From Corallium rubrum (taxonomy: Eukaryota > Cnidaria > Anthozoa > Scleralcyonacea > Coralliidae), in the NCBI GenBank assembly GCA_964035015.1, contig CAXIUP010000103.1:1-64000 (forward strand): DNA of 64,000 nucleotides, in the 5' to 3' direction. The notes beneath the pieces were generated by a model. The model saw nothing but the letters and a program-made list of their open reading frames with translations. It was not told where the DNA came from and ran no database searches. Numbering within the stretch: the first letter of the stretch is position 1; every line of letters starts with the position of its first letter. Positions 1-64,000 of this stretch are shown here, piece by piece. The translations under genes and the position numbers were made by a program.

Positions 1-59
1 GTAGTGGTTGTATATAATAGATTTTATTTTATGTGTTGGGGCCTGGCACTAGTTTTTAA

Positions 60-115
60 CCAATCAGATTGCAGTATTTTTTTCATTAGCCAATCAGCAT
101 CGAGCATGTATAAAA
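60..115 (+). promoter_or_regulatory. CCAAT/CCAAT/TATA promoter in the element terminus
   Basis: Two CCAATCAG boxes lie exactly 30 bp apart (60-67 and 90-97), followed by TATAAAA at 109-115. The arrangement is that of an RNA polymerase II promoter firing inward. The same module is present at the other end (about 52386-52442, minus strand). Which ORF it drives is unclear, since the first credible plus-strand gene starts at 928 and a long leader or intron would be needed. Confidence 0.5.
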
Positions 116-552
116 TTAGCATAATTTTGGCCGGGGGGTGTTCGAGAGTGGGTGTTGGCTCTCTTCATTAGCATATTGTTTTAGTTTAGGAGGGGTATGG
201 GGTGTTTTTTTGGGGATGGGTGGGGTTGTGCGTTGGGAGAGGAGGGGTTTGTGTTGTATGTATGTATTTTTTTTATTGTGGTTTATTGTTCTGCGTGCGC
301 CGAAGTGTGTGTTGTGTTGTTGTCTGATTTTTGGTGTGCGTGTATCTTGTCATAATATATATGCGGCGAGAAGAGTTCGTTACGGGAGCAGCTGCACTGG
401 ATGTACCGCTCTCGAGAGCCGAGTTGAAGTGATTGTGAAATCTTATACGTATGATTATTTGTAATATTTTTTAAAAAATTAGAATAAAAAAAAACACAGA
501 AATTGTAAAGAATGTTTATTAATAGTGAAAAATACAATTTTTAATTTTTTTT
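116..552. other. Terminal non-coding region of left arm
   Basis: GT-rich sequence downstream of the terminal promoter. A 108-codon frame crosses it on the plus strand (138-464), but the right-arm copy breaks that frame into pieces without constraint, so I do not call it a gene. A CTCTCGAGAG palindrome sits near 410. Confidence 0.4.
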
Positions 553-554
553 TA

Positions 555-688
555 TCACCAGTCAAAATGCCACCAGGGTGCACCACCTTTTTGATGCATA
601 TTTGTTCCAGAATACTTTAATTTAATTGATTTTTTTTTCTTCTATATTTTTTTCTTCTGTCTTGTTTTTTTCTACCTTTTAGAGCCAT
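555..688 (-). pseudogene. Tiny basic QKGG protein, frameshifted copy
   Basis: Left-arm copy of the 44-residue basic protein that is intact at 51815-51949. One G is missing just before an A9 run, so the frame breaks after about 17 codons. The rest of the coding sequence, including the QKGG site and the aromatic end, is still readable in another frame. It faces the element end, opposite to the neighbouring genes. Confidence 0.5.
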
Positions 689-784
689 GTTTGAACAAAG
701 AAAAAAACGTGTGATTAGAATTCTTGTGTTAATTGTATTTAAGTATTTTTTTAAAAGAATTTGGCTTTTTTTTTTTAATTTTTT

Positions 785-898
785 ACCAAAAATCAAATTT
801 ACATTGAATCGTTTTTATACCAGCACAACATTTTCTTTTATATATTTTCTTCCTTTTGTTAATTTTTTGTTTTATAACTTTTTTTTTTATAACGCATT
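785..898 (-). pseudogene. Tiny lysine-rich ORF, frameshifted copy
   Basis: Counterpart of the 37-residue Lys-rich ORF at 51608-51721. The A run after the fourth codon has 10 A here and 9 A in the right arm, which breaks the frame. It has the same orientation as the neighbouring basic ORF at 555-688. Confidence 0.4.
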
Positions 899-927
899 GT
901 GACTTGGGTTAAACAAGACGTGAAAAA

Positions 928-1266
928 ATGCCTTATCGATTCGTACCCGTATACAGGTATTATGGTTGCCTAGTGATGATACTCGACGAAGTAGCACCCT
1001 TATTAATATGCGGTAGTGAGCAACTACGCGTTAAAGGAATAAGGATGAGTAAACCGCTTTTAAACGGCGATAGCGAGGTGTCACGTAAAGTTCTTCTACC
1101 CATATATTCAGATGAGGAATGCACTATACCCTATGAGAGGCGTTATTGGGGTGTAGGTGTTAAACAATTTGAAGAAATTAGAGATACACAATTTATTGCG
1201 AAGTGGAATACGCGAATATTTTCTTATATGAAATCTTTTGAGGAGCAGCAGCAGCAGCAGCAGTAG
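928..1266 (+). CDS. Hypothetical protein with polyglutamine tail
   Basis: 112 residues, not recognised. Largely globular composition with a hydrophobic start (about residues 8-27) and a C-terminal tract of six Gln encoded by CAG/CAA repeats. The right-arm copy (51236-51577) keeps the frame with only a few changes, including one extra Gln, which supports a real gene. A YERRYWG segment (about 71-77) loosely recalls the YYW motif of the paralogous genes at 3187, 4345 and 7183, but I would not group it with them on that alone. Stop is 9 bp before the next start. Confidence 0.6.
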   Translation: MPYRFVPVYRYYGCLVMILDEVAPLLICGSEQLRVKGIRMSKPLLNGDSEVSRKVLLPIYSDEECTIPYERRYWGVGVKQFEEIRDTQFIAKWNTRIFSYMKSFEEQQQQQQ

Positions 1267-1274
1267 CATGGGAA

Positions 1275-1508
1275 ATGTTTCTTCACAGTGTTATGGTAGA
1301 GAATGAAAATTGTTCGAAGTTACTCACCACATGGTCGTCGAGAGAAAACTATTATAAATGGTGTATACGCTGTCCTCTTCATTGTTGTATTATAAGAAAA
1401 CACTCCATGTGCTTACGATCTCTACCGAGAATTAATAATAAACCTTTGACAGTTTTTTGCAGAAAACTATTTAACGAGAACATATATTCTTCGTATGACA
1501 AAAAATGA
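1275..1508 (+). CDS. Small Cys-rich protein, possible zinc-binding
   Basis: 77 residues, not recognised. Cysteines at 13, 30, 33, 37, 38, 46 and 62 with His36 give a C-x2-C-x2-HC cluster that could bind zinc. Its stop overlaps the next start in an ATGA (1505-1508). The right-arm copy (50994-51227) has one substitution in the protein, so the frame is under constraint or very recent. Confidence 0.55.
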   Translation: MFLHSVMVENENCSKLLTTWSSRENYYKWCIRCPLHCCIIRKHSMCLRSLPRINNKPLTVFCRKLFNENIYSSYDKK

Positions 1509-2008
1509 ATTTTCAACCTGAACGGGTTAAGCAAGTGGACTTGGAGAAGAAGTTGAATGAATTGTTGAGCAGTCTTTCTACACGAATTTGCATAACAGAA
1601 GATCGTATGGCAAAGTGTGATGTTAATTCTAACACCAATTTATATGCTAATTCTAACACTCTAATGGAATATTTAATTAGTTTTCAACCTGACATAATCC
1701 GGATGTTGAGCATTCTTCCACAAATGTACACGTTTCTACCCACGAACGAAGAAAGAGATCTTCGAGAAATAGCAACGGTAATGATGAAAGCGGCTCAGTG
1801 GATAGATGATCCAGCACCAACACATTGGAAACATCGCTATTCATTGATTCGGAAATGTTTATCGGTAGTGAAGACATGTAGTGTTAAATTTAGCCAACAA
1901 CAATTATTCGATCGTTGCGATTATACTAGCTATGTGCATAACGTGATTTATATGTCGAATTGGAACGATCTTAAGCTATTTAATTTCTATCCGTGTAATT
2001 ATAATTGA
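1505..2008 (+). CDS. Hypothetical protein, 167 aa
   Basis: Not recognised. Predicted mostly helical, with a Leu/Lys-rich start (residues 8-25) that could form a short coiled coil and a Cys/Tyr-rich C-terminus. The start overlaps the previous stop (ATGA). The right-arm copy (50494-50997) is nearly identical and full length. It belongs to the 928-1275-1505 gene train at the element end. Confidence 0.6.
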   Translation: MNFQPERVKQVDLEKKLNELLSSLSTRICITEDRMAKCDVNSNTNLYANSNTLMEYLISFQPDIIRMLSILPQMYTFLPTNEERDLREIATVMMKAAQWIDDPAPTHWKHRYSLIRKCLSVVKTCSVKFSQQQLFDRCDYTSYVHNVIYMSNWNDLKLFNFYPCNYN

Positions 2009-2185
2009 GATTTTGGGTTTCAGCGTGCATTAATTAAACAAAAAAATCTTTTGAAATTTATAATGAAGCAATGTCGCGTGTGTGTGTTCTTGAACCGCTC
2101 GTGTATGAATAATTTGATTACTGACGGATTTTTTAAATATTTTTAAAAAAATAAGGGTTTTGGTTTTTTTTCACTGTGTGTGTTG

Positions 2186-2200
2186 AGAATATATAAAGAG
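2186..2200 (+). promoter_or_regulatory. TATA box upstream of the 2291 gene
   Basis: AATATATAAAGAGG lies about 95 bp before the ATG at 2291, inside the gene-free gap 2009-2290. It is conserved in the right arm (near 50305). It is a plausible core promoter for the gene train 2291-3516. Confidence 0.4.
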
Positions 2201-2290
2201 GGTTCGCATTGCATACCCACCAACCAACCACCAATTGACCCAAACACCAACATTTATTATATTTGTTTTTGTTTTTTTGGGAGGATAAGA

Positions 2291-2692
2291 ATGACAACAA
2301 TAACACCATTATCACAGAGTGTGCTTAAACATGTTATTGAGAAGATTGTGGCTGACGAAACGGCAATTATTAGCGCTGAATTAACATTTACCGTTCATAA
2401 AAGGTTGGCAGAAATTGGAGAACCTCCCGAGAAGTGGCGCTTCATTTCTCTGTATGAAAGAAAAGGAGAAGAACGACGCATTAACGAACTCCTAGAAAAA
2501 GCAACAGAAGAAGACGCAAATCCAACACCAACACCTCCTGAAATTTTAACTATTGTTAAAGAAGAGACGCTATTAGCGAACGCTACCTTAAAAGCCCGTG
2601 TGGATAAAAGGTGCAAGGAAAACGGTTTCGATATCCAGAAGTTGAACTTTCAAGTCGAACACTTAGGGGTAACGAGTGTCGCTAAAGAATGA
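2291..2692 (+). CDS. Hypothetical acidic helical protein, 133 aa
   Basis: Not recognised. The frame is open further upstream, but 2291 is the first ATG and lies after the TATA box, so I chose it. The sequence is Glu/Lys-rich and helical with a Pro/Thr linker near residue 85. The stop overlaps a following ATG (ATGA 2689-2692) that in the right arm opens a small membrane protein. The right-arm copy (49811-50212) is almost identical. Confidence 0.6.
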   Translation: MTTITPLSQSVLKHVIEKIVADETAIISAELTFTVHKRLAEIGEPPEKWRFISLYERKGEERRINELLEKATEEDANPTPTPPEILTIVKEETLLANATLKARVDKRCKENGFDIQKLNFQVEHLGVTSVAKE

Positions 2693-2897
2693 ACAGGGGG
2701 CGAGGGATTTTAATGAACTTGCTGTATATATGCTTATAAAAGAACGAATAACGAATATGTTTGTATTCTTTGTTTGTGAGAAACTATTTTTTCTATGTTT
2801 TTATTATTTTTTTCTTTGCGATTATCCTGATAGAAATGTGTTATTAGTTGGTTTTGCGGAGATTTTTTATTTGTTAACGTTATTGGGATCACTGTAA
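2689..2897 (+). pseudogene. Small two-helix membrane protein, start region frameshifted
   Basis: In the right arm (49605-49814) an ATGA-coupled ORF of 69 residues encodes two hydrophobic stretches. Here one base is missing in a G run just after the ATG (near 2697), so the hydrophobic part can only start at an internal ATG (2730, 55 residues). The two predicted membrane segments (roughly the middle and the C-terminus) are conserved. Confidence 0.45.
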
Positions 2898-2941
2898 TAA
2901 AAGAAAGAAAAATTCCATTTTTTGCTTTATTGCTTGGAGAG

Positions 2942-3190
2942 ATGTCAGAGGGTATGGAAGGCGCGAAGTTGCTTCTTGACAAACTGATTTGTGAAACGAC
3001 GGAGTTTTTTATTCAGAAATTACGGGAGAATAATTTCGAACGTGACCCTTATTTACATACAAGCGTGTGGTTGCATATTGAATCTGTATTGCGAGAAAGA
3101 GAAAAAGCGCGTGAAAAAGTTGCTAAAGAATATTTGAGGGACTTACGAAGAAATATATTGCTAAAGCAAATTTGTGATGATAAAGAATGA
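2942..3190 (+). CDS. Hypothetical charged helical protein, 82 aa
   Basis: Not recognised. Highly charged and helical, with an Arg/Glu/Lys-rich second half that looks like a single long helix or coiled coil. The ATG at 2942 is preferred because the longer frame opens only with a TTG. The stop overlaps the next start (ATGA 3187-3190). The right-arm copy (49245-49493) keeps the frame, but its upstream region carries a 67-bp tandem duplication that includes the start. Confidence 0.55.
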   Translation: MSEGMEGAKLLLDKLICETTEFFIQKLRENNFERDPYLHTSVWLHIESVLREREKAREKVAKEYLRDLRRNILLKQICDDKE

Positions 3191-3516
3191 CGACCTCAAG
3201 AGGACTTAGTAATCGAAAGTTTATTGAATTTGATGATATATACCCTATGTTAAAAGAATGTTGCGCGACTTATCTTAAAGTAGCTTATGTGGAAGAAGAT
3301 TATTTTCACTATATGGAAGACGTTATTTTTTTTGACGCTGTTAATTTATCTTATAATTCAGAAATACCACGAATGGAATTTATATATTATTGGACACTTG
3401 TTGATAAAATGAGAAATACTTGTGATTATATGAAATATGTAAACACACAACACATGACACCACGGAAGATATGGAAAAAAAAAAAGGGTATATTACAAAA
3501 ATGCGTTGTGCTGTGA
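3187..3516 (+). CDS. YYW-family paralog 1, 109 aa
   Basis: Function unknown. It resembles the ORFs at 4345-4674 (same length) and more weakly 7183-7461. Shared features in order are a DxIYP-x-LK-x-C start, a YLK segment, an acidic E-D-YF/FF step, an NLSY block and an [IM]xYWT motif near residues 66-71. Tandem paralogs of this kind suggest expansion of an accessory function. ATGA-coupled to the preceding small helical gene, a pairing echoed by 4109 and 4345. The right-arm copy (48919-49248) is identical in protein. Confidence 0.6.
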   Translation: MTTSRGLSNRKFIEFDDIYPMLKECCATYLKVAYVEEDYFHYMEDVIFFDAVNLSYNSEIPRMEFIYYWTLVDKMRNTCDYMKYVNTQHMTPRKIWKKKKGILQKCVVL

Positions 3517-3629
3517 TCAAAGAATTAAATAAAAACGTTGTATTACAGAAAAAATGCGTCTTGTGATCAAAGAATTAAATTTTGTTTTCTGCTATCGATT
3601 ACTATGAATAAATTATCTATCACTTAGTA

Positions 3630-4060
3630 TTTTTTTTTCGCTTTCGGATGTCAATTATAATGTTAATTGGTTCTGGGAAAAAGTAATATTTAATTGATTC
3701 TGGGAAAACGGTGAAATTTTGTATTCTTGTTGACATATTTGTAGTGATTATCGATTCTGGGTAAAGGGCAAAATTTCGTATTCCTGTTTGAAATATGATA
3801 AATTTTCCAACCATTTTCCGGTTTCGGTTGTCAATCATAAAAATTTTTTCCGCTTTCGTTTCGGATGTCAATTATAATTTTTTATTCCGCTTTTGATTGT
3901 CACTCATATTTTTTTATGACTAAATTTTCCAACCATTTTCCGGTTTCGGTTGTCAATCATAAAAATTTTTTCCGCTTTCGATACCGACCATAATTTTTTC
4001 ATTTATTTTTGTTTTTTTGTTTTTTTGACCAAAACCATAAATTTTTCCGCTTTCGGTTGA
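3630..4060. repeat. CCGCTTTCGG-type repeat cluster
   Basis: The gap 3517-4108 is filled with degenerate repeats and no gene. One unit is a CCG-CTTTCGG core followed by TGTCAATTATAA or TGTCAATCATAA, at least six times. A second is A-TTGRTTCTGGGAAAA, three times (about 3665, 3694 and 3750). A 59-bp block occurs twice (about 3801-3859 and 3922-3981). The cluster is kept in the right arm (about 48370-48830). It could be an enhancer, a replication element or a simple satellite. Confidence 0.65.
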
Positions 4061-4108
4061 GAATAACTTATATCGCCAGTACCCATTTTGGGTTATTGTC
4101 GTCAATAA

Positions 4109-4315
4109 ATGGGTGAGGAGCATACAGGTAATGAGAAATCTATTCTTAATAATTATTCAGATACAGACGACGATGAATTTATTCCCAATGATTATTCCCT
4201 TGAGCAGTTGTCTGCAGATATAACGCGTATGGAAGAGAGTGAGGAATTTAAAAGGAATTTTTCTTTGTTGATGGGAAGACTAAAAAAGAGAAAAGATAAT
4301 ATAAGAGCAGCTTGA
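4109..4315 (+). CDS. Small acidic protein, 68 aa
   Basis: Not recognised. The N-terminal half is Asp/Glu-rich and the C-terminal end is Lys/Arg-rich. It precedes a YYW paralog as the 2942 gene does. In the right arm (48137-48325) the frame shifts near the C-terminus and gives a different tail, so only the first 57 or so residues are shared. Confidence 0.5.
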   Translation: MGEEHTGNEKSILNNYSDTDDDEFIPNDYSLEQLSADITRMEESEEFKRNFSLLMGRLKKRKDNIRAA

Positions 4316-4344
4316 TATTTCATGAAACAAAACAAAATAAAAAA

Positions 4345-4674
4345 ATGGGTAATGATGATGTCCCGCACATTATAAGAAGAAAATATATACCGTATGATCA
4401 AATATACCCAGAGTTGAAGCAGTGTTATGCTACATATCTGAAAGTTATCACTGTAAAAGAAGATTTTTTTCACTTGGGTGAAGCTGCGGTTTATTTTAAC
4501 ATTGTTAATTTATCCTACATGGTTAAAAAAAGGATGAAATATATGCATTATTGGACGACGGTGGATAATCCTGAAACGATTTCTAATCTTATGCTACATA
4601 TAAATATGTACACAGCGCAGGAAATGTGGAAAAACCCAGAACAAAAACAAACATGCACTTGTATTCTATTGTAA
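4345..4674 (+). CDS. YYW-family paralog 2, 109 aa
   Basis: Paralog of the 3187 gene with the same length and block order: DQIYPELKQC (about 18-27), a YLK segment, KEDFFH, NLSY and HYWTT (near 68-72). The ATG at 4345 is used because the longer frame starts with TTG. The C-terminus is Cys/Thr-rich. Its last codons begin a 106-bp direct repeat. The right-arm copy (47761-48093) has substitutions in the first 15 codons but the same frame, which suggests real divergence. Confidence 0.6.
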   Translation: MGNDDVPHIIRRKYIPYDQIYPELKQCYATYLKVITVKEDFFHLGEAAVYFNIVNLSYMVKKRMKYMHYWTTVDNPETISNLMLHINMYTAQEMWKNPEQKQTCTCILL

Positions 4675-4856
4675 GATCAAACATTTGTTTGTTTTGTTGC
4701 GTAGTAACGATTAGTGTCGGGTTATAATGGGAAAAATCTAGAACCAAAAAAAAACAAACAACACTTGTATTCTATTGTAAGATCAAACATTTGTTTGTTT
4801 TGTTGCGTAGTAACGTTGTGTCGGGGGCGTATGGGAAAAAATCTAGAACACAAACT
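4656..4856. repeat. 106-bp tandem direct repeat
   Basis: A unit starting CACTTGTATTCTATTGTAAG begins at 4656 and again at 4762. It covers the last codons of the upstream gene plus its 3' flank and ends at a GGGAAAAA-TCTAGAAC block. Both units are kept in the right arm (about 47580-47780), so the duplication predates the palindrome. Confidence 0.7.
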
Positions 4857-4895
4857 TGTAAGACGACTTAACGCCGTCAACGGTTAGTTAATGCT

Positions 4896-5129
4896 ATGAT
4901 TCGAACGAATATGGAAGACTATTACTATAACGTGATTGAACAAAAAAATGATGTGGTCTGCGAAGACTGGCTTGTGGATGGGGAGTGGTGGATACGAAAG
5001 ACGACATGGGTGAGAAAAGATGGTACCAAAAGATATCTTGTGAAGAAGAGTCGGGAGGCGAGGAATTTCAAGGAAATATACTTCATACGGAGCGAAGTAT
5101 ACGAGGAGGAAAAGCCACGACGACGATAA
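4896..5129 (+). CDS. Hypothetical basic protein, 77 aa
   Basis: Not recognised. Aromatic and Glu/Lys/Arg-rich, with a DWLVDGEWWIRKTTWVRKDGT segment (about 24-44) that looks like a small beta sheet, and a Lys/Arg-rich C-terminus. A second ATG at 4911 could also be used. The right-arm copy (47305-47538) is identical in protein. Confidence 0.5.
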   Translation: MIRTNMEDYYYNVIEQKNDVVCEDWLVDGEWWIRKTTWVRKDGTKRYLVKKSREARNFKEIYFIRSEVYEEEKPRRR

Positions 5130-5258
5130 AGAGAGATGGTAGAAGAAAGAAACATTTCAGAACAAAACTTTTATTATAAACATTAGAAAAAAAACTCTCA
5201 TCAAACATTTTTAGTAGCTGGTGGTTACATGTGTCAATAAAATATTTCGTTCGTTCTT

Positions 5259-5741
5259 TTAAATGTTAGTTGTTACTTCACTTAGATCTTTAATATTACA
5301 ATAAACCTTTTCACTACGATCTATTGTTTCTAGTTTAAAGTAGTTTTGAGTTTCGGGATGTACATGGTACACGGTGTTTGCAAATTCGATTTCACTGACT
5401 GCGTCGTCCCACACATCACACCATAGTAACGTTGCCTGGAAAGCAGTGATATATTTGTCAATCAGATGCGCTAAACTAAACTTGTCTTGACGTTGTTTTC
5501 TAGCGAACTGTGTTTCCCCCACCATACCAATACCGTAAGAATCGATATAAAAATCCACAGCAGGTTGATTTCGCAATTTGTCTAACAGTCTTCTATAGAA
5601 CCCCAGTTGAGCATTTTTGAACACAATCAGCGTTGAATTTTGCTTGTTTAAAAAAGACCACCACGCGTTGCCTACTATTTTACGGTACGCAACAGACACA
5701 TGATTGTCATCCTCATCAATAGTAGTAGTAGTGCACGCCAT
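5259..5741 (-). CDS. Hypothetical protein, 160 aa
   Basis: Not recognised. Starts after a run of Thr codons. The middle (about 30-110) is mixed alpha/beta with WW and YGIG features and no clear motif. It is divergent from the 5923 gene, with a shared AT-rich upstream region. The frame runs 40 codons further upstream here, but the right-arm copy (46693-47175) begins at this ATG. Substitutions between arms (for example near residues 36-58 and 79) do not break the frame. Confidence 0.6.
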   Translation of the reverse strand: MACTTTTIDEDDNHVSVAYRKIVGNAWWSFLNKQNSTLIVFKNAQLGFYRRLLDKLRNQPAVDFYIDSYGIGMVGETQFARKQRQDKFSLAHLIDKYITAFQATLLWCDVWDDAVSEIEFANTVYHVHPETQNYFKLETIDRSEKVYCNIKDLSEVTTNI

Positions 5742-5922
5742 TTTTTGTTTTGGGTTTGTTTGTGAAAATCCGGTTGTTTTTATCCCAGCATAATAATAAA
5801 ATTTGCATATTATGAAGAGGTTTGTTTTGTTTTCGAATATTTTTTCAGGGAATTCAAACAAAAATGTTTAGAAAATTAGGATATATGTAAGAAGAAAAAA
5901 TTCTATTTTTTTATTCAAAACA

Positions 5923-6720
5923 ATGTCGAAACGTGATCATACAGGACGTGTGAAAACGAACAGCGTTGAAGCTGACGCAATCCTATCTTTAAAAATGCTG
6001 CTTTGCATAGTACCTGAAATGAGACGTTTTTCGTCACGTTATATGGGGATGTTGTATTGGATAGCCGGTGTGTTAGATTATTACGAGGGGAATTATATAT
6101 TGGGTATTAAGAGAAGACCATTGTGTGAAAAAGAAGAAGAAACGGACAGCATAGATTATTCATTTCGTAGTACAACATTCCTGTACAAGACCATAGCAAC
6201 GGACGGCAAGCGTGATATGAATTATGTTATTTTAGAGAATGGGTGGGAATATTTACTACCGTATGAGAAAAAGAAGAAGACCGGCTGGTGTGTGTATCGA
6301 ACATTGAGAGGCGGTGTGATGTTGAAGCGAACACGTAATTGCAACGTTGATTTTTATTCTAATTATTCTTATTTTATGCAAATTTCCTACGTTGAGGAAA
6401 AAGAATACGCGTATACGTATCAGCATAAATTATACTGTGTAAATAGTGTGACGGGTGAAGTACTCTACCCGTTAAATAACTCACTACGGCAATTATTAAT
6501 CGCTATTAATTTAAAACATGGTGAAAGAGTTTTCATGACAGCGTATTACTTGTTTACTATTGCACCCGAGATTTTTTTGAGTGTGTTTTCATACATTGCG
6601 TGTTTTGATATCGATTTGTTATATTCGCTTGTGTTAATTTTTTTATTTTATTGTGAAAACCATAATCCTTTGGGTGTGTTATTGGCTAAAAAAAAACAGA
6701 GTATTCAATTGAGGCAATAA
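5923..6720 (+). CDS. Hypothetical protein with hydrophobic C-terminal region
   Basis: 265 residues, not recognised. The first 190 are soluble and Lys/Tyr-rich. The last 60 hold one or two strongly hydrophobic stretches (about 205-250) that could be membrane segments. Both arms end the frame just after an A9 run (6687-6695). In the other frame the reading stays open into the 6801 gene, so either two genes abut here or a slip at A9 extends the protein. The right-arm copy is 45709-46506. Confidence 0.6.
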   Translation: MSKRDHTGRVKTNSVEADAILSLKMLLCIVPEMRRFSSRYMGMLYWIAGVLDYYEGNYILGIKRRPLCEKEEETDSIDYSFRSTTFLYKTIATDGKRDMNYVILENGWEYLLPYEKKKKTGWCVYRTLRGGVMLKRTRNCNVDFYSNYSYFMQISYVEEKEYAYTYQHKLYCVNSVTGEVLYPLNNSLRQLLIAINLKHGERVFMTAYYLFTIAPEIFLSVFSYIACFDIDLLYSLVLIFLFYCENHNPLGVLLAKKKQSIQLRQ

Positions 6721-6800
6721 CAACGTTTATTGAGAAAGAATTAGAATGGGAACTGGATAGAATTGAAGGTGATGCGGATAATTATTTTTATTGTAATTAT

Positions 6801-7105
6801 ATGTATAGAACACGTGAAATTTGCATGTATAAAAATTGTAAGAAAATGTGTGCGAATCATTTAGATAAATTAAAAGATTCTAAATACGTTTTTAAAAAAA
6901 AGTGAGAAATTATAGAAAATATTCTCGCGACTATGTACACTCAGTATTCACCGATTGGCGTGGTTATGGATATTTTGAATTAAGAACAAAAAATTTACAC
7001 TCTTTTATTCATGTACGCTCTCGGGATCTAAGTATGTGTAAACGACGGTATATAAACTTTATTTTACCTAATGATCAAAACATTATCGCTCAGCTTAGTA
7101 AATGA
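6801..7105 (+). pseudogene. Hypothetical basic Cys/Tyr protein, frameshifted
   Basis: The right arm (45323-45628) has an intact 101-residue ORF, while here the A run near 6895-6901 is one base different and splits it. The sequence is basic with a C-x3-C-x4-C cluster near the start and a Tyr-rich middle. Not recognised. The frame is open upstream towards the A9 run of the preceding gene. Confidence 0.5.
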
Positions 7106-7182
7106 ACACTAGTTTTTTTCAATAGAATAATTAAATTAATAATATCTGTAAAAAAAAATAAATAAAGAATTCTATTAAAAAA

Positions 7183-7461
7183 ATGCGTATTAATACCGAT
7201 ATTCTTCGTAGAATTAACACAGGTGAAATTTATGCAAATCCAATTCAGTCTGAGCAATTATACTTGTTAATTAATTCGTTATATGAATTTAAAATAATTG
7301 GTTTGGAAAAAGATTATTTTAGAAAAGGGTGTGATAAAGTTATTTTTGAAGCCGTGGGTGTGCCAACTCTTCCGCATAAGTATTATTGGGGTTTGAGTAG
7401 AATGCATGATTTTACAAATGAAGTAGATGAATGTATAAAAAATCATTATTTTATACGCTAA
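7183..7461 (+). CDS. YYW-family paralog 3, 92 aa
   Basis: Weaker paralog of the 3187 and 4345 genes. The shared order is an SLYEFK segment, EKDYF (about 42-46), VIFE-V and KYYWGL (about 66-71). Function unknown. The right-arm copy (44966-45244) has one substitution. Confidence 0.55.
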   Translation: MRINTDILRRINTGEIYANPIQSEQLYLLINSLYEFKIIGLEKDYFRKGCDKVIFEAVGVPTLPHKYYWGLSRMHDFTNEVDECIKNHYFIR

Positions 7462-7613
7462 TTAAAATATCGTTATAAAAACAGCTCACGATTAAGATTT
7501 TTTTGTCATTACCGATTCAACTATCAGACGGTCGTGAACCAAAGCAACAGTTGGAAAGTGTGTTCAAACACTTTTTTCTCAGTTACCAGAATTTTTTTGT
7601 TATCACGAACGGT

Positions 7614-8495
7614 ATGGAATTATATTTAAAACAATATTTGACGAACGAACGCGTGCTTCAAAAGTACGCGGATCTATCGCAAAAAGTGGTTGCTCTTCAA
7701 AAGAAGAATAGCAAACCGATTTTGGCGAAAGTATATCCGACGAGTAAAGCATGTGTAAAGTTTACCATGCAATCGATGATGGAACTGGAGATGGATTCGA
7801 TTCCCGAGTTGGTTAATGTTATTCAACAAGCTAATGGTCACTTTAACTGGAGTGAACATGTTCATATTGTGGTTTCGAGTTACCGAAATTACAAAAACGA
7901 AGAGGTTCGTTTGGTGCTACGTGGCAGCGGGTTTGGAACCGGCGAATTAGTCACGCAGAAAAAAGTTCTGGTCATACCCGAGGAGGATTTATCATTTGAT
8001 GATGAACCGGGAGCGGCTACTGAGGAAACTGTCGAAGAGGAAGACGCGACGTGGAATGACGAGTGGGGAAATTTTTCTTTTAAGAAATCCGACGTGTTAC
8101 AAGACATCGCCACGCAGTTGAGTTGTTTTTATCACGACGTGTGTGGGTCTGCTGCTGGGAAAAAAAGAAAGCCTGCTAAATCAACAAGCACAACAACAAC
8201 AACAGTGTCAGCGCCATCGTCGTCGAAGAAAAATAAAAATATCGTCATCGAGGAACAAATAGTAGCATGTGAGTCGAATGCAGAGTGGCCTGTGAACAAA
8301 TTAAACCCGTTTGCTTTAGCTGAATTAATTTATTTTTTTTCGCTGTCGGAAAAACTAAGCTTAGAAGATTGTATTTGTAGGTATAATGATGAGATGAACG
8401 AGGGATTAAAAGCATCTGATAAAGTAGATTTTGTCAGTCTTATAAACACAGATGGTTTTGAACAGATCAAACAACTTGTTAAAGAAATATTGTAA
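7614..8495 (+). CDS. Hypothetical protein with acidic middle and NLS-like segment
   Basis: 293 residues from the first ATG. An open frame extends 37 codons further up to a TTG and may belong to the protein, but the right arm breaks that part in T runs. The N-terminal half is predicted globular, followed by an acidic stretch (about 135-160), then a KKRK cluster and a Thr/Ser/Lys linker that would serve as a nuclear localisation signal, then a helical C-terminal domain. The right-arm copy (43937-44812) differs most in the linker. It sits just before the integrase. Not recognised. Confidence 0.6.
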   Translation: MELYLKQYLTNERVLQKYADLSQKVVALQKKNSKPILAKVYPTSKACVKFTMQSMMELEMDSIPELVNVIQQANGHFNWSEHVHIVVSSYRNYKNEEVRLVLRGSGFGTGELVTQKKVLVIPEEDLSFDDEPGAATEETVEEEDATWNDEWGNFSFKKSDVLQDIATQLSCFYHDVCGSAAGKKRKPAKSTSTTTTTVSAPSSSKKNKNIVIEEQIVACESNAEWPVNKLNPFALAELIYFFSLSEKLSLEDCICRYNDEMNEGLKASDKVDFVSLINTDGFEQIKQLVKEIL

Positions 8496-8526
8496 TTTTT
8501 TTCTTTTCTAGAAAAAAGAGAAAAGA

Positions 8527-9432
8527 ATGGTGAAAAAAAAAAAGACTGGTGGAACTGTATTTAGCGAGGATTTTATTAAAAAAGCATCGCGACTTCTAAA
8601 AGGAGAAACGTTAGAATCGGGAACAATTAGAAAAATATAAACAACATAAACTGACTAGAAAAAAATATAGACGATTAAATATACATGTGGGTGAAAAGAA
8701 TGATCAGTGGGAAATTGATTTAGCAGAAAATAAAGATTTGGCGAGATTTAATCGTCAATTTCGTTATTGGCTTGTGTGTATTGATGTATATTCGCGTTAC
8801 GTGTGGGTGGAATTTTTAAAGAAAAAAACGGCAAAAAATACAGCGGAAAAAATGGAAAAAATTTTAAAAAAAGATGGTATCCTAAAAAAATTCAGTGCGA
8901 CAAAGGATCAGAATTTCAAATAACTCGTAAAACTTTGAAGAAAAAATACAATTTTGAAGTTTTTCATACGTTCAATCGAGAAATTAAAGCCTCTCACGTC
9001 GAAAGAGTAATTCAAACTTTAAAAACAATGGTTCGTCGTGTTTTAACGTTGACGGGCGGTTTTGATTATTATTCTTATTTTCGCATAATTCTCGAAAGAT
9101 ACAATAATTCACCGCATAAAAGTTTGGGTGGTGCTACACCCCACGAGCTTTATCGTGAGGATAAAAAACAAAAAAAAATTAAAAATATATTATTACATAA
9201 GATGATATCACCCGTCACTTTTACTAAAAACGTGTTGAAAGAAGGAACGCTTGTGCGAATAGCGCATGGAAAAACGAATATTTTTGAGAAAAGCAGTCTA
9301 CGGCGTTGGACGAACGAAAAATTTAAAATCAGAAAAGTATTTGTAACGGATCCCGTGACGTATGAATTGGTGGATTTAAACGACGAAAAAATTACGGGGA
9401 TATTTTATCGCGAAGAATTACAACAATTATGA
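8527..9432 (+). pseudogene. INT: Polinton-type DDE integrase, frameshifted
   Basis: Retroviral-type integrase that would insert the linear element. A short basic N-terminal part opens at ATG 8527 and the frame changes near 8620. The core starts around 8640, with the first Asp in QWEIDL (about 8702-8720). The frame breaks again near 8880 in an A run, and the rest (8803-9432 frame) has the second Asp in CDKGSEF, the Glu in HVERVIQTLK and a C-terminal SH3/chromo-like strand region ending in a FYREEL motif typical of Polinton integrases. The right-arm core is intact (43001-43747). The stop overlaps the mCP start (ATGA 9429-9432). Confidence 0.85.
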
Positions 9433-10391
9433 ATTTGCAAATTTTAAGCAATACTGTTCTAGATGATGATGGAGGGGTAAATTACACGAATGAATTTGAA
9501 ATGAAATTAGCCGAACCGATTGACGCAATAAATCATGATGCGTTTTTTGAATTAACAGAAATTTCTTACCCGGGTACGACGAAGAATATCAGCGATGACT
9601 CTTGCTGGTTTTCTTTTAAATTATATATGAGTAATTTTAAGCAGCTTCCGTCGGGTGAATATGCAGCCGCCGACCTATCCGTATCGGGTGATAAATTCAT
9701 TATTCCAGAGGGATGTTATACTTTAGAAAATTTATTGCGGTATTTAAATAACGCTTTAAACGAATATGATATAGCATTTTTATTAACAGCGGGTGGTAAA
9801 GTAAAAATAACGGCAAAACTGTATTACGAATATTGGATGAATCAATCAGTAGGGACAAGAACCATCAATGGGAAGAGACTAGGAGATGATGGGTATGGTC
9901 TCAATTACTATCATCTTGTGTCACCATCATTAGTAAACACCAGTGCAAAATTTTGTATTGCGGATATGGTGACATTTTCTAAAAAATTAGCTTTTATGTT
10001 AGGATTTGTGGATGAGGTTATATGGTTTAGACAATGGAACATCCCTTGCACCGGAATAAGAGTTTATAATACAACACAAGAGGTTGTAGCAAACCATTTA
10101 CCCGACATATCTGACGGGTTAGATAAAATGTTTGTTTATTGTGATGAACTTGAAAGAAGTTTTATTGGTGACTCATCTGCTGAACTTGTTTCTACAGTAC
10201 CGATTCGTTGGAGCGAACAAGGAAAAGGGAATGGTGAATTAATTATTTATACCCCATCTGTACCGGTTAAAAGAAAATTTAAAAAAGCGTGTATTTCTTC
10301 GTTACATATTGCAATAAAAGACGCTGTAGGTGTTAAAGTACCCTTTGATTCGGGAACTGTTAGCATCGAAGGTGTAGTTCATTATGCTTAA
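9429..10391 (+). CDS. mCP: Minor capsid protein (penton-like, single jelly roll)
   Basis: 320 residues, intact in both arms (right 42042-43004, essentially identical). The N-terminal block (about 1-55) has the layout known from Polinton mCPs: an SNTV start, an E-F-x-M-K-L-AEPI strand, then ELTEISYPGTTKNI. Next come a gap and IPEGCYTLENLLRYLNNAL (about 91-109), the usual IP-x-G-x-Y...L...LN motif. The rest is strand-rich, as expected for a jelly roll forming capsid vertices. Start is ATGA-coupled to integrase; end overlaps the next gene by 8 bases. The assignment rests on pattern memory and not on a search. Confidence 0.7.
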   Translation: MNLQILSNTVLDDDGGVNYTNEFEMKLAEPIDAINHDAFFELTEISYPGTTKNISDDSCWFSFKLYMSNFKQLPSGEYAAADLSVSGDKFIIPEGCYTLENLLRYLNNALNEYDIAFLLTAGGKVKITAKLYYEYWMNQSVGTRTINGKRLGDDGYGLNYYHLVSPSLVNTSAKFCIADMVTFSKKLAFMLGFVDEVIWFRQWNIPCTGIRVYNTTQEVVANHLPDISDGLDKMFVYCDELERSFIGDSSAELVSTVPIRWSEQGKGNGELIIYTPSVPVKRKFKKACISSLHIAIKDAVGVKVPFDSGTVSIEGVVHYA

Positions 10392-10866
10392 ATTACATTT
10401 TAAAGCGATTGAAAATAGGTTGGAAATACTTGAGCATGAAATTTCATTTCCTTTTTCGTCTTTTTCATATGCTGATAAGAACGTATTATGGAATTTAAAT
10501 TCTATAGAATGTAAAAATACTCGAGGAAATTTTCGTTTATTATATTGTAGAAGACTTGATTTTTCTACGGTTTGGAAAAACAAATCGAGTAATAAAATTG
10601 AAAATTTAACATACCTCAATAGCAGAGATTGTGGCTTAGGACAGCTCGAACAGCAAGACATGTTATTATCTAAGCGTTTATTATTATTTTATGATGAAAA
10701 AAACCCTAAAAATTCGGTATTTAAAAAAAAACTACCGTTAATGTTATTATCAAACACTATGGAAAAAAAAGTCCAATTTTTTATTGCATATGAAAAAGAT
10801 AGTGATAAAAGAATGCGTGATGAAGAAATTACGCTCACTTTGAATTTGTTTGAAGAGGGTGAATAA
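10384..10866 (+). CDS. Hypothetical protein between mCP and MCP genes
   Basis: 160 residues, not recognised. Strand-rich with many Phe/Leu/Lys; begins inside the end of the mCP gene (8-base overlap) and lies within the structural cluster, so a virion role is plausible by position. The right-arm copy (41555-42049, 164 residues) has a frame detour around residues 107-112 and four extra residues (near 144-147). Confidence 0.55.
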   Translation: MLKLHFKAIENRLEILEHEISFPFSSFSYADKNVLWNLNSIECKNTRGNFRLLYCRRLDFSTVWKNKSSNKIENLTYLNSRDCGLGQLEQQDMLLSKRLLLFYDEKNPKNSVFKKKLPLMLLSNTMEKKVQFFIAYEKDSDKRMRDEEITLTLNLFEEGE

Positions 10867-10880
10867 GAGAAAAAAAAAAG

Positions 10881-11147
10881 ATGAACAACAAGAAGAAAAC
10901 ATCACAATTAGATGAAAAAGACTATTTGGATTTATTAAATGGAAGAAGAAATGGTGGCGGCTATAATCGGAATTATTTTGTAATCAAACAAGAAACAAAA
11001 CAGACTAAAGGAGAAATTTTACTCAATGGTCGTGTGGGGCTACCCCCAAATATGGATGAAAAGCACGAACAAAATTATGTAAAACCTGCAAAAAGAAAAA
11101 AAAAAGATACTTTACATCCTGAACTTTTACGTCTTTTAAATAGATAA
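10881..11147 (+). CDS. Small basic protein, 88 aa
   Basis: Not recognised. Lys/Asn/Gly-rich with an N-terminal KKKTSQLDEKDYLDLLNG helix (about 4-21) and a basic C-terminal KPAKRKKK cluster. It lies 14 bp after the previous stop in the structural cluster. The right-arm frame (ATG 41541) shifts in the last A run and loses the final residues. Confidence 0.5.
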   Translation: MNNKKKTSQLDEKDYLDLLNGRRNGGGYNRNYFVIKQETKQTKGEILLNGRVGLPPNMDEKHEQNYVKPAKRKKKDTLHPELLRLLNR

Positions 11148-11296
11148 TTTTTAACTTTATTATAAAAAAATGTAAAAAATTTCAAAAAGAAAAAAAAGGA
11201 AATTTTTTATTTATTTATTTTTTTATTATTTTAATTTGATATTTAATAAAATGTTTGTCAAAAAAAATCATTTTTCGTTTGTTTACTGCTGGTGAC

Positions 11297-11443
11297 ATGG
11301 CGCGCAATAGAAAAGTAAAAAAAAGAAGAAAAACAAAAAGAAAACAACAAAAAGGCGGTGGGTTTGGTGCGGGTATGGCACTTGGTATGTTTTTGCCTAA
11401 GCTATTGGACACGACAAAGGGAATTCTTAAAGTTAATATTTAA
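11297..11443 (+). CDS. Small basic core-like protein with QKGG site
   Basis: 48 residues: 17 strongly basic residues, then Q-K-G-G (18-21), then a Gly/Met-rich hydrophobic stretch FGAGMALGMFLPKLL (about 23-37). A basic part joined to an amphipathic part by a protease-like site recalls adenovirus-type core and minor capsid precursors. Directly upstream of MCP. In the right arm one G is missing from the GG run and the second half is lost (41123 downwards). Confidence 0.6.
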   Translation: MARNRKVKKRRKTKRKQQKGGGFGAGMALGMFLPKLLDTTKGILKVNI

Positions 11444-11468
11444 TTTATTGTTTTTTTAAAAAAAAAAG

Positions 11469-12775
11469 GATCCCCATGATCAAGAGGTCGATCAACACGA
11501 GACATTATTTTCAAAACCTTTACAGTTGTTTAAACCAACACCTTTTAACGATCTTTTTACGGAAAATCGTGTCGATGTGGTCCACCCTATCCCCAATACA
11601 CCTTATTGAGACGCGTACACATTTAAACGACAGGGGAATAATGTCGGATTAATAAAAACAAGCGAAGCGAGAATGTACGGGAAAATATCACTTCCAGATG
11701 GAGCTGGTGCTCTTCAGACAAACGCTAACTTTGTAGTGCCACCCTTTCCTTTCCGTACTATGTGGTCCTCTGCGCAATTGAAGATTAATGAGTGTTTAAT
11801 TACGCCTGTTAGTAATTTTAATTATTTTGCAGCGTATATAAAAATTCTCACACGTGAAACGCCAAAAATGTATAAAGATTCACCGCAAGTAAATTGCGGT
11901 TATTTTGATACCGCTGGTCGCATGGATACCGTTCAAGGGCTTAACGTGGGTGCGGCAAGTAGATATCTTCTTACAAACGATATAGATGCGGTACAACTTA
12001 TTGATAAAATTGATCTACCGTGTTTTAGGAATCGGGTGGCGAAGTTTTCTTACCGTCAGCTTTCAAACTGGAACTAAAATATGTAAGAGCAGCCTACCCG
12101 CTCCTTTTCACAGGTGCGAATCACGAGGATGCAGCCTTTGCTGTTATGAGAATGTCGTTAGAAGATCTACATCTAAGAATACCTGTTTATAAACCAAAAG
12201 ATCAGTTGAGCAACGCTTTAAATACAGCGTTTGTCACTGATTCGCAAGAAGCGCGATATTATTCGACAACATTCCGCACGGTAATGTCGGCAGTAGCTGG
12301 TGCTCGAAGATCGCATATAGAAAACGATGTATTTAATGGTTCATGTCCTGTTCATTTATTTATCGTGTACGTGAGACGTACCAATTTTGCCGGCACTATG
12401 GGTACGAACGTGTTTCGTTTCAGATGGGAGAACTATTCAAATGTAAACGTCACAGTAAATAGCGTGTCTATTGGGACAATAAAAAATTCAATTGAAGCAT
12501 ACGAGCAATTACGTACTGTTCTTAATAGAAATCATTCCGAAATGCCAATGACTTATGCTGCTTCTATAACGGGATATGCGGTTTTAGCTTTCGATTTAAC
12601 TACAAATTCCGACACACATTTGAAAGTGTTACCTAACCGCCCCAGCGGTGTTGTCAACGTACATATGGATTTCTCAGACGATACTAATGCGGGAAACATT
12701 TTCTTTATTGGTGAATTTCGTAATGAAATAAAAGTTGGTATGAAAACGCCTGCACGTATGTTATACGACGTATAA
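11469..12775 (+). pseudogene. MCP: Major capsid protein (double jelly roll), broken
   Basis: Hexon-like MCP of Polintons. Coding sequence is readable in one frame from about 11469. An in-frame TGA at 11607-11609, shared by both arms, cuts the N-terminus, so the longest ORF begins at 11673. A one-base loss in a G run near 12031 then changes frame; the remainder ends at 12775. Recognisable features are the PIPNTPY strand near the start, NFVVPPFPFRTMW (about 19-31 of the 11673 ORF) and a C-terminal half rich in strands ending in VGMKTPARMLY. The right copy is continuous across 12031 but broken elsewhere. Confidence 0.7.
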
Positions 12776-12822
12776 ATTTTTGAGAAAACAAAAACATTAC
12801 TCACAACCCTTTAATTCTCACC

Positions 12823-12957
12823 ATGGGAAAAGCTAACGGGAATTCACAAAAAAAAAAAAAAAATTAAAACTATACGTGCAGGAAATATAATTGATAAAGA
12901 AACACATTTAAATAAAGGACATATTATAGTTCAACCAGCAGCGTCGAAATTTGCTTA
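12823..12957 (+). pseudogene. Small basic ORF broken in a poly-A run
   Basis: The ATG at 12823 opens a Lys-rich start. After an A15 run the reading frame ends quickly, but in a neighbouring frame coding-like sequence continues to the stop at 12957. The same run is present in the right arm (about 39470-39600). Not recognised. Confidence 0.35.
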
Positions 12958-12963
12958 AAAAAA

Positions 12964-14172
12964 ATGGAAGAAGAAGAAGAAGAAGAAGAAGAAGAAGAAG
13001 AAGAAGAAGAAGAAGAAGAAGAAGAAGAAGAAGAAGAAGAAGAAGAAGAAGAAGAAGAAGAAGAAGAAGAAGAAGAAGAAGAAGAAGAAGAAGAAGAAGA
13101 AGAAGAAGAAGAAGAAGAAGAAGAAGAAGAAGAAGAAGAAGAAGAAGAAGAAGAAGAAGAAGAAGAAGAAGAAGAAGAAGAAGAAGAAGAAGAAGAAGAA
13201 GAAGAAGAAGAAGAAGAAGAAGAAGAAGAAGAAGAAGAAGAAGAAGAAGAAGAAGAAGAAGAAGAAGAAGAAGAAGAAGAAGAAGAAGAAGAAGAAGAAG
13301 AAGAAGAAGAAGAAGAAGAAGAAGAAGAAGAAGAAGAAGAAGAAGAAGAAGAAGAAGAAGAAGAAGAAGAAGAAGAAGAAGAAGAAGAAGAAGAAGAAGA
13401 AGAAGAAGAAGAAGAAGAAGAAGAAGAAGAAGAAGAAGAAGAAGAAGAAGAAGAAGAAGAAGAAGAAGAAGAAGAAGAAGAAGAAGAAGAAGAAGAAGAA
13501 GAAGAAGAAGAAGAAGAAGAAGAAGAAGAAGAAGAAGAAGAAGAAGAAGAAGAAGAAGAAGAAGAAGAAGAAGAAGAAGAAGAAGAAGAAGAAGAAGAAG
13601 AAGAAGAAGAAGAAGAAGAAGAAGAAGAAGAAGAAGAAGAAGAAGAAGAAGAAGAAGAAGAAGAAGAAGAAGAAGAAGAAGAAGAAGAAGAAGAAGAAGA
13701 AGAAGAAGAAGAAGAAGAAGAAGAAGAAGAAGAAGAAGAAGAAGAAGAAGAAGAAGAAGAAGAAGAAGAAGAAGAAGAAGAAGAAGAAGAAGAAGAAGAA
13801 GAAGAAGAAGAAGAAGAAGAAGAAGAAGAAGAAGAAGAAGAAGAAGAAGAAGAAGAAGAAGAAGAAGAAGAAGAAGAAGAAGAAGAAGAAGAAGAAGAAG
13901 AAGAAGAAGAAGAAGAAGAAGAAGAAGAAGAAGAAGAAGAAGAAGAAGAAGAAGAAGAAGAAGAAGAAGAAGAAGAAGAAGAAGAAGAAGAAGAAGAAGA
14001 AGAAGAAGAAGAAGAATATAATGAAAAAAAAAATAAAATAGAAAAAGACGAATCATCTGATTTTTCAGAAAATGAGTTTACGTCTGAAAGTGAAGATGAT
14101 GATGATGAAAATGAGGCTGGTGTGTTAAAATCATTAATATTATACCACCAGCTTATGAAAAAAAAAAAATAA
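12964..14172 (+). CDS. Poly-glutamate ORF with acidic tail
   Basis: 402 codons: ATG followed by 350 uninterrupted GAA codons (12967-14016), then about 50 residues rich in Lys, Ser, Asp and Glu. The tail has normal codon mix and reappears in the right arm, so a short acidic protein probably existed before repeat expansion. Acidic proteins can act as histone- or core-protein-binding chaperones, but that is only a guess here. Whether this length is translated is unknown. Confidence 0.5.
   Translation: MEEEEEEEEEEEEEEEEEEEEEEEEEEEEEEEEEEEEEEEEEEEEEEEEEEEEEEEEEEEEEEEEEEEEEEEEEEEEEEEEEEEEEEEEEEEEEEEEEEEEEEEEEEEEEEEEEEEEEEEEEEEEEEEEEEEEEEEEEEEEEEEEEEEEEEEEEEEEEEEEEEEEEEEEEEEEEEEEEEEEEEEEEEEEEEEEEEEEEEEEEEEEEEEEEEEEEEEEEEEEEEEEEEEEEEEEEEEEEEEEEEEEEEEEEEEEEEEEEEEEEEEEEEEEEEEEEEEEEEEEEEEEEEEEEEEEEEEEEEEEEEEEEEEEEEEEEEEEEEEEEEEEEEEEEEEEEEEEEEEEEEEEEEEEEEYNEKKNKIEKDESSDFSENEFTSESEDDDDENEAGVLKSLILYHQLMKKKK
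12967..14016 (+). repeat. Perfect (GAA)350 microsatellite
   Basis: 1050 bases of pure GAA without one interruption. Such GAA/TTC tracts can form triplex DNA. The right-arm equivalent (about 38446-39467) is similar in length but carries many TTTC-type interruptions. Confidence 0.98.
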
Positions 14173-14222
14173 AAAAATAAAAAAAATTCATCCCTTCGGT
14201 TAAAGAATTTTTTAAAGTAAAT

Positions 14223-14468
14223 ATGGTTAAAAAACACCAGCTATACGATGAAAATTTAAAAAAAAAAATATTACTTTTAGCCAAAAATATCGTGGAAAAA
14301 AGAATTCCGATAAAATGCAGCGACGACTATTTATATATACTTAAAAAAATGACGTGTAAAAAAATTAATTCACATGATCTTAAGATCATGATATGCGAGG
14401 ATCATTGTCTCAGCATTGTATTTGAAAGAGCGCTTAAATTTTTAAGTAAAATTGAAAAAGAAAAATGA
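14223..14468 (+). CDS. Hypothetical Lys/Leu/Ile-rich protein, 81 aa
   Basis: Not recognised. Predicted helical and basic, with three Cys near residues 32, 45 and 58. The stop overlaps the next start (ATGA 14465-14468). A perfect 18-bp palindrome lies inside the gene (14373-14390). The right arm holds a frameshifted copy (about 38000-38241). Confidence 0.5.
   Translation: MVKKHQLYDENLKKKILLLAKNIVEKRIPIKCSDDYLYILKKMTCKKINSHDLKIMICEDHCLSIVFERALKFLSKIEKEK
14373..14390. repeat. 18-bp perfect palindrome
   Basis: CATGATCTTAAGATCATG, fully self-complementary, inside the 14223 gene and preserved even in the degraded right arm (38080-38097). Could be a protein-binding site or chance. Confidence 0.5.
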
Positions 14469-14962
14469 ATAAATTACAATTAGTTGATGCTGTTAAATTG
14501 AACGAGATGTTTGAATATTTAAAAAACGATCATGAAAATAAGAAACTTCTTCAGGGAATAAAAAACCAAGATGAATTTCAGTTGGAAGAAAAAAAAGAAG
14601 CGATGGAAAACGCTGTTAAACAAAACAAACATGTCGGTGAAAGCGTGGTAGGTTTTTTAAAACAAAAAAACGCTCTTAAGCGTAAAGCCGACAATTTAAC
14701 GGCTGCTGATGGTAATGGGGATGAAAAAGAAAAGAAAATGTCCGAAGAAGGAGAGAAAAGAACACCTGCTGAAAAAAAAATAATAGAATTTTTAAATAAA
14801 AAAGGTCTGAAAAGCAACACTCTTCAAATGGGAAATAAAAGCATTAATTGCGAGGATTTAGTATACGATTTATCACACAACGCGAGCAAACAGTTTATGT
14901 TAAACCTTAATGAACGAAGAGCTGCTTTAAAATACTTTAAAAAAAAAAAATATGCCTGCTAG
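14465..14962 (+). CDS. Hypothetical charged protein, 165 aa
   Basis: Not recognised. Highly charged, with a helical N-terminal half (about 5-60), an NLS-like LKRKAD segment (about 70-75), an acidic Lys/Glu linker and a C-terminal domain (about 105-160) with ordinary composition. Flanked by stop/start overlaps on both sides within the 14223-15808 train leading to the protease. The right-arm copy (37527-38005) is frameshifted. Confidence 0.55.
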   Translation: MNKLQLVDAVKLNEMFEYLKNDHENKKLLQGIKNQDEFQLEEKKEAMENAVKQNKHVGESVVGFLKQKNALKRKADNLTAADGNGDEKEKKMSEEGEKRTPAEKKIIEFLNKKGLKSNTLQMGNKSINCEDLVYDLSHNASKQFMLNLNERRAALKYFKKKKYAC

Positions 14963-15209
14963 CATCATTAAGAACACTGTATTGAGAAAACACTACACTA
15001 CAAAACATTACGAGAGCGGCGATACAGCGAGCATTGCAGCAAGTTCAGGAACAACAAGTTCAACAGACGACGATCCTCTCAATTACGATTTCTATGTACC
15101 AGGAGAAAAAAGAAAAAAAAAACGTATAGCGACGCCGATGATAAACCACAGAGTTTTAGTTACTCACGTCAAAAAGCTCGTGGTAGAAAATATTCTTTTT
15201 AAAAAATGA
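14952..15209 (+). CDS. Hypothetical basic protein, 85 aa
   Basis: Not recognised. Begins 11 bases before the previous stop and its own stop overlaps the protease start (ATGA 15206-15209). Ser/Thr/Asp-rich middle (about 24-42) and a basic EKRKKKR cluster (about 52-58). The right copy is degraded (37291-37537). Confidence 0.5.
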   Translation: MPASIIKNTVLRKHYTTKHYESGDTASIAASSGTTSSTDDDPLNYDFYVPGEKRKKKRIATPMINHRVLVTHVKKLVVENILFKK

Positions 15210-15808
15210 CGGGTAAAAAAAAAAGTAAATTCATATGTTTTTTAAAACGTTTTCTGTACACTAACGAAATTGAAAAGCTAGCGTCTGAAAATGTTATATT
15301 AAAAAAAATTTTTTTGGGGGCTTTTCCGGCGGACGTGTTTCCTAAAAATATAACAGAAAATTGTTGCTGGATATGGAATACGGACGAAAGTGATTCTGGC
15401 GGCCGCCATTGGATAGCTATTTGGTTGAGTGGTGATAAAATGTATTTTTTCGATAGTTTTGCAAAGTCAGTCGATTTTTACCGTCGCGATTATTGGTTGA
15501 AATATGCGAAAAAACAACAAAAGAAATTTATTTATGTGCAGAAACAACCATTACAATCAAAAATAACGTATACTTGTGGTTATTGGTCCTTATTATATTT
15601 ATACGAAAAAAGCAAAAACATAGAAAATGCAGGTAAATGGTGGAAATGGAAAAACAGTAAAATCAAAATAAAAAACGAAATGAATTTAAAAAAAAAAAAA
15701 GATTTTAGATTTGGTAATATTATCGATAAATTAATATTTAAAAAATGTAAAAGTAAAGAAGAAAATCAACAATGTTGTCGTAATTTTAATGAGTCTTTTA
15801 TTAAATAA
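15206..15808 (+). CDS. PRO: Adenain-like cysteine protease (family C5)
   Basis: 200 residues, close to adenovirus protease length. The catalytic layout is visible: His68 in GGRHWIAIW, acidic partner Asp83 in FFDSF, Gln117 in LQSKI and Cys124 in TCGYW. Adenains process capsid and core precursors at Q/M/I/L-x-G-G or x-G-x-G sites; several proteins of this element carry Q-x-G-G or Q-x-G-x-G. The Lys-rich tail (about 140-200) is longer and less regular than in the family. The gene runs convergently into the core-protein gene 12 bp away. The right-arm copy is heavily degraded (36740-37294). Confidence 0.85.
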   Translation: MTGKKKSKFICFLKRFLYTNEIEKLASENVILKKIFLGAFPADVFPKNITENCCWIWNTDESDSGGRHWIAIWLSGDKMYFFDSFAKSVDFYRRDYWLKYAKKQQKKFIYVQKQPLQSKITYTCGYWSLLYLYEKSKNIENAGKWWKWKNSKIKIKNEMNLKKKKDFRFGNIIDKLIFKKCKSKEENQQCCRNFNESFIK

Positions 15809-15820
15809 TTTTTTTCTCAA

Positions 15821-16189
15821 TCACATTAACCCAGCAATCATAGCTGCTAATTGTAAAAAACCTCCTTTTTGGTTTGTTTTTTTTCCTCTTTGCCTTTTTT
15901 TCATTCCATCTCCTCTTTGTCTTTTTTTCAAACCATTTCCTCTTTGTCTTTTTTTCAGTCCATTTCCTCTTTGTCTTTTTTTCAATCCATCTCCTCTTTG
16001 TCTTTTTTTCAAATCTCTCTGTTTTTTACCACCCAATTGACCTTTTTTGTTTGCTTCCATACCCGCCTCTATAAGACCCTTAAAGGGAAACCACCCTCCG
16101 GCGATACCCGCGCCATATTGAGGAATTCCTAAGAAATTCTTACGCATTCCGGGCGCGTAAACAGTTGTCCCGCCGGTTTGTTTAGACAT
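15821..16189 (-). CDS. Repeat-containing basic core precursor with eight QxGG/QxGxG sites
   Basis: 122 residues. Q-x-G-G at 4-7, 51-54 and 107-110; Q-Y-G-A-G at 24-28; and four of the 9-residue (L/M)KKRQRG(D/N)G units with Q-R-G-x-G at 64-68, 73-77, 82-86 and 91-95, followed by a fifth imperfect unit. Between the first sites is a Gly/Phe-rich hydrophobic stretch (about 19-45); the C-terminus is hydrophobic (111-122). This looks like a precursor combining a membrane-active pVI-like part with pX/mu-like basic peptides. It lies tail to tail with the protease that would cut it. Assignment to pVI or pX is inference. Confidence 0.75.
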   Translation of the reverse strand: MSKQTGGTTVYAPGMRKNFLGIPQYGAGIAGGWFPFKGLIEAGMEANKKGQLGGKKQRDLKKRQRGDGLKKRQRGNGLKKRQRGNGLKKRQRGDGMKKRQRGKKTNQKGGFLQLAAMIAGLM

Positions 16190-16221
16190 TTTTTTTTTAA
16201 ATTTTTTTTTTCGAATGTTCG

Positions 16222-16362
16222 CTAACGTTTACGATACAGCTCCCTAGGAGTGAGTGATTTTGGCATGAATATACTAAAAATACCCCCTTTTTGTCCTTTT
16301 TTTTTTTGGTTTTTTAACTTTTTAATAAATCTCGTTCTTCTTCCTTTTTTTTTTCTACCCAT
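16222..16362 (-). pseudogene. Small basic QKGG protein, frame-broken
   Basis: The ATG at 16362-16360 overlaps the stop of the upstream gene as TAATG, then a Lys/Arg-rich start runs into A9 and A11 runs where the frame breaks. Downstream in another frame is a G-Q-K-G-G site followed by a hydrophobic and then basic end closing at a TAG near 16222. The design matches the other small basic proteins. Confidence 0.45.
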
Positions 16363-16532
16363 TACCAGTTTGGGTTATACAGAATTTTACCAACCGTTCG
16401 TTTCCGCGGTTTGACACGACCACCCCTTTGTTTTTTTTTCGTACGGTATAAATATTCCAGTTGATTCGTTTGTTTCGCGCGAGAAGGGTCGTAAAAACCC
16501 CCTAATTGACGGCGTTGTTTTCGCCTCCGCAT
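16362..16532 (-). CDS. Small basic protein with QLGG and QRGG sites
   Basis: 56 residues, Arg/Lys/Gln-rich, with Q-L-G-G at 9-12 and Q-R-G-G at 35-38. The start at 16532 is chosen because the upstream extension is hydrophobic and not conserved. Candidate core/DNA-condensing protein cut by the element protease. The right copy is degraded (36300-36427) but retains the ATG and the C-terminal 14 residues. Confidence 0.65.
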   Translation of the reverse strand: MRRRKQRRQLGGFYDPSRAKQTNQLEYLYRTKKKQRGGRVKPRKRTVGKILYNPNW

Positions 16533-16603
16533 CTTGTTTGTAAGTGAACGTGAAAATAAATAACAAAACAATATATTTTTTTTTTTTTATTAAGAAAAAA
16601 AAA

Positions 16604-17242
16604 TTACACATTATAAATTAATGTATTTTCACCGGGAAATATATTAGTGCGTACGCGTGTATTTTCATAGCTATTTGCCGCGTTATCAAATAATAAATAA
16701 CCATACGGGTCTTTATTTACATCATCTAAAATAGCTGTGAATACTTCACGATTAATTTGTTTATTGTCGGCAATAGTATACATATTTCTAACATCGGCTA
16801 AATTTTTAAACATTAAATGATATTGACTATTGACACGTGAGTTCCGTAATTTACCATCACCGTACATCAAATTTTGACACACAAAAATAACACTAATATT
16901 TTTATGGTGTGCGTCACGACATGCAAAGTTATTCAAATTAATTAAAATTTTTTTCGAAGAAGCAGCAACAGTCATAAGATCGTCTAAAACTACTAAAGTA
17001 TTATCGTTTAAACTAGTTTGCAAGTCAGTTGCTTTTGGTATCCCTTTAGTACACTCGATAAATTCAATTTCCAGATTTTTTTCTTTTCCCACGCGTTCGA
17101 TCTCACTGTACAGTGGTTGATAAGATGTGTATAGAAACAAAACCTTATCGATTGAAGGTGTGATCATGACCTCGATGGATTGTAATAATTTGTAAAGCCA
17201 AAATGTTTTACCACACTGCGACGGGCCGCATAATGTTAACAT
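16604..17242 (-). CDS. ATPase: FtsK/HerA-type DNA packaging ATPase
   Basis: 212 residues. Walker A GPSQCGKT at 6-13, Walker B LVVLDD at 83-88, a VCQN sensor-type strand at 121-124 and Arg residues at 133/136 in position for an arginine finger. This is the A32-like packaging motor of Polintons and relatives, which pumps genome into capsids. The frame stays open upstream into the PolB end with conserved-looking residues before Walker A, but no ATG is available there. Lies just downstream of PolB on the same strand. Confidence 0.85.
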   Translation of the reverse strand: MLTLCGPSQCGKTFWLYKLLQSIEVMITPSIDKVLFLYTSYQPLYSEIERVGKEKNLEIEFIECTKGIPKATDLQTSLNDNTLVVLDDLMTVAASSKKILINLNNFACRDAHHKNISVIFVCQNLMYGDGKLRNSRVNSQYHLMFKNLADVRNMYTIADNKQINREVFTAILDDVNKDPYGYLLFDNAANSYENTRVRTNIFPGENTLIYNV

Positions 17243-17279
17243 AAACGGGTGTTGAAATGGTATTACAGCATCATTTAAT

Positions 17280-18713
17280 TTAACTCTCTAAAAAACCATA
17301 AGGAACGGTGTAAAAATTATTTTTAGCTACACGTTTGTTAAAAGTGAAAGTAAATATTTTCTCTTCATCTGCGGTAAAAATATGGTTGATTTTATCGCGT
17401 GTTATTTTATCTGTATATTTAATTTTAATCAGTTGCGATTTATTTTGAACACAATTTTTTAATGATTCAAAATTTAACTGTTTTTTTATTTTCTCATTGG
17501 TTAAACTAAAACCTTTTATGTGTACAATTTCGTCATCTAAATTTGTTCGGTACGAGTACGATTTCGGCCCTGTCGAGCAAAATTGAGTGATCCATTCATT
17601 TTTTTTTAACTCATTTGTTAATTCGCCCAGATAATTCCCCCTCTTAATTGCTACGTCGCTAGTTATACTCGTGTAAATTACGGAGTCGGTGTCAAAATAC
17701 AAAACTCGCGCGCCTAAGCTATCGATCAACTCGTACAATTTTAAGCGCGCATAGGCCGTGACAAAACTTGCGATAACTACGTTCCCCGTTTTTAACGGCG
17801 TAGTAACAACATCGGTTTTTTGATAAGTAACGCGTAAGGTGTTTTCGTTAACAAAATCAGTTGAGGTTAAGTCTACATTCGGATCGTTCGCTAACCTTAG
17901 TAACTCGTGGTAATCGGATAAAAAATCGACTTTTGTATTATTATAGTTTTGCGCAAATTTACCCCAAAGTGAATTTAATATATTTTTTGCTGTGGCTCGT
18001 AAGCCGGGGTTATATTCTATCTTGTCTTTATCCAATAAAATGCCCTCGTTTTTATAATAATCAGCGATATATTTATCAACTTCGGAACCGATTAAATTTT
18101 TATCGTCGTCGTAACACTCGTCTGGAAAACCGCTCGCCTCCTGTTTTATTTTTAAAAAACAATTTACAAACTCTTGAAAAATTCTTTCTTGACGCGGGTA
18201 ATGGTAAATTTCATAAGTTTTAATAATGCGGTAGCCCTTTTCGATAGCTTTATTTACTTCTACGCTAGACCATGTACCCGAAATACAGCGCTCATCTTCG
18301 TTATGTGTGCACGCCGTTAATTGAACCGTGCTAGCGCACGTGTGACACAAAGGAAATATTAATCTATCGTTAAGACGTACGGGTAAAACGGGGAAATACA
18401 AGTTTTGCGGTGGGAGAATACGGCATTTTACTAATCCGAATACTTCAGATATTTTCACACCCTCACATTCTTCTTTAATGTATATCGTCGGATGACCGAC
18501 AGGGTATTTATTAGCTTTTTGAACGTAAGGGTATAAAGATGTGAAATCATCGTAATTAATTTTTTCATTCACGTTTGTGTTTTTAAACAAGCAAACAGGC
18601 GACGTTCGCCCACCGTACAGAGCATCTCTTACTTCTAACGGGAGATAAGCGGTGTAAAAAATCCTTTTTTCAATTGTTTTTTCTTGTAAGTTTACATTCT
18701 TCTCGAAAATCAC
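17280..18713 (-). pseudogene. PolB: Protein-primed DNA polymerase B, polymerase domain fragment
   Basis: 477 codons holding the catalytic half of a Polinton-type pPolB: motif A DDFTSLYP (55-62), a Cys/His cluster CHTC...CTH (about 123-137) in the TPR1 region, motif B KNILNSLWGKF (243-253), a GNVVIASFVTAYAR block (310-323) and motif C YFDTDSVIY (339-347). The true gene continues upstream in other frames: a one-base difference in an A6 run near 18680 separates this ORF from the exonuclease part. Four gene pieces and a Crypton insertion make this copy non-functional as written. Confidence 0.9.
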
Positions 18714-19788
18714 ACTCCCATTTTTCTACTACTTTATACCCGGCTTTTTCCACACAGTGTGTAAATTTTTTTGTACCAGCGTAAAGATATGTAAATTTTG
18801 TATTATTTAAACGATTCGTTTCGTAGGGAAAATAACATTTCGGACACCCGTGGAAATAGCACCCGTGAAATTGATAAACGGTGCCGGCATAAAAACCGTC
18901 AACATAACGATCCAAAATTTGCTTTTCACCATTTCGCGAACATTTGTACTCTAACATCCCGTTTGCTTCTTCTGCATTTATTTTATCTAACCACATTAGC
19001 GCCACAACACTTTGATTAGCGTGCCCTCTATACCCTGAAGCAGGTATGATTCCAACACATTTGTCTCTTAAAAAATTCATTCGAAATACTTTTAACGTCA
19101 AACTCGCTATGGTGATACATTCCACGTCGTAAAAAGGGGTGACGCCCGAAGTTTCCCGCATAAACATAGCAAATTTAATGCACCCTTTTCGTAAAATATC
19201 AACGTCCGAGCTGCAGTAATAATACATTTCTTCTTCAAATACGTATTGTTTTTCTTTTTTTTTCAAATACCATTCTTCAAATTCAACTTTTGTTTTCTTC
19301 TCCATATTTTCAAGATCGAAATAATCACGTGCGACAACACATCCTACATAGGATAAATCTGTAAATTTATACGGGTGAAACCCTTTCGTTAATTCTTCAA
19401 GACCCATTGTTTTTGGAATTTTTGATAATTTCATATGTAAAAATGAATAGCTATCGAAAAAAGTTATTTTTTTATCAGGGATTTTCAACATCATTATTTT
19501 ACAACCATTCATTATGGTGTCGGGATAAATTTTTTTTTCATTAATGAGATATTGAAAAATAAAAATTGTGTCAAATCGCCCGCCATTATGCGCTAGCCAA
19601 ACAGAATTTTCTTGTGCTAATAGAAACTCGCATAATTCCTCTACAGTATTATCTCCTTGAAAAACAAATTCGCGTTTTCCACAGCAAGGTTGAATATTAT
19701 CACTCGCGATGTAATTTTTACTTTTTTTAAACTCGATATTTTCACATTTACGACACACTTTTTGCACGACGCAATAATACGGCACCAT
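18670..19788 (-). pseudogene. PolB: Protein-primed DNA polymerase B, exonuclease domain fragment
   Basis: 372 codons. ExoII block NGGRFD (68-73), FDSYSF (111-116), ExoIII YCSSDVDIL (191-199), then a Polinton-typical linker with GYRGHANQS and a Cys-His segment GCYFHGCPKC. The ATG at 19788 is internal to the gene. Just upstream the ExoI region is only partly recognisable, in a T-rich frame-broken stretch, and its usual Asp is not evident. The end overlaps the polymerase-domain ORF by 44 bases in another frame. Confidence 0.85.
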
Positions 19789-20223
19789 TAATTTATTCTT
19801 ATCGACGCGCGTTTCAAAATAAAAAAAAAATAAAGTAGGTTGTACAAACTTCTTTGTTTTTTTTCACGGTCTTCATATAACAAAAATGCGTTTTATCCTT
19901 ATAGTCGTTACAGTGGTAACAAAACTGTTTGTTACAGTCATGCTTTTTCACATTCTTCGCAGAAAAAAAAACGAAATCGGGGAACAATCTTACCGCAAGT
20001 TTGGCAAAAAAATAAGTAACTACACGGTGTTAATTTCCCGTAGTTACCCTGTTGAGGGGGAAAAACACGGTTTGTTAAATGAGCTAAAAAACATTTATTA
20101 TTATAAAATAAAATATTACAATTAGAACACTCAATTTTGCAATCGATGATAAGACGACATTTAGATTGTTTATAGCAACGTTGACATGTTAAGTGGTTAC
20201 GACATATATGCGTTTATTTTTTT
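19789..20223 (-). pseudogene. PolB: PolB Cys/His-rich segment next to Crypton
   Basis: Frame-broken sequence between the exonuclease fragment and the Crypton. Translation in changing frames shows many C-x2-C pairs and a C-x4-H spacing, the zinc-finger-rich middle part typical of Polinton PolB. It joins logically to the 23034 fragment beyond the Crypton; the right arm shows the two regions contiguous near 31790. Confidence 0.7.
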
Positions 20224-20309
20224 GCGGTCCGGAATCCATCTGATTCGCGCACTCTGATTGGCTTAGCGAGCGGTCCGTATCACACGATACGGACCCCGAT
20301 ACGGACCGC
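20224..20309. repeat. Crypton left-end inverted repeats
   Basis: GCGGTCCGTATC (20270-20281) is the reverse complement of 20298-20309, and a further GATACGGACC lies at 20286-20295. GCGGTCCGG starts the element at 20224. Such palindromes may be recombinase-binding sites. Confidence 0.6.
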
Positions 20310-20412
20310 TGTGGATTTCAAAACAAAAACAAAAAAGTTTTTTAATATTTCGTATACTCGACGCTTTTCGCTACTTTAGACTACAATAAACTGCCAGTAA
20401 AAACAAATTAAG

Positions 20413-21831
20413 ATGGATAGTGACACTGAATATCATAACGAAAGCGAATTTTACTATCCCGAAGTAACGGTGGAAGATATTATATGCGAAAAAGAAAACG
20501 TCCAGCGAAGTGGCAACATCACACAAGACGACTTGAATGAAATTCAACATTTTATTGAAGAACAACGACCTGAAAGCACAGTTAAGAAGACTACCTACGA
20601 TATTAATGTGTGGAGCCGCTTCTGTGGTACAATAAAGGAAGAAAGAAATTTAGAAGAAATACCTGCAACTGAACTAAATGTCCTCTTGTGTCGGTTTTTC
20701 ATGACCATAACAAAGAAAGACGGCAGTGTTTACGAGCCCGTGTCTCTTACCTCTTTCCAGCGCAGTGTTCAACGATATCTCAATGATACCAACTCTTCCT
20801 TGAACATTTTTAAGGACCAAGAGTTTGCCAAGTCGAGAGAAGTCCTTGTCGCTAGAAAGCGGCAGTTAGTTGAGAAGTTCGCGAAAGGAAATCGCCCGCA
20901 AGCAGCCAGAGCATTAACCGAAGCTGAAGAAGATTTACTTTTTGAAAAAGGTCTGTTCGGAGACCACGAGCCAGAGGTACTGCAAAGAACCGTTTGGTGG
21001 GCATTGTCGCTTCATTTTGGTTTCAGAGCTCGAGACGAGTCGAGAAAACTCAAGTGGGGAGATATTGGCCTAGATATCGATCCAGAAACTGGCAATGAAG
21101 TCGTTGTGTGGAGAGCTGAGCGAGGTTCTAAAACAAGACACGGTGATGGTCACCAAAGAGCGTTTTTCCCAACTGCACAAGCTACCAATAACCATCGTTG
21201 TCCTGTAAATCTGTACAAGGCTTTCGCCAGTCACCGACCAGAAGCAGCAAAAACCCCGGAGTCATCATTCTTTCTGGCAGTGAACCATAGACGGCGACCA
21301 GGATCGGAAATATGGTATAGCAAAGGCGCTTTGGGAAAAAACTCCATCGGTAAATTTCTTGTCAACGCCGCCAAAGCTGCTGGTCTCCCAGGCAACATAA
21401 GTAATCACTCTGTCCGGAAAACCTGTATATCCCGCCTCATGGATGCCGAAATTCCTTGCAATTATGTAGCTCAATTGAGTGGGCACAAAAATCTAAAAAG
21501 TCTCGATGCTTACAAAGCGGCTTCAGTTATCCACCAGCGCAAGATGTCAAACGTCCTGAGTCGGTCAACGTCGACGATTGCAAGCAAACATGGCCTCACA
21601 GTATCGCAACAACGTCCCCAGCTGAATCAACCCAGCAGCACAACGTCAGTAAATGCTCAAGCATCAGCGACAACCACAGCAACAGGCTTGTTTTCTGGAG
21701 CAAAAATTGGCAAGTTTGAAGGATGTACTTTCAATTTCAACTTCGCTTCAACTAGTTCTGGCGACACATCGAGTGAGGAGCCGACAAAGAGAAGGCGCTT
21801 GTCTATCCTTGAAGATTCCGATACAGATTGA
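20413..21831 (+). CDS. Crypton tyrosine recombinase
   Basis: 472 residues. An N-terminal SAM-like DNA-binding domain (about 40-150) is followed by a tyrosine recombinase catalytic domain. Candidate catalytic residues are an Arg at 205 or 207 in HFGFRARDE, His332 and Arg335 in NHSVRK, His358 in LSGHKN and the nucleophile Tyr367 in DAYKAAS. The family (DUF3504-like, related to domesticated KCTD1/ZMYM recombinase-like domains) moves elements by site-specific recombination without long terminal repeats. The tail (about 385-472) is Ser/Thr/Gln-rich with a CTFNFNF motif common in this family. The ORF is intact, suggesting recent insertion. Confidence 0.9.
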   Translation: MDSDTEYHNESEFYYPEVTVEDIICEKENVQRSGNITQDDLNEIQHFIEEQRPESTVKKTTYDINVWSRFCGTIKEERNLEEIPATELNVLLCRFFMTITKKDGSVYEPVSLTSFQRSVQRYLNDTNSSLNIFKDQEFAKSREVLVARKRQLVEKFAKGNRPQAARALTEAEEDLLFEKGLFGDHEPEVLQRTVWWALSLHFGFRARDESRKLKWGDIGLDIDPETGNEVVVWRAERGSKTRHGDGHQRAFFPTAQATNNHRCPVNLYKAFASHRPEAAKTPESSFFLAVNHRRRPGSEIWYSKGALGKNSIGKFLVNAAKAAGLPGNISNHSVRKTCISRLMDAEIPCNYVAQLSGHKNLKSLDAYKAASVIHQRKMSNVLSRSTSTIASKHGLTVSQQRPQLNQPSSTTSVNAQASATTTATGLFSGAKIGKFEGCTFNFNFASTSSGDTSSEEPTKRRRLSILEDSDTD

Positions 21832-22289
21832 AGTCTTTATTTATCTTCACGAAGACTGTTGTTTTGACTTTTGTTTATAGTTATAAATAGTCTTGACTTG
21901 ATCTCTGATGAAAAAGACGTTCGATAAATTTCAATCTTGTGAATAGTTGTTAACTTGTATTAAGAAACGATCGATATTTTCCATCTTATTAGTTGTTTAC
22001 ATGAATCATACGAGACAAACGATGTTTTCAACCCGGCTTTTGCATGATCAGTGATGAATATTCATAGTCCAGGATGATTTGCTCTGTCAACTGCATATAT
22101 ACGTGTCGAATTTCCAATCTTGTTTATTACAAAAGTCAGTTGAATGATTTTGTACTTTGTCAGGTGATTTTCTATATATGGTTCGTCGTCTTTCCAAATA
22201 TGGGCAGCGGAAGTGCAGCTAGCGTTCTATTTTATACCGCGGCCTATTTTCTTCTTACGATTATTTTAATTTATAACAAAAAAATAAAT

Positions 22290-22437
22290 ATGTTATTTAC
22301 CGGCCTTGCTCGGTCCGGATAGGGAAAAACTGTGCCCTCGGTCTTGAAAATGGCTCTCGGCCTTCGGCCTCGAGCCGTGTTCAAGACCTCGGGCACAGTT
22401 TTTCCCTATCCGGACCTCGCGGCCGGTAAATAACATA
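22290..22437. repeat. 148-bp composite palindrome at Crypton right end
   Basis: The sequence from TATGTTATTTACCGGCC to GGCCGGTAAATAACATA is a nested palindrome. Inner arms are GGTCCGGATAGGGAAAAAC with its complement and a central CTCGGCC/GGCCGAG hairpin. It could fold into a long cruciform and may hold the recombination site. Confidence 0.85.
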
Positions 22438-23034
22438 TATATCTTTACGTTCGTGATTTAAGTAATAATTCATGCATTTAACGCAAAATTTGCTTGGTGG
22501 TAACTTCGAAAACTTAACCATACTTAAAACAACATCGTAATGTTTATTATTTAACCACAAACAAACAATATCGTTGGTTAACTTAATTAAATTACCTTCT
22601 TTATCGCACCGCGAATCATACACTATGTCGTTATCAAATTGATCCGAATATACTACTAAGTCAACACCCTGCTGTTTAAGAAAATTCTGATAAACACTAT
22701 CGTAATGTTTTGATCCCACACAACATCCTTCAACTATACCGCATTTGTCATAAATACTACGAACCTCGTCAATAGTGTACAGTGTATCGACAGCTGTGTG
22801 TGGGGATCTTTCCATTTGCACATACCGCGTGTCTTTTTTTAACCACGATAACCCCACTAATAAACTAACTACGAAGCAACAATTTTTAATGATTTTGTTT
22901 AACCCATCGCACACAGTGTAAAAAACACCCATCCGTTGATCGCGACCGTATTTTTCCACATTTTTACCCCCGCCACCCTCATCATCATCGCCACCCCCAG
23001 CACCTAATTGCCGATATATTTTTTTTTTACCCAA
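22438..23034 (-). pseudogene. PolB: PolB N-terminal segment 2, cut by the Crypton
   Basis: About 198 codons (opening with TTG, not a credible start) that continue PolB from the 23539 fragment after an A10 run frame break present in both arms. Contains Q-L-G-A-G (about residues 8-12) followed by an Asp/Gly-rich linker, then the layout I associate with Polinton PolB N-termini: an N-K-I-x-K-N-CC stretch, a CG..EG.C segment and a FCVKCMNYYLNHE zinc-type motif at the end. An ORF runs on to 22381 but its last 19 residues come from the Crypton. The right copy is 31191-31790. Confidence 0.75.
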
Positions 23035-23038
23035 TTGT

Positions 23039-23539
23039 TTATATTTTTTTTTTATTTTTACTATACGTGTGTGGAAAAGTTTGAATTACAACACTTGTTT
23101 CCCACCCATCAGCGATCAACGTGCGGTTGCTTTGCATCATTTTTTCAAAAATATTTAGTAAGAAGTTGACGTCAAAATCTTTAAGTCGGAGAACAGCGGT
23201 TGAAAAATAAGATTTTGGTGCGTGTGAAAAAATAAAACGCACATAATCATTCTCTGAACTTGTAGAGGCTCGAGCTACATTCAGTAAGTACGTAAACACT
23301 ACACGTAACGATTGAATAAAGGCGATAAAATTCATACCCGATTTTCGCGCAATCGATACGTGTAATGTTTTTTGAGAAAATTTAAATTTTTCATTATGGG
23401 ATGACTCGATAATATTAGTTTTAAAGTCTTCTTCTCCCCTTTTTCCATCATCTTTTCCTTTTTTTCTGCGTTTTTCTAATAACTCCCTTATTTCACTCAC
23501 ATCTTCATTTGTAAACACATAGGGGTTTTTTTCAGCCAT
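23039..23539 (-). CDS. PolB: PolB N-terminal segment 1 (possible terminal-protein-like domain)
   Basis: 166 residues. The ATG at 23539 sits in an ATGGCTGA overlap with the preceding small gene. Charged N-terminus (about 1-45), then a helical region resembling the N-terminal part of Polinton PolB proteins (a block around 70-100 and an M-QSNRTLIADGWE stretch near 137-148). It ends in a Lys-rich tail at an A10 run; beyond it another frame carries the rest of PolB. The right copy (30686-31186) has 4 or so substitutions. It could be a separate protein. Confidence 0.6.
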   Translation of the reverse strand: MAEKNPYVFTNEDVSEIRELLEKRRKKGKDDGKRGEEDFKTNIIESSHNEKFKFSQKTLHVSIARKSGMNFIAFIQSLRVVFTYLLNVARASTSSENDYVRFIFSHAPKSYFSTAVLRLKDFDVNFLLNIFEKMMQSNRTLIADGWETSVVIQTFPHTYSKNKKKI

Positions 23540-23702
23540 TTCTTCTTCTTCTTCTAAAAAAAGAAATAAATTTTCTTTTCTCTTTTTCTTCTTCTTTTAC
23601 TTCACCACCATCAACGCGATCGATTACAACGTTTTCTGAATCACGTATATTTATACAATTAAATGTAAAAAAGTGTTTATCTTTAGAACACATTTCCCCC
23701 AT
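23532..23702 (-). CDS. Small protein upstream of PolB, 56 aa
   Basis: Not recognised. Starts MGEMC, has a mixed middle and ends in a Glu/Lys-rich then Arg-rich tail. The start at 23702 matches the right copy (30523-30693), whereas the upstream hydrophobic extension is a reading of the AT-rich promoter. Its stop lies inside the PolB start (8-base overlap), implying a shared transcript. Confidence 0.5.
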   Translation of the reverse strand: MGEMCSKDKHFFTFNCINIRDSENVVIDRVDGGEVKEEEKEKRKFISFFRRRRRNG

Positions 23703-23785
23703 TTTTTTTTTAAAAAAACTAAAAAAAAAATAAAATAAAATAAAAAAGCAACGGTTTTTAGTTTTTAGTTTAAACCCAAGCTCCA

Positions 23786-24124
23786 ATGGATTACGATCAA
23801 ATTCACATCGAGGTTTATTTAAAAAATAAAGAAAACGGTCATACTCACATCGGCTACGAAATCGTCGATAATGATGCGGAAATATTATTTTCTCCTTTTA
23901 TCTTACAAGACTGTCTTAAAGAATTTCAGAATAACGAGGGAAAACAATTAATATTTATTTCAAGTTTTGAATTAATGCAACGTCTTAATTATATGCGTCA
24001 AATAATAATAAACATACCTTCAGATATATTGTATAAAATAGAATGTTTAATAAAATTTATCACACAGAGAGAAAAAATAGAAAATAACCAGGAGCTTTAC
24101 ATGGGGATAAGAACAATATTCTAA
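23786..24124 (+). CDS. Hypothetical protein divergent from PolB, 112 aa
   Basis: Not recognised. Mixed alpha/beta composition with an N-terminal strand-rich part and a helical C-terminus. It is transcribed away from the PolB train across an 83-bp AT-rich gap that contains two TTTTTAG-type repeats and no clear TATA box. The right copy (30105-30443) has one substitution. Confidence 0.55.
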   Translation: MDYDQIHIEVYLKNKENGHTHIGYEIVDNDAEILFSPFILQDCLKEFQNNEGKQLIFISSFELMQRLNYMRQIIINIPSDILYKIECLIKFITQREKIENNQELYMGIRTIF

Positions 24125-24145
24125 AAAAAAATAAATTAAAAAAAA

Positions 24146-24712
24146 ATGGTTAAACAAGGGGTAAGTAGAGGAGGTCGAACAATGAGTTTAATTTCACAAA
24201 ATGTACGAGCTGTTTTACGATGTCGAAGCTTCACGTTAAAAAGAAAACGATGTCGAAAAAGAACAGCACACACGCATAAATGTTGGATACATCTAGCAAA
24301 AGAAGATAACTTACGTGTTAAAAAATCACGGATTCCAAACGCTGGCAAAGGGTTGTACGCTTGGAAAAAACCTTTTAGACGCGCCACTAACATCGCTGCG
24401 TACACAGGTCAAAGAACCACAGTAAAACAAATGGATCGAAAATATGGTCGTAAAACAATTGCACAATATAGCTTATGTGATGGTCCCCGCCACTGCGTCG
24501 ATGCTTATAAATCGACCGATGGGGCGGCCCGATTTTGTAACGATGCAAAAGGATCGCGGTATAAAAATAACGCTTGTTTTACAGGAACAACAAAATACAA
24601 TAATCATTTTAAATTACATGCAACCGCAGCTATAAAACCCCATCAGGAAATTTTTGCCGACTACGGTGACGAGTACTGGCCGCGTGGATACTTTAAAAAA
24701 ACACGAAAATGA
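24146..24712 (+). CDS. SET-domain lysine methyltransferase
   Basis: 188 residues. A basic N-terminus with C-x9-C-x9-C-x2-H (26-49) precedes a compact SET domain. Visible SET motifs are NAGKGLYA (65-72, SAM-binding GxG type), ARFCND (128-133, position of the RFxNH motif, with Asp in place of His), NNHF (152-155) and EIFADYGDEYW (168-178, with the DYG and YW of the catalytic end). Such enzymes methylate lysines on histones or other proteins with SAM. Viral versions such as chlorovirus vSET modify host histones, so chromatin targeting is plausible. The start is overlapped by nothing; the stop is ATGA-coupled to the next basic gene. The right copy is frameshifted near its N-terminus. Confidence 0.85.
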   Translation: MVKQGVSRGGRTMSLISQNVRAVLRCRSFTLKRKRCRKRTAHTHKCWIHLAKEDNLRVKKSRIPNAGKGLYAWKKPFRRATNIAAYTGQRTTVKQMDRKYGRKTIAQYSLCDGPRHCVDAYKSTDGAARFCNDAKGSRYKNNACFTGTTKYNNHFKLHATAAIKPHQEIFADYGDEYWPRGYFKKTRK

Positions 24713-24963
24713 GTAGAAACCGGAGAAACACGGGATTTCGAGGAAAAAAAAGACAAAGCGGTGGTAAAAAAATTCAAAAAGTAATAAAAATTATGAAAGA
24801 TTTTGAATCCGCCAAAAAAAAAATTATAAGAAAAATAAAAAACGGTACGGTTAAAGTGAAAAAATTTTAAAAAAAACAATTTGGTGGATTGGTACAACCG
24901 GATGTAGACACATATCAGCAATTTGGTGGAAGAATGTCGCCTAAAAAATATTATTTACAATAA
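24709..24963 (+). pseudogene. Small basic protein with three QxGG sites, frameshifted
   Basis: Left copy of the intact 84-residue protein at 29266-29520. Here the frame stops in an A/T run near 24870. It keeps Q-S-G-G near residue 16 and, in the other frame, both Q-F-G-G sites. The start overlaps the SET gene stop (ATGA 24709-24712), so methyltransferase and putative core protein share a transcript. Confidence 0.6.
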
Positions 24964-24991
24964 TTTTTAAAAAAATATATAAATAAAAAAA

Positions 24992-25705
24992 TCAAATAAA
25001 TAAATAAATAAATAAAAAAAACAAAAAAATGCGTAGTCTTATTTTATTATATATTTTTTTTATTTTAAAAAAATTATCGGAATAAATTACATGTGTTTCA
25101 TACATTACGTAGGGTAAATTCCCTATACCGTATTTTACACCTTTTTTTGTTTTAATGTCTTCTGTAAATTCAATATGTTGAAGTAAAATTAAATCGTCGT
25201 CTCGGGATAAATCATATTTTAAATTGTCAATTTTAACTGAACTTGAAAACATAGGTAAACTAAAATACGCGTTTTTTGAATTTCGAGGAATTATTTGATT
25301 CGATGATATAAAATTCTCAACATAAGGAGTAGTTACTTTGAACAAATCTTTATTTACTTGAAGTATCGTGAAGAAAATATTCCCATTTTCTTGATCCACC
25401 ACATTTTTAGAAATTTTTATTTCGATAGAATCAATAATTTTTCTTTTTTCCCACTCATCTACATCGGGGGTATGCGTTAAAGAAAATGGATAGCCATTTT
25501 GATGACGCGCTCCTGAATTTATAGATGTGAAAGTAATGGCTCTCGTTTTCTCATTAACATAAGGATCGATAATAGCACCTTGACGCGCACTTTGTTCTCG
25601 AAAATGATATTTGCCATCGGCACGTTTCACGGGTATTTTCCCACTATCGTCTGCTGAATGAAACCAAAAACGCGGATTTTTCATAATTATTTTTTTGTCA
25701 GCCAT
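24992..25705 (-). CDS. Hypothetical protein, about 215-237 aa
   Basis: Not recognised. Strand-rich, neutral, with no membrane segment in the first 210 residues; a virion or DNA-binding role cannot be told. The last 25 or so codons are low-complexity and differ from the right copy, so the native stop is probably near 25050. The start overlaps the previous gene by 8 bases (ATGGCTGA). The right copy is frameshifted (28531-29170). Confidence 0.55.
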   Translation of the reverse strand: MADKKIIMKNPRFWFHSADDSGKIPVKRADGKYHFREQSARQGAIIDPYVNEKTRAITFTSINSGARHQNGYPFSLTHTPDVDEWEKRKIIDSIEIKISKNVVDQENGNIFFTILQVNKDLFKVTTPYVENFISSNQIIPRNSKNAYFSLPMFSSSVKIDNLKYDLSRDDDLILLQHIEFTEDIKTKKGVKYGIGNLPYVMYETHVIYSDNFFKIKKIYNKIRLRIFLFFLFIYLFI

Positions 25706-26330
25706 AAGAATACAAAATTTTATCTCTTTTTTTTGTATCGTGTGTTAACTCGGCAACCTGTGCTGCGAAAAGCCTAACTTCATATAAAGAACAATGAACA
25801 TTATGTCTCACATGTTCCCTGCAAATCTTTATATCTTTAAGAAAATATTTAGCTATTTTTTCATATTTTTCCACACCGAAATGTTCTAAATTTACACATT
25901 CCACACCCATTAGCGCGCATAAATCAGATTCAATTTTACCCCCTTTATAACCAAATAAAATCTCAGGTTTACCGCTAAATTTTTTTTTAAATTCGTCTAA
26001 AAATTCCGCCTGATTGTAATATCGCGGATTTTTTCGATAATTATATAACTTTAGACCGTGAATCTGAAATTGATGATGAATGGTACGTTTATCTTGTTTA
26101 CTCATTTTTCCGTAATCTTGAGCATCTTCGATAAAACAATGGAACATTTCATATCTCCCGCTATCCATATAAATCAGCGAAACCTCGCGAAAATAAACCA
26201 GCGAATTAATGCGATAACATTCACAATCCATAATATGCGTAACATTTTTTAATATTTCTTCTCCTTTTACACCAAATAAATCCATATGATTTACAACTTT
26301 GTTAAACTCGCTATCGTAACGCGAATACAT
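25698..26330 (-). CDS. DEDDh exonuclease-like protein
   Basis: 210 residues. A possible Exo I motif DCE (Asp35, Glu37) followed by a strand pair, a GGKIESDL segment with Asp136 in position for Exo II, and an H-x4-E (His179, Glu184) in a C...H...HC...E context at the C-terminus. I recall similar KGG-x-IE-x-DL / NLE / HC patterns in RNase H-fold proteins of animal mobile elements. If so, it is a 3'-5' exonuclease. The family call is inference. The right copy (27906-28463) shifts frame near the C-terminus and ends early. Confidence 0.45.
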   Translation of the reverse strand: MYSRYDSEFNKVVNHMDLFGVKGEEILKNVTHIMDCECYRINSLVYFREVSLIYMDSGRYEMFHCFIEDAQDYGKMSKQDKRTIHHQFQIHGLKLYNYRKNPRYYNQAEFLDEFKKKFSGKPEILFGYKGGKIESDLCALMGVECVNLEHFGVEKYEKIAKYFLKDIKICREHVRHNVHCSLYEVRLFAAQVAELTHDTKKRDKILYSYG

Positions 26331-26354
26331 CTTACAACAGAATGAGTAAAAAAA

Positions 26355-26819
26355 TTAAAAATTCGTCAATTTATCTTTAAAGTAATCATAATTATCTTCA
26401 CGTAGTTTACGCATGTGCCTGTCGCATTTTATCATTTTTAATATGTTACTGACAAGCGTTATATCATACAAGGGCATGCTCTGTTTAACATCAGTAAGAA
26501 AAATATCACGCAGTTCAACACGGTTTAATTCTTTCACGGCATCTTCGAGAAACAGTTCAACTTTTTCTTCCTGTGTGATGATACAACCGCACCGATCAAA
26601 GTAAATCTTGTTGATATTCTTGCTTATCAGCTCCAAAATACACCGTTCAAACGTCGCGATCTCATGACTCTGTGGCTCTGCTGCTGGTGATGATGATGGC
26701 GATAATGTCGATGATGAAGGAGCATATTCTTCTTCGTCTAATTTCCTTTCCTTTTTTTTATTCTCCTGCTCAATCACCGCTTTATCAAAATCTGCTGTAC
26801 ATATGAACACACGTTTCAT
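26355..26819 (-). CDS. Hypothetical protein with Ser/Pro linker, 154 aa
   Basis: Not recognised. N-terminal 15 residues hydrophobic, then a Lys/Glu-rich stretch, a Ser/Pro/Ala linker (about 34-50) of trinucleotide-repeat origin, and a helical C-terminal domain with Cys near 60, 78, 80 and 131. The start overlaps the zinc-protein stop (ATGA 26816-26819). The right copy has a longer Ala-rich linker and an A-run frameshift near the start. Confidence 0.55.
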   Translation of the reverse strand: MKRVFICTADFDKAVIEQENKKKERKLDEEEYAPSSSTLSPSSSPAAEPQSHEIATFERCILELISKNINKIYFDRCGCIITQEEKVELFLEDAVKELNRVELRDIFLTDVKQSMPLYDITLVSNILKMIKCDRHMRKLREDNYDYFKDKLTNF

Positions 26820-27046
26820 GGTTGTAACATGTTAGAGACACCAGTGTGTGTATTGAATTGCAAACCCCAACGCTGTTTCCTCTTTATACAAACGCATCGA
26901 GAACACATGACACGCATTCCAATTACTTTCGGTGAAATTCTTCTGCATAAATCACAATACATTATATCCACATTACATTTTTTACACGTGAAATAACACC
27001 GTTCAAACCGCACTATTTGTTGACAACATATTTTACAAAATTCCAT
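26816..27046 (-). CDS. Four-pair CxxC zinc protein (RING/ribbon-like)
   Basis: 76 residues with C4-x2-C7, C21-x2-C24, C31-x2-C34 and C48-x2-C51 plus Cys8, 17 and 53. The spacing suits a zinc ribbon or treble-clef domain used for protein or nucleic-acid binding. The palindrome edge (27022) falls in this gene, so the right arm has only codons from the ninth onward. It precedes the 26819 gene with ATGA coupling. Confidence 0.6.
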   Translation of the reverse strand: MEFCKICCQQIVRFERCYFTCKKCNVDIMYCDLCRRISPKVIGMRVMCSRCVCIKRKQRWGLQFNTHTGVSNMLQP

Positions 27047-27200
27047 TTGAGATTTCCTGAAGTATCACCCGATAATTTTTCCAATTCACCAATTCACCGT
27101 CTTTTTTCCCTTTTAAAGCGTACTCTGTAATAGCTTGCTGCACGCTCTTATAACTAATTATATATATTTTTGTTTGCTCTCTTAAATCACGCATTTTTTT
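27023..27200. other. Unique spacer at palindrome centre
   Basis: 178 bp present once, separating the two arms. It holds the start of the zinc-protein gene and a small ORF. There is no sign of the opposite element terminus, so at least one end of an ancestral unit has been lost here. It ends in a T8 run against the right arm. Confidence 0.7.
27033..27194 (-). CDS. Small ORF in the palindrome loop, 53 aa
   Basis: Too short for most gene lists. ATG at 27194 right at the edge of the right arm, Lys/Ile/Gln-rich and probably helical, stop at 27033-27035 overlapping the zinc-protein start by 14 bases. The overlap fits the coupled layout of the element, so it may be the first gene of that train. Unknown function. 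Confidence 0.4.
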   Translation of the reverse strand: MRDLREQTKIYIISYKSVQQAITEYALKGKKDGELVNWKNYRVILQEISNGIL

Positions 27201-27365
27201 CAACAAATAGTGTGGTTTGAACGGTGTTATTTTACGTGTAGAAAATGTGATGTGAATATAATGTATTGTGATTTATGCAGAAGAATTTCACCGATAGTAA
27301 TTGGAACGCGTGTCATGTGTTCTCGATGCGTTTGTATAAAGAGGAAACAGCGTTGGGGTTTGTAA
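27201..27365 (+). pseudogene. Zinc protein remnant, 5' truncated
   Basis: Right-arm copy of the 26816 gene lacking the start. The C-x2-C pairs survive, but a CAA to TAA change ends the frame at 27363-27365. Several substitutions relative to the left copy show independent drift after loss of the start. Confidence 0.7.
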
Positions 27366-27403
27366 TTCAATACACACACTGGTGTCTCTAACATGTTACA
27401 ACC

Positions 27404-27881
27404 ATGAAACGTGTGTTCATATGTACAGCAGATTTTGATAAAGCGGTGATTGAGCAGGAGAATAAAAAAAAAGGAAAGGAAATTAGATGAAGAAGAATAT
27501 GCTCCTTCATCATCGACATTATCGCCATCATCATCACCAGCAGCAGTAGCAGCAGCAGAGCCGCAGAGTCATGAGATCGCGACGTTTGAACGGTGTATTT
27601 TGGAGATGATAAGCAAGAATATCAACAAGATTTACTTTGATCGGTGTGGATGTATCATCACACAGGAAGAAAAAGTTGAACTGTTTCTCGAAGATGCCTT
27701 GAAAGAATTGAACCGCACTGAACTGCGTAATAGTTTTCTTGCTGATGTTAAACAGAGCATGCCCTTGTATGATATAACGCTTGTCAGTAACATATTAAAA
27801 ATGATAAAGTGCGACAGGCACATGCGTAAACTACGTGAAGATAATTATGATTACTTTAAAGATAAATTGACGAATTTTTAA
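27404..27881 (+). pseudogene. Copy of the 26355-26819 gene, frameshifted
   Basis: The ATG at 27404 opens the same protein; the frame breaks in an A9 run near 27466. From about 27450 the second frame gives the linker (with extra Ala from GCA repeats) and the C-terminal domain to 27881. Confidence 0.65.
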
Positions 27882-27905
27882 TTTTTTTACTCATTCTGTT
27901 GTAAG

Positions 27906-28463
27906 ATGTATTCGCGTTACGATAGCGAGTTTAACAAAGTTGTAAATCATGTGGATTTATTTGGTGTAAAAGGAGAAGAAATATTAAAAAATGTTACGCA
28001 TATTATGGATTGTGAATGTTATCGCATTAATTCGCTGGTTTATTTTCGCGAGGTTTCGCTGATTTATATGGATAGTGGGAGATATGAAATGTTCCATTGT
28101 TTTATCGAAGATGCTCAAGATTACGGGAAAATGAGTAAACAAGATAAACGCACCATTCATCATCAATTTCAGATTCACGGTCTAAAGTTATATAATTATC
28201 GAAAAAATCCGCGATATTACAATCAGGCGGAATTTTTAGACGAATTTAAAAAAAAATTTAGCGGTAAACCTGAGATTTTATTTGGTTATAAAGGGGGTAA
28301 AATTGAATCTGATTTATGCGCGTTAACGGGTGTGGAATGTGTAAATTTAGAACATTTCGGTGTGGAAAAATATGAAAAAATAGCTAAATATTTTCTTAAA
28401 GATATAAAGATTTGCAGGGAACATGTGAGACATAATGTTCATTGTTCTTTATATGAAAGTTAG
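27906..28463 (+). pseudogene. DEDDh exonuclease-like gene, right copy, C-terminal frameshift
   Basis: 185 residues almost identical to the left copy through the His/Glu segment; a one-base change near 28457 replaces the last 26 or so residues by a stop. The possible catalytic residues are all upstream of the break. Confidence 0.6.
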
Positions 28464-28530
28464 GCTTTTCGCAGCACAGGTTGCCGAGTTAACACACGAT
28501 ACAAAAAAAGAGATAAAATTTTGTATTCTT

Positions 28531-29170
28531 ATGGCTGATAAAAAAATTATTATAAAAAATCCGCGTTTTTGGTTTCATTCAGCAGACGATGGTGGGAAAA
28601 TACCCGTGAAACGTGCCGATGGCAAATATCATTTTCGAGAACAAAGTGCGCGTCAAGGTGCTATTATCGATCCTTATGTTAATGAGAAAACGAGAGCCAT
28701 TACTTTCACATCTATAAATTCAGGAGCGCGTCATCAAAATGGCTATCCATTTTCTTTAACGCATACCCGATGTAGATGAGTGGGAAAAAAGAAAAATTAT
28801 TGATTCTATCGAAATAAAAATTTCTAAAAATGTGGTGGATCAAGAAAATGGGAATATTTTCTTCACGATACTTCAAGTAAATAAAGATTTGTTCAAAGTA
28901 ACTACTCCTTATGTTGAGAATTTTATATCATCGAATCAAATAATTCCTCGAAATTCAAAAAACGCGTATTTTAGTTTACCTATGTTTTCAAGTTCAGTTA
29001 AAATTGACAATTTAAAATATGATTTATCCCGAGACGACGATTTAATTTTACTTCAACATATTGAATTTACACAAGACATTAAAACAAAAAAAGGTGTAAA
29101 ATACGGAATAGGGAATTTACCCTACGTAATGTATGAAACACATGTAATTTATTCCGATAATTGTTTTTAA
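28531..29170 (+). pseudogene. Copy of the 24992-25705 gene, frameshifted
   Basis: The ATG at 28531 matches the left start. The frame breaks in a C run near 28768; the rest continues in another frame to 29170 and gives what is probably the native C-terminus. Confidence 0.65.
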
Positions 29171-29265
29171 AAATAAAAAAAATATATATAATAAATAAGA
29201 CTACGCATTTCTTTGTTTTTTATATTTATTTATTTATTTGATTTTTTATATATATTTTTAAAAAA

Positions 29266-29520
29266 TTATTGTAAATAATATTTTTTAGGCAACATTCTTC
29301 CACCAAATTGCTGATATGTGTCTACATCCGGTTGTACCAACCCACCAAATTGTTTTTTTTTTAAATTTTTCACTTTATTCGTTCCGTTTTTTATTTTTCT
29401 TATAATTTTTTTTTTTGCGGATTCAAAATCTTTCATAATTTTTATTACTTTTTGAATTTTTTTACCACCTCTTTGTCTTTTTTTCCCTCGAAATCCCGTG
29501 TTTCTCCGGTTTCTACTCAT
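29266..29520 (-). CDS. Small basic core-like protein with three QxGG sites
   Basis: 84 residues, intact. Arg/Lys-rich start, Q-R-G-G at 16-19, a long Lys/Ile-rich helical segment (20-55), Q-F-G-G at 57-60 and 71-74 and a short Tyr-rich end. Protease cutting at these sites would release a 38-40 residue basic helix. ATGA-coupled to the SET gene. Best of the two copies. Confidence 0.7.
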   Translation of the reverse strand: MSRNRRNTGFRGKKRQRGGKKIQKVIKIMKDFESAKKKIIRKIKNGTNKVKNLKKKQFGGLVQPDVDTYQQFGGRMLPKKYYLQ

Positions 29521-30083
29521 TTTCGTGTTTTTTTAAAGTATCCACGTGGCCAGTACTCGTCGCCGTAGTCGGCAAAAATTTCCTGATGGGGTTTTATAGC
29601 TGCGGTTGCATGTAATTTAAAATGATTATTGTATTTTGTTGTTCCTGTAAAACAAGCATTATTTTTATACCGCGATCCTTTTGCATCGTTACAAAATCGG
29701 GCCGGCCCATCGGTCGATTTATAAGCATCGACGCAGTGGCGGGGACCATCGCATAAGCTATATTGTGCAATTGTTTTACGTCCATATTTTCGATCCATTT
29801 GTTTTACTGTGGCTCTTTGGCCTGTGTACGCGGCGACGTTAGTGCTGCGTCTAAAAGGTTTTTTCCAAGCGTACAACCCTTTGCCAGCGTTTGGAATCCG
29901 TGATTTTTTAACACGTAAGTTATCTTCTTTTGCTAGATGTATCCAACATTTATGCGTGTGTGCTGTTCTTTTCGACATCGTTTTCTTTTTAACGTGAAGC
30001 TTCGACATCGTAAAACAGCTCGTACATTTTGTGAAATTAAACTCATTGTTCGACCTCCTCTACTTACCCCTTGTTTAACCATT
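29517..30083 (-). pseudogene. SET-domain methyltransferase, right copy, N-terminal frameshift
   Basis: The SET domain is complete and open from about 30008 with a few substitutions (for example near the RRxTN stretch). One A fewer near 29982 separates it from the native ATG at about 30083. The catalytic region is intact, so an alternative internal start could still make a SET protein. Confidence 0.7.
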
Positions 30084-30104
30084 TTTTTTTTAATTTATTT
30101 TTTT

Positions 30105-30443
30105 TTAGAATATTGTTCTTATCCCCATGTAAAGCTCCTGGTTATTTTCTATTTTTTCTCTCTGTGTGATAAATTTTATTAAACATTCTATTTTATACAA
30201 TATATCTGAAGGTATGTTTATTATTATTTGACGCATATAATTAAGACGTTGCGTTAATTCAAAACTTGAAATAAATATTAATTGTTTTCCCTCGTTATTC
30301 TGAAATTCTTTAAGGCAATCTTGTAAGATAAAAGGAGAAAATAATATTTCCGCATCATTATCGACGATTTCGTAGCCGATGTGAGTATGACCGTTTTCTT
30401 TATTTTTTAAATAAACCTCGATGTGAATTTGATCGTAATCCAT
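30105..30443 (-). CDS. Copy of the 23786 hypothetical gene
   Basis: 112 residues, one substitution from the left copy (Met to Thr near residue 64). Conserved frame supports a real gene. Confidence 0.55.
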   Translation of the reverse strand: MDYDQIHIEVYLKNKENGHTHIGYEIVDNDAEILFSPFILQDCLKEFQNNEGKQLIFISSFELTQRLNYMRQIIINIPSDILYKIECLIKFITQREKIENNQELYMGIRTIF

Positions 30444-30522
30444 TGGAGCTTGGGTTTAAACTAAAAACTAAAAACCGTTGCTTTTTTATTTTATTTTATT
30501 TTTTTTTAGTTTTTTTAAAAAA

Positions 30523-30693
30523 ATGGGGGAAATGTGTTCTAAAGATAAACCCTTTTTTACATTTAATTGTATAAATATACGTGATTCAGAAAACATTGTA
30601 ATCGATCGTGTTGATGGTGGTAGTGAAGTAAAAGAAGAAGAAAAAGAGAAAAAAAAATTTATTTCTTTTTTTAGAAGAAGAAGAAATGGCTGA
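30523..30693 (+). CDS. Copy of the small gene upstream of PolB
   Basis: 56 residues with a one-codon insertion and a one-codon loss relative to the left copy, both in frame. In-frame length changes are what selection would leave. The stop overlaps the PolB start. Confidence 0.5.
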   Translation: MGEMCSKDKPFFTFNCINIRDSENIVIDRVDGGSEVKEEEKEKKKFISFFRRRRNG

Positions 30694-31186
30694 AAAAAAC
30701 CCCTATGTGTTTACAAATGAAGATGTGAGTGAAATAAGGGAGTTATTAGAAAAACGCAAAAAAAAAGGAAAAGATGATGGAAAAAGGGTTGAAGAAGACT
30801 TTAAAACTAATATTATCGAGTCATCCCATAATGAAAAATTTAAATTTTCTCAAAAAACATTACACGTATCGATTGCGCGAAAATCGGGCATGAATTTTAT
30901 CGCCTTTATTCAATCGTTACGTGTAGTGTTTACGTACTTACTGAATGTAGCTCGAGCCTCTACAAGTTCAGAGAATGATTATGTGCGTTTTATTTTTTCA
31001 CACGCACCAAAATCTTATTTTTCAACCGCTGTTCTCCGACTTAAAGATTTTGACGTCAACTTCTTACTAAATATTTTTGAAAAAATGATGCAAAGCAACC
31101 GCACGTTGATCGCTGATGGGTGGGAAACAAGTGTTGTAATTCAAACTTTTCCACACACGTATAGTAAAAATAAAAAAAAAATATAA
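30686..31186 (+). CDS. PolB: PolB N-terminal segment 1, right copy
   Basis: 166 residues matching 23039-23539 with a handful of substitutions. It ends at the same A10 run and stop, so the break predates the palindrome or reflects a shared base-calling problem. Confidence 0.6.
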   Translation: MAEKNPYVFTNEDVSEIRELLEKRKKKGKDDGKRVEEDFKTNIIESSHNEKFKFSQKTLHVSIARKSGMNFIAFIQSLRVVFTYLLNVARASTSSENDYVRFIFSHAPKSYFSTAVLRLKDFDVNFLLNIFEKMMQSNRTLIADGWETSVVIQTFPHTYSKNKKKI

Positions 31187-31190
31187 ACAA

Positions 31191-31790
31191 TTGGGTAAAA
31201 AAAAAATATATCGGCAATTAGGTGCTGGGGGTGGCGATGATGATGAGGGTGGCGGAGGTAAAAATGTGGAAAAATACGGTCGCGATCAACGTATGGGTGT
31301 TTTTTACACTGTGTGCGATGGGTTAAACAAAATCATTAAAAATTGTTGTTTCGTAGTTAGTTTATTAGTGGGGTTATCGTGGTTAAAAAAAGACACGCGC
31401 TATGTGCAAATGGAAAGATCCCCACACACAGCTGTCGATACACTGTACACTATTGACGAGGTTCGTAGGATTTATGAAAAATGCGGTATAGTTGAAGGAT
31501 GTTGTGTGGGATCAAAACATTACGATAGTGTTTATCAGAATTTTCTTAAAGACCAGGGTGTTGACTTAGTAGTATATTCGGATCAATTTGATAACGACAT
31601 AGTGTATGATTCGCGGTGCGATAAAGAAGGTAATTTAATTAAGTTAACCAACGATATTGTTTGTTTGTGGTTAAATAATAAACATTACGATGTCGTTTTA
31701 AGTATGGTTAAGTTTTCGAAGTTACCACCAAGCAAATTTTGCGTTAAATGCATGAATTATTACTTAAATCACGAACGTAAAGATACGCAT
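31191..31790 (+). pseudogene. PolB: PolB N-terminal segment 2, right copy
   Basis: Matches 22438-23034, including Q-L-G-A-G and the FCVKC zinc-type motif, and here runs without the Crypton into the Cys-rich part. After about 31790 the sequence drifts and the ORF ends at 31817. It serves as the pre-insertion site for the Crypton. Confidence 0.7.
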
Positions 31791-33305
31791 ATATGTTATA
31801 CATCCATATCGTCTTAAATGAACAAACTAAATGTGTTTTCATAATTGAGTGTTCTAATTGTAATATTTTATTTTATAATAATAAATGTTTTTTAGCTCAT
31901 TTAACAAATCGTGTTTTTTCCCCCTCAAAGGTAATTACGGGAAATTAACACCGTGTAGTTACATTATTTTTTTGTACAAGATTGCGGTAAATTGTTCCCG
32001 ATTTCGTTTTTTTTCTGCGAAGAATGTGAAAAAGCATGACTGTAACAAACAGTTTTGTTACCACTGTAACGACTATAAGGATAAATCGCATTATTGTTAT
32101 ATGAAGACCGTGAAAAAAAACAAAGAAGTTGTACAACCTACTTATATTTTTTTTTTTTGAAAACGCGCGTCGATAAGAATAAATTAATTGTACCGTAATG
32201 CGTCAAAAAGTGTGCCGTAAATGTGAAAATATCGAGTTTAAAAAAAGTAAAAATTACATCTTGCGAGCGATAATATTCAACCTTGCTGTGGAAAACGATT
32301 TAATTTGTTTTGTTATACTGATTTTACTGTGAAATTTTTTGAACAAGAAAAGTTGTTTGGCTAGCGCATAATGGCGGACGATTTGACACAATTTTTATTT
32401 TTCAATATCTCATTAATGAAAAAAAATTTTCACCATAATGAATGGTTGTAAAATAATGATGTTGAAAATCCTGATAAAAAAATAACTTTTTCGATAGCTA
32501 TTCATTTTTACATATTTATCCTCCAACATGGGTCTTGGAAGAATGATGCGGGGTTTCTTCCGTATAAATTTACAGATTTATCCTATGTAGGTGTTGTATG
32601 ATTAAAATCTTGAAAATATGGAGAAGAAAAAAGTTGAATTTGAAGAATGGTATTTGAAAAAAAAAAAACAAACGGTATTTTGAATGTATTTGTGGTTGAA
32701 AGATTTCAAAAAGTATTTTGCTTGTTTAATGCGGTGAAACTTCGGGCGTCCTTTTCAGAATTCTCAACAGGTTTTACGACAAGGATTTTATTAAACGGTT
32801 AAAAATTTCAAGGAAAGTTGTTTGAGAATGTTGAACCTGCTTCAGGGTATAAAATCTGTTATGCGTCTTTCATGTAGATAAAATAAACGCAGAAAAGGAC
32901 ATTTAGTTGTTGCTACTAAATTTCTTTCTTCCAAATTTAAAAAGCACAATTTTACGGGTATTACGCCAGGTAGTTCTTCAATAAAATTTATTTTCACACT
33001 TGTGTACCGCCGCTGATACAAAATTTACACACCGTATGGAAAAAGCCGGCTATAAAGTAGTAGAAAAATGGGAGTGTGATTTTCGAGAAGAATGTAAACT
33101 TACAAGAAGTTGAAAAAAGGATTTTTTGTTTTGTTTTAAATCTCTGTTAGAAGTAAGAGATGCGCTTTACGGTGGGCGAACATCACCTGTTTGCTTGTTT
33201 AAAAACACAAACGTGAATGAAAAAATTAATTACGATGATTTCACATCTTTATACCCTTACGTTCAAAAAGCTAATAAAATTGGTCATCCGACGATTACAA
33301 GAATG
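31791..33305 (+). pseudogene. PolB: Degraded PolB, first tandem copy
   Basis: Readable only against the left copy: Cys-rich segment (31800-32160), exonuclease part with many small deletions (32160-33120) and the start of the polymerase domain with a motif A-like TSLYP stretch (33240-33260). No long frame survives. Confidence 0.7.
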
Positions 33306-35640
33306 TGAGTGTGAATTGTAATATTTTATTTTAGTAAAATGCCGTATTCTAGCCACCAAAACTTGTATTTCCCCCTACCCGTAATCTTAACGATAGATTA
33401 CTTATTTTTTTGCCAAACTTGCGGTAAGATTGTTCATTTCGGTTGCGAAGAATGTGAAAAAGCATGACTGTAAAAACAGTTTTGTACCATGGTAACGACT
33501 ATGATAAACAATGGGCTTGAAAAAACAAAGAAGTTTTAAACTTTATTTTTTTTATTACCGTCGAAAGAATAAATTAATGGTCGTATTATTCGTCGTGCAA
33601 AAATTGTAAATGTGAGTTCGAGTTTATAAAAATTACATCGCGGATAATATTCAATGCTGTAAAAACGAGGGTATTTGTTTTTCAAAGATAATATAGAATA
33701 TAACGAGTTTCTATTAGCACAGAAAATATATTTTGGCTCGCATAATGGGGCGATTTGACACAATTTTATTTTTCAAACTATAATAAAAAAAGTCGATTTT
33801 TATCCGATTACCACGATGGTTGTACTAATGATGTTAAAATCCTGATAAAAAAATAACTTTTTTCGATAGCTATTCATTTTTACATATGAAATTATCAAAA
33901 ATTCCAAAAACGGGTCTTGAAGTTAACGAGTTTTGTCCGAACAAATTGTACAGTTGATCGATAGGGTTTTGTCGCGCGTGATTATTTTCGACCTTGAAAA
34001 TATGGAGAAGAAAACAAAAGTTAATTTGAAGAATTATCTGAAAAAAAAAATAGTTGAAAACGAATGTATTATTACTGCGCTCGGACGTCGTATTTTACGA
34101 AAACAAATTTAGATAACGAAATTGTGCACTCATTTACGGGTTTATTTTAAGCAATAAGTTAAAAACATGAATTTTTTAAGAGACAAATTTTATCATACCT
34201 GAGTATAGACACGCTAATCAAAGTGTTGTCGCTAATGTGGTTAGATAAAATATGCAGAAGAAGCAAACATGTTAGAGTACAAATGTTAGCGAAATGGTGA
34301 AAAAAATTTTACGTTATTTACTTTTAGAGTTATCAATTTCGATGCTATCACTGTCCGAAATGTTAATTTTTACGAAACGAATCGTTTAAATAATACAAAA
34401 TTTACATATACGCTGGTACAAAAAATTTACACACTGTGTGGAAAAAGCCGGTATAAAGTAGTAGAAAAATTTATTATCGAGAAGAATGTATTAAAGATAA
34501 AAACAATTGAAAAAAGGATTTTTTAAACGCTTATCTTTAGAAGTAAGAGATCTTATCGAACGTGCTGTTTGCTTGTTTAAAAAAAAACGTGAATGAAAAT
34601 TAATTATATGATTTTTGTTTCTTACATAAAAAATAATATATGTCGATGTGATGAAAATGTATTAAATATCTGGTATTGTTAGTAAAAATGCCGATTCTAA
34701 AAATGTATTTCCCGTTGCAAATGCGTCTTAACGATTAATATTTTTTGTGTCACATAATAACGATTAATTAACGGTGAGCACACATAAAAAGCTGTATTTA
34801 CATGGTCTAGCGTAAATATTTGAAAAGTACGTATTAAAACTTATGAAATTTACCATTAGCGTCAAAAAAATTTTTCAAGAGTTTGTAAATTGTTTAAAAA
34901 TAAAAAAGGCGAGCGGTTTTAGACGATGTTACGACGACGATAAAAATTTAATCGGTCGAAGTTGATAAATATATCGCTGATTATTATAAAAACGAGGGTT
35001 TTATTGAAAAGACAAAAGAATATAACCCCGGTACGAGAAAAAAAAAAAATTCACTTTGGGGTAAATTTAACAAAAATACAAAAGTATTTTTTATCCGATT
35101 ACGATAAAAGGTTAGCGAACGATAATGTAGAAAAAATGTTAACGAAAAATTAAACTTATCAAAAAACCGATTTGTTACTACGCCGTTAAGTAGTTATCGC
35201 AATTTTGTCACGGTATCGCTTAAAATTGTACGAGTTGATCGATAGCTTATTTGTGAGGTATTTTGACACGAGTAATTTACAAATAACTAGCGACGTAGCA
35301 AAAAGAATTTGGGCGAATTAACAAATGAGTTAAAAAAAAAAATGGATCACTCAAGCGCAAAGGTCGAAATCGTTACCGAACAAATTTAGATAACGAAATT
35401 GTACACATAAAAGGTTTTAGTTTAACCAATGAGAAAAAAAAAAACAAAATTTTGAATCATTAAAAAATTGTGTTGAAATAAAAAACTGATTAATTAAAAT
35501 ACATAAAATAACACGCGATAAAATCAACCATATTTTTCATATTAAAAGAAAATATTTACTTTCACTTTTAACAAACGTGTAGCTAAAAATAATTTTTACA
35601 CCGTTCCTTATGGTTTTTTAGAGAATTTAAATTAAATGAC
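33306..35640 (+). pseudogene. PolB: Degraded PolB, second tandem copy and polymerase domain
   Basis: The gene seems to restart here: sequence matching the Cys-rich segment recurs at about 33420-33600 and the exonuclease part follows again to about 34500, then the polymerase domain to 35635. It is even more eroded than the first copy, with dozens of short deletions. Decay or a failed consensus are both possible. Confidence 0.6.
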
Positions 35641-35654
35641 CAATACCATTTCAA

Positions 35655-36226
35655 CACCCGTTTATGTTAACATTATGCGGCTGCAGTGTGGTAAAACATT
35701 TTGGCTTTACAAATTATTACAATCCATCGAGGTCATGATCACACCTTAATCGATAAGGTTTTGTTTCTATACACATCTTATCAACCACTGTACAGTGAGA
35801 TCACGCGTAAAAGAAAAAATCTGAAATTGAATTTTAGTGTACTAAAGGGATACCAAAAGCAAGACTTGCAAACTAGTTTAAACGATAATACTTTAGTAGT
35901 TTTAGACGATCTTATGACTGTTGCTGCTTCTTAAAAAAATTTAATTAATTTGAATAACTTTAAAACGCACACCATAAAAATATTTTTATTTTTGTGTGTC
36001 AAAATTTTTTACGGTGATGGTAAATTACGGAACTCACGTGTCAATAGTCAAAATCATTTTGTTTTTTAGCCGATGTTAGAAATATGTATACTATTGCCGA
36101 CAATAAACAAATTAATCTGAAGTATTCACAGCAGATGATGTAAATGCCCTTTTTTTATTTTGCGGCAAATAGCTATAAAATACTCGCGTCGCACTAATAT
36201 ATTTCCCGGTGAAAATACATTAATTT
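35655..36226 (+). pseudogene. ATPase: Degraded packaging ATPase, right copy
   Basis: Aligns by eye with 16604-17242. The Walker A region has lost bases, the Walker B stretch (around 35890-35915) is readable in a short ORF, and the 3' part has many deletions. Confidence 0.7.
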
Positions 36227-36299
36227 ATAATGTGTAATGTTTTTTTTTTCTTAATAAATATATATTGTTTTGTTATTTTTTTCACGTTCATTCAACAAG

Positions 36300-36427
36300 A
36301 TGCGCGAAAAAATCAATTATTTTACGACTTTCAAAACAAACGAATCAATAATTTTATACCTAAAAATAGGTTTCGTCAAACCAGGAAACGAACAGTTGGT
36401 AAAATTCTGTATAACCCAAACTGGTAA
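36300..36427 (+). pseudogene. Degraded copy of the 16362 basic protein
   Basis: Keeps the ATG and the last 14 codons, but the QLGG and QRGG sites are lost through deletions. Confidence 0.55.
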
Positions 36428-36515
36428 TAAGCGATTTTTAGTTCCAAAAAAAAAAAGGCAAAAAGTTTTTTTTTTATGCCAAAATCACTACATTCACGAC
36501 ATTGTTTAAAAAAAA

Positions 36516-36735
36516 AATGTCAAACCTGCAACTGTTTACGCGCCCGTGTTTCTTGGTTTTTGGCTTCGCCGGAGTTTCTTTTCATGACGTATGAGCAAAC
36601 AAAGTCAATTTTGAGAGATTTAAAAAGACAATGGATTACAAAGAAAATTAGACAAAGAGGAAATTTTTAAAAAAAGACAAAGAGGAGATAATCAGCATTT
36701 TCTTAGCAGCTATGATTGCTTTTTGATTGAGAAAA
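36516..36735 (+). pseudogene. Degraded copy of the repeat-containing core precursor
   Basis: Start and fragments match 15821-16189; only about two of the five 27-bp basic repeats remain. Between 36427 and 36516 are traces of the 16222 basic ORF. Confidence 0.55.
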
Positions 36736-36739
36736 AAAT

Positions 36740-37294
36740 TATTTAATAAAAGACTCATTAAATTACGACAACATTGTTGATTTTCTTCTTTATTTTACAT
36801 TTTTTAATATTAATTTATCGATAATATTACCAAATCTAAAATCTTTTTTTTTTTTAAATTCATTTCGTTTTTTATTTTGATTTTACTTTTTTCCATTTCT
36901 TTCTGCATTTTCTATGTTTTTCTTTTTTCGTATAAATATAATAAGGACCAATAACCACAAGTATACGTTATTTTTGATTGTAATGGTTGTTTCTGCACAT
37001 AAATAAATTTCTTTTGTTGTTTTTTGCATATTTCAACCAATAATCGCGACGGTAAAAATCGACTGACTTTGCAAAACTATCGAAAAAATACATTTTATCA
37101 CCACTCACAAATAGCTATCAATATCACTTTCGTCCGTATTCCATATCCAGCAACAATTTTCTGTTATATTTTTGCACGTCCGCCGGAAAAGATTTTTTTT
37201 TAATATAACATTTTCAGACGCTAGCTTTTCAATTTCGTTAGTGTACAGAAAACGTTTTAAAAAACATATGAATTTACTTTTTTTTACCCGTCAT
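36740..37294 (-). pseudogene. PRO: Degraded adenain-like protease, right copy
   Basis: Follows 15206-15808 over its whole length with many deletions. The stretch that should encode the catalytic His is damaged (GGCGGCCGCCATTGG is absent near 37110). Confidence 0.65.
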
Positions 37295-37537
37295 TTTAAA
37301 AAGAATATTTTCTACCACGAGCTTTTTGACGTGAGTAACTAAAATTGTGGTTTATCATCGGCGTCGCTATACGTTTTTTTTTTCTTTTTCTCCTGGTACA
37401 TAGAAATCGTAATTGAGAGGATCGTCGTCTGTTGAACTTGTTGTTCCTGAACTTGCTGTCTCTGTATCGCCGCTCTCGTAATGTTTTGTAGTGTAGTGTT
37501 TTCTCAATACAGTGTTCTTAATGATGCTAGCAGGCAT
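37291..37537 (-). pseudogene. Degraded copy of the 14952 gene
   Basis: Start and most codons are recognisable, with small deletions that break the frame. Confidence 0.55.
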
Positions 37538-38005
37538 ATTTTTTTTAAGTATTTTAAAGCAGCTCTTCGTTCATTAAGGTTTAACATAAACTGTTTGCTC
37601 GCGTTGTGTGATAAATCGTATACTAAATCCTCGCAATTAATGCTTTTATTTCCCATTTGAAGAGTGTTGCTTTTCAGACCTTTTTTATTTAAAAATTCTA
37701 TTATTTTTTTCAGCAGGTGTTCTTTTCTCTCCTTCTTCGGACATTTTCTTTTCTTTTTCATCCCCATTACCATCAGCACCGTTAAATTGTCGGCTTTACG
37801 CTTAAGAGCGTTTTGTTTTAAAAAACCTACCACCGACATGTTTGTTTTGTTTAACAGCGTTTTCCATCGCTTCTTTTTTTTCTTCCAACTGAAATTCATC
37901 TTGGTTTTTTATTCCTTGAAGAAGTTTCTTATTTTCATGATCGTTTTTTAAATATTCAAACATCTCGTTCAATTTAACAGCGTCAACTAATTGTAATTTA
38001 TTCAT
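37527..38005 (-). pseudogene. Degraded copy of the 14465 gene
   Basis: Two frames cover the protein: 38005 to about 37830 and about 37840 to 37527. Several residues are lost in the acidic linker. Confidence 0.6.
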
Positions 38006-38241
38006 TTTTCTTTTTCAATTTTACTTAAAAATTTAAGCGCTCTTTCAAATACAATGCTGAGACAATGATCCTCGCATATCATGATCTTAAGATCATGTGA
38101 ATTAATTTTTTTACACGTCATTTTTTTAAGTATATATAAATAGTCGTCGCTGCATTTTATCTTCTTTTTCCACGATATTTTTGGCTAAAAGTAATATTTT
38201 TTTTTTAAATTTTCATCGTATAGCTGGTGTTTTTTAACCAT
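38002..38241 (-). pseudogene. Degraded copy of the 14223 gene
   Basis: Matches the left gene with indels in T runs near 38160-38210. The 18-bp palindrome is kept at 38080-38097. Confidence 0.55.
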
Positions 38242-38243
38242 AT

Positions 38244-39476
38244 TTACTTTAAAAAATTCTTTAACCGAAGGGATGAATTTTTTTTATTTTTATTTTTTTT
38301 TTTTTCAAGCTGGTGGTATAATATTAATGATTTTAACACACCAGCCTCATTTTCATCATCATCATCTTCACTTTCAGACATAAACTCATTTTCTGAAAAA
38401 TCAGATGATTCGTCTTTTTCTATTTTATTTTTTTTCATTATATTCTTCTTCTTCTTCTTCTTCTTCTTCTTCTTCTTCTTCTTCTTCTTCTTCTTCTTCT
38501 TCTTCTTCTTCTTCTTCTTCTTCTTCTTCTTCTTCTTCTTCTTCTTCTTCTTTTCTTCTTCTTCTTCTTCTTCTTTTCTTTTCTTCTTCTTCTTCTTCTT
38601 CTTCTTCTTTTTTCTTTTTTCTTCTTTTCTTCTTCTTCTTCTTCTTCTTCTTCTTCTTCTTCTTCTTCTTCTTCTTCTTCTTCTTCTTCTTCTTCTTCTT
38701 CTTCTTCTTCTTCTTCTTTTCTTCTTCTTCTTCTTCTTCTTCTTCTTCTTCTTCTTCTTCTTCTTCTTCTTCTTCTTCTTCTTCTTCTTCTTCTTCTTCT
38801 TCTTCTTCTTCTTCTTCTTCTTCTTCTTCTTCTTCTTCTTCTTCTTCTTCTTCTTCTTCTTCTTCTTCTTCTTCTTCTTCTTCTTCTTCTTCTTCTTCTT
38901 CTTCTTCTTCTTCTTCTTCTTCTTCTTCTTCTTCTTCTTCTTCTTCTTCTTCTTCTTCTTCTTCTTCTTCTTCTTCTTCTTCTTCTTCTTCTTCTTCTTC
39001 TTTTCTTCTTCTTCTTCTTCTTCTTCTTCTTCTTTTCTTCTTCTTCTTTTCTTCTTCTTTTCTTTTCTTTTCTTCTTCTTTTCTTCTTTTCTTCTTCTTC
39101 CTTCTTTTCTTCTTCTTCTTCTTCTTCTTCTTCTTCTTCTTCTTCTTCTTCTTCTTCTTCTTCTTCTTTTCTTCTTCTTCTTCTTCTTCTTCTTCTTCTT
39201 CTTTTCTTCTTCTTCTTCTTCTTCTTCTTCTTCTTCTTCTTCTTCTTCTTCTTCTTCTTCTTCTTCTTCTTCTTCTTCTTCTTCTTCCTTCTTCTTCTTC
39301 TTCTTCTTCTTCTTCTTCTTCTTCTTCTTCTTCTTCTTCTTCTTCTTCTTCTTCTTCTTCTTCTTCTTCTTCTTCTTCTTCTTCTTCTTCTTCTTCTTCT
39401 TCTTCTTCTTCTTCTTCTTCTTCTTCTTCTTCTTCTTCTTCTTCTTCTTCTTCTTCTTCTTCTTCTTCCAAAGCAA
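38244..39476 (-). pseudogene. Poly-Glu ORF, right copy with interrupted repeat
   Basis: The acidic tail is preserved (38244-38440 region); the repeat is broken into Glu, Lys and Arg frames by TTTC and CTTCC interruptions, so no single poly-Glu frame exists. Confidence 0.6.
38446..39467. repeat. Interrupted (TTC)n tract
   Basis: About 1 kb of TTC repeats with about 20 single-base insertions, mainly as TTTTC, clustered at 38550-38635 and 39000-39230. It is the counterpart of the pure (GAA)350 in the left arm. Confidence 0.95.
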
Positions 39477-39640
39477 ATCGACGCTGCTGTTGAATATAAT
39501 ATGTCATAAATGTGTTTCTTTATCAATTATATTTCCTGCACGTATAGTTTTAATTTTTTTTTTTTTTTGTGAATTCCCGTTAGCTTTTCCCATGGTGAGA
39601 ATTAAAGGGTTGTGAGTAATGTTTTTGTTTTCTCAAAAAT

Positions 39641-40950
39641 TTATACGTCGTATAACATACGTGCAGGCGTTTTCATACCAACTTTTATTTCATTACGAAA
39701 TTCACCAATAAAGAAAATGTTTCCCGCATTAGTATCGGCTGAGAAATCCATGTGCACGTTGACAACACCACTGGGCCGATTAGGTAACACTTTCAAATGT
39801 GTGTCGGAATTTGTAGTTAAATCGAAAGCTAAAACCGCATATCCCGTTATAAAAGCAGCATAAGTCATTGGCATTTCGGAATGATTTCTATTAAGAACAG
39901 TACGTAATTGCTCGTATGCTTCAATTGAATTTTTTATTGTCCCAATAGACACGCTATTTACTGTGACGTTTACATTTGAATAGTTCTCCCATCTGAAACG
40001 AAACACGTTCGTACCCATAGTGCCGGCAAAATTGGTACGTCTCACGTACGATAAATAAATGAACAGGACATGAACCATTAAATACATCGTTTTCTATATG
40101 CGATCTTGAGGCACCAGCTACTGCCGACATTACCGTGCGTGAACGTTGTCGAATAATATCGCTTCTTCTTGCGAATCAGTAACAAACGCTGTGTTTAAAG
40201 CGTTGCTCAACTGATCTTTTGGTTTATAAACAGGTATTCTTAGATGTAGATCTTCTAACGACATTCTCATAACAGCAAAGGCTGCATCCTCGTGATTCGC
40301 ACCTGTGAAAAGGAGCGGGTAGGCTGCTCTTACATATTTTAGTTCCAGTTTGAAAGCTGACGGTAAGAAAACTTCGCCACCCGATTCCCTAAAACACGGT
40401 AGATCAATTTTATCAATAAGTTGTACCGCATCTATATCGTTTGTAAGAAGATATCTACTTGCCGCACCCACGTTAAGCCCTTGAACGGTATCCATGCGAC
40501 CAGCGGTATCAAAATAACCGCAATTTACTTGCGGTGAATCTTTATACATTTTTGGCGTTTCACGTGTGAGAATTTTTATATACGCTGCAAAATAATTAAA
40601 ATTACTAACAGGCGTAATTAAACACTCATTAATCTTCAATTGCGCAGAGGACCACATAGTACGGAAAGGAAAGGGTGGCACTACAAAGTTAGCGTTTGTC
40701 TGAAGAGCACCAGCTCCATCTGGAAGTGATATTTTCCCGTACATTCTCGCTTCGCTTGTTTTTATTAATCCGACATTATTCCCCTGTCGTTTAAATGTGT
40801 ACGCGTCTCAATAAGGTGTATTGGGGATAGGGTGGACCACATCGACACGATTTTCCGTAAAAAGATCGTTAAAAGGTGTTGGTTTAAACAACTGTAAAGG
40901 TTTTGAAAATAATGTCTCGTGTTGATCAACCTCTTGATCATGGGGATCCT
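39641..40950 (-). pseudogene. MCP: Major capsid protein, right copy, broken
   Basis: ORF 40130-40744 covers the N-terminal half and passes the point where the left copy breaks. It then loses frame near 40165 where an extra GAA-type insertion and nearby changes occur, and again near 40050; the C-terminal half continues to 39641. The in-frame TGA seen in the left copy is also here (40808-40810). The two arms are thus broken at different internal places but share the N-terminal stop. Confidence 0.75.
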
Positions 40951-40958
40951 TTTTTTTT

Positions 40959-41123
40959 TTAAAAAAACAATAAATTAAATATTAACTTTAAGAATTCCCT
41001 TTGTCGTGTCCAATAGCTTAGGCAAAAACATACCAAGTGCCATACCCGCACCAAACCCACCCCGCCTTTTTGTTGTTTTCTTTTTGTTTTTCTTCTTTTT
41101 TTTACTTTTCTATTGCGCGCCAT
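40959..41123 (-). pseudogene. Small basic QKGG protein, right copy, frameshifted
   Basis: The basic 17-residue start and Q-K-G-G remain; one G fewer after the site changes the hydrophobic half. Confidence 0.6.
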
Positions 41124-41298
41124 GTCACCAGCAGTAAACAAACGAAAAATGATTTTTTTTGACAAACATTTTATTAAATATCAAATTAAAATAATAAAAA
41201 AAAATAAATAAATAAAAAATTTCCTTTTTTTTCTTTTGAAATTTTTTACATTTTTTTATAATAAAGTTAAAAATTAGCTATTTAAAAGACGTAAAAGT

Positions 41299-41541
41299 TC
41301 AGGATGTAAAGTATCTTTTTTTTTTTCTTTTTGCAGGTTTTACATAATTTTGTTCGTGCTTTTCATCCATATTTGAGGGTAGCCCCACACGACCATTGAG
41401 TAAAATTTCTCCTTTAGTCTGTTTTGTTTCTTGTTTGATTACAAAATAATTCCGATTATAGCCGCCACCATTTCTTCTTCCATTTAATAAATCCAAATAG
41501 TCTTTTTCATCTAATTGTGATGTTTTCTTCTTGTTGTTCAT
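41299..41541 (-). CDS. Copy of the 10881 small basic protein
   Basis: Same protein as the left copy up to the C-terminal Lys run, after which the frame differs and ends early. Confidence 0.5.
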   Translation of the reverse strand: MNNKKKTSQLDEKDYLDLLNGRRNGGGYNRNYFVIKQETKQTKGEILLNGRVGLPSNMDEKHEQNYVKPAKRKKKRYFTS

Positions 41542-41554
41542 CTTTTTTTTTCTC

Positions 41555-42049
41555 TTATTCACCCTCTTCAAACAAATTCAAAGTGAGCGTAATTTCTTCA
41601 TCACGTAGTATTTTATTAGTCAGTCTTTTATTACTATCTTTTTCATATGCAATAAAAAATTGGACTTTTTTTTCCATAGTGTTTGATAATAACATTAACG
41701 GTAGTTTTTTTAAATACCGAATTTTTAGGGTTTTTTCATCATAAAATAATAATAAACGCTTAGATGATAACATGTCTTGCTGTTCGAGCTGTCCTAAGCC
41801 ACAATCTCTGCTATTGAGGTATGTTAAATTTTCAATTTTATTACTCGATTTGTTTTTCCAAACCGTAGAAAAATCAAGTCTTCTACAATATAATAAACGA
41901 AAATTTCCTCGAGTATTTTTACATTCTATAGAATTTAAATTCCATAATACGTTCTTATCAGCATATGAAAAAGACGAAAAAGGAAATGAAATTTCATGCT
42001 CAAGTATTTCCAACCTATTTTCAATCGCTTTAAAATGTAATTTAAGCAT
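41555..42049 (-). CDS. Copy of the 10384 hypothetical gene
   Basis: 164 residues, full length, with a short compensated frame change around residues 107-112 and a four-residue insertion (near 144-147) compared with the left copy. Overlaps the mCP end by 8 bases. Confidence 0.55.
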   Translation of the reverse strand: MLKLHFKAIENRLEILEHEISFPFSSFSYADKNVLWNLNSIECKNTRGNFRLLYCRRLDFSTVWKNKSSNKIENLTYLNSRDCGLGQLEQQDMLSSKRLLLFYDEKTLKIRYLKKLPLMLLSNTMEKKVQFFIAYEKDSNKRLTNKILRDEEITLTLNLFEEGE

Positions 42050-43004
42050 AATGAACTACACCTTCGATGCTAACAGTTCCCGAATCAAAGGGTACTTTAA
42101 CACCTACAGCGTCTTTTATTGCAATATGTAACGAAGAAATACACGCTTTTTTAAATTTTCTTTTAACCGGTACAGATGGGGTATAAATAATTAATTCACC
42201 ATTCCCTTTTCCTTGTTCGCTCCAACGAATCGGTACTGTAGAAACAAGTTCAGCAGATGAGTCACCAATAAAACTTCTTTCAAGTTCATCACAATAAACA
42301 AACATTTTATCTAACCCGTCAGATATGTCGGGTAAATGGTTTGCTACAACCTCTTGTGTTGTATTATAAACTCTTATTCCGGTGCAAGGGATGTTCCATT
42401 GTCTAAACCATATAACCTCATCCACAAATCCTAACATAAAAGCTAATTTTTTAGAAAATGTCACCATATCCGCAATACAAAATTTTGCACTGGTGTTTAC
42501 TAATGATGGTGACACAAGATGATAGTAATTGAGACCATACCCATCATCTCCTAGTCTCTTCCCATTGATGGTTCTTGTCCCTACTGATTGATTCATCCAA
42601 TATTCGTAATACAGTTTTGCCGTTATTTTTACTTTACCACCCGCTGTTAATAAAAATGCTATATCATATTCGTTTAAAGCGTTATTTAAATACCGCAATA
42701 AATTTTCTAAAGTATAACATCCCTCTGGAATAATGAATTTATCACCCGATACGGATAGGTCGGCGGCTGCATATTCACCCGACGGAAGCTGCTTAAAATT
42801 ACTCATATATAATTTAAAAGAAAACCAGCAAGAGTCATCGCTGATATTCTTCGTCGTACCCGGGTAAGAAATTTCTGTTAATTCAAAAAACGCATCATGA
42901 TTTATTGCGTCGATCGGTTCGGCTAATTTCATTTCAAATTCATTCGTGTAATTTACCCCTCCATCATCATCTAGAACAGTATTGCTTAAAATTTGCAAAT
43001 TCAT
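42042..43004 (-). CDS. mCP: Minor capsid protein (penton-like), right copy
   Basis: 320 residues, same as the left copy, including the ISYPGT and IPEGCY motifs. It is one of the few core genes intact in both arms. Confidence 0.7.
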   Translation of the reverse strand: MNLQILSNTVLDDDGGVNYTNEFEMKLAEPIDAINHDAFFELTEISYPGTTKNISDDSCWFSFKLYMSNFKQLPSGEYAAADLSVSGDKFIIPEGCYTLENLLRYLNNALNEYDIAFLLTAGGKVKITAKLYYEYWMNQSVGTRTINGKRLGDDGYGLNYYHLVSPSLVNTSAKFCIADMVTFSKKLAFMLGFVDEVIWFRQWNIPCTGIRVYNTTQEVVANHLPDISDGLDKMFVYCDELERSFIGDSSAELVSTVPIRWSEQGKGNGELIIYTPSVPVKRKFKKACISSLHIAIKDAVGVKVPFDSGTVSIEGVVHYA

Positions 43005-43905
43005 AATTGTTGTAATTCTTCGCGATAAAATATCCCCGTAATTTTTTCGTCGTTTAAATCCACCAATTCATACGTCACGGGATCCGTTACAAATACTTTT
43101 CTGATTTTAAATTTTTCGTTCGTCCAACGCCGTAGACTGCTTTTCTCAAAAATATTCGTTTTTCCACGCGCTATTCGCACAAGCGTTCCTTCTTTCAACA
43201 CGTTTTTAGTAAAAGTGACGGGTGATATCATCTTATGTAATAATATATTTTTAATTTTTTTTTGTTTTTTATCCTCACGATAAAGCTCGTGGGGTGTGGC
43301 ACCACCCAAACTTTTATGCGGTGAATTATTGTATCTTTCGAGAATTATGCGAAAATAAGAATAATAATCAAAACCGCCCGTCAACGTTAAAACACGACGA
43401 ACCATTGTTTTTAAAGTTTGAATTACTCTTTCGACGTGAGAGGCTTTAATTTCTCGATTGAACGTATGAAAAACTTCAAAATTGTATTTTTTATTCAAAG
43501 TTTTACGAATTATTTGAAATTCTGATCCTTCGTCGCACTGAATTTTTTTAGGAATACCATCTTTTTTTAAAATTTTTTCCATTTTTTCCGCTGTATTTTT
43601 TGCCGTTTTTTTCTTTAAAAATTCCACCCACACGTAACGCGAATATACATCAATACACACAAGCCAATAACGAAATTGACGATTAAATCTCGCCAAATCT
43701 TTATTTTCTGCTAAATCAATTTCCCACTGATCATTCTTTTCACCCACATGTATATTTAATCGTCTATATTTTTTTCTAGCCAGTTTATGTTGTTTATATT
43801 TTTCTAATTGTCCCGATTCTAACGTTTCTCCTTTTAGAAGTCGCGATGCTTTTTTAATAAAATCCTCGCTAAATACAGTCCCACCAGTCTTTTTTTTTTC
43901 ACCAT
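43001..43905 (-). CDS. INT: Polinton-type DDE integrase, intact core
   Basis: The 248-codon ORF 43001-43747 (opening with GTG, so the true start is upstream) carries the full catalytic triad: Asp in QWEIDL, Asp in CDEGSEF and Glu in HVERVIQTLK, with DxxSRYVW-like core strands between and the C-terminal FYREEL end. The upstream basic N-terminal part begins at ATG 43905 in another frame, with one break near 43800 shared with the left arm. The stop overlaps the mCP start (ATGA). Catalyses insertion of the linear DNA. Confidence 0.88.
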
Positions 43906-43936
43906 TTTTTTCTCTTTTTTCTATAAGAAAAGAAAA

Positions 43937-44812
43937 TTACAATATTTCTTTAACAAGTTGTTTGATCTGTTCAAAACCATCTGTGTTTATAAGACTGACA
44001 AAATCTACTTTATCAGATGCTTTTAAACCGTCGTTCATCTCATCATTATACCTACAAATACAATCTTCTAAGCTTAGTTTTTCCGACAGCGAAAAAAAAT
44101 AAATTAATTCAGCTAAAGCAAACGGGTTTAATTTGTTCACAACACACTCTTCATTCAACTCACACGCTACTATTTGTTCATCGATGACGATATTTTTCTT
44201 TTTCTTCGACGACGATGGTGCTGTCGTTGTCATTGTGCTTGTTGATTTAGCAACCTTTCTTTTTTTCCCAGCAGCACTCCCACACACGTCGTGATAAAAA
44301 CGACTCAACTGCGTAGCGATGTCTTGTAGCACGTCGGTTTTCTTAAAAGAGAAACTCCCCCACTCATCATTCCACGTTGCGTCTTCTTCTTCGACAGTTT
44401 CCTCAGTAGCCGCTACCGGTTCATCATCAAATGATAAATCCTCCTCGGGTATGACCAGAACTTTTTTCTGCGTGACTAATTCGCCGGTTCCAAACCCGCT
44501 GCCACGTAGCACCAAACGAACCTCTTCGTTTTTGTAATTTCGGTAACTCGAAACCACAATATGAACATGTTCACTCCAGTTAAAGTGGCCATTAGCTTGT
44601 TGAATAACATTAACCAACTCGGGAATCGATTCCATCTCCAGTTCCATCATCGATTGCATGGTAAACTTTACACATGCTTTACTCGTCGGATATACTTTCG
44701 CCAAAATCGGTTTGCTATTCTTCTTTTGAAGAGCAACCACTTTTTGCGATAGATCCGCGTACTTTTGAAGCACGCGTTCGTTCGTCAAATATTGTTTTAA
44801 ATATAATTCCAT
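43937..44812 (-). CDS. Copy of the 7614 hypothetical gene
   Basis: 291 residues. Differs from the left copy mainly in the Thr/Ser linker and after the NLS-like cluster, all in frame. This supports a protein under constraint outside the linker. Confidence 0.6.
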   Translation of the reverse strand: MELYLKQYLTNERVLQKYADLSQKVVALQKKNSKPILAKVYPTSKACVKFTMQSMMELEMESIPELVNVIQQANGHFNWSEHVHIVVSSYRNYKNEEVRLVLRGSGFGTGELVTQKKVLVIPEEDLSFDDEPVAATEETVEEEDATWNDEWGSFSFKKTDVLQDIATQLSRFYHDVCGSAAGKKRKVAKSTSTMTTTAPSSSKKKKNIVIDEQIVACELNEECVVNKLNPFALAELIYFFSLSEKLSLEDCICRYNDEMNDGLKASDKVDFVSLINTDGFEQIKQLVKEIL

Positions 44813-44965
44813 ACCGTTCGTGATAACAAAAAAAATTCTGGTAACTGAGAAAAAAAGTGTTTGAACACACTTTCCAACTGTTGCTTTGGTTCACGACCGT
44901 CTGATAGTTGAATCGGTAATGACAAAAAATGTTAATCGTGAACTGTTTTTATAATGATATTTTAA

Positions 44966-45244
44966 TTAGCGTATAAAATAATGATTTTTTATACATTCAT
45001 CTACTTCATTTGTAAAATCATGCATTCTACTCAAACCCCAATAATACTTATGCGGAAGAGTTGGCACACCCACGGGTTCAAAAATAACTTTATCACACCC
45101 TTTTCTAAAATAATCTTTTTCCAAACCAATTATTTTAAATTCATATAACGAATTAATTAACAAGTATAATTGCTCAGACTGAATTGGATTTGCATAAATT
45201 TCACCTGTGTTAATTCTACGAAGAATATCGGTATTAATACGCAT
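44966..45244 (-). CDS. YYW-family paralog 3, right copy
   Basis: 92 residues, one substitution (Ala to Pro near residue 57). Confidence 0.55.
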   Translation of the reverse strand: MRINTDILRRINTGEIYANPIQSEQLYLLINSLYEFKIIGLEKDYFRKGCDKVIFEPVGVPTLPHKYYWGLSRMHDFTNEVDECIKNHYFIR

Positions 45245-45322
45245 TTTTTTAATAGAATTCTTTATTTATTTTTTTTTACAGATATTATTAATTTAATTAT
45301 TCTATTGAAAAAAAACTAGTGT

Positions 45323-45628
45323 TCATTTACTAAGCTGAGCGATAATGTTTTGATCATTAGGTAAAATAAAGTTTATATACCGTCGTTTACACATACTTAG
45401 ATCCCGAGAGCGTACATGAATAAAAGAGTGTAAATTTTTTGTTCTTAATTCAAAATATCCATAACCACGCCAATCGGTGAATACTGAGTGTACATAGTCG
45501 CGAGAATATTTTCTATAATTTCTCACTTTTTTTTTAAAAACGTATTTAGAATCTTTTAATTTATCTAAATGATTCGCACACATTTTCTTACAATTTTTAT
45601 ACATGCAAATTTCACGTGTTCTATACAT
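45323..45628 (-). CDS. Hypothetical basic Cys/Tyr protein, 101 aa
   Basis: Intact version of the left pseudogene at 6801. C9-x4-C14-x3-C18 near the start and a Tyr/Arg-rich middle with an FTDWRGYGYFEL segment. The frame is open upstream towards the A9 run that ends the preceding gene. Confidence 0.5.
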   Translation of the reverse strand: MYRTREICMYKNCKKMCANHLDKLKDSKYVFKKKVRNYRKYSRDYVHSVFTDWRGYGYFELRTKNLHSFIHVRSRDLSMCKRRYINFILPNDQNIIAQLSK

Positions 45629-45708
45629 ATAATTACAATAAAAATAATTATCCGCATCACCTTCAATTCTATCCAGTTCCCATTCTAATTCTTTCTCAAT
45701 AAACGTTG

Positions 45709-46506
45709 TTATTGCCTCAATTGAATACTCTGTTTTTTTTTAGCCAATAACACACCCAAAGGATTATGGTTTTCACAATAAAATAAAAAAATTAACACAA
45801 GCGAATATAACAAATCGATATCAAAACACGCAATGTATGAAAACACACTCAAAAAAATCTCGGGTGCAATAGTAAACAAGTAATACGCTGTCATGAAAAC
45901 TCTTTCACCATGTTTTAAATTAATAGCGATTAATAATTGCCGTAGTGAGTTATTTAACGGGTAGAGTACTTCACCCGTCACACTATTTACACAGTATAAT
46001 TTATGCTGATACGTATACGCGTATTCTTTTTCCTCAACGTAGGAAATTTGCATAAAATAAGAATAATTAGAATAAAAATCAACGTTGCAATTACGTGTTC
46101 GCTTCAACATCACACCGCCTCTCAATGTTCGATACACACACCAGCCGGTCTTCTTCTTTTTCTCATACGGTAGTAAATATTCCCACCCATTCTCTAAAAT
46201 AACATAATTCATATCACGCTTGCCGTCCGTTGCTATGGTCTTGTACAGGAATGTTGTACTACGAAATGAATAATCTATGCTGTCCGTTTCTTCTTCTTTT
46301 TCACACAATGGTCTTCTCTTAATACCCAATATATAATTCCCCTCGTAATAATCTAACACACCGGCTATCCAATACAACATCCCCATATAACGTGACGAAA
46401 AACGTCTCATTTCAGGTATTATGCAAAGCAGCATTTTTAAAGATAAGGTTGCATCAGCTTCAACGCTCTTCGTTTTCACACGTCCTGTATGATCACGTTT
46501 CGACAT
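45709..46506 (-). CDS. Copy of the 5923 gene with hydrophobic C-terminus
   Basis: 265 residues with three or so substitutions near the N-terminus. Ends after the same A9 run as the left copy. Confidence 0.6.
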   Translation of the reverse strand: MSKRDHTGRVKTKSVEADATLSLKMLLCIIPEMRRFSSRYMGMLYWIAGVLDYYEGNYILGIKRRPLCEKEEETDSIDYSFRSTTFLYKTIATDGKRDMNYVILENGWEYLLPYEKKKKTGWCVYRTLRGGVMLKRTRNCNVDFYSNYSYFMQISYVEEKEYAYTYQHKLYCVNSVTGEVLYPLNNSLRQLLIAINLKHGERVFMTAYYLFTIAPEIFLSVFSYIACFDIDLLYSLVLIFLFYCENHNPLGVLLAKKKQSIQLRQ

Positions 46507-46692
46507 TGTTTTGAATAAAAAAATAGAATTTTTTCTTTCTTACATATATCCTAATTTTCTAAACATTTTTGTTTGAATTCCCTGAAAAAAATATTCGAAA
46601 ACAAAAACAAACCCTCCTCATAATATGCAAATTTTTTTTATTATGCTGGAGTAAAAACAACCGGATTTTCACAAACAAACCCAAAACAAAAA

Positions 46693-47175
46693 ATGGCGTG
46701 CACTACTACTACTATTGATGAGGATGACAATCATGTGTCTGTTGCGTACCGTAAAATAGTAGGTAACGCGTGGTGGTCTTTTTTAAACAAGCAAAATGCA
46801 ACGTTGAGTGTGTTCAAAAATGCTCAACTGGGCTTCTATAGAATGCTGTTAGACAAATTGCGATATCAGCCTGCTGTGGATTTTTATATCGATTCTTACG
46901 GTATTGGTATGGTGGGGGAAACACAGGAGAGTAGAAAACAACGTCAAGACAAGTTTAGTTTAGCGCATCTGATTGACAAATATATCACTGCTTTCCAGGC
47001 GACGTTACTATGGTGTGATGTGTGGGACGACGCAGTCAGTGAAATCGAATTTGCAAACACCGTGTACCATGTACATCCCGAAACTCAACAGTACTTTAAA
47101 CTAGAAACAATAGATCGTAGTGAAAAGGTTTATTGTAATATTAAAGATCTAAGTGAAGTAACAACTAACATTTAA
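46693..47175 (+). CDS. Copy of the 5259 hypothetical gene
   Basis: 160 residues; about nine substitutions relative to the left copy, none breaking the frame. Confidence 0.6.
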   Translation: MACTTTTIDEDDNHVSVAYRKIVGNAWWSFLNKQNATLSVFKNAQLGFYRMLLDKLRYQPAVDFYIDSYGIGMVGETQESRKQRQDKFSLAHLIDKYITAFQATLLWCDVWDDAVSEIEFANTVYHVHPETQQYFKLETIDRSEKVYCNIKDLSEVTTNI

Positions 47176-47304
47176 AAGAACGAACGAAATATTTTATTGA
47201 CACATGTAACCACCAGCTACTAAAAATGTTTGATGAGAGTTTTTTTTCTAATGTTTATAATAAAAGTTTTGTTCTGAAATGTTTCTTTCTTCTACCATCT
47301 CTCT

Positions 47305-47538
47305 TTATCGTCGTCGTGGCTTTTCCTCCTCGTATACTTCGCTCCGTATGAAGTATATTTCCTTGAAATTCCTCGCCTCCCGACTCTTCTTCACAAGATA
47401 TCTTTTGGTACCATCTTTTCTCACCCATGTCGTCTTTCGTATCCACCACTCCCCATCCACAAGCCAGTCTTCGCAGACCACATCATTTTTTTGTTCAATC
47501 ACGTTATAGTAATAGTCTTCCATATTCGTTCGAATCAT
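47305..47538 (-). CDS. Copy of the 4896 hypothetical gene
   Basis: 77 residues, identical protein to the left copy. Confidence 0.5.
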   Translation of the reverse strand: MIRTNMEDYYYNVIEQKNDVVCEDWLVDGEWWIRKTTWVRKDGTKRYLVKKSREARNFKEIYFIRSEVYEEEKPRRR

Positions 47539-47579
47539 AGCATTAACTAACCGTTGACGGCGTTAAGTCGTCTTACAAG

Positions 47580-47785
47580 TTTGTGTTCTAGATTTTTTCC
47601 CATACGCCCCCGACACAACGTTACTACGCAGCAAAACAAACAAATGTTTGATCTTACAATAGAATACAAGTGCATGTTTGTTTTTTTTGGTTCTAGATTT
47701 TTCCCCATTATAACCCGACACTAATCGTTACTACGCAACAAAACAAACAAATGTTTGATCTTACAATAGAATACAAGTGCATGTT
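47580..47785. repeat. 106-bp tandem direct repeat, right copy
   Basis: The same two-unit repeat as at 4656-4856, with small differences. Confidence 0.65.
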
Positions 47786-48093
47786 TGTTTTTGTTCTGGG
47801 TTTTTCCACATTTCCTGCGCTGTGTACATATTTATATGTAGCTTAAAATTAGAAATCGTTTCAGGATTATCCAGCGTCGTCCAATAATGAATATATTTCA
47901 TTCTTTTTTCAACCAAGTAGGATAAATTAACAATGTTAAAATAAACCACAGCTTCACCTAAGTGAAAAAAATCTTCTTTTACAGCGATAACTTTCAGATA
48001 TGTAGCATAACACTGCTTCAACTCTGGGTATATTTGATCATAAGGTATATATTTTCTTCTTATAACGCACGCGACATTATCATCATCACCCAT
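47761..48093 (-). CDS. YYW-family paralog 2, right copy
   Basis: 110 residues from the ATG at 48093. The first 15 residues differ clearly from the left copy (one codon longer), while the YYW core has conservative changes. Confidence 0.6.
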   Translation of the reverse strand: MGDDDNVACVIRRKYIPYDQIYPELKQCYATYLKVIAVKEDFFHLGEAVVYFNIVNLSYLVEKRMKYIHYWTTLDNPETISNFKLHINMYTAQEMWKNPEQKQTCTCILL

Positions 48094-48136
48094 TTTTATT
48101 TTGTTTTGTTTCATGAAATATCAAGCTGCTCTTATA

Positions 48137-48325
48137 TTATCTTTTCTTTTTTTTGTCTTCCATCAGCAAAAAAAAATTCCTTTTAAATTCCTCACTCTCT
48201 TCCATACGCGTTATATCTGCAGACAACTGCTCAAGGGAATAATCATTGGGAATAAATTCATCGTCGTCTGTATCTGAATAATTATTAGGAATAGATTTCT
48301 CATTACCTGTATGCTCCTCACCCAT
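48137..48325 (-). CDS. Copy of the 4109 acidic protein, altered C-terminus
   Basis: 62 residues; identical up to about residue 50, then a frame change near 48160 gives a Lys-rich end. Confidence 0.45.
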   Translation of the reverse strand: MGEEHTGNEKSIPNNYSDTDDDEFIPNDYSLEQLSADITRMEESEEFKRNFFLLMEDKKKKR

Positions 48326-48369
48326 TTATTGACGACAATAACCAAAAATGGGTACTGGCGATATAAGTT

Positions 48370-48830
48370 ATTCTCAACCGAAAGCGGAAAAATTTATCGT
48401 TTTGGTCAAAAAAAACAAAAAACCAAAAATAAATGAAAAAATTATGGTCGGTATCGAAAGCGGAAAAAATTTTTATGATTGACAACCGAAACCGGATAAT
48501 GGTTGGAAAATTTATTCATAAAAAAATATGAGTGACAATCGAAAGCGGAATAAAAAATTATAATTGACATCCGAAACGAAAGCGGAAAAAATTTTTATGA
48601 TTGACAACCGAAACCGGAAAATGGTTGGAAAATTTATCATATTTCAAACAGGAATACGAAATTTTGCCCTTTACCCAGAATCGATAATCACTACAAATAT
48701 GTCAACAAGAATACAAAATTTCACCGTTTTCCCAGAATCAATTAAATATTACTTTTTCCCAGAACCAATTAACATTATAATTGACATCCGAAAGCGAAAA
48801 AAAAATACTAAGTGATAGATAATTTATTCA
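48370..48830. repeat. CCGCTTTCGG-type repeat cluster, right copy
   Basis: Mirror of 3630-4060 with the same units. The gap 48326-48918 holds only this cluster and flanking AT-rich sequence. Confidence 0.6.
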
Positions 48831-48918
48831 TAGTAATCGAAAGCGGTAAAACAAAATTTAATTCTTTGATCACAAGACGCATTTTTCTGTAATACAACGT
48901 TTTTATTTAATTCTTTGA

Positions 48919-49248
48919 TCACAGCACAACGCATTTTTGTAATATACCCTTTTTTTTTTTCCATATCTTCCGTGGTGTCATGTGTTGTGTGTTTACATAT
49001 TTCATATAATCACAAGTATTTCTCATTTTATCAACAAGTGTCCAATAATATATAAATTCCATTCGTGGTATTTCTGAATTATAAGATAAATTAACAGCGT
49101 CAAAAAAAATAACGTCTTCCATATAGTGAAAATAATCTTCTTCCACATAAGCTACTTTAAGATAAGTCGCGCAACATTCTTTTAACATAGGGTATATATC
49201 ATCAAATTCAATAAACTTTCGATTACTAAGTCCTCTTGAGGTCGTCAT
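48919..49248 (-). CDS. YYW-family paralog 1, right copy
   Basis: 109 residues, identical protein to the left copy; ATGA-coupled to the upstream gene. Confidence 0.6.
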   Translation of the reverse strand: MTTSRGLSNRKFIEFDDIYPMLKECCATYLKVAYVEEDYFHYMEDVIFFDAVNLSYNSEIPRMEFIYYWTLVDKMRNTCDYMKYVNTQHMTPRKIWKKKKGILQKCVVL

Positions 49249-49493
49249 TCTTTATCACCAATAATTTGCTTTAGCAATATATTTCTTCGTAAGTCCCTCA
49301 AATATTCTTTAGCAACTTTTTCACGCGCTTTTTCTCTTTCTCGCAATACAGATTCAATATGCAGCCACACGCTCGTAAGTAAATAAGGGTCACGTTCGAA
49401 ATTATTCTCCCGTAATTTCTGAATAAAAAACTCCGTCGTTTCACAAATCAATTTGTCAAGAAGCAACTTCGCGCCTTCCACACCCTCTGACAT
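49245..49493 (-). CDS. Copy of the 2942 charged helical protein
   Basis: 82 residues from the ATG at 49493, a few substitutions. A tandem duplication puts a second copy of the start region just upstream. Confidence 0.55.
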   Translation of the reverse strand: MSEGVEGAKLLLDKLICETTEFFIQKLRENNFERDPYLLTSVWLHIESVLREREKAREKVAKEYLRDLRRNILLKQIIGDKE

Positions 49494-49589
49494 CTCTCTA
49501 AGCAATAAAGCAACAAATGGGATCAAGAAGCAACTTCGCGCCTTCCACACCCTCTGACATCTCTCTAAGCAATAAAGCAACAAATGGGA
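49456..49589. repeat. 67-bp tandem duplication, right arm only
   Basis: The stretch starting TCAAGAAGCAACTTCGCG at 49456 recurs at 49523. The left arm has one unit. Confidence 0.85.
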
Positions 49590-49604
49590 TTTTTCTTTCT
49601 TTTA

Positions 49605-49814
49605 TTACAGTGATCCCAATAACGTTAACAAATAAAAAATCTCCGCAAATCCAACTAATAACACATTTCTATCAGGATAATCGCAAAGAAAAAAATAATA
49701 AAAACTTAAAAAAAATAGTTTCTCACAAACAAAGAATACAAACATATTCGTTATTCGTTCTTTTATAAGCATATACACAGCAAGTTCATTAAAATCCCTC
49801 GCGTCCCTGTTCAT
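49605..49814 (-). CDS. Small two-helix membrane protein, 69 aa
   Basis: Opens at an ATG that overlaps the stop of the upstream gene (ATGA). After a polar 25-residue start there are two hydrophobic stretches (about 27-47 and 54-69) separated by a CDYPDRN turn, fitting a hairpin membrane protein. Not recognised. Viroporin-like roles are possible but unsupported. Confidence 0.5.
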   Translation of the reverse strand: MNRDARDFNELAVYMLIKERITNMFVFFVCEKLFFLSFYYFFLCDYPDRNVLLVGFAEIFYLLTLLGSL

Positions 49815-50212
49815 TCTTTAGCGACACTCGTTACCCCTAAGTGTTCGACTTGAAAGTTCAACTTCTGGATATCGAAACCGTTTTCCTTGCACCTTTTATC
49901 CACACGGGCTTTTAAGGTAGCGTTCGCTAATTCAGTCTCTTCTTTAACAATAGTTAAAATTTCAGGAGGTGTTGGTGTTGGATTTGCGTCTTCTTCTGTT
50001 GCTTTTTCTAGGAGTTCGTTAATGCGTCGTTCTTCTCCTTTTCTTTCATACAGAGAAATGAAGCGCCACTTCTCGGGAGGTTCTCCAATTTCTGCCAACC
50101 TTTTATGAACGGTAAATGTTAATTCAGCGCTAATAATTGCCGTTTCGTCAGCCACAATCTTCTCAATAACATGTTTAAGCACACTCTGTGATAATGGTGT
50201 TATTGTTGTCAT
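49811..50212 (-). CDS. Copy of the 2291 hypothetical gene
   Basis: 133 residues, one substitution (Leu to Glu near residue 103). Confidence 0.6.
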   Translation of the reverse strand: MTTITPLSQSVLKHVIEKIVADETAIISAELTFTVHKRLAEIGEPPEKWRFISLYERKGEERRINELLEKATEEDANPTPTPPEILTIVKEETELANATLKARVDKRCKENGFDIQKLNFQVEHLGVTSVAKE

Positions 50213-50493
50213 TCTTATCCTCCCAAAAAAACAAAAACAAATATAATAAATGTTGGTGTTTGGGTCAATTGGTGGTTGGTTGGTGGGTATGCAATGCGAA
50301 CCCTCTTTATATATTCTCAACACACACAGTGAAAAAAACCAAAACCCTTATTTTTTTAAAAATATTTAAAAAATCCGTCAGTAATCAAATTATTCATACA
50401 CGAGCGGTTCAAGAACACACACACGCGACATTGCTTCATTATAAATTTCAAAAGATTTTTTTGTTTAATTAATGCACGCTGAAACCCAAAATC

Positions 50494-50997
50494 TCAATTA
50501 TAATTACACGGATAGAAATTAAATAGCTTAAGATCGTTCCAATTCGACATATAAATCACGTTATGCACATAGCTAGTATAATCGCAACGATCGAATAATT
50601 GTTGTTGGCTAAATTTAACACTACATGTCTTCACTACCGATAAACATTTCCGAATCAATGAATAGCGATGTTTCCAATGTGTTGGTGCTGGATCATCTAT
50701 CCACTGAGCCGCTTTCATCATTACCGTTGCTATTTCTCGAAGATCTCTTTCTTCGTTCGTGGGTAGAAACGTGTACATTTGTGGAAGAATGCTCAACATC
50801 CGGATTATGTCAGGTTGAAAACTAATTAAATATTCCATTAGAGTGTTAGAATTAGCATATAAATTGGTGTTAGAATTAACATCACACTTTGCCATACAAT
50901 CTTCTGTTATGCAAATTCGTGTAGAAAGACTGCTCAACAATTCATTCAACTTCTTCTCCAACTCCACTTGCTTAACCCGTTCAGGTTGAAAATTCAT
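50494..50997 (-). CDS. Copy of the 1505 hypothetical gene
   Basis: 167 residues, two or three substitutions. Confidence 0.6.
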   Translation of the reverse strand: MNFQPERVKQVELEKKLNELLSSLSTRICITEDCMAKCDVNSNTNLYANSNTLMEYLISFQPDIIRMLSILPQMYTFLPTNEERDLREIATVMMKAAQWIDDPAPTHWKHRYSLIRKCLSVVKTCSVKFSQQQLFDRCDYTSYVHNVIYMSNWNDLKLFNFYPCNYN

Positions 50998-51227
50998 TTT
51001 TTGTCATACGAAGAATATATGTTCTCGTTAAATAGTTTTCTGCAAAAAACTGTCAAAGGTTTCTTATTAATTCTCGGTAGAGATCGTAAGCACATGGAGT
51101 GTTTTCTTATAATACAACAATGAAGAGGACAGCGTATACACCATTTATAATAGTTTTCTCTCGACGACCATGTGGTGAGTAACTTCGAACAATTTTCATT
51201 CTCTACCATAACACTGTGAAGAAACAT
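50994..51227 (-). CDS. Copy of the 1275 Cys-rich protein
   Basis: 77 residues, one substitution; all Cys conserved. Confidence 0.55.
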   Translation of the reverse strand: MFLHSVMVENENCSKLLTTWSSRENYYKWCIRCPLHCCIIRKHSMCLRSLPRINKKPLTVFCRKLFNENIYSSYDKK

Positions 51228-51235
51228 TTCCCATG

Positions 51236-51577
51236 CTACTGCTGCTGCTGCTGCTGGTGCTCCTCAAAAGATTTCATATAAGAAAATATTCGCGTATTCC
51301 ACTTCGCCATAAATTGTGTATCTCTAATTTCTTCAAATTGTTTAACACCTACAGCCCAATAATGCCTCTCATAGGGTATAGTGCATTCCTCATCTGAATA
51401 TATGGGTAGAAGAACTTTACGTGACACCTCGCTATCGTCGTTTAAAAGCGGTTTACTCATCCTTATTCCTTTAACGCGTAGTTGCTCACTACCGCATATT
51501 AATAAGGGTGTTACTTCGTCGAGTATCATCACTAGGCAACCATAATACCTGTATACGGGTACGAATCGATAAGGCAT
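51236..51577 (-). CDS. Copy of the 928 polyglutamine-tailed protein
   Basis: 113 residues; a His interrupts the Gln tract, which is one residue longer. Several substitutions, frame kept. Confidence 0.6.
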   Translation of the reverse strand: MPYRFVPVYRYYGCLVMILDEVTPLLICGSEQLRVKGIRMSKPLLNDDSEVSRKVLLPIYSDEECTIPYERHYWAVGVKQFEEIRDTQFMAKWNTRIFSYMKSFEEHQQQQQQ

Positions 51578-51607
51578 TTTTTCACGTCTTGTTTAACCCA
51601 AGTCACA

Positions 51608-51721
51608 ATGCGTTATAAAAAAAAAGTTATAAAACAAAAAATTAACAAAAGGAAGAAAATATATAAAAGAAAATGTTGTGCTGGTATAAAAACGATTCAA
51701 TGTAAATTTGATTTTTGGTAA
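51608..51721 (+). CDS. Tiny lysine-rich protein, 37 aa
   Basis: Shorter than usual ORF cut-offs. Sixteen or so Lys/Arg residues, a CC pair in the middle and a C-terminus KFDFW. It points to the element end like its neighbour at 51815. Intact only in this arm. Confidence 0.4.
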   Translation: MRYKKKVIKQKINKRKKIYKRKCCAGIKTIQCKFDFW

Positions 51722-51814
51722 AAAATTAAAAAAAAAGCCAAATTCTTTTAAAAAATACTTAAATACAATTAACACAAGAATTCCTAATCACACGTTTTTT
51801 TTCTTTGTTCAAAC

Positions 51815-51949
51815 ATGGCTCTAAAAGGTAGAAAAAAACAAGACAGAAGAAAAAAATATAGAAGGAAAAAAAAATCAATTAAATTAAAGTATTCTGGAAC
51901 AAATATGCATCAAAAAGGTGGTGCACCCTGGTGGCATTTTGACTGGTGA
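51815..51949 (+). CDS. Tiny basic protein with QKGG site, 44 aa
   Basis: A basic first half (residues 4-20 mostly Lys/Arg) and Q-K-G-G at 33-36 followed by an aromatic end APWWHFDW. It fits the element-wide design of basic peptide plus QxGG site plus short hydrophobic end. The left copy is frameshifted by one base. Confidence 0.55.
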   Translation: MALKGRKKQDRRKKYRRKKKSIKLKYSGTNMHQKGGAPWWHFDW

Positions 51950-52385
51950 TAAAAAAAAATTAAAAATTGTATTTTTCACTATTAATAAACATTCTTTACA
52001 ATTTCTGTGTTTTTTTTTATTCTAATTTTTTAAAAAATATTACAAATAATCATACGTATAAGATTTCACAATCACTTCAACTCGGCTCTCGAGAGCGGTA
52101 CATCCGGTGCAGCTGCTCCCGTAACGAACTCTTCTCGCCGCATATATATTATGACAAGATACACGCACACCAAAATCAGACAACAACACAACACACACTT
52201 CGGCGCACGCAGAACAATAAACCACAATAAAAAAAATACATACATACAACACAAACCCCTCCTCTCCCAACGCACAACCCACCCATCCCCAAAAAAACAC
52301 CCCATACCCCTCCTAAACTAAAACAATATGCTAATGAAGAGAGCCAACACCCACTCTCGAACACCCCCCGGCCAAAATTATGCTA
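51950..52385. other. Terminal non-coding region of right arm
   Basis: Mirror of 116-552. Plus- and minus-strand frames exist but differ from the left copy without constraint. No gene called. Confidence 0.4.
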
Positions 52386-52442
52386 ATTTTATACATGCTC
52401 GATGCTGATTGGCTAATGAAAAAAATACTGCAATCTGATTGG
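52386..52442 (-). promoter_or_regulatory. CCAAT/CCAAT/TATA promoter, right terminus
   Basis: Mirror image of the module at 60-115, firing into the element. Confidence 0.5.
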
Positions 52443-52500
52443 TTAAAAACTAGTGCCAGGCCCCAACACATAAAATAAAATCTATTATATACAACCACTA

Positions 52501-54127
52501 CTTCAATGACGATAACACTCCCTGCATACTGCTGCACTTCTCCATCAGAGAGTTGCTGTGGAAGCAAATTTTCCAGGATGATCATCAGCTTGCTCTTTCC
52601 AACACAATGGCGAAGGTCACCATTAGAGCTAAGCAGCGCTCGTGGAAATGCAGCCAGTTCATATTCACCGATGCTCTCCCTGAGATCAATCTCAGGTCTG
52701 GACAGAACCACCACGAGAAAACGCGCGAATAGAGCTCTGTCATCCTTTAGGGCAGTCATAGCGGATGCTGTCCTGCTTTTTTTTTCGCTCTTGTAGTCTT
52801 CCATGTCTGAAGCTTCACTTTCTTCATTTGACTCCAGACGCTAAGCTTACGCTCAACGATCCTTTCCTTAACAAACGTGTCAAACAGGTTCTGACCAATT
52901 TCATCACGCTTCAGAACCGCTTCCTTCACTGTATCTGGCATGACAGCTTTTGTAATAATGTTGAGCAGTTCAGTTTCCTCAATGACGAATGGATCATTGG
53001 CTTCAAGCACGTCGTACAGCTTCTTCACATTCTCCTCGTAACGGGTAATCACGGCCACTGACAAATCATGGTGATATGTCAACTTGTGTGTTTGTTTACC
53101 AACCATGGCTTGCGCTTCGGTGGCTAAGCGACTTAATTCTGGTGCGATAAGAAACCATCTTGCCATAGCTGCTGGCTGCTGGGTTAAACCCTTTAGGCCT
53201 CCACGGATCTTCATGATTTTGTTCACATGCTCAATTGCATGGTCTGGACCTATGGCGCAAAAGGGGATGTCATTCTTGTTCACACAAAAGTTTCCCTCCA
53301 TGAATTCTTCATGTACGTCACGATCGCTGGATTCGAGTCGCTCCATCTGCGCCAGATACAGTGGTACCATTCGAGCATAGTTAATTCGATCATGCGTGAA
53401 GAAATACTTGCACAAGGCCTTTAGCGACTCTAAATGAAGTTTCAATTACCCTCTCTAGTCGCACGGATAAACATCAATAAACAGGCTACGAACTTCATGT
53501 AGTCGTTAGCAAACTTGAACATGGGGTGTTGTGGTGCCAACTTTTGGTCAAATTTCTGTAATTTCTCCTTAAACCCATCTGTGTCCATTGCGCTTAGCAT
53601 CTCTTTGTGGTGTGTTCCAAGCTCACTGTATTGGCCCTCCTTAACGAAATCGCAAAGCTGCTTTCCCCTGTTTTCACTTTGTATGGCGTGGACAGTTTGT
53701 TTTTCATCATGGGTTTGATGGCAAAAGAAGCAGATTTCCTTGTTGTATGTTGCAGTAAATGTGCGCGAAATCCGTTGTGGCACGTCAGTCGTGTCATCGG
53801 GTTTGAGCTGGAGGCATGATTTCGATTCAAGTGAAGGTCCTCCCGGAGCTCGAGAGAGGACAGCAACATCTTTGGAAGCAACTGTTTTCTCAAATCTGTT
53901 TTGGGCTCTTCTTAGTTTTTCTGAACAGTGGTTTTTCTACAACTACCGTGGAAGCTAGCACTATTCTGTTTCAGATCATCTTCAGATAAACCTTCTAAAC
54001 GTTTACTTGCGTCTGCAAACTTACTTTCTCCATACTTTCCACGATTGAAAACGTAAAACAGAATGTTTTTATATGCATCAATGCTGATATTTTTAACCAG
54101 AGGCTCAGTTTGTCTGACAAATAACAC
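52501..54127 (-). pseudogene. Cnidarian-type multicopy family gene, main exon, interrupted by the element
   Basis: Three overlapping minus-strand frames (53912-54127, then 53442-53893, then 52756-53445 and on to 52501) read as one protein with small frame breaks: near 53893, near 53445 (one base) and in an A9 run near 52785. Features: a C-x2-C...H zinc-type motif in EICFFCHQTHDEKQ, a CAIGPDHAIEHVNK block and an EIGQNLFDTFVKERI block. I recall this family from coral and sea-anemone gene predictions, function unknown, probably mobile-element related. The ORF runs straight into the Polinton end at 52500. Confidence 0.55.
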
Positions 54128-55253
54128 ACTTCTTGTAATCAGTTACTTCTTCAGTTCGTCTTTTTTCCGTCGGAATATCCATTGCTAAAGAGATTAAATT
54201 GTTTGTTGCTTTTTTGCTGATAGTTCTTTAGGAGTCATACACATTACAGCTTTGACATACAGCCTCAACTTAATCTTTCAGTACAAATTGTAATTGTCAA
54301 AATAAAGTGTAGTTGTGCAGTATATAGTTAAAAATGAATGTTACAACAAATAAGGACTGTCAGTAATAGTTTATACCAGGCATGTTTGAGGGGGGGTTCT
54401 TTGTGTGCAATTGTTATTTTGGTGAGTTCTGTCGTCTACGCCGGCTAATCTAGTTGTTATCTATAATAAGACTGAAATGTTTCTACTTTGTTGTCGATTA
54501 TCATTTCAAACGCTTACTGCTCAATAATTACTTGTTTAAAAATGGAGACATCAATTGAAGATTACTCATATTGGAGATTTCATGCCTAAAACATTGTCTT
54601 GGCTAGCTGAAAGTGCTATCTTCGATTTATCGCTTTGGAATTTTAAAGCAGGTTAGTTTTCGCACTTTATTTTTTACAATAGCAGTGGCAGGTCGATCAA
54701 ACAGTTCAAAGTCTGGCCGCTTCATTTGGTACCAAGTATGGAGCATTGTTTTCAATTTAGAACCAGTATAACGCCAATGGATATTGTATTAAAAACTTAA
54801 GTTATCTGCCATTTTTTGAGTTCACTCCATGCAATGTTTGGCCTAATCTTATTACTTATATATGATCTTTCAGTCAGCAATAGCGATCGTTCATCGTTAA
54901 GTATAAAATATGCAATTTTTAACAGTGTCCCACGTTATTTTGTCACTGATTGTAGTTTATAATGAAGTTAACTTTTGTCGAAGAAGTATATGCAGAAGAC
55001 TTTTTTCAGTTCTGTTTTAAGCGTTTGTACGTGTCGTTTCAATAACATTTCTTACAAAATTCTAAGCCTCAAATGCCAAGATATAATTACACAGCAAAAC
55101 CAACTGCTGTTTTGTATAATTTTAATGATATCTGCGATTCAAGAAGGGGAGAGAGAAATTTGGAGTCGGAAACACGAATTAACTAATAAACAGATAGTTT
55201 ATATTGTGCCGAGTTTCAGGAGTTTGTCATTTTCAGTGATGAGTTTCTGTCGG
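54128..55253. other. Non-coding stretch, possible intron
   Basis: AT-rich sequence between the two putative exons of the interrupted family gene. I see no gene, RNA or clear repeat. Confidence 0.4.
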
Positions 55254-55721
55254 TTATTGTCGGGGAAGGATAAAGGGTTTTACTTTTGTCAAAATCGGTC
55301 GCAAAAACATATGAAAACGAAACATATGAAAGAACAACATCCCATTTTTTTGGTTTTCGGTTGAAGTAAATAAAGGTCCTATTTCTGTCTTTTTTAAATG
55401 CCGTTGAGGAGTGGAAGTACTGCATCTTTTAACTCGAGTAAAAGTGGCTTGGCTTTCAGAAGTAACATACTTGAAGGTCTCGAAACTGTAAAGTCGCCTT
55501 TCACAAACTCTGCAGACCAAACGTGGAAGTGAGACGACATTGGGAATTGAAACACAGTATATATCTTCCGCGGCCGATAAGATCTTGTTCTTTATTTTAA
55601 ATAATTTTTTTGAGTGTTGCACATCACAAACAGAACGACACAGGCAACAGCAATTTGTTTTTATATTTTGAGTTGCGTAGATTTCTCTTGGACTTTCTGG
55701 TACAGCTTTACTTAATGACAT
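55254..55721 (-). CDS. Possible first exon with ZAD-like zinc motif
   Basis: 155 codons. A CCLCRS-type pair (about 25-28) and a VCRVCERR pair (about 69-76) are spaced like a treble-clef or ZAD-type zinc domain, followed by a Ser/Thr-rich stretch. It is on the same strand as, and upstream of, the 52501-54127 gene, whose family has an N-terminal zinc domain in my memory. The last 40 codons may be intron read-through. Confidence 0.45.
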   Translation of the reverse strand: MSLSKAVPESPREIYATQNIKTNCCCLCRSVCDVQHSKKLFKIKNKILSAAEDIYCVSIPNVVSLPRLVCRVCERRLYSFETFKYVTSESQATFTRVKRCSTSTPQRHLKKTEIGPLFTSTENQKNGMLFFHMFRFHMFLRPILTKVKPFILPRQ

Positions 55722-57502
55722 TGCTAATGGGAAATATCGCGAGTGATAAATAAAAGTAGAAAATCATAACGCTGACGCTAGCCGACTCGGAACACAATAT
55801 TACTTTGCTTCCCCTCTCAGAAAAAAAAAATTGTTACCACCCAGAATCTGGGTGGTGGCGTCAGCAGCTCCTACCAGGGTCTTTCCTCCAGCCAGCGCAG
55901 AGAAAGAGCCTGGGCACGAGGTTGGAAAATAACATGCAATTACAAGGATTTACCAAACTTGTGACGCAATGTATCATGGATAAAACAAGTGTGTAATTAA
56001 AAGAAAACAAATTAAATCACATTTCTTTGGTGTCTTGGAATATTTTTTTTTATTTCATGTTGTTAACTACAATTAAATGTACATATATTCGAAAATTGAA
56101 TATTCTACATACCATTTTCGCGGCACACAACATTGAAGAAGTTAGAAGAAAAAACAAGATGGCGGACTCAATCCAAGTTTAGGAGGAAACAGGCTGAAAG
56201 TGGGAAATAGTAAATTACACATCCTTTATGATTTATAAAACATATAATTTGCATTTAATAGAAGGAATATGCATGTTTCTTGATTCTGATAAGGATTTGT
56301 CAGCCGAAATAAAGATGGAATAGGTAATTTGATTTAGTCACAACAGACAGGTCGCCCAGTCACTTATCTTTTCCAGAGCCTTGATATATTAATCCGCAAA
56401 ACGGTATCCACTGCAAAACGAAAACACTTACGACAAAATACGATTAATAGACTTATCGGACATTAAAACAATAATGTCCTATAAACTGAAACGCCAAATG
56501 GACAGAAATGGTGTTATTAGTTATTTTACTGGTTCAAGATATGATTGAAAAAAATTATTCCTTTATCCGTTAACTCAGAAACGTTATTGTGTGGACTATA
56601 TTTTACTATAGAATACTTATTGGGGTGTTTGATCAATATATATTAATCATCTTTACGAAAATCTCTATTTTTCATTGCGTTTTAAATGAAATTTATAACT
56701 TCCCGATGACGTCATCATTCATTCCATAAAAAAATGACGTCACCATAGTTGAAAAAATTGGTGATAAAGTTTATTTGACTTATCATGCTTGAAACTATGG
56801 ATTTCAGCAAAGAAACTAAAATGATCACAAAATTTTCACGGGAGTCATTATTTTGACACAAGGCCCCGGACTACTGGATGTAACATCATTTCGACCCCAT
56901 CTTTGTGCCCACTCAGGATTTTTTGTGCCCCCCCCCAAAAAAATACGGATAATTTAATTCTTGGTGCCGCCACTGCACCGACCTATATATAACAGTTATA
57001 TAGGTCAGTGGGTATAAAGGCCATTGTATTTTATCACATATTTTTTTTGTCCATTTTATGATTTAGAGTTTATGAGATATCTTTTAACACAAATTAAATT
57101 TCTCTTAATATAAACTTCTTAAATTTATCAAAAGGTCAAAACCAAATCCAGTACAGGTTGATGTATGGACCCTTCTCATTATAACAGAATCAAGAAAAGT
57201 TAAACTATACAGTAAAAACCTGCTTATAACAGTGGCGGATACAGGATTTTTGCAAGGGGGATGACTATAAGGTGCTCAGTTGTTTCTTTCATGATATTTA
57301 ACAAGAGTGCGTGGGGGGGGGGGGGGGCAAAACAGGCAATACGAACTACGTGGGGGCAGGGGAGCACCGAAGATGCGACAAAATTCCAGGGGGGTCTGGT
57401 GGTATGCTCCCCCAGAAAAAAATTGAATTTTAGACTATCTGAAATAGCATTTCCTGCATTTTGAGGGGGATTTGAAAGAGTTTTGAAGGATATAAATTAC
57501 CT
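55722..57502. other. Intergenic repeats, no gene
   Basis: Contains a short segment (about 55840-55925) ending AGAGCCTGGGCACGAGGTTG that resembles a repeat I associate with anthozoan genomes, and two transposon-like stretches starting GTGGCGGATACAGGA (57233) and near 56870. G16 and C9 runs near 57313 and 56930. No coding region supported. Confidence 0.4.
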
Positions 57503-58177
57503 AACAAAATACCCAAATATATGAAATATGTTGTCATTGTCGTGGACTCATGGGGATATGTTTTATACGTTTATGTTCCAAAATTACTATGTTATATTCA
57601 GATTTCAGATTGAGATTGTATACAATACATCTATATATAATCGTGATTCTTACTGTTTTAAAATTGGCGTTTCAAATTTACAAGATATTAGCGTATCACG
57701 ATGTCCAATCTTATTGCAAAGGAGAGGCCATAGCTACGGCCTGTATCAATAAGCATAATGTTATACAATATAATTTATGCACGTTTTACACGAGTGTGTA
57801 TCGCTGTATAATCCTGTATTGGTTGGGACAGGGAAGGCGGGTGACTAGTCACCCAGTCATCCCCCCCTGTACCACCCCTGTATAAGAACCATTATGTTTC
57901 GAGTTAGCCTGTTAGAAAAGGTTCTTATATAAGTGGTATTTATTGGGATTTTAGGCACCTTGTTTTAGGCTCTTAAAAAGTTCCTTATTTTTTGAGAGAA
58001 GGGTCCAATGTGTATCCATGGTGTGATATGTCACTGAAAAGTAGTCTTCTCAAAATAAACTGACATAATTATTACAAAAATTGGGTTTTTTTAGTCATTT
58101 TAACTGAAGTTTTTCAAATTAAGAACATGTTGTAACATGTATGCTAAAAAGGTTCTTATAAAATGGGAGTGAAAAAA
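57503..58177 (+). repeat. Left terminal inverted repeat
   Basis: About 675 bp starting AACAAAATACCCAAATATATG and ending at AAAATGGGAGTGAAAAAA. Pairs with 60148-60829. Contains a GTGACTAGTCAC palindrome near 57840. Confidence 0.85.
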
Positions 58178-58269
58178 GGGAGTCCGTTTTGTAGAATAAA
58201 AGCAATTTGTGCATCTGCTTCGTACGGGCCAACAATATAGTCAATCTTTCTATCACAACACAACTATAA

Positions 58270-59224
58270 ATGATGACAAACATAAAGCCAGCTGAGCATA
58301 CCCAGGTTACAACAAGTAATAATGTTTATGAAACGTATTTAATACAGAGAAGAGTAATGAAACTTACTTTAATAAATAGAGTTGTCATGGTGTACGTGAC
58401 AGTAGTTGCTCCAGCCAGTAGCTTGTTCGCTGCCATTACATCACCTTTGTTTCGAAGATCGGTTGCTTTTGCTCTGATTTCCTCTTAGTCCAGTTCTGGC
58501 CCCTCCTCCGCTCCCCCCCTTTCTTGAATAATTGCAACAAACTTGCAACTCCTTTAATTAACACCAACACGGGAGCTCCTCTTCCTAAAGGTTATTTTGG
58601 TTTGATGAAGGGTCCTTTAACAAATTATGTGTTACCTCCTCGTCAAGCCTTTCAGCTCCAAACTTCAATGACGCCTTCTGTTGTTTGCGCTTATCCATGT
58701 TCTTGCCAAGGCAACCAGTCTCAATAGTTCCAAGGACAAGCCAATTCTCGGCTTCGTCAGCTCAACAAGTTAAAAGTTTAACAGTAATCATCGAGTCTAA
58801 GACGGGCTTTAAAGGTTCAGATGATGATGTAGCCAAAGCCATCATGAAAGACAACTCTATCAAGCAATCCTGCACTACTAATCTCTTGGCTGAACTCAGA
58901 GATCAGTCTCATGAATTGCGCCGGTTAAATAATCCCTCAATCTTGCGATCCAAAAAGGTACAAGACATTATTAATTTTAAATTTGTTGACTTTGTTGAGA
59001 AAGAATTGAAGGAACGAGCTGCTCTTCTCTACCAAGTTTTAAGAACTGTGGTATCTTCAAACAGCAATAGGAACACTACCAAAACTATGGATAAGAAAAC
59101 TTTGGCTATGGACGTGGCTGCTGGTCTTCTCCTCAAAGCAAGAAATAAGGACATGTGTTTAACTCAAGTAGTGACATCTTTAATACTACACAACGGAGGG
59201 TTATCTCAAATGGTAAGATTTTAA
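58270..59224 (+). CDS. Partial family protein (DUF6589-like N-terminal part)
   Basis: Open frames 58270-58488, 58524-58727 and 58685-59224. The last (179 codons) is the credible one, with an SILRSKKVQDIINF and ERAALLYQVLRTVV pattern followed by a Met/Lys stretch and a LLLKARNKDM block. I recall this pattern from N-terminal exons of multicopy invertebrate DUF6589-type genes. It ends near a possible splice donor (GGTAAGAT at 59210). Function unknown. Confidence 0.45.
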
Positions 59225-59304
59225 CCCTTTTTTAGTATTCTGACATAACAGTAAAAATATTGGAACTTTCCTTCGGATGTGAACGTAGCATGTGCTTGCT
59301 CATG

Positions 59305-59345
59305 CAAATCGCCACAGCCATTTGCATGAGAGTATAAATATGGGC
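59305..59345 (+). promoter_or_regulatory. Octamer pair plus TATA promoter
   Basis: ATGCAAAT (59301-59308 region) and ATTTGCAT (about 59321-59328) form an inverted pair of the octamer motif, followed by AGTATAAATATG (about 59331-59342). The ATG of the Gag-like ORF is 75 bp downstream. Confidence 0.55.
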
Positions 59346-59413
59346 ACTTAGTGCAAGAGGGCATCACGTGAAGCACTACACTGGCACACCCAAGTCGCTT
59401 GTTTGCTGTGAGA

Positions 59414-60028
59414 ATGTCTACCGAAGATTCTGCTCAAAACGCTTCGTCTGATACAGCATCCGTCACTGCAGCAGTTTTTGACCAGTTCAAAGCATATTTA
59501 GATCAGAAGATCGAGAGTTTATCGTCCGGCTTTCAGGATACTTCTCACTCACAATCTGAGAAATTGCAACGGCAAGCCGAAGGTACTAATTTGAAGTTTC
59601 CCGGCAACAAAGATCAATTTTTATTCAACAACGAAGTTCGAGATCTCCTGTCGGCAACCGCCAGTTCATTGAAGAAAGGGGATACACCGACAGTGGTACA
59701 AACTATTGACGAAGCCGACAAGCTTGTACAGCAGCGACAGAAGAAAATAAAGTTATCGGATAAAAGCGAGGCTGGTTGGTTGGTGGTCCACGAGTATGAA
59801 GCAGAGGAGCTCGTCAGTGATTCTGATGACGAGAAACGAATTAGGAAGGCACAAGATTCAGCCATTAAGAAACGGCGTCAGAATGCACTCCAGAAAGAGA
59901 ACGCCAGACAAGTTTCAACGCCACATCCTAATATTAATAACAATCGTGTTGTTAATGACCAATTGTTTTTTCGAGGTAATTTGTTCCCCTTCTTTGTTTA
60001 TCAAGGGCAGGTCAGTGCTTGCACGTAA
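59414..60028 (+). CDS. DIRS-type Gag-like protein
   Basis: 204 residues from the ATG at 59414. Ser/Ala-rich start, a KFPGNKDQFLFNNEVRDLL block (about 57-75), an Ala/Leu-rich helix, then EADKLVQQRQKKIKLSDKS and YEAEELVSDSDDEKRIRKA, ending in a Lys/Arg-rich segment. This block order is what I recall for the first ORF of DIRS/Ngaro-type retrotransposons in cnidarians. The last residues may be intron read-through (donor-like GGTAATTT near 59973). No RT or YR follows. Confidence 0.55.
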   Translation: MSTEDSAQNASSDTASVTAAVFDQFKAYLDQKIESLSSGFQDTSHSQSEKLQRQAEGTNLKFPGNKDQFLFNNEVRDLLSATASSLKKGDTPTVVQTIDEADKLVQQRQKKIKLSDKSEAGWLVVHEYEAEELVSDSDDEKRIRKAQDSAIKKRRQNALQKENARQVSTPHPNINNNRVVNDQLFFRGNLFPFFVYQGQVSACT

Positions 60029-60147
60029 CCTGCCATTAATGTTGTGTATGTGTGCTTACTGCTTAGTGGGAAGGAGAAGGAAAATGACTTTCCTTCGGAT
60101 GAACGAAGTGAAGTAGAAGGAAATGTGAATTTATAACCTGCGCTAAT

Positions 60148-60829
60148 TTTTTTGACTCCCATTTTATATGAACCTTTTTAGCATACATGTTACAACATGT
60201 TCTTAATTTGAAAAACTTCAGTTAAAATGACTAAAAAAACCCAGTTTTTGTAATAATTATGTCAGTTTATTTTGAGAAGACTACTTTTCAGTGACATGTC
60301 ACACCACGGGTACACATTGGACCCTTCTCTCAAAAAATAAGGAACTTTTTAAGAGCCTAAAACAAGGTGCCTAAAATCCCAATAAATACCACTTATATAA
60401 GAACCTTTTCTAACAGGCTAACTCGAAACATAATGGTTCCTATACAGGGGTGGTACAGGGGGGGATGACTGGGTGACTAGTCACCCGCCTTCCCTGTCCC
60501 AACCAATACAGGATTATACAGCGATACACACTCGTGTAAAACGTGCATAAATTATATTGTATAACATTATGCTTATTGATACAGGCCATAGCTATGGCCT
60601 CTCCTTTGCAATAAGATTGGACATCGTGATACGCTAATATCTTGTAAATTTGAAACGCCAATTTTAAAACAGTAAGAATCACGATTATATATAGATGTAT
60701 TGTATACAATCTCAATCTGAAATCTGAATATAACATAGTAATTTTGGAACATAAACGTATAAAACATATCCCCATGAGTCCACGACAATGACAACATATG
60801 GTGTATTCATATATTTGGGTATTTTGTTT
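60148..60829 (-). repeat. Right terminal inverted repeat
   Basis: Reverse complement of 57503-58177 with a short insertion near 60803. Confidence 0.85.
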
Positions 60830-61039
60830 ATGCATTTTGAAATAAGTGCTTCTACAAACTCAAAGCTTAGTATTTGTAATTATAACTATTTAATAATAAG
60901 CATGCAATGTTATACGATGGAATTTCTGGGAAATACTCAAGTTAGATGAGCAAAATGGATCCCTGTTTACCTTTTGGCATCCAAATGCAAGTAAATCAGA
61001 ATCCTCGCTTATAGCAAAGTTGGCTTAATATATTTCAGG

Positions 61040-61375
61040 TTTTGTTTAAAATGCAAATGGATGGAATGTGCGATTGCATTGAATTGAATTGAACAGAGCC
61101 CTTCAACATCTTGGCATGACCCATACTAATTTCTTTCACATGTGTATTATCGCTGGTTGTGACTACTTGCCAAATATTCGAGGAATTGGCATTTATACAG
61201 CAAGCAAACTTGTTGCAGAAGAAACAGATCTAATGAAGGCTTTGTTAAAACTGAAAAATGTTCCAGAACGGTATAAAGAAACGTTTTTAGAAGCTAAATC
61301 TGTTTTCCTTCATCAAACTGTAATAGACAAAGCTATAATAGCAACTGTTCCATTGAGTGAATGGCAGGAAACAGA
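61040..61375 (+). pseudogene. EXO1: EXO1-like nuclease exon with 5-bp duplication
   Basis: After a TATTTCAG acceptor, the frame encodes VLFKM and then the XPG-I/helix-two-turn-helix part of exonuclease 1: FFHMCIIAGCDYLPNIRGIG (aspartate D of the GCDYL motif present), TASKL and a following helix. A TTGAA tandem duplication at about 61083-61092 breaks the frame between VLFKM and the GCDYL part. The exon seems to end at a GTATAG donor near 61376. No other EXO1 exon is visible, so it is a retro- or segmental fragment, or a gene with distant exons. Confidence 0.65.
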
Positions 61376-61399
61376 AGTATAGGACACACTACAAACTAT

Positions 61400-61735
61400 C
61401 CCTGGTAGAAATCCTGATCAGGATCGGTAGGATCCTAACAGGATCCTACAGAATCTTCCTGTAGGATCCTGAGTAGGATCCTACAAGACCCTGTAGGATC
61501 TTGAACAAGAACTTATAGGATCCTACTTAGGATCCTACTTAGGATCTTACAGGATCTTATACTGGATCCTATAGGATCTGTAGATCCTACTGGTTACATG
61601 ATCTTATACAATATCCTACAGGATCTTTAAATTCTTGTATAGGATCCTACAGGATCTTGTACAGCATCCTACATTATCTTGTATAGGATCCTGTGCAAGA
61701 TACATGAAATCCTGTAGGATTTCCTAGAATATGTG
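61400..61735. repeat. Degenerate GGATCCTAC satellite
   Basis: About 25 imperfect copies of an AGGATCCTAC/GTAGGATCCT unit, itself palindromic, with spacing near 15-25 bp. Nearby related stretches occur at 63690-63745 (ACAAGATCTTACA). Confidence 0.8.
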
Positions 61736-62000
61736 AAATCCTCTAATTAAATCTTGTGGCACGAGGATTATAATATATGAAATCCTCTAGAATAATGTGC
61801 AGGTAAAATATACAGTAAAACACAAAATATTGTACTGCTAGAATAATTTATTTGTCATTATTAGTTGTCAATATATCTGAGGGACTACTGTACAAGTACA
61901 AATTTACAGTACTAGTGTATATAATACATTAGCTAGTAAATAATAAACTGTGGATACTTCCATATTTAATTCTTTGAAAGTTTTCATGGTGATAATGTAA
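61736..62000. other. Non-coding AT-rich sequence
   Basis: No gene seen. Includes a shorter GAAATCCT repeat near 61707-61790. Confidence 0.4.
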
Positions 62001-62413
62001 TATAAATAAGTTTTGTGGAAACACCACGTAAAATATTTCTTTGCTAAGCTTTCGGCCTGTTGACTCAGGCCTCCATCAGAGCAATGACGACAAGTTGCTG
62101 GCTCGCGTCATTTATATAAACTTCGCAACTGATCAATTAAATCCCGTAAGAATACAATGGCGTATCACATTAATTTTATTAATTTTATTTTATTGATTCT
62201 ATTTTAGGAGAACATTCTTGATTTTGTTTTCTAATTAATAAAATTAAGGTGATACGCCATTGTATTCTTACGTGATTTAATTAATCAGTTGCAAAGTTTA
62301 TAAATGATGCGAGTCAACAACTTGTTGTCACTGCTCTGATGAAGGCCTGAGTCAACAGGCCGAAAGCTTAGCAAAGAAATACTTTACGTGGTGTTTCCAC
62401 AAAACTTATTTAT
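62001..62413. mobile_element. Fold-back (MITE-like) hairpin element
   Basis: An arm from TATAAATAAGTTTTGTGG (about 62001) to about 62180 is matched in reverse complement at about 62240-62413. Each arm includes TTTCGGCCTGTTGACTCAGGCC, itself a small palindrome, and a GATACGCCATTGTATTCTTAC block. No coding capacity. Confidence 0.75.
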
Positions 62414-64000
62414 ACTTCCATATTTTCCAATTATTATCTACTGTAACTACATTAACAATTTCAATGCAATACCAATTGTTATAAGCCCTTAGAAGGTCAT
62501 GGCTATATAAAACAAAAGCTGGTAAAAAATAAAAATAATTGAAATATGGAAGCAGCCACAGACAAGAAGTTAAAATTAATAAACATGCAAAATTTTAGTG
62601 ACCTTCCAACAATTAAGCTGCAGTAGAGTGAGGCAGTGATCCGACACAATTTTATTTATCCACACCTCAAAGTAATGAGAAAGTCTTTTTTGAGTATTTC
62701 CAGTGAAATACAGGTTTGATTGGCTTAAAAATAACTTTTATTCAAAACCCTGTTAGGTGGCCATGGTACAGGGCATTTTACTGTAACCCATTGCTCCCGT
62801 GAGCTATTATATTACTTTATTTTATTAATACTGTATTCATAGTAATTTTACTCTGTATAATTCCAGACAATTGTACATGTACTTCTCAAAGGAAGCTCCA
62901 TCAGCAAACCTAGAGCCCTAGACAGCAAGAAATCAACGATTAATAACCCCATTTCTACTGTTGCCCAATGCCAGACTATTACACTCATCAGTTCCATCAG
63001 ATGGACAACCTTCAGCAAGCCTAGGCACCAATTAGGTTAACCTGTAGGCTGTAACTACAAACGACTAGTCAAATCTAATGTTTCTCAGTTACAAACTGAA
63101 TTATATTGTACACTACGTCGCTATCAAGCGGCGACATCCTGAGAACATTTGAACAACAACTGTGACTGGTTTTAAACTGTACATGTAGATTTTTAGTTAC
63201 AATTTATCTTGAAATTGAATTCCTTGCGAAGCTATTTGCTATATTCGCTATCAAGCGCCGAAAATAAGCCGCATCTAGCACATGCAGTCAAAGAAATGAC
63301 ACTAAATCTCGGGGATAAAATAAGTTTAACCTTACCTGAGTATAATTGTCGGTTTATATTTATACTAATCTGCGGCACTGCGCTGAATGATATTCATTAT
63401 GGCACGTCTTAGTCCAAACTTCGAGTATATATACACTGAAAAGCGGTAATATTTGTTAGTCATCTCATCAACCAAGTCGACAAAGCTAATTTGTTGTAAA
63501 AGTTTGATCCAATTGTAAGAAACTTTGTCTCTCCGGCATCTAAACGCCGCTAACGACCATTCTTACTGCTTCACAATTTAAATTTTTATGCGCTAGTGTC
63601 ATGTGACAATTACGTGACTCATTACCAGGTCTCGCGTATGCGCCGATCGCGATAGATCGATAAATTGTATGTCAGACGTAATATTGTATTCTACAAGATT
63701 TTTGGCTGGATTTTACAAGATCTTACAACATTCTGTAAGTTCTTAATAATTCTTTCTTGAGCCGACCAAAACGGCCCTTTCATTACATTACTCTGTCTGA
63801 TTTTATTTGTCAAAGACTCGAAGAGAGAAGTTTGAGAGTCCAAAACAGGTGATTAAACAATTCGGAAAAAGACTAAAACTAAATGTTATGCATAGTTAAA
63901 CAGTCTGACAATCAAAAACTGTTACCAAATAAATAGCAATAGTTGTTGCTATGGCAACGATGACATTTCAAAATGGCTGCCAATTACCCTTCAAACTAGT
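62414..64000. other. Non-coding flank
   Basis: I see no supported gene, RNA or strong repeat. Short ORFs such as 63209-63412 lack any recognisable feature. Confidence 0.4.

Follow-up and report, generated by a model that had tools for sequence, protein, structure and literature searches.

Do the QxGG and QxGxG motifs shared by small basic proteins of a Corallium rubrum Polinton mark the places at which the element's own protease cuts them? The locus was analysed as a window of 64,000 nt (assembly GCA_964035015.1, contig CAXIUP010000103.1, positions 1 to 64,000, forward strand). From the sequence we think it highly probable that the motifs are cleavage sites of the adenain-like maturation protease encoded by the element, read as QxGG↓x and QxGx↓G, where the arrow is the proposed cut.

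The element and its protease

The window contains a large inverted duplication, 1-27026 against 52501-27197, with about 97-99% identity over most of its length. The listed Q-site genes are therefore partly copies of one another; the pairs representing one gene across the two arms are 24709/29266, 11297/40959 and 51815/about 558-688, and the distinct genes number six. By its gene content the element is a Polinton (Maverick): a type B DNA polymerase (Pfam DNA_pol_B_2, 2.2e-22), a packaging ATPase (Pox_A32, 1e-8) and an adenain-like protease (Peptidase_C5, 0.00012) occur together. The ORF at 9028-9432, the single frame scanned for an RVE integrase, matched no Pfam family at E 0.1. The protease and the genes around it are as follows.

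11673..12775, + strand: probable major capsid protein, in two frames in the window, identified from length and gene order
12964..14172, + strand: acidic protein containing a long poly-Glu run, encoded between the capsid gene and the protease; a neighbour and not a Q-site protein
15206..15808, + strand: adenain-like cysteine protease (maturation protease), 200 aa, with His68, Asp83, Gln117 and Cys124 at the adenain catalytic places
16604..17242, - strand: packaging ATPase (A32-like) of the virion-assembly gene set, from the Pox_A32 match

The capsid gene gave no believable Pfam match. Seven capsid copies with a single ORF of 436-439 aa were examined; six have no Q-site and one has QGGG.

The protease matches the Peptidase_C5 profile above the cut-off (22.3 bits against 21.3), as does that of a second Polinton lineage in the same genome, family B (22.9 bits), and by its sequence it has the adenain fold. 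In a HMMER alignment to 1avp its catalytic residues fall on those of adenain. Asp83, Gln117 and Cys124 are invariant among 16 aligned proteases and His68 is present in 14, the others having one gap and one Leu. In a larger count over 60 loci the conservation of His, Asp and Cys is to some extent built in, as 40 of the 60 had passed a filter requiring those motifs; Gln117 alone is independent of that filter. The maturation proteases pS273R of ASFV and I7 of poxviruses are less similar to the window protease than adenain is, and their site rules are not known to use Gln at P4.

Motif enrichment in the window

The genes carrying Q-sites, with their copies in the other arm, are listed here.

558..688, - strand: broken first-arm copy of the 51815 gene, seen as two partial matches, one with two stops
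11297..11443, + strand: small protein with a basic N-terminus, QKGG and a Gly-rich hydrophobic tail
15821..16189, - strand: basic repeat protein with eight sites, QTGG, QYGAG, QLGG, QRGDG, QRGNG, QRGNG, QRGDG and QKGG
16222..16362, - strand: small basic protein with QKGG and then a short hydrophobic stretch
16362..16532, - strand: small basic protein with QLGG and QRGG
24709..24870, + strand: first-arm copy of the 29266 gene, shortened by an in-frame stop, QSGG being the sole motif left in frame
29266..29520, - strand: basic protein with QRGG, QFGG and QFGG
40959..41123, - strand: second-arm copy of the 11297 gene, the frame diverging past QKGG
51815..51949, + strand: small basic protein ending QKGG-APWWHFDW

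The initial annotation had placed the motif in nearly every small basic protein, always with Gln at P4. The motifs at 11297, 15821, 16222, 16362, 29266 and 51815 are present in the numbers it gave, although its three for the pair 24709/29266 apply to 29266, the stop leaving one in 24709. A blind rule (ATG ORF, 35-150 aa, net charge per residue at least 0.18) selected 24 ORFs in the window, which together hold 18 motifs; 5000 composition-keeping shuffles gave 1.23 on average and 6 at most. The other 301 ORFs of at least 30 aa hold one motif, against a mean of 1.95 in 300 shuffles. "Nearly every" is thus fair for the plausible genes but not under the blind rule, where 8 of the 24 ORFs have a motif. 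P4 is Gln in 18 of the 26 xxGG or xxGxG sites of these basic ORFs, Gln being 4.6% of their residues. "Always" overstates this, since eight sites have another residue at P4; some of those overlap a Q-site, and one is IAGG in 15821. Many of the motif-free ORFs among the 24 are antisense or overlapping frames.

The small proteins, when scanned, matched no believable Pfam family and no adenovirus core family (E up to 1), and the 15821 protein as query in a protein search returned nothing at E 0.001. Copies of the 15821 protein are present elsewhere in its own genome. Four of its eight motifs are units of a tandem LKKRQRG[DN]G repeat. Modules have been duplicated and fused among the small basic genes; 16222-type and 15821-type modules are joined in one frame in 22 of 44 copies examined.

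Conservation among copies in the host genome

Fifty-four protease-bearing copies of the window's lineage (family A) were fetched from the host genome. Their basic ORFs contain 354 motifs where 24 were expected, and at least one motif is found in 49 of the copies; the 148 neutral or acidic ORFs at these loci contain two (0.75 expected). Enrichment over shuffled proteins, the check proposed in the initial annotation, therefore holds both here and in the window, and chance or composition is rejected as the main cause, the shuffles giving far fewer motifs in both. Related elements having the same protease and no motif, one of two findings that it had said would refute its reading, were looked for and amount to the remaining five copies: L032 is cut off by a contig end, and L052, L054, L057 and L061 have diverged.

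Individual sites were counted in a masked-motif alignment of the copies, at readable loci only.

15821 site 1: conforms in 40 of 47 loci, Q in all 40
16362 site 1: 36 of 45, Q in 35
16362 site 2: 42 of 51, Q in 40
11297 site: 19 of 22, all Q
51815 site: 19 of 20, all Q
29266 site 1: 9 of 20, 8 with Q; poorly read by this alignment, QRGG or QRG[DN]G being found in 18 of 20 by a separate comparison
29266 site 2: 16 of 18, all Q
29266 site 3: 17 of 20, all Q

Among anchored loci, Q is found in 43 of 44 at the first site of 15821 and in 19 of 21 at that of 11297. Occasional changes at P4 do occur, such as HLGG in L013 and HRGG in L102. At 15821 site 1 the P4 codon is CAA in 36 loci and CAG in 7, all four GGN codons are used at P2 and at P1, and P3 may be K, S, T, R, A, I or N. 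Judged from these codons, P4 Gln and P2 Gly are kept by selection, fixed through synonymous change while P3 drifts.

The downstream Gly moves between P1 and P1'. The second site of 16362 is QRGG↓R or QRGS↓G, with QRGSG, QKGSG, QKGYG or QKGRG in other copies; that of 51815 is QKGG↓A or, in some copies, QKGS↓G; and QKGVG occurs at 11297. One or other Gly is present at 16362 site 2 in 42 of 43 sequences, where 37.8 would be expected of columns varying independently (0 of 5000 permutations), and at 51815 in 19 of 19 against 16.5 expected (9 of 5000), permutation counts which overstate independence because the copies are related. The test was not telling at 11297 (1067 of 5000), and most other sites cannot discriminate. 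On this pattern a Gly is required at one of P1 and P1', not at both. Some joints of the 15821 repeat have neither (QRGNE, QRGLK, QRGTK and QRGVK), as do a few family B sequences (QQGHD, QQGRE), so some sites are not kept.

These counts bear on two other explanations. The motifs might be nucleic-acid-binding elements of the RGG/RG-box kind, in which DNA binding falls to Gly and Arg, the Gln being incidental. The proteins are indeed basic, many copies carry the 15821 repeat as KKRQRGGV, and P3 at 16362 site 2 is usually Arg. An Arg preceding the Gly pair is nevertheless not general; it is the main P3 residue solely at that site, at 29266 site 1 and in the 15821 repeat; the other family A sites have mainly K, L, F or a mixture (S, T, A, I, N). 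What is fixed is the Gln, which an RGG box could dispense with, and the second Gly is required at either P1 or P1'. RGG boxes are improbable, and were rejected as the main cause on the variety at P3 and the fixed Gln. The second explanation is shared ancestry or repeat expansion alone, duplicated small proteins simply retaining the motif without selection. The duplication and fusion of modules and the four tandem units in 15821 would suit it. The synonymous codon changes around a fixed Q and G, and the swaps between P1 and P1', do not; the 11297 and 51815 genes look unlike the repeat protein, and the same code recurs in family B proteins whose sequences differ. We give this explanation very little weight.

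A second Polinton lineage

The family B protease is 28% identical to that of family A. In this lineage a QxGxG protein lies between the minor and major capsid genes, and a QKGG protein between the ATPase and the next gene. These are the positions of PW and PM, respectively, in vertebrate Mavericks, the likeness being one of position (PMC8097293, in part). The function of PM is described there as uncertain, and the portion of that text examined makes no mention of processing sites in PW or PM proteins. Among the matches listed (120 of 269 homologues), aligned rows of the protein at the PW position have Q at its sites in 110 of 112, 101 of 110, 119 of 119 and 116 of 119, and within the same set Met is the main substitute at one site (8 of 110 rows). 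P3 differs from site to site in family B, being Q, L/M/I, M/V or T. Site 1 also shows the Gly swap, QQGGS in L066 against QQGxG elsewhere. Neutral or acidic ORFs of family B contain one motif in 124 ORFs (1.9 expected). On sequence grounds the Q-x-G code is thus wider than one element, being shared by at least two lineages of Polintons.

A host enzyme of the SUMO protease type (SENP/Ulp1), or SUMO mimicry, could also be imagined to account for the Q-sites. Such enzymes share the protease fold, SUMO tails end QTGG, and one window site is QTGG. However, almost every sequence at sites 1 and 3 of family B has the form QxGx↓G, P1 being His, Arg, Asn, Tyr or Phe. A SUMO protease specific for diGly would not be expected to cut such sites, and the Polinton encodes an adenain of its own. 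We regard a host reader as most unlikely.

Residues of the adenovirus type do occur at P4 in family B, as MLGFG in a penton-like protein (5 of 6 loci) and LAGG in the capsid protein; if these sites are cut, Gln is not exclusive at P4. Scans of viral contigs with the protease (as one sequence and as an alignment), ATPase, penton-like protein, family B capsid and family B core alignment found no relatives, nor did one scan of prokaryote genomes, and the penton-like protein matched nothing in phage records. Most family B proteins at the PW position end DIFG and lack Cys, which bears on a disulfide-linked activating peptide of the pVIc kind.

Comparison with adenovirus and proposed processing

The adenovirus protease (adenain, AVP; peptidase family C5) acts on the precursors pVII, mu, pVI, pIIIa, pVIII, pTP and L1 52/55k. 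Its consensus, in extracts of PMC4246237, has Met, Ile or Leu at P4, Gln and Asn being departures; the Gln site in HAdV-E4 pTP is described in the same extracts as probably less efficient. Like adenain sites, the Polinton sites have Gly at P2 and a second Gly at P1 or P1', apart from the exceptions given above; they differ at P4, where nearly all conserved sites have Gln. Gln is thus the exception in adenovirus and the rule in these Polintons. No earlier printed report of a Gln code in Polintons was found in the available portions of a set of papers including PMC4246237, PMC4028283, PMC11071296, PMC3671162, PMC5803895, PMC12220804 and PMC8097293, and not including the original adintovirus paper.

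The reading of the motif as an adenain-type code, put forward in the initial annotation, is borne out by the enrichment, the selection on P4 and P2, the rule for Gly at P1 or P1' and the recurrence in two lineages; cutting itself, a preference for Gln over Met, Leu or Ile, and coevolution of protease and sites are parts of it that we infer. The protease would cut a set of DNA-binding precursors while particles mature. Peptides rich in Lys and Arg would be separated from short segments that are hydrophobic or bind the capsid, and cutting within the LKKRQRG[DN]G repeat would yield short basic peptides of about nine residues, much as the adenovirus protease processes its core precursors. We predict that the P4 pockets of the family A and B proteases take Gln, and Met as the next best residue. 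Because joined modules would be cut apart again, fusion, splitting and duplication of small genes at the sites would be tolerated, and the copies show such rearrangement.

Maverick particles have not been observed so far (PMC8097293, in the portion consulted). A processing code kept by selection in two lineages would imply a maturation step under selection, as expected of a particle-making element. The Q-site rule offers a simple way to find short basic core proteins missed by homology searches, the sites suggest a role for the genes at the PW and PM positions, and adenain specificity becomes a question open to peptide tests.

A broader proposal is offered tentatively, and we hold it to be rather less probable than not. 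Polintons as a group may mature with a Gln-P4 ('Q-x-G') code distinct from that of adenovirus, proteins at the PW and PM positions being core precursors cut in the particle. In the window's lineage the core would then be a modular, open-ended set of peptides, delimited by Q-sites and exchanged among genes. A conserved acidic poly-Glu/poly-Asp protein beside the protease would serve as its polyanion activator or as chaperone of the basic precursors. Poly-Glu can substitute for DNA as cofactor of the adenovirus protease (PMC4246237, extracts). An acidic ORF with a C-terminus like that of the 12964..14172 protein is present in several other copies.

Motif enrichment in the window

All of the motifs named in the initial annotation (QxGG or QxGxG, read as candidate adenain-type sites QxGG↓x and QxGx↓G with Gln at P4) were found in the genes to which it had assigned them. 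Small basic ORFs were selected in six frames by a blind rule (35-150 amino acids, net charge per residue at least 0.18). The 24 ORFs obtained contained 18 motifs; 5000 composition-keeping shuffles averaged 1.23 and never exceeded 6, which bears out the suggested enrichment; the remaining 301 ORFs gave 1 motif with 1.95 expected. The annotation's statement that nearly every small basic protein carries the motif holds for the plausible genes; by the blind rule 8 of the 24 ORFs do, and antisense or overlapping frames account for many of the remainder. P4, said to be always Gln, is Gln in 18 of the 26 xxG(G/xG) sites of these 24 ORFs and differs in the other 8, some of which overlap a Q-site. Four of the eight motifs in 15821 (basic genes are named by their lower coordinate) are tandem repeat units.

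Owing to a large inverted duplication in the window, the listed motif genes come down to six distinct genes. Positions 1-27026 match 52501-27197 at 97-99% identity over most of their length, the matches being weaker and shorter at about 16-20 kb, and the inverted arrangement of the two Polinton arms (1-52501) is near-perfect about an axis near 27112. Gaps are many among the arm differences, with 202 gap letters vs 136 mismatches in the longest match. The pair is either a real tail-to-tail duplication or an assembly artefact; several other copies in the genome seem single, judged by gene coordinates. Either arm looks like a decayed Polinton. In the first, Pfam identifies DNA polymerase B, an A32-type ATPase and an adenain-like protease. 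Putative capsid and penton genes were recognised by their length and order. Also present are:

20413-21831, first arm: tyrosine-recombinase gene (Pfam DUF3504/QRICH1/phage integrase)
24146-24712: SET-domain protein carried by the element, adjoining the 24709 basic gene (Pfam SET, 1.1e-5)

The recombinase gene, which we take to be Crypton-like, had no counterpart in the other arm when the two arms of the window were compared. A frame with no ATG upstream of the motif bears KKIYRQLGAGGGDDDEGGGG, with QLGAG, in both arms (22381-23085, minus strand; 31140-31817, plus strand). The sequence lies just past the point where an upstream ORF, in a different frame, has its Lys-rich end, and is possibly a further Q-site protein or a frameshift.

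Conservation among copies in the host genome

The assembly (474 Mb) contains many copies of the same genes, so that the evolution of the motif can be followed. At least 153 protease matches were listed, many being pieces of one copy. Of these, 54 were sampled with their neighbourhoods: 40 stood high in the list, and the other 14 were mostly diverged. The filtered protease ORFs are 59-98% identical to that of the window (median 86%). Basic ORFs around the 54 copies held 354 motifs in 152 ORFs, compared with a mean of 24.1 and a maximum of 40 in 200 shuffles, while 148 ORFs with charge below 0.10 held 2 (0.75 expected). A protease without the motif, the case that would count against the annotation's reading of the motif as a protease site, was looked for: 49 of the 54 copies have motifs and five do not, namely L032, at a contig end, and the diverged L052, L054, L057 and L061.

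Conformity of individual sites, aligned with the motif masked; many of the non-conforming rows, all counted here, resemble alignment slips or decayed frames
Site; conforming/readable loci; Gln at P4
15821 site 1; 40/47; 40/40
16362 site 1; 36/45; 35
16362 site 2; 42/51; 40
11297; 19/22; 19/19
29266 site 1; 9/20 (badly read; QRGG or QRG[DN]G otherwise in 18/20); 8
29266 site 2; 16/18; 16/16
29266 site 3; 17/20; 17/17
51815; 19/20; 19/19
Unread loci: 15821 site 1, 10/55; 16362 site 1, 4/55; 16362 site 2, 8/55; 29266 site 2, 2/20. Loci for 11297, 29266 and 51815 were hand-picked, 20 each from 93, 104 and 47 matches, those for 11297 being the most diverged.

The codons of 15821 site 1 were read at 44 of 55 loci, anchored on the flank. 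Gln occupies P4 in 43/44 (CAA 36, CAG 7), and Gly occupies P2 in 44/44 and P1 in 43/44, with all four GGN codons at each; at P3, K, S, T, R, A, I and N all occur. The protein letters are thus held while the DNA moves and P3 is free. Other sites are less telling, as at 16362 site 1, where the Gln codon is only CAA (40) and P3 is Leu in 41/41.

In a diverged sub-lineage (L051, L053, L056, L058, L060) the protease is adjoined by a small protein that is quite different (TNQRGGFLGLLSLLPALLGGG...) and carries the same Gln sites; the longer ORFs read TNQRGGFLGLLSLLPALLGGG... then HQKGGRIF...RQTGRGY.

Glycine at P1 or P1'

Adenovirus protease sites are (M/I/L)XGG↓X or (M/I/L)XGX↓G (PMC4246237), and the element copies follow the same glycine logic. 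At 16362 site 2 the window and four other loci have QRGG↓R, 30 have QRGS↓G, two QKGS↓G, one QKGY↓G and one QKGR↓G. Among rows with Gly at P2, 42/43 have Gly at P1 or P1', against 37.8 for independent columns (0/5000 permutations; the permutation counts in this section are not probabilities, because the copies are related). At 51815, QKGG↓A (16) and QKGS↓G (3) give 19/19 against 16.5 (9/5000). The 11297 site has one QKGV↓G, too few for permutation to discriminate (1067/5000). With site 1 of the second lineage described below, which is QQGx↓G except for QQGG↓S in L066, the swap is present at four separate sites.

A second Polinton lineage

Six loci (L063-L068) carry a distant Polinton-type element, family B, whose protease is 28% identical to that of the window. 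In its basic ORFs 24 motifs were counted, spread over 24 ORFs (shuffled 1.4, maximum 6), and a single one (1.9 expected) was present in the 124 ORFs whose charge is below 0.10. In most loci QQGRG, QMGYG, QMGYG and QTGSG occur in the protein encoded between the penton-like gene and the capsid gene; L066 has QQGG, QKGYG and QSGAG there. Adjoining the ATPase is another basic protein, with QKGG (QEGEG in L066). In vertebrate Mavericks these places are termed PW and PM, the function of PM being given as uncertain (PMC8097293). Of 269 PW-position homologues in the database, 120 were analysed; a crude rule based on shared words sorts them into 33 groups. Gln occupies the four sites in 110/112, 101/110, 119/119 and 116/119 aligned rows; Met, the adenovirus residue, is found at the second in 8/110, and P1' Gly is lost in a few homologues. 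Over all xxG(G/xG) matches in these proteins, 431 have Q at P4, 236 have G (from overlapping frames beside a Q-site) and 29 have some other residue. Putative adenovirus-type sites without Gln are MLGFG in the penton-like protein of 5/6 family B loci and LAGG in the capsid protein.

Proposed processing

At the level of sequence, the comparisons demonstrate the site rule, selection upon it, the protease family and the breadth of lineages. The element's own protease would cut core precursors inside the particle, its S4 pocket accepting Gln. By analogy with the maturation of adenovirus, the cuts would detach hydrophobic tails from basic pieces that bind DNA, a pattern clear in 11297 and 16222, and would break the 15821 repeat down into short basic peptides. 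Gln at P4 is the rule in the two Polinton lineages here, whereas in adenovirus it is an observed departure, one such site being described as probably less efficient (PMC4246237). A search of open-licence papers found no printed report of a Gln-P4 rule in Polintons.

Modules and the acidic neighbour

The 16222 piece (QKGG-[IF]xxxFMP) and the 15821 piece (QKGG-xxVYAPG) share one frame in 22/44 copies and are both present but apart in 17/44, of which L012, L013 and L015 resemble fused forms broken by frameshift; in 5/44 at least one of the two patterns is missing. QLGG-F[YF]D modules are duplicated in L024, L038 and L048 and joined to other modules in L039. If the protease separates the modules, fusion or splitting at such joints would be harmless.

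An acidic protein lies between the capsid gene and the protease in the window (12964-14172) and in several copies among L129-L143. Its middle varies (poly-Glu, poly-Asp or Lys-Glu), with about 350 Glu residues in the window, and its C-terminus resembles VLKSLILYHQLLKK. Poly-Glu is reported to substitute for DNA as adenovirus protease cofactor (PMC4246237), and the acidic protein might therefore serve to activate the element's protease or to hold its basic precursors. Frames over the repeats vary among copies, since a long ORF across the repeat in L129 is Lys-rich; the L138 ORF has 565 amino acids and a net charge of -0.93 per residue, and L143 has a compact acidic form.
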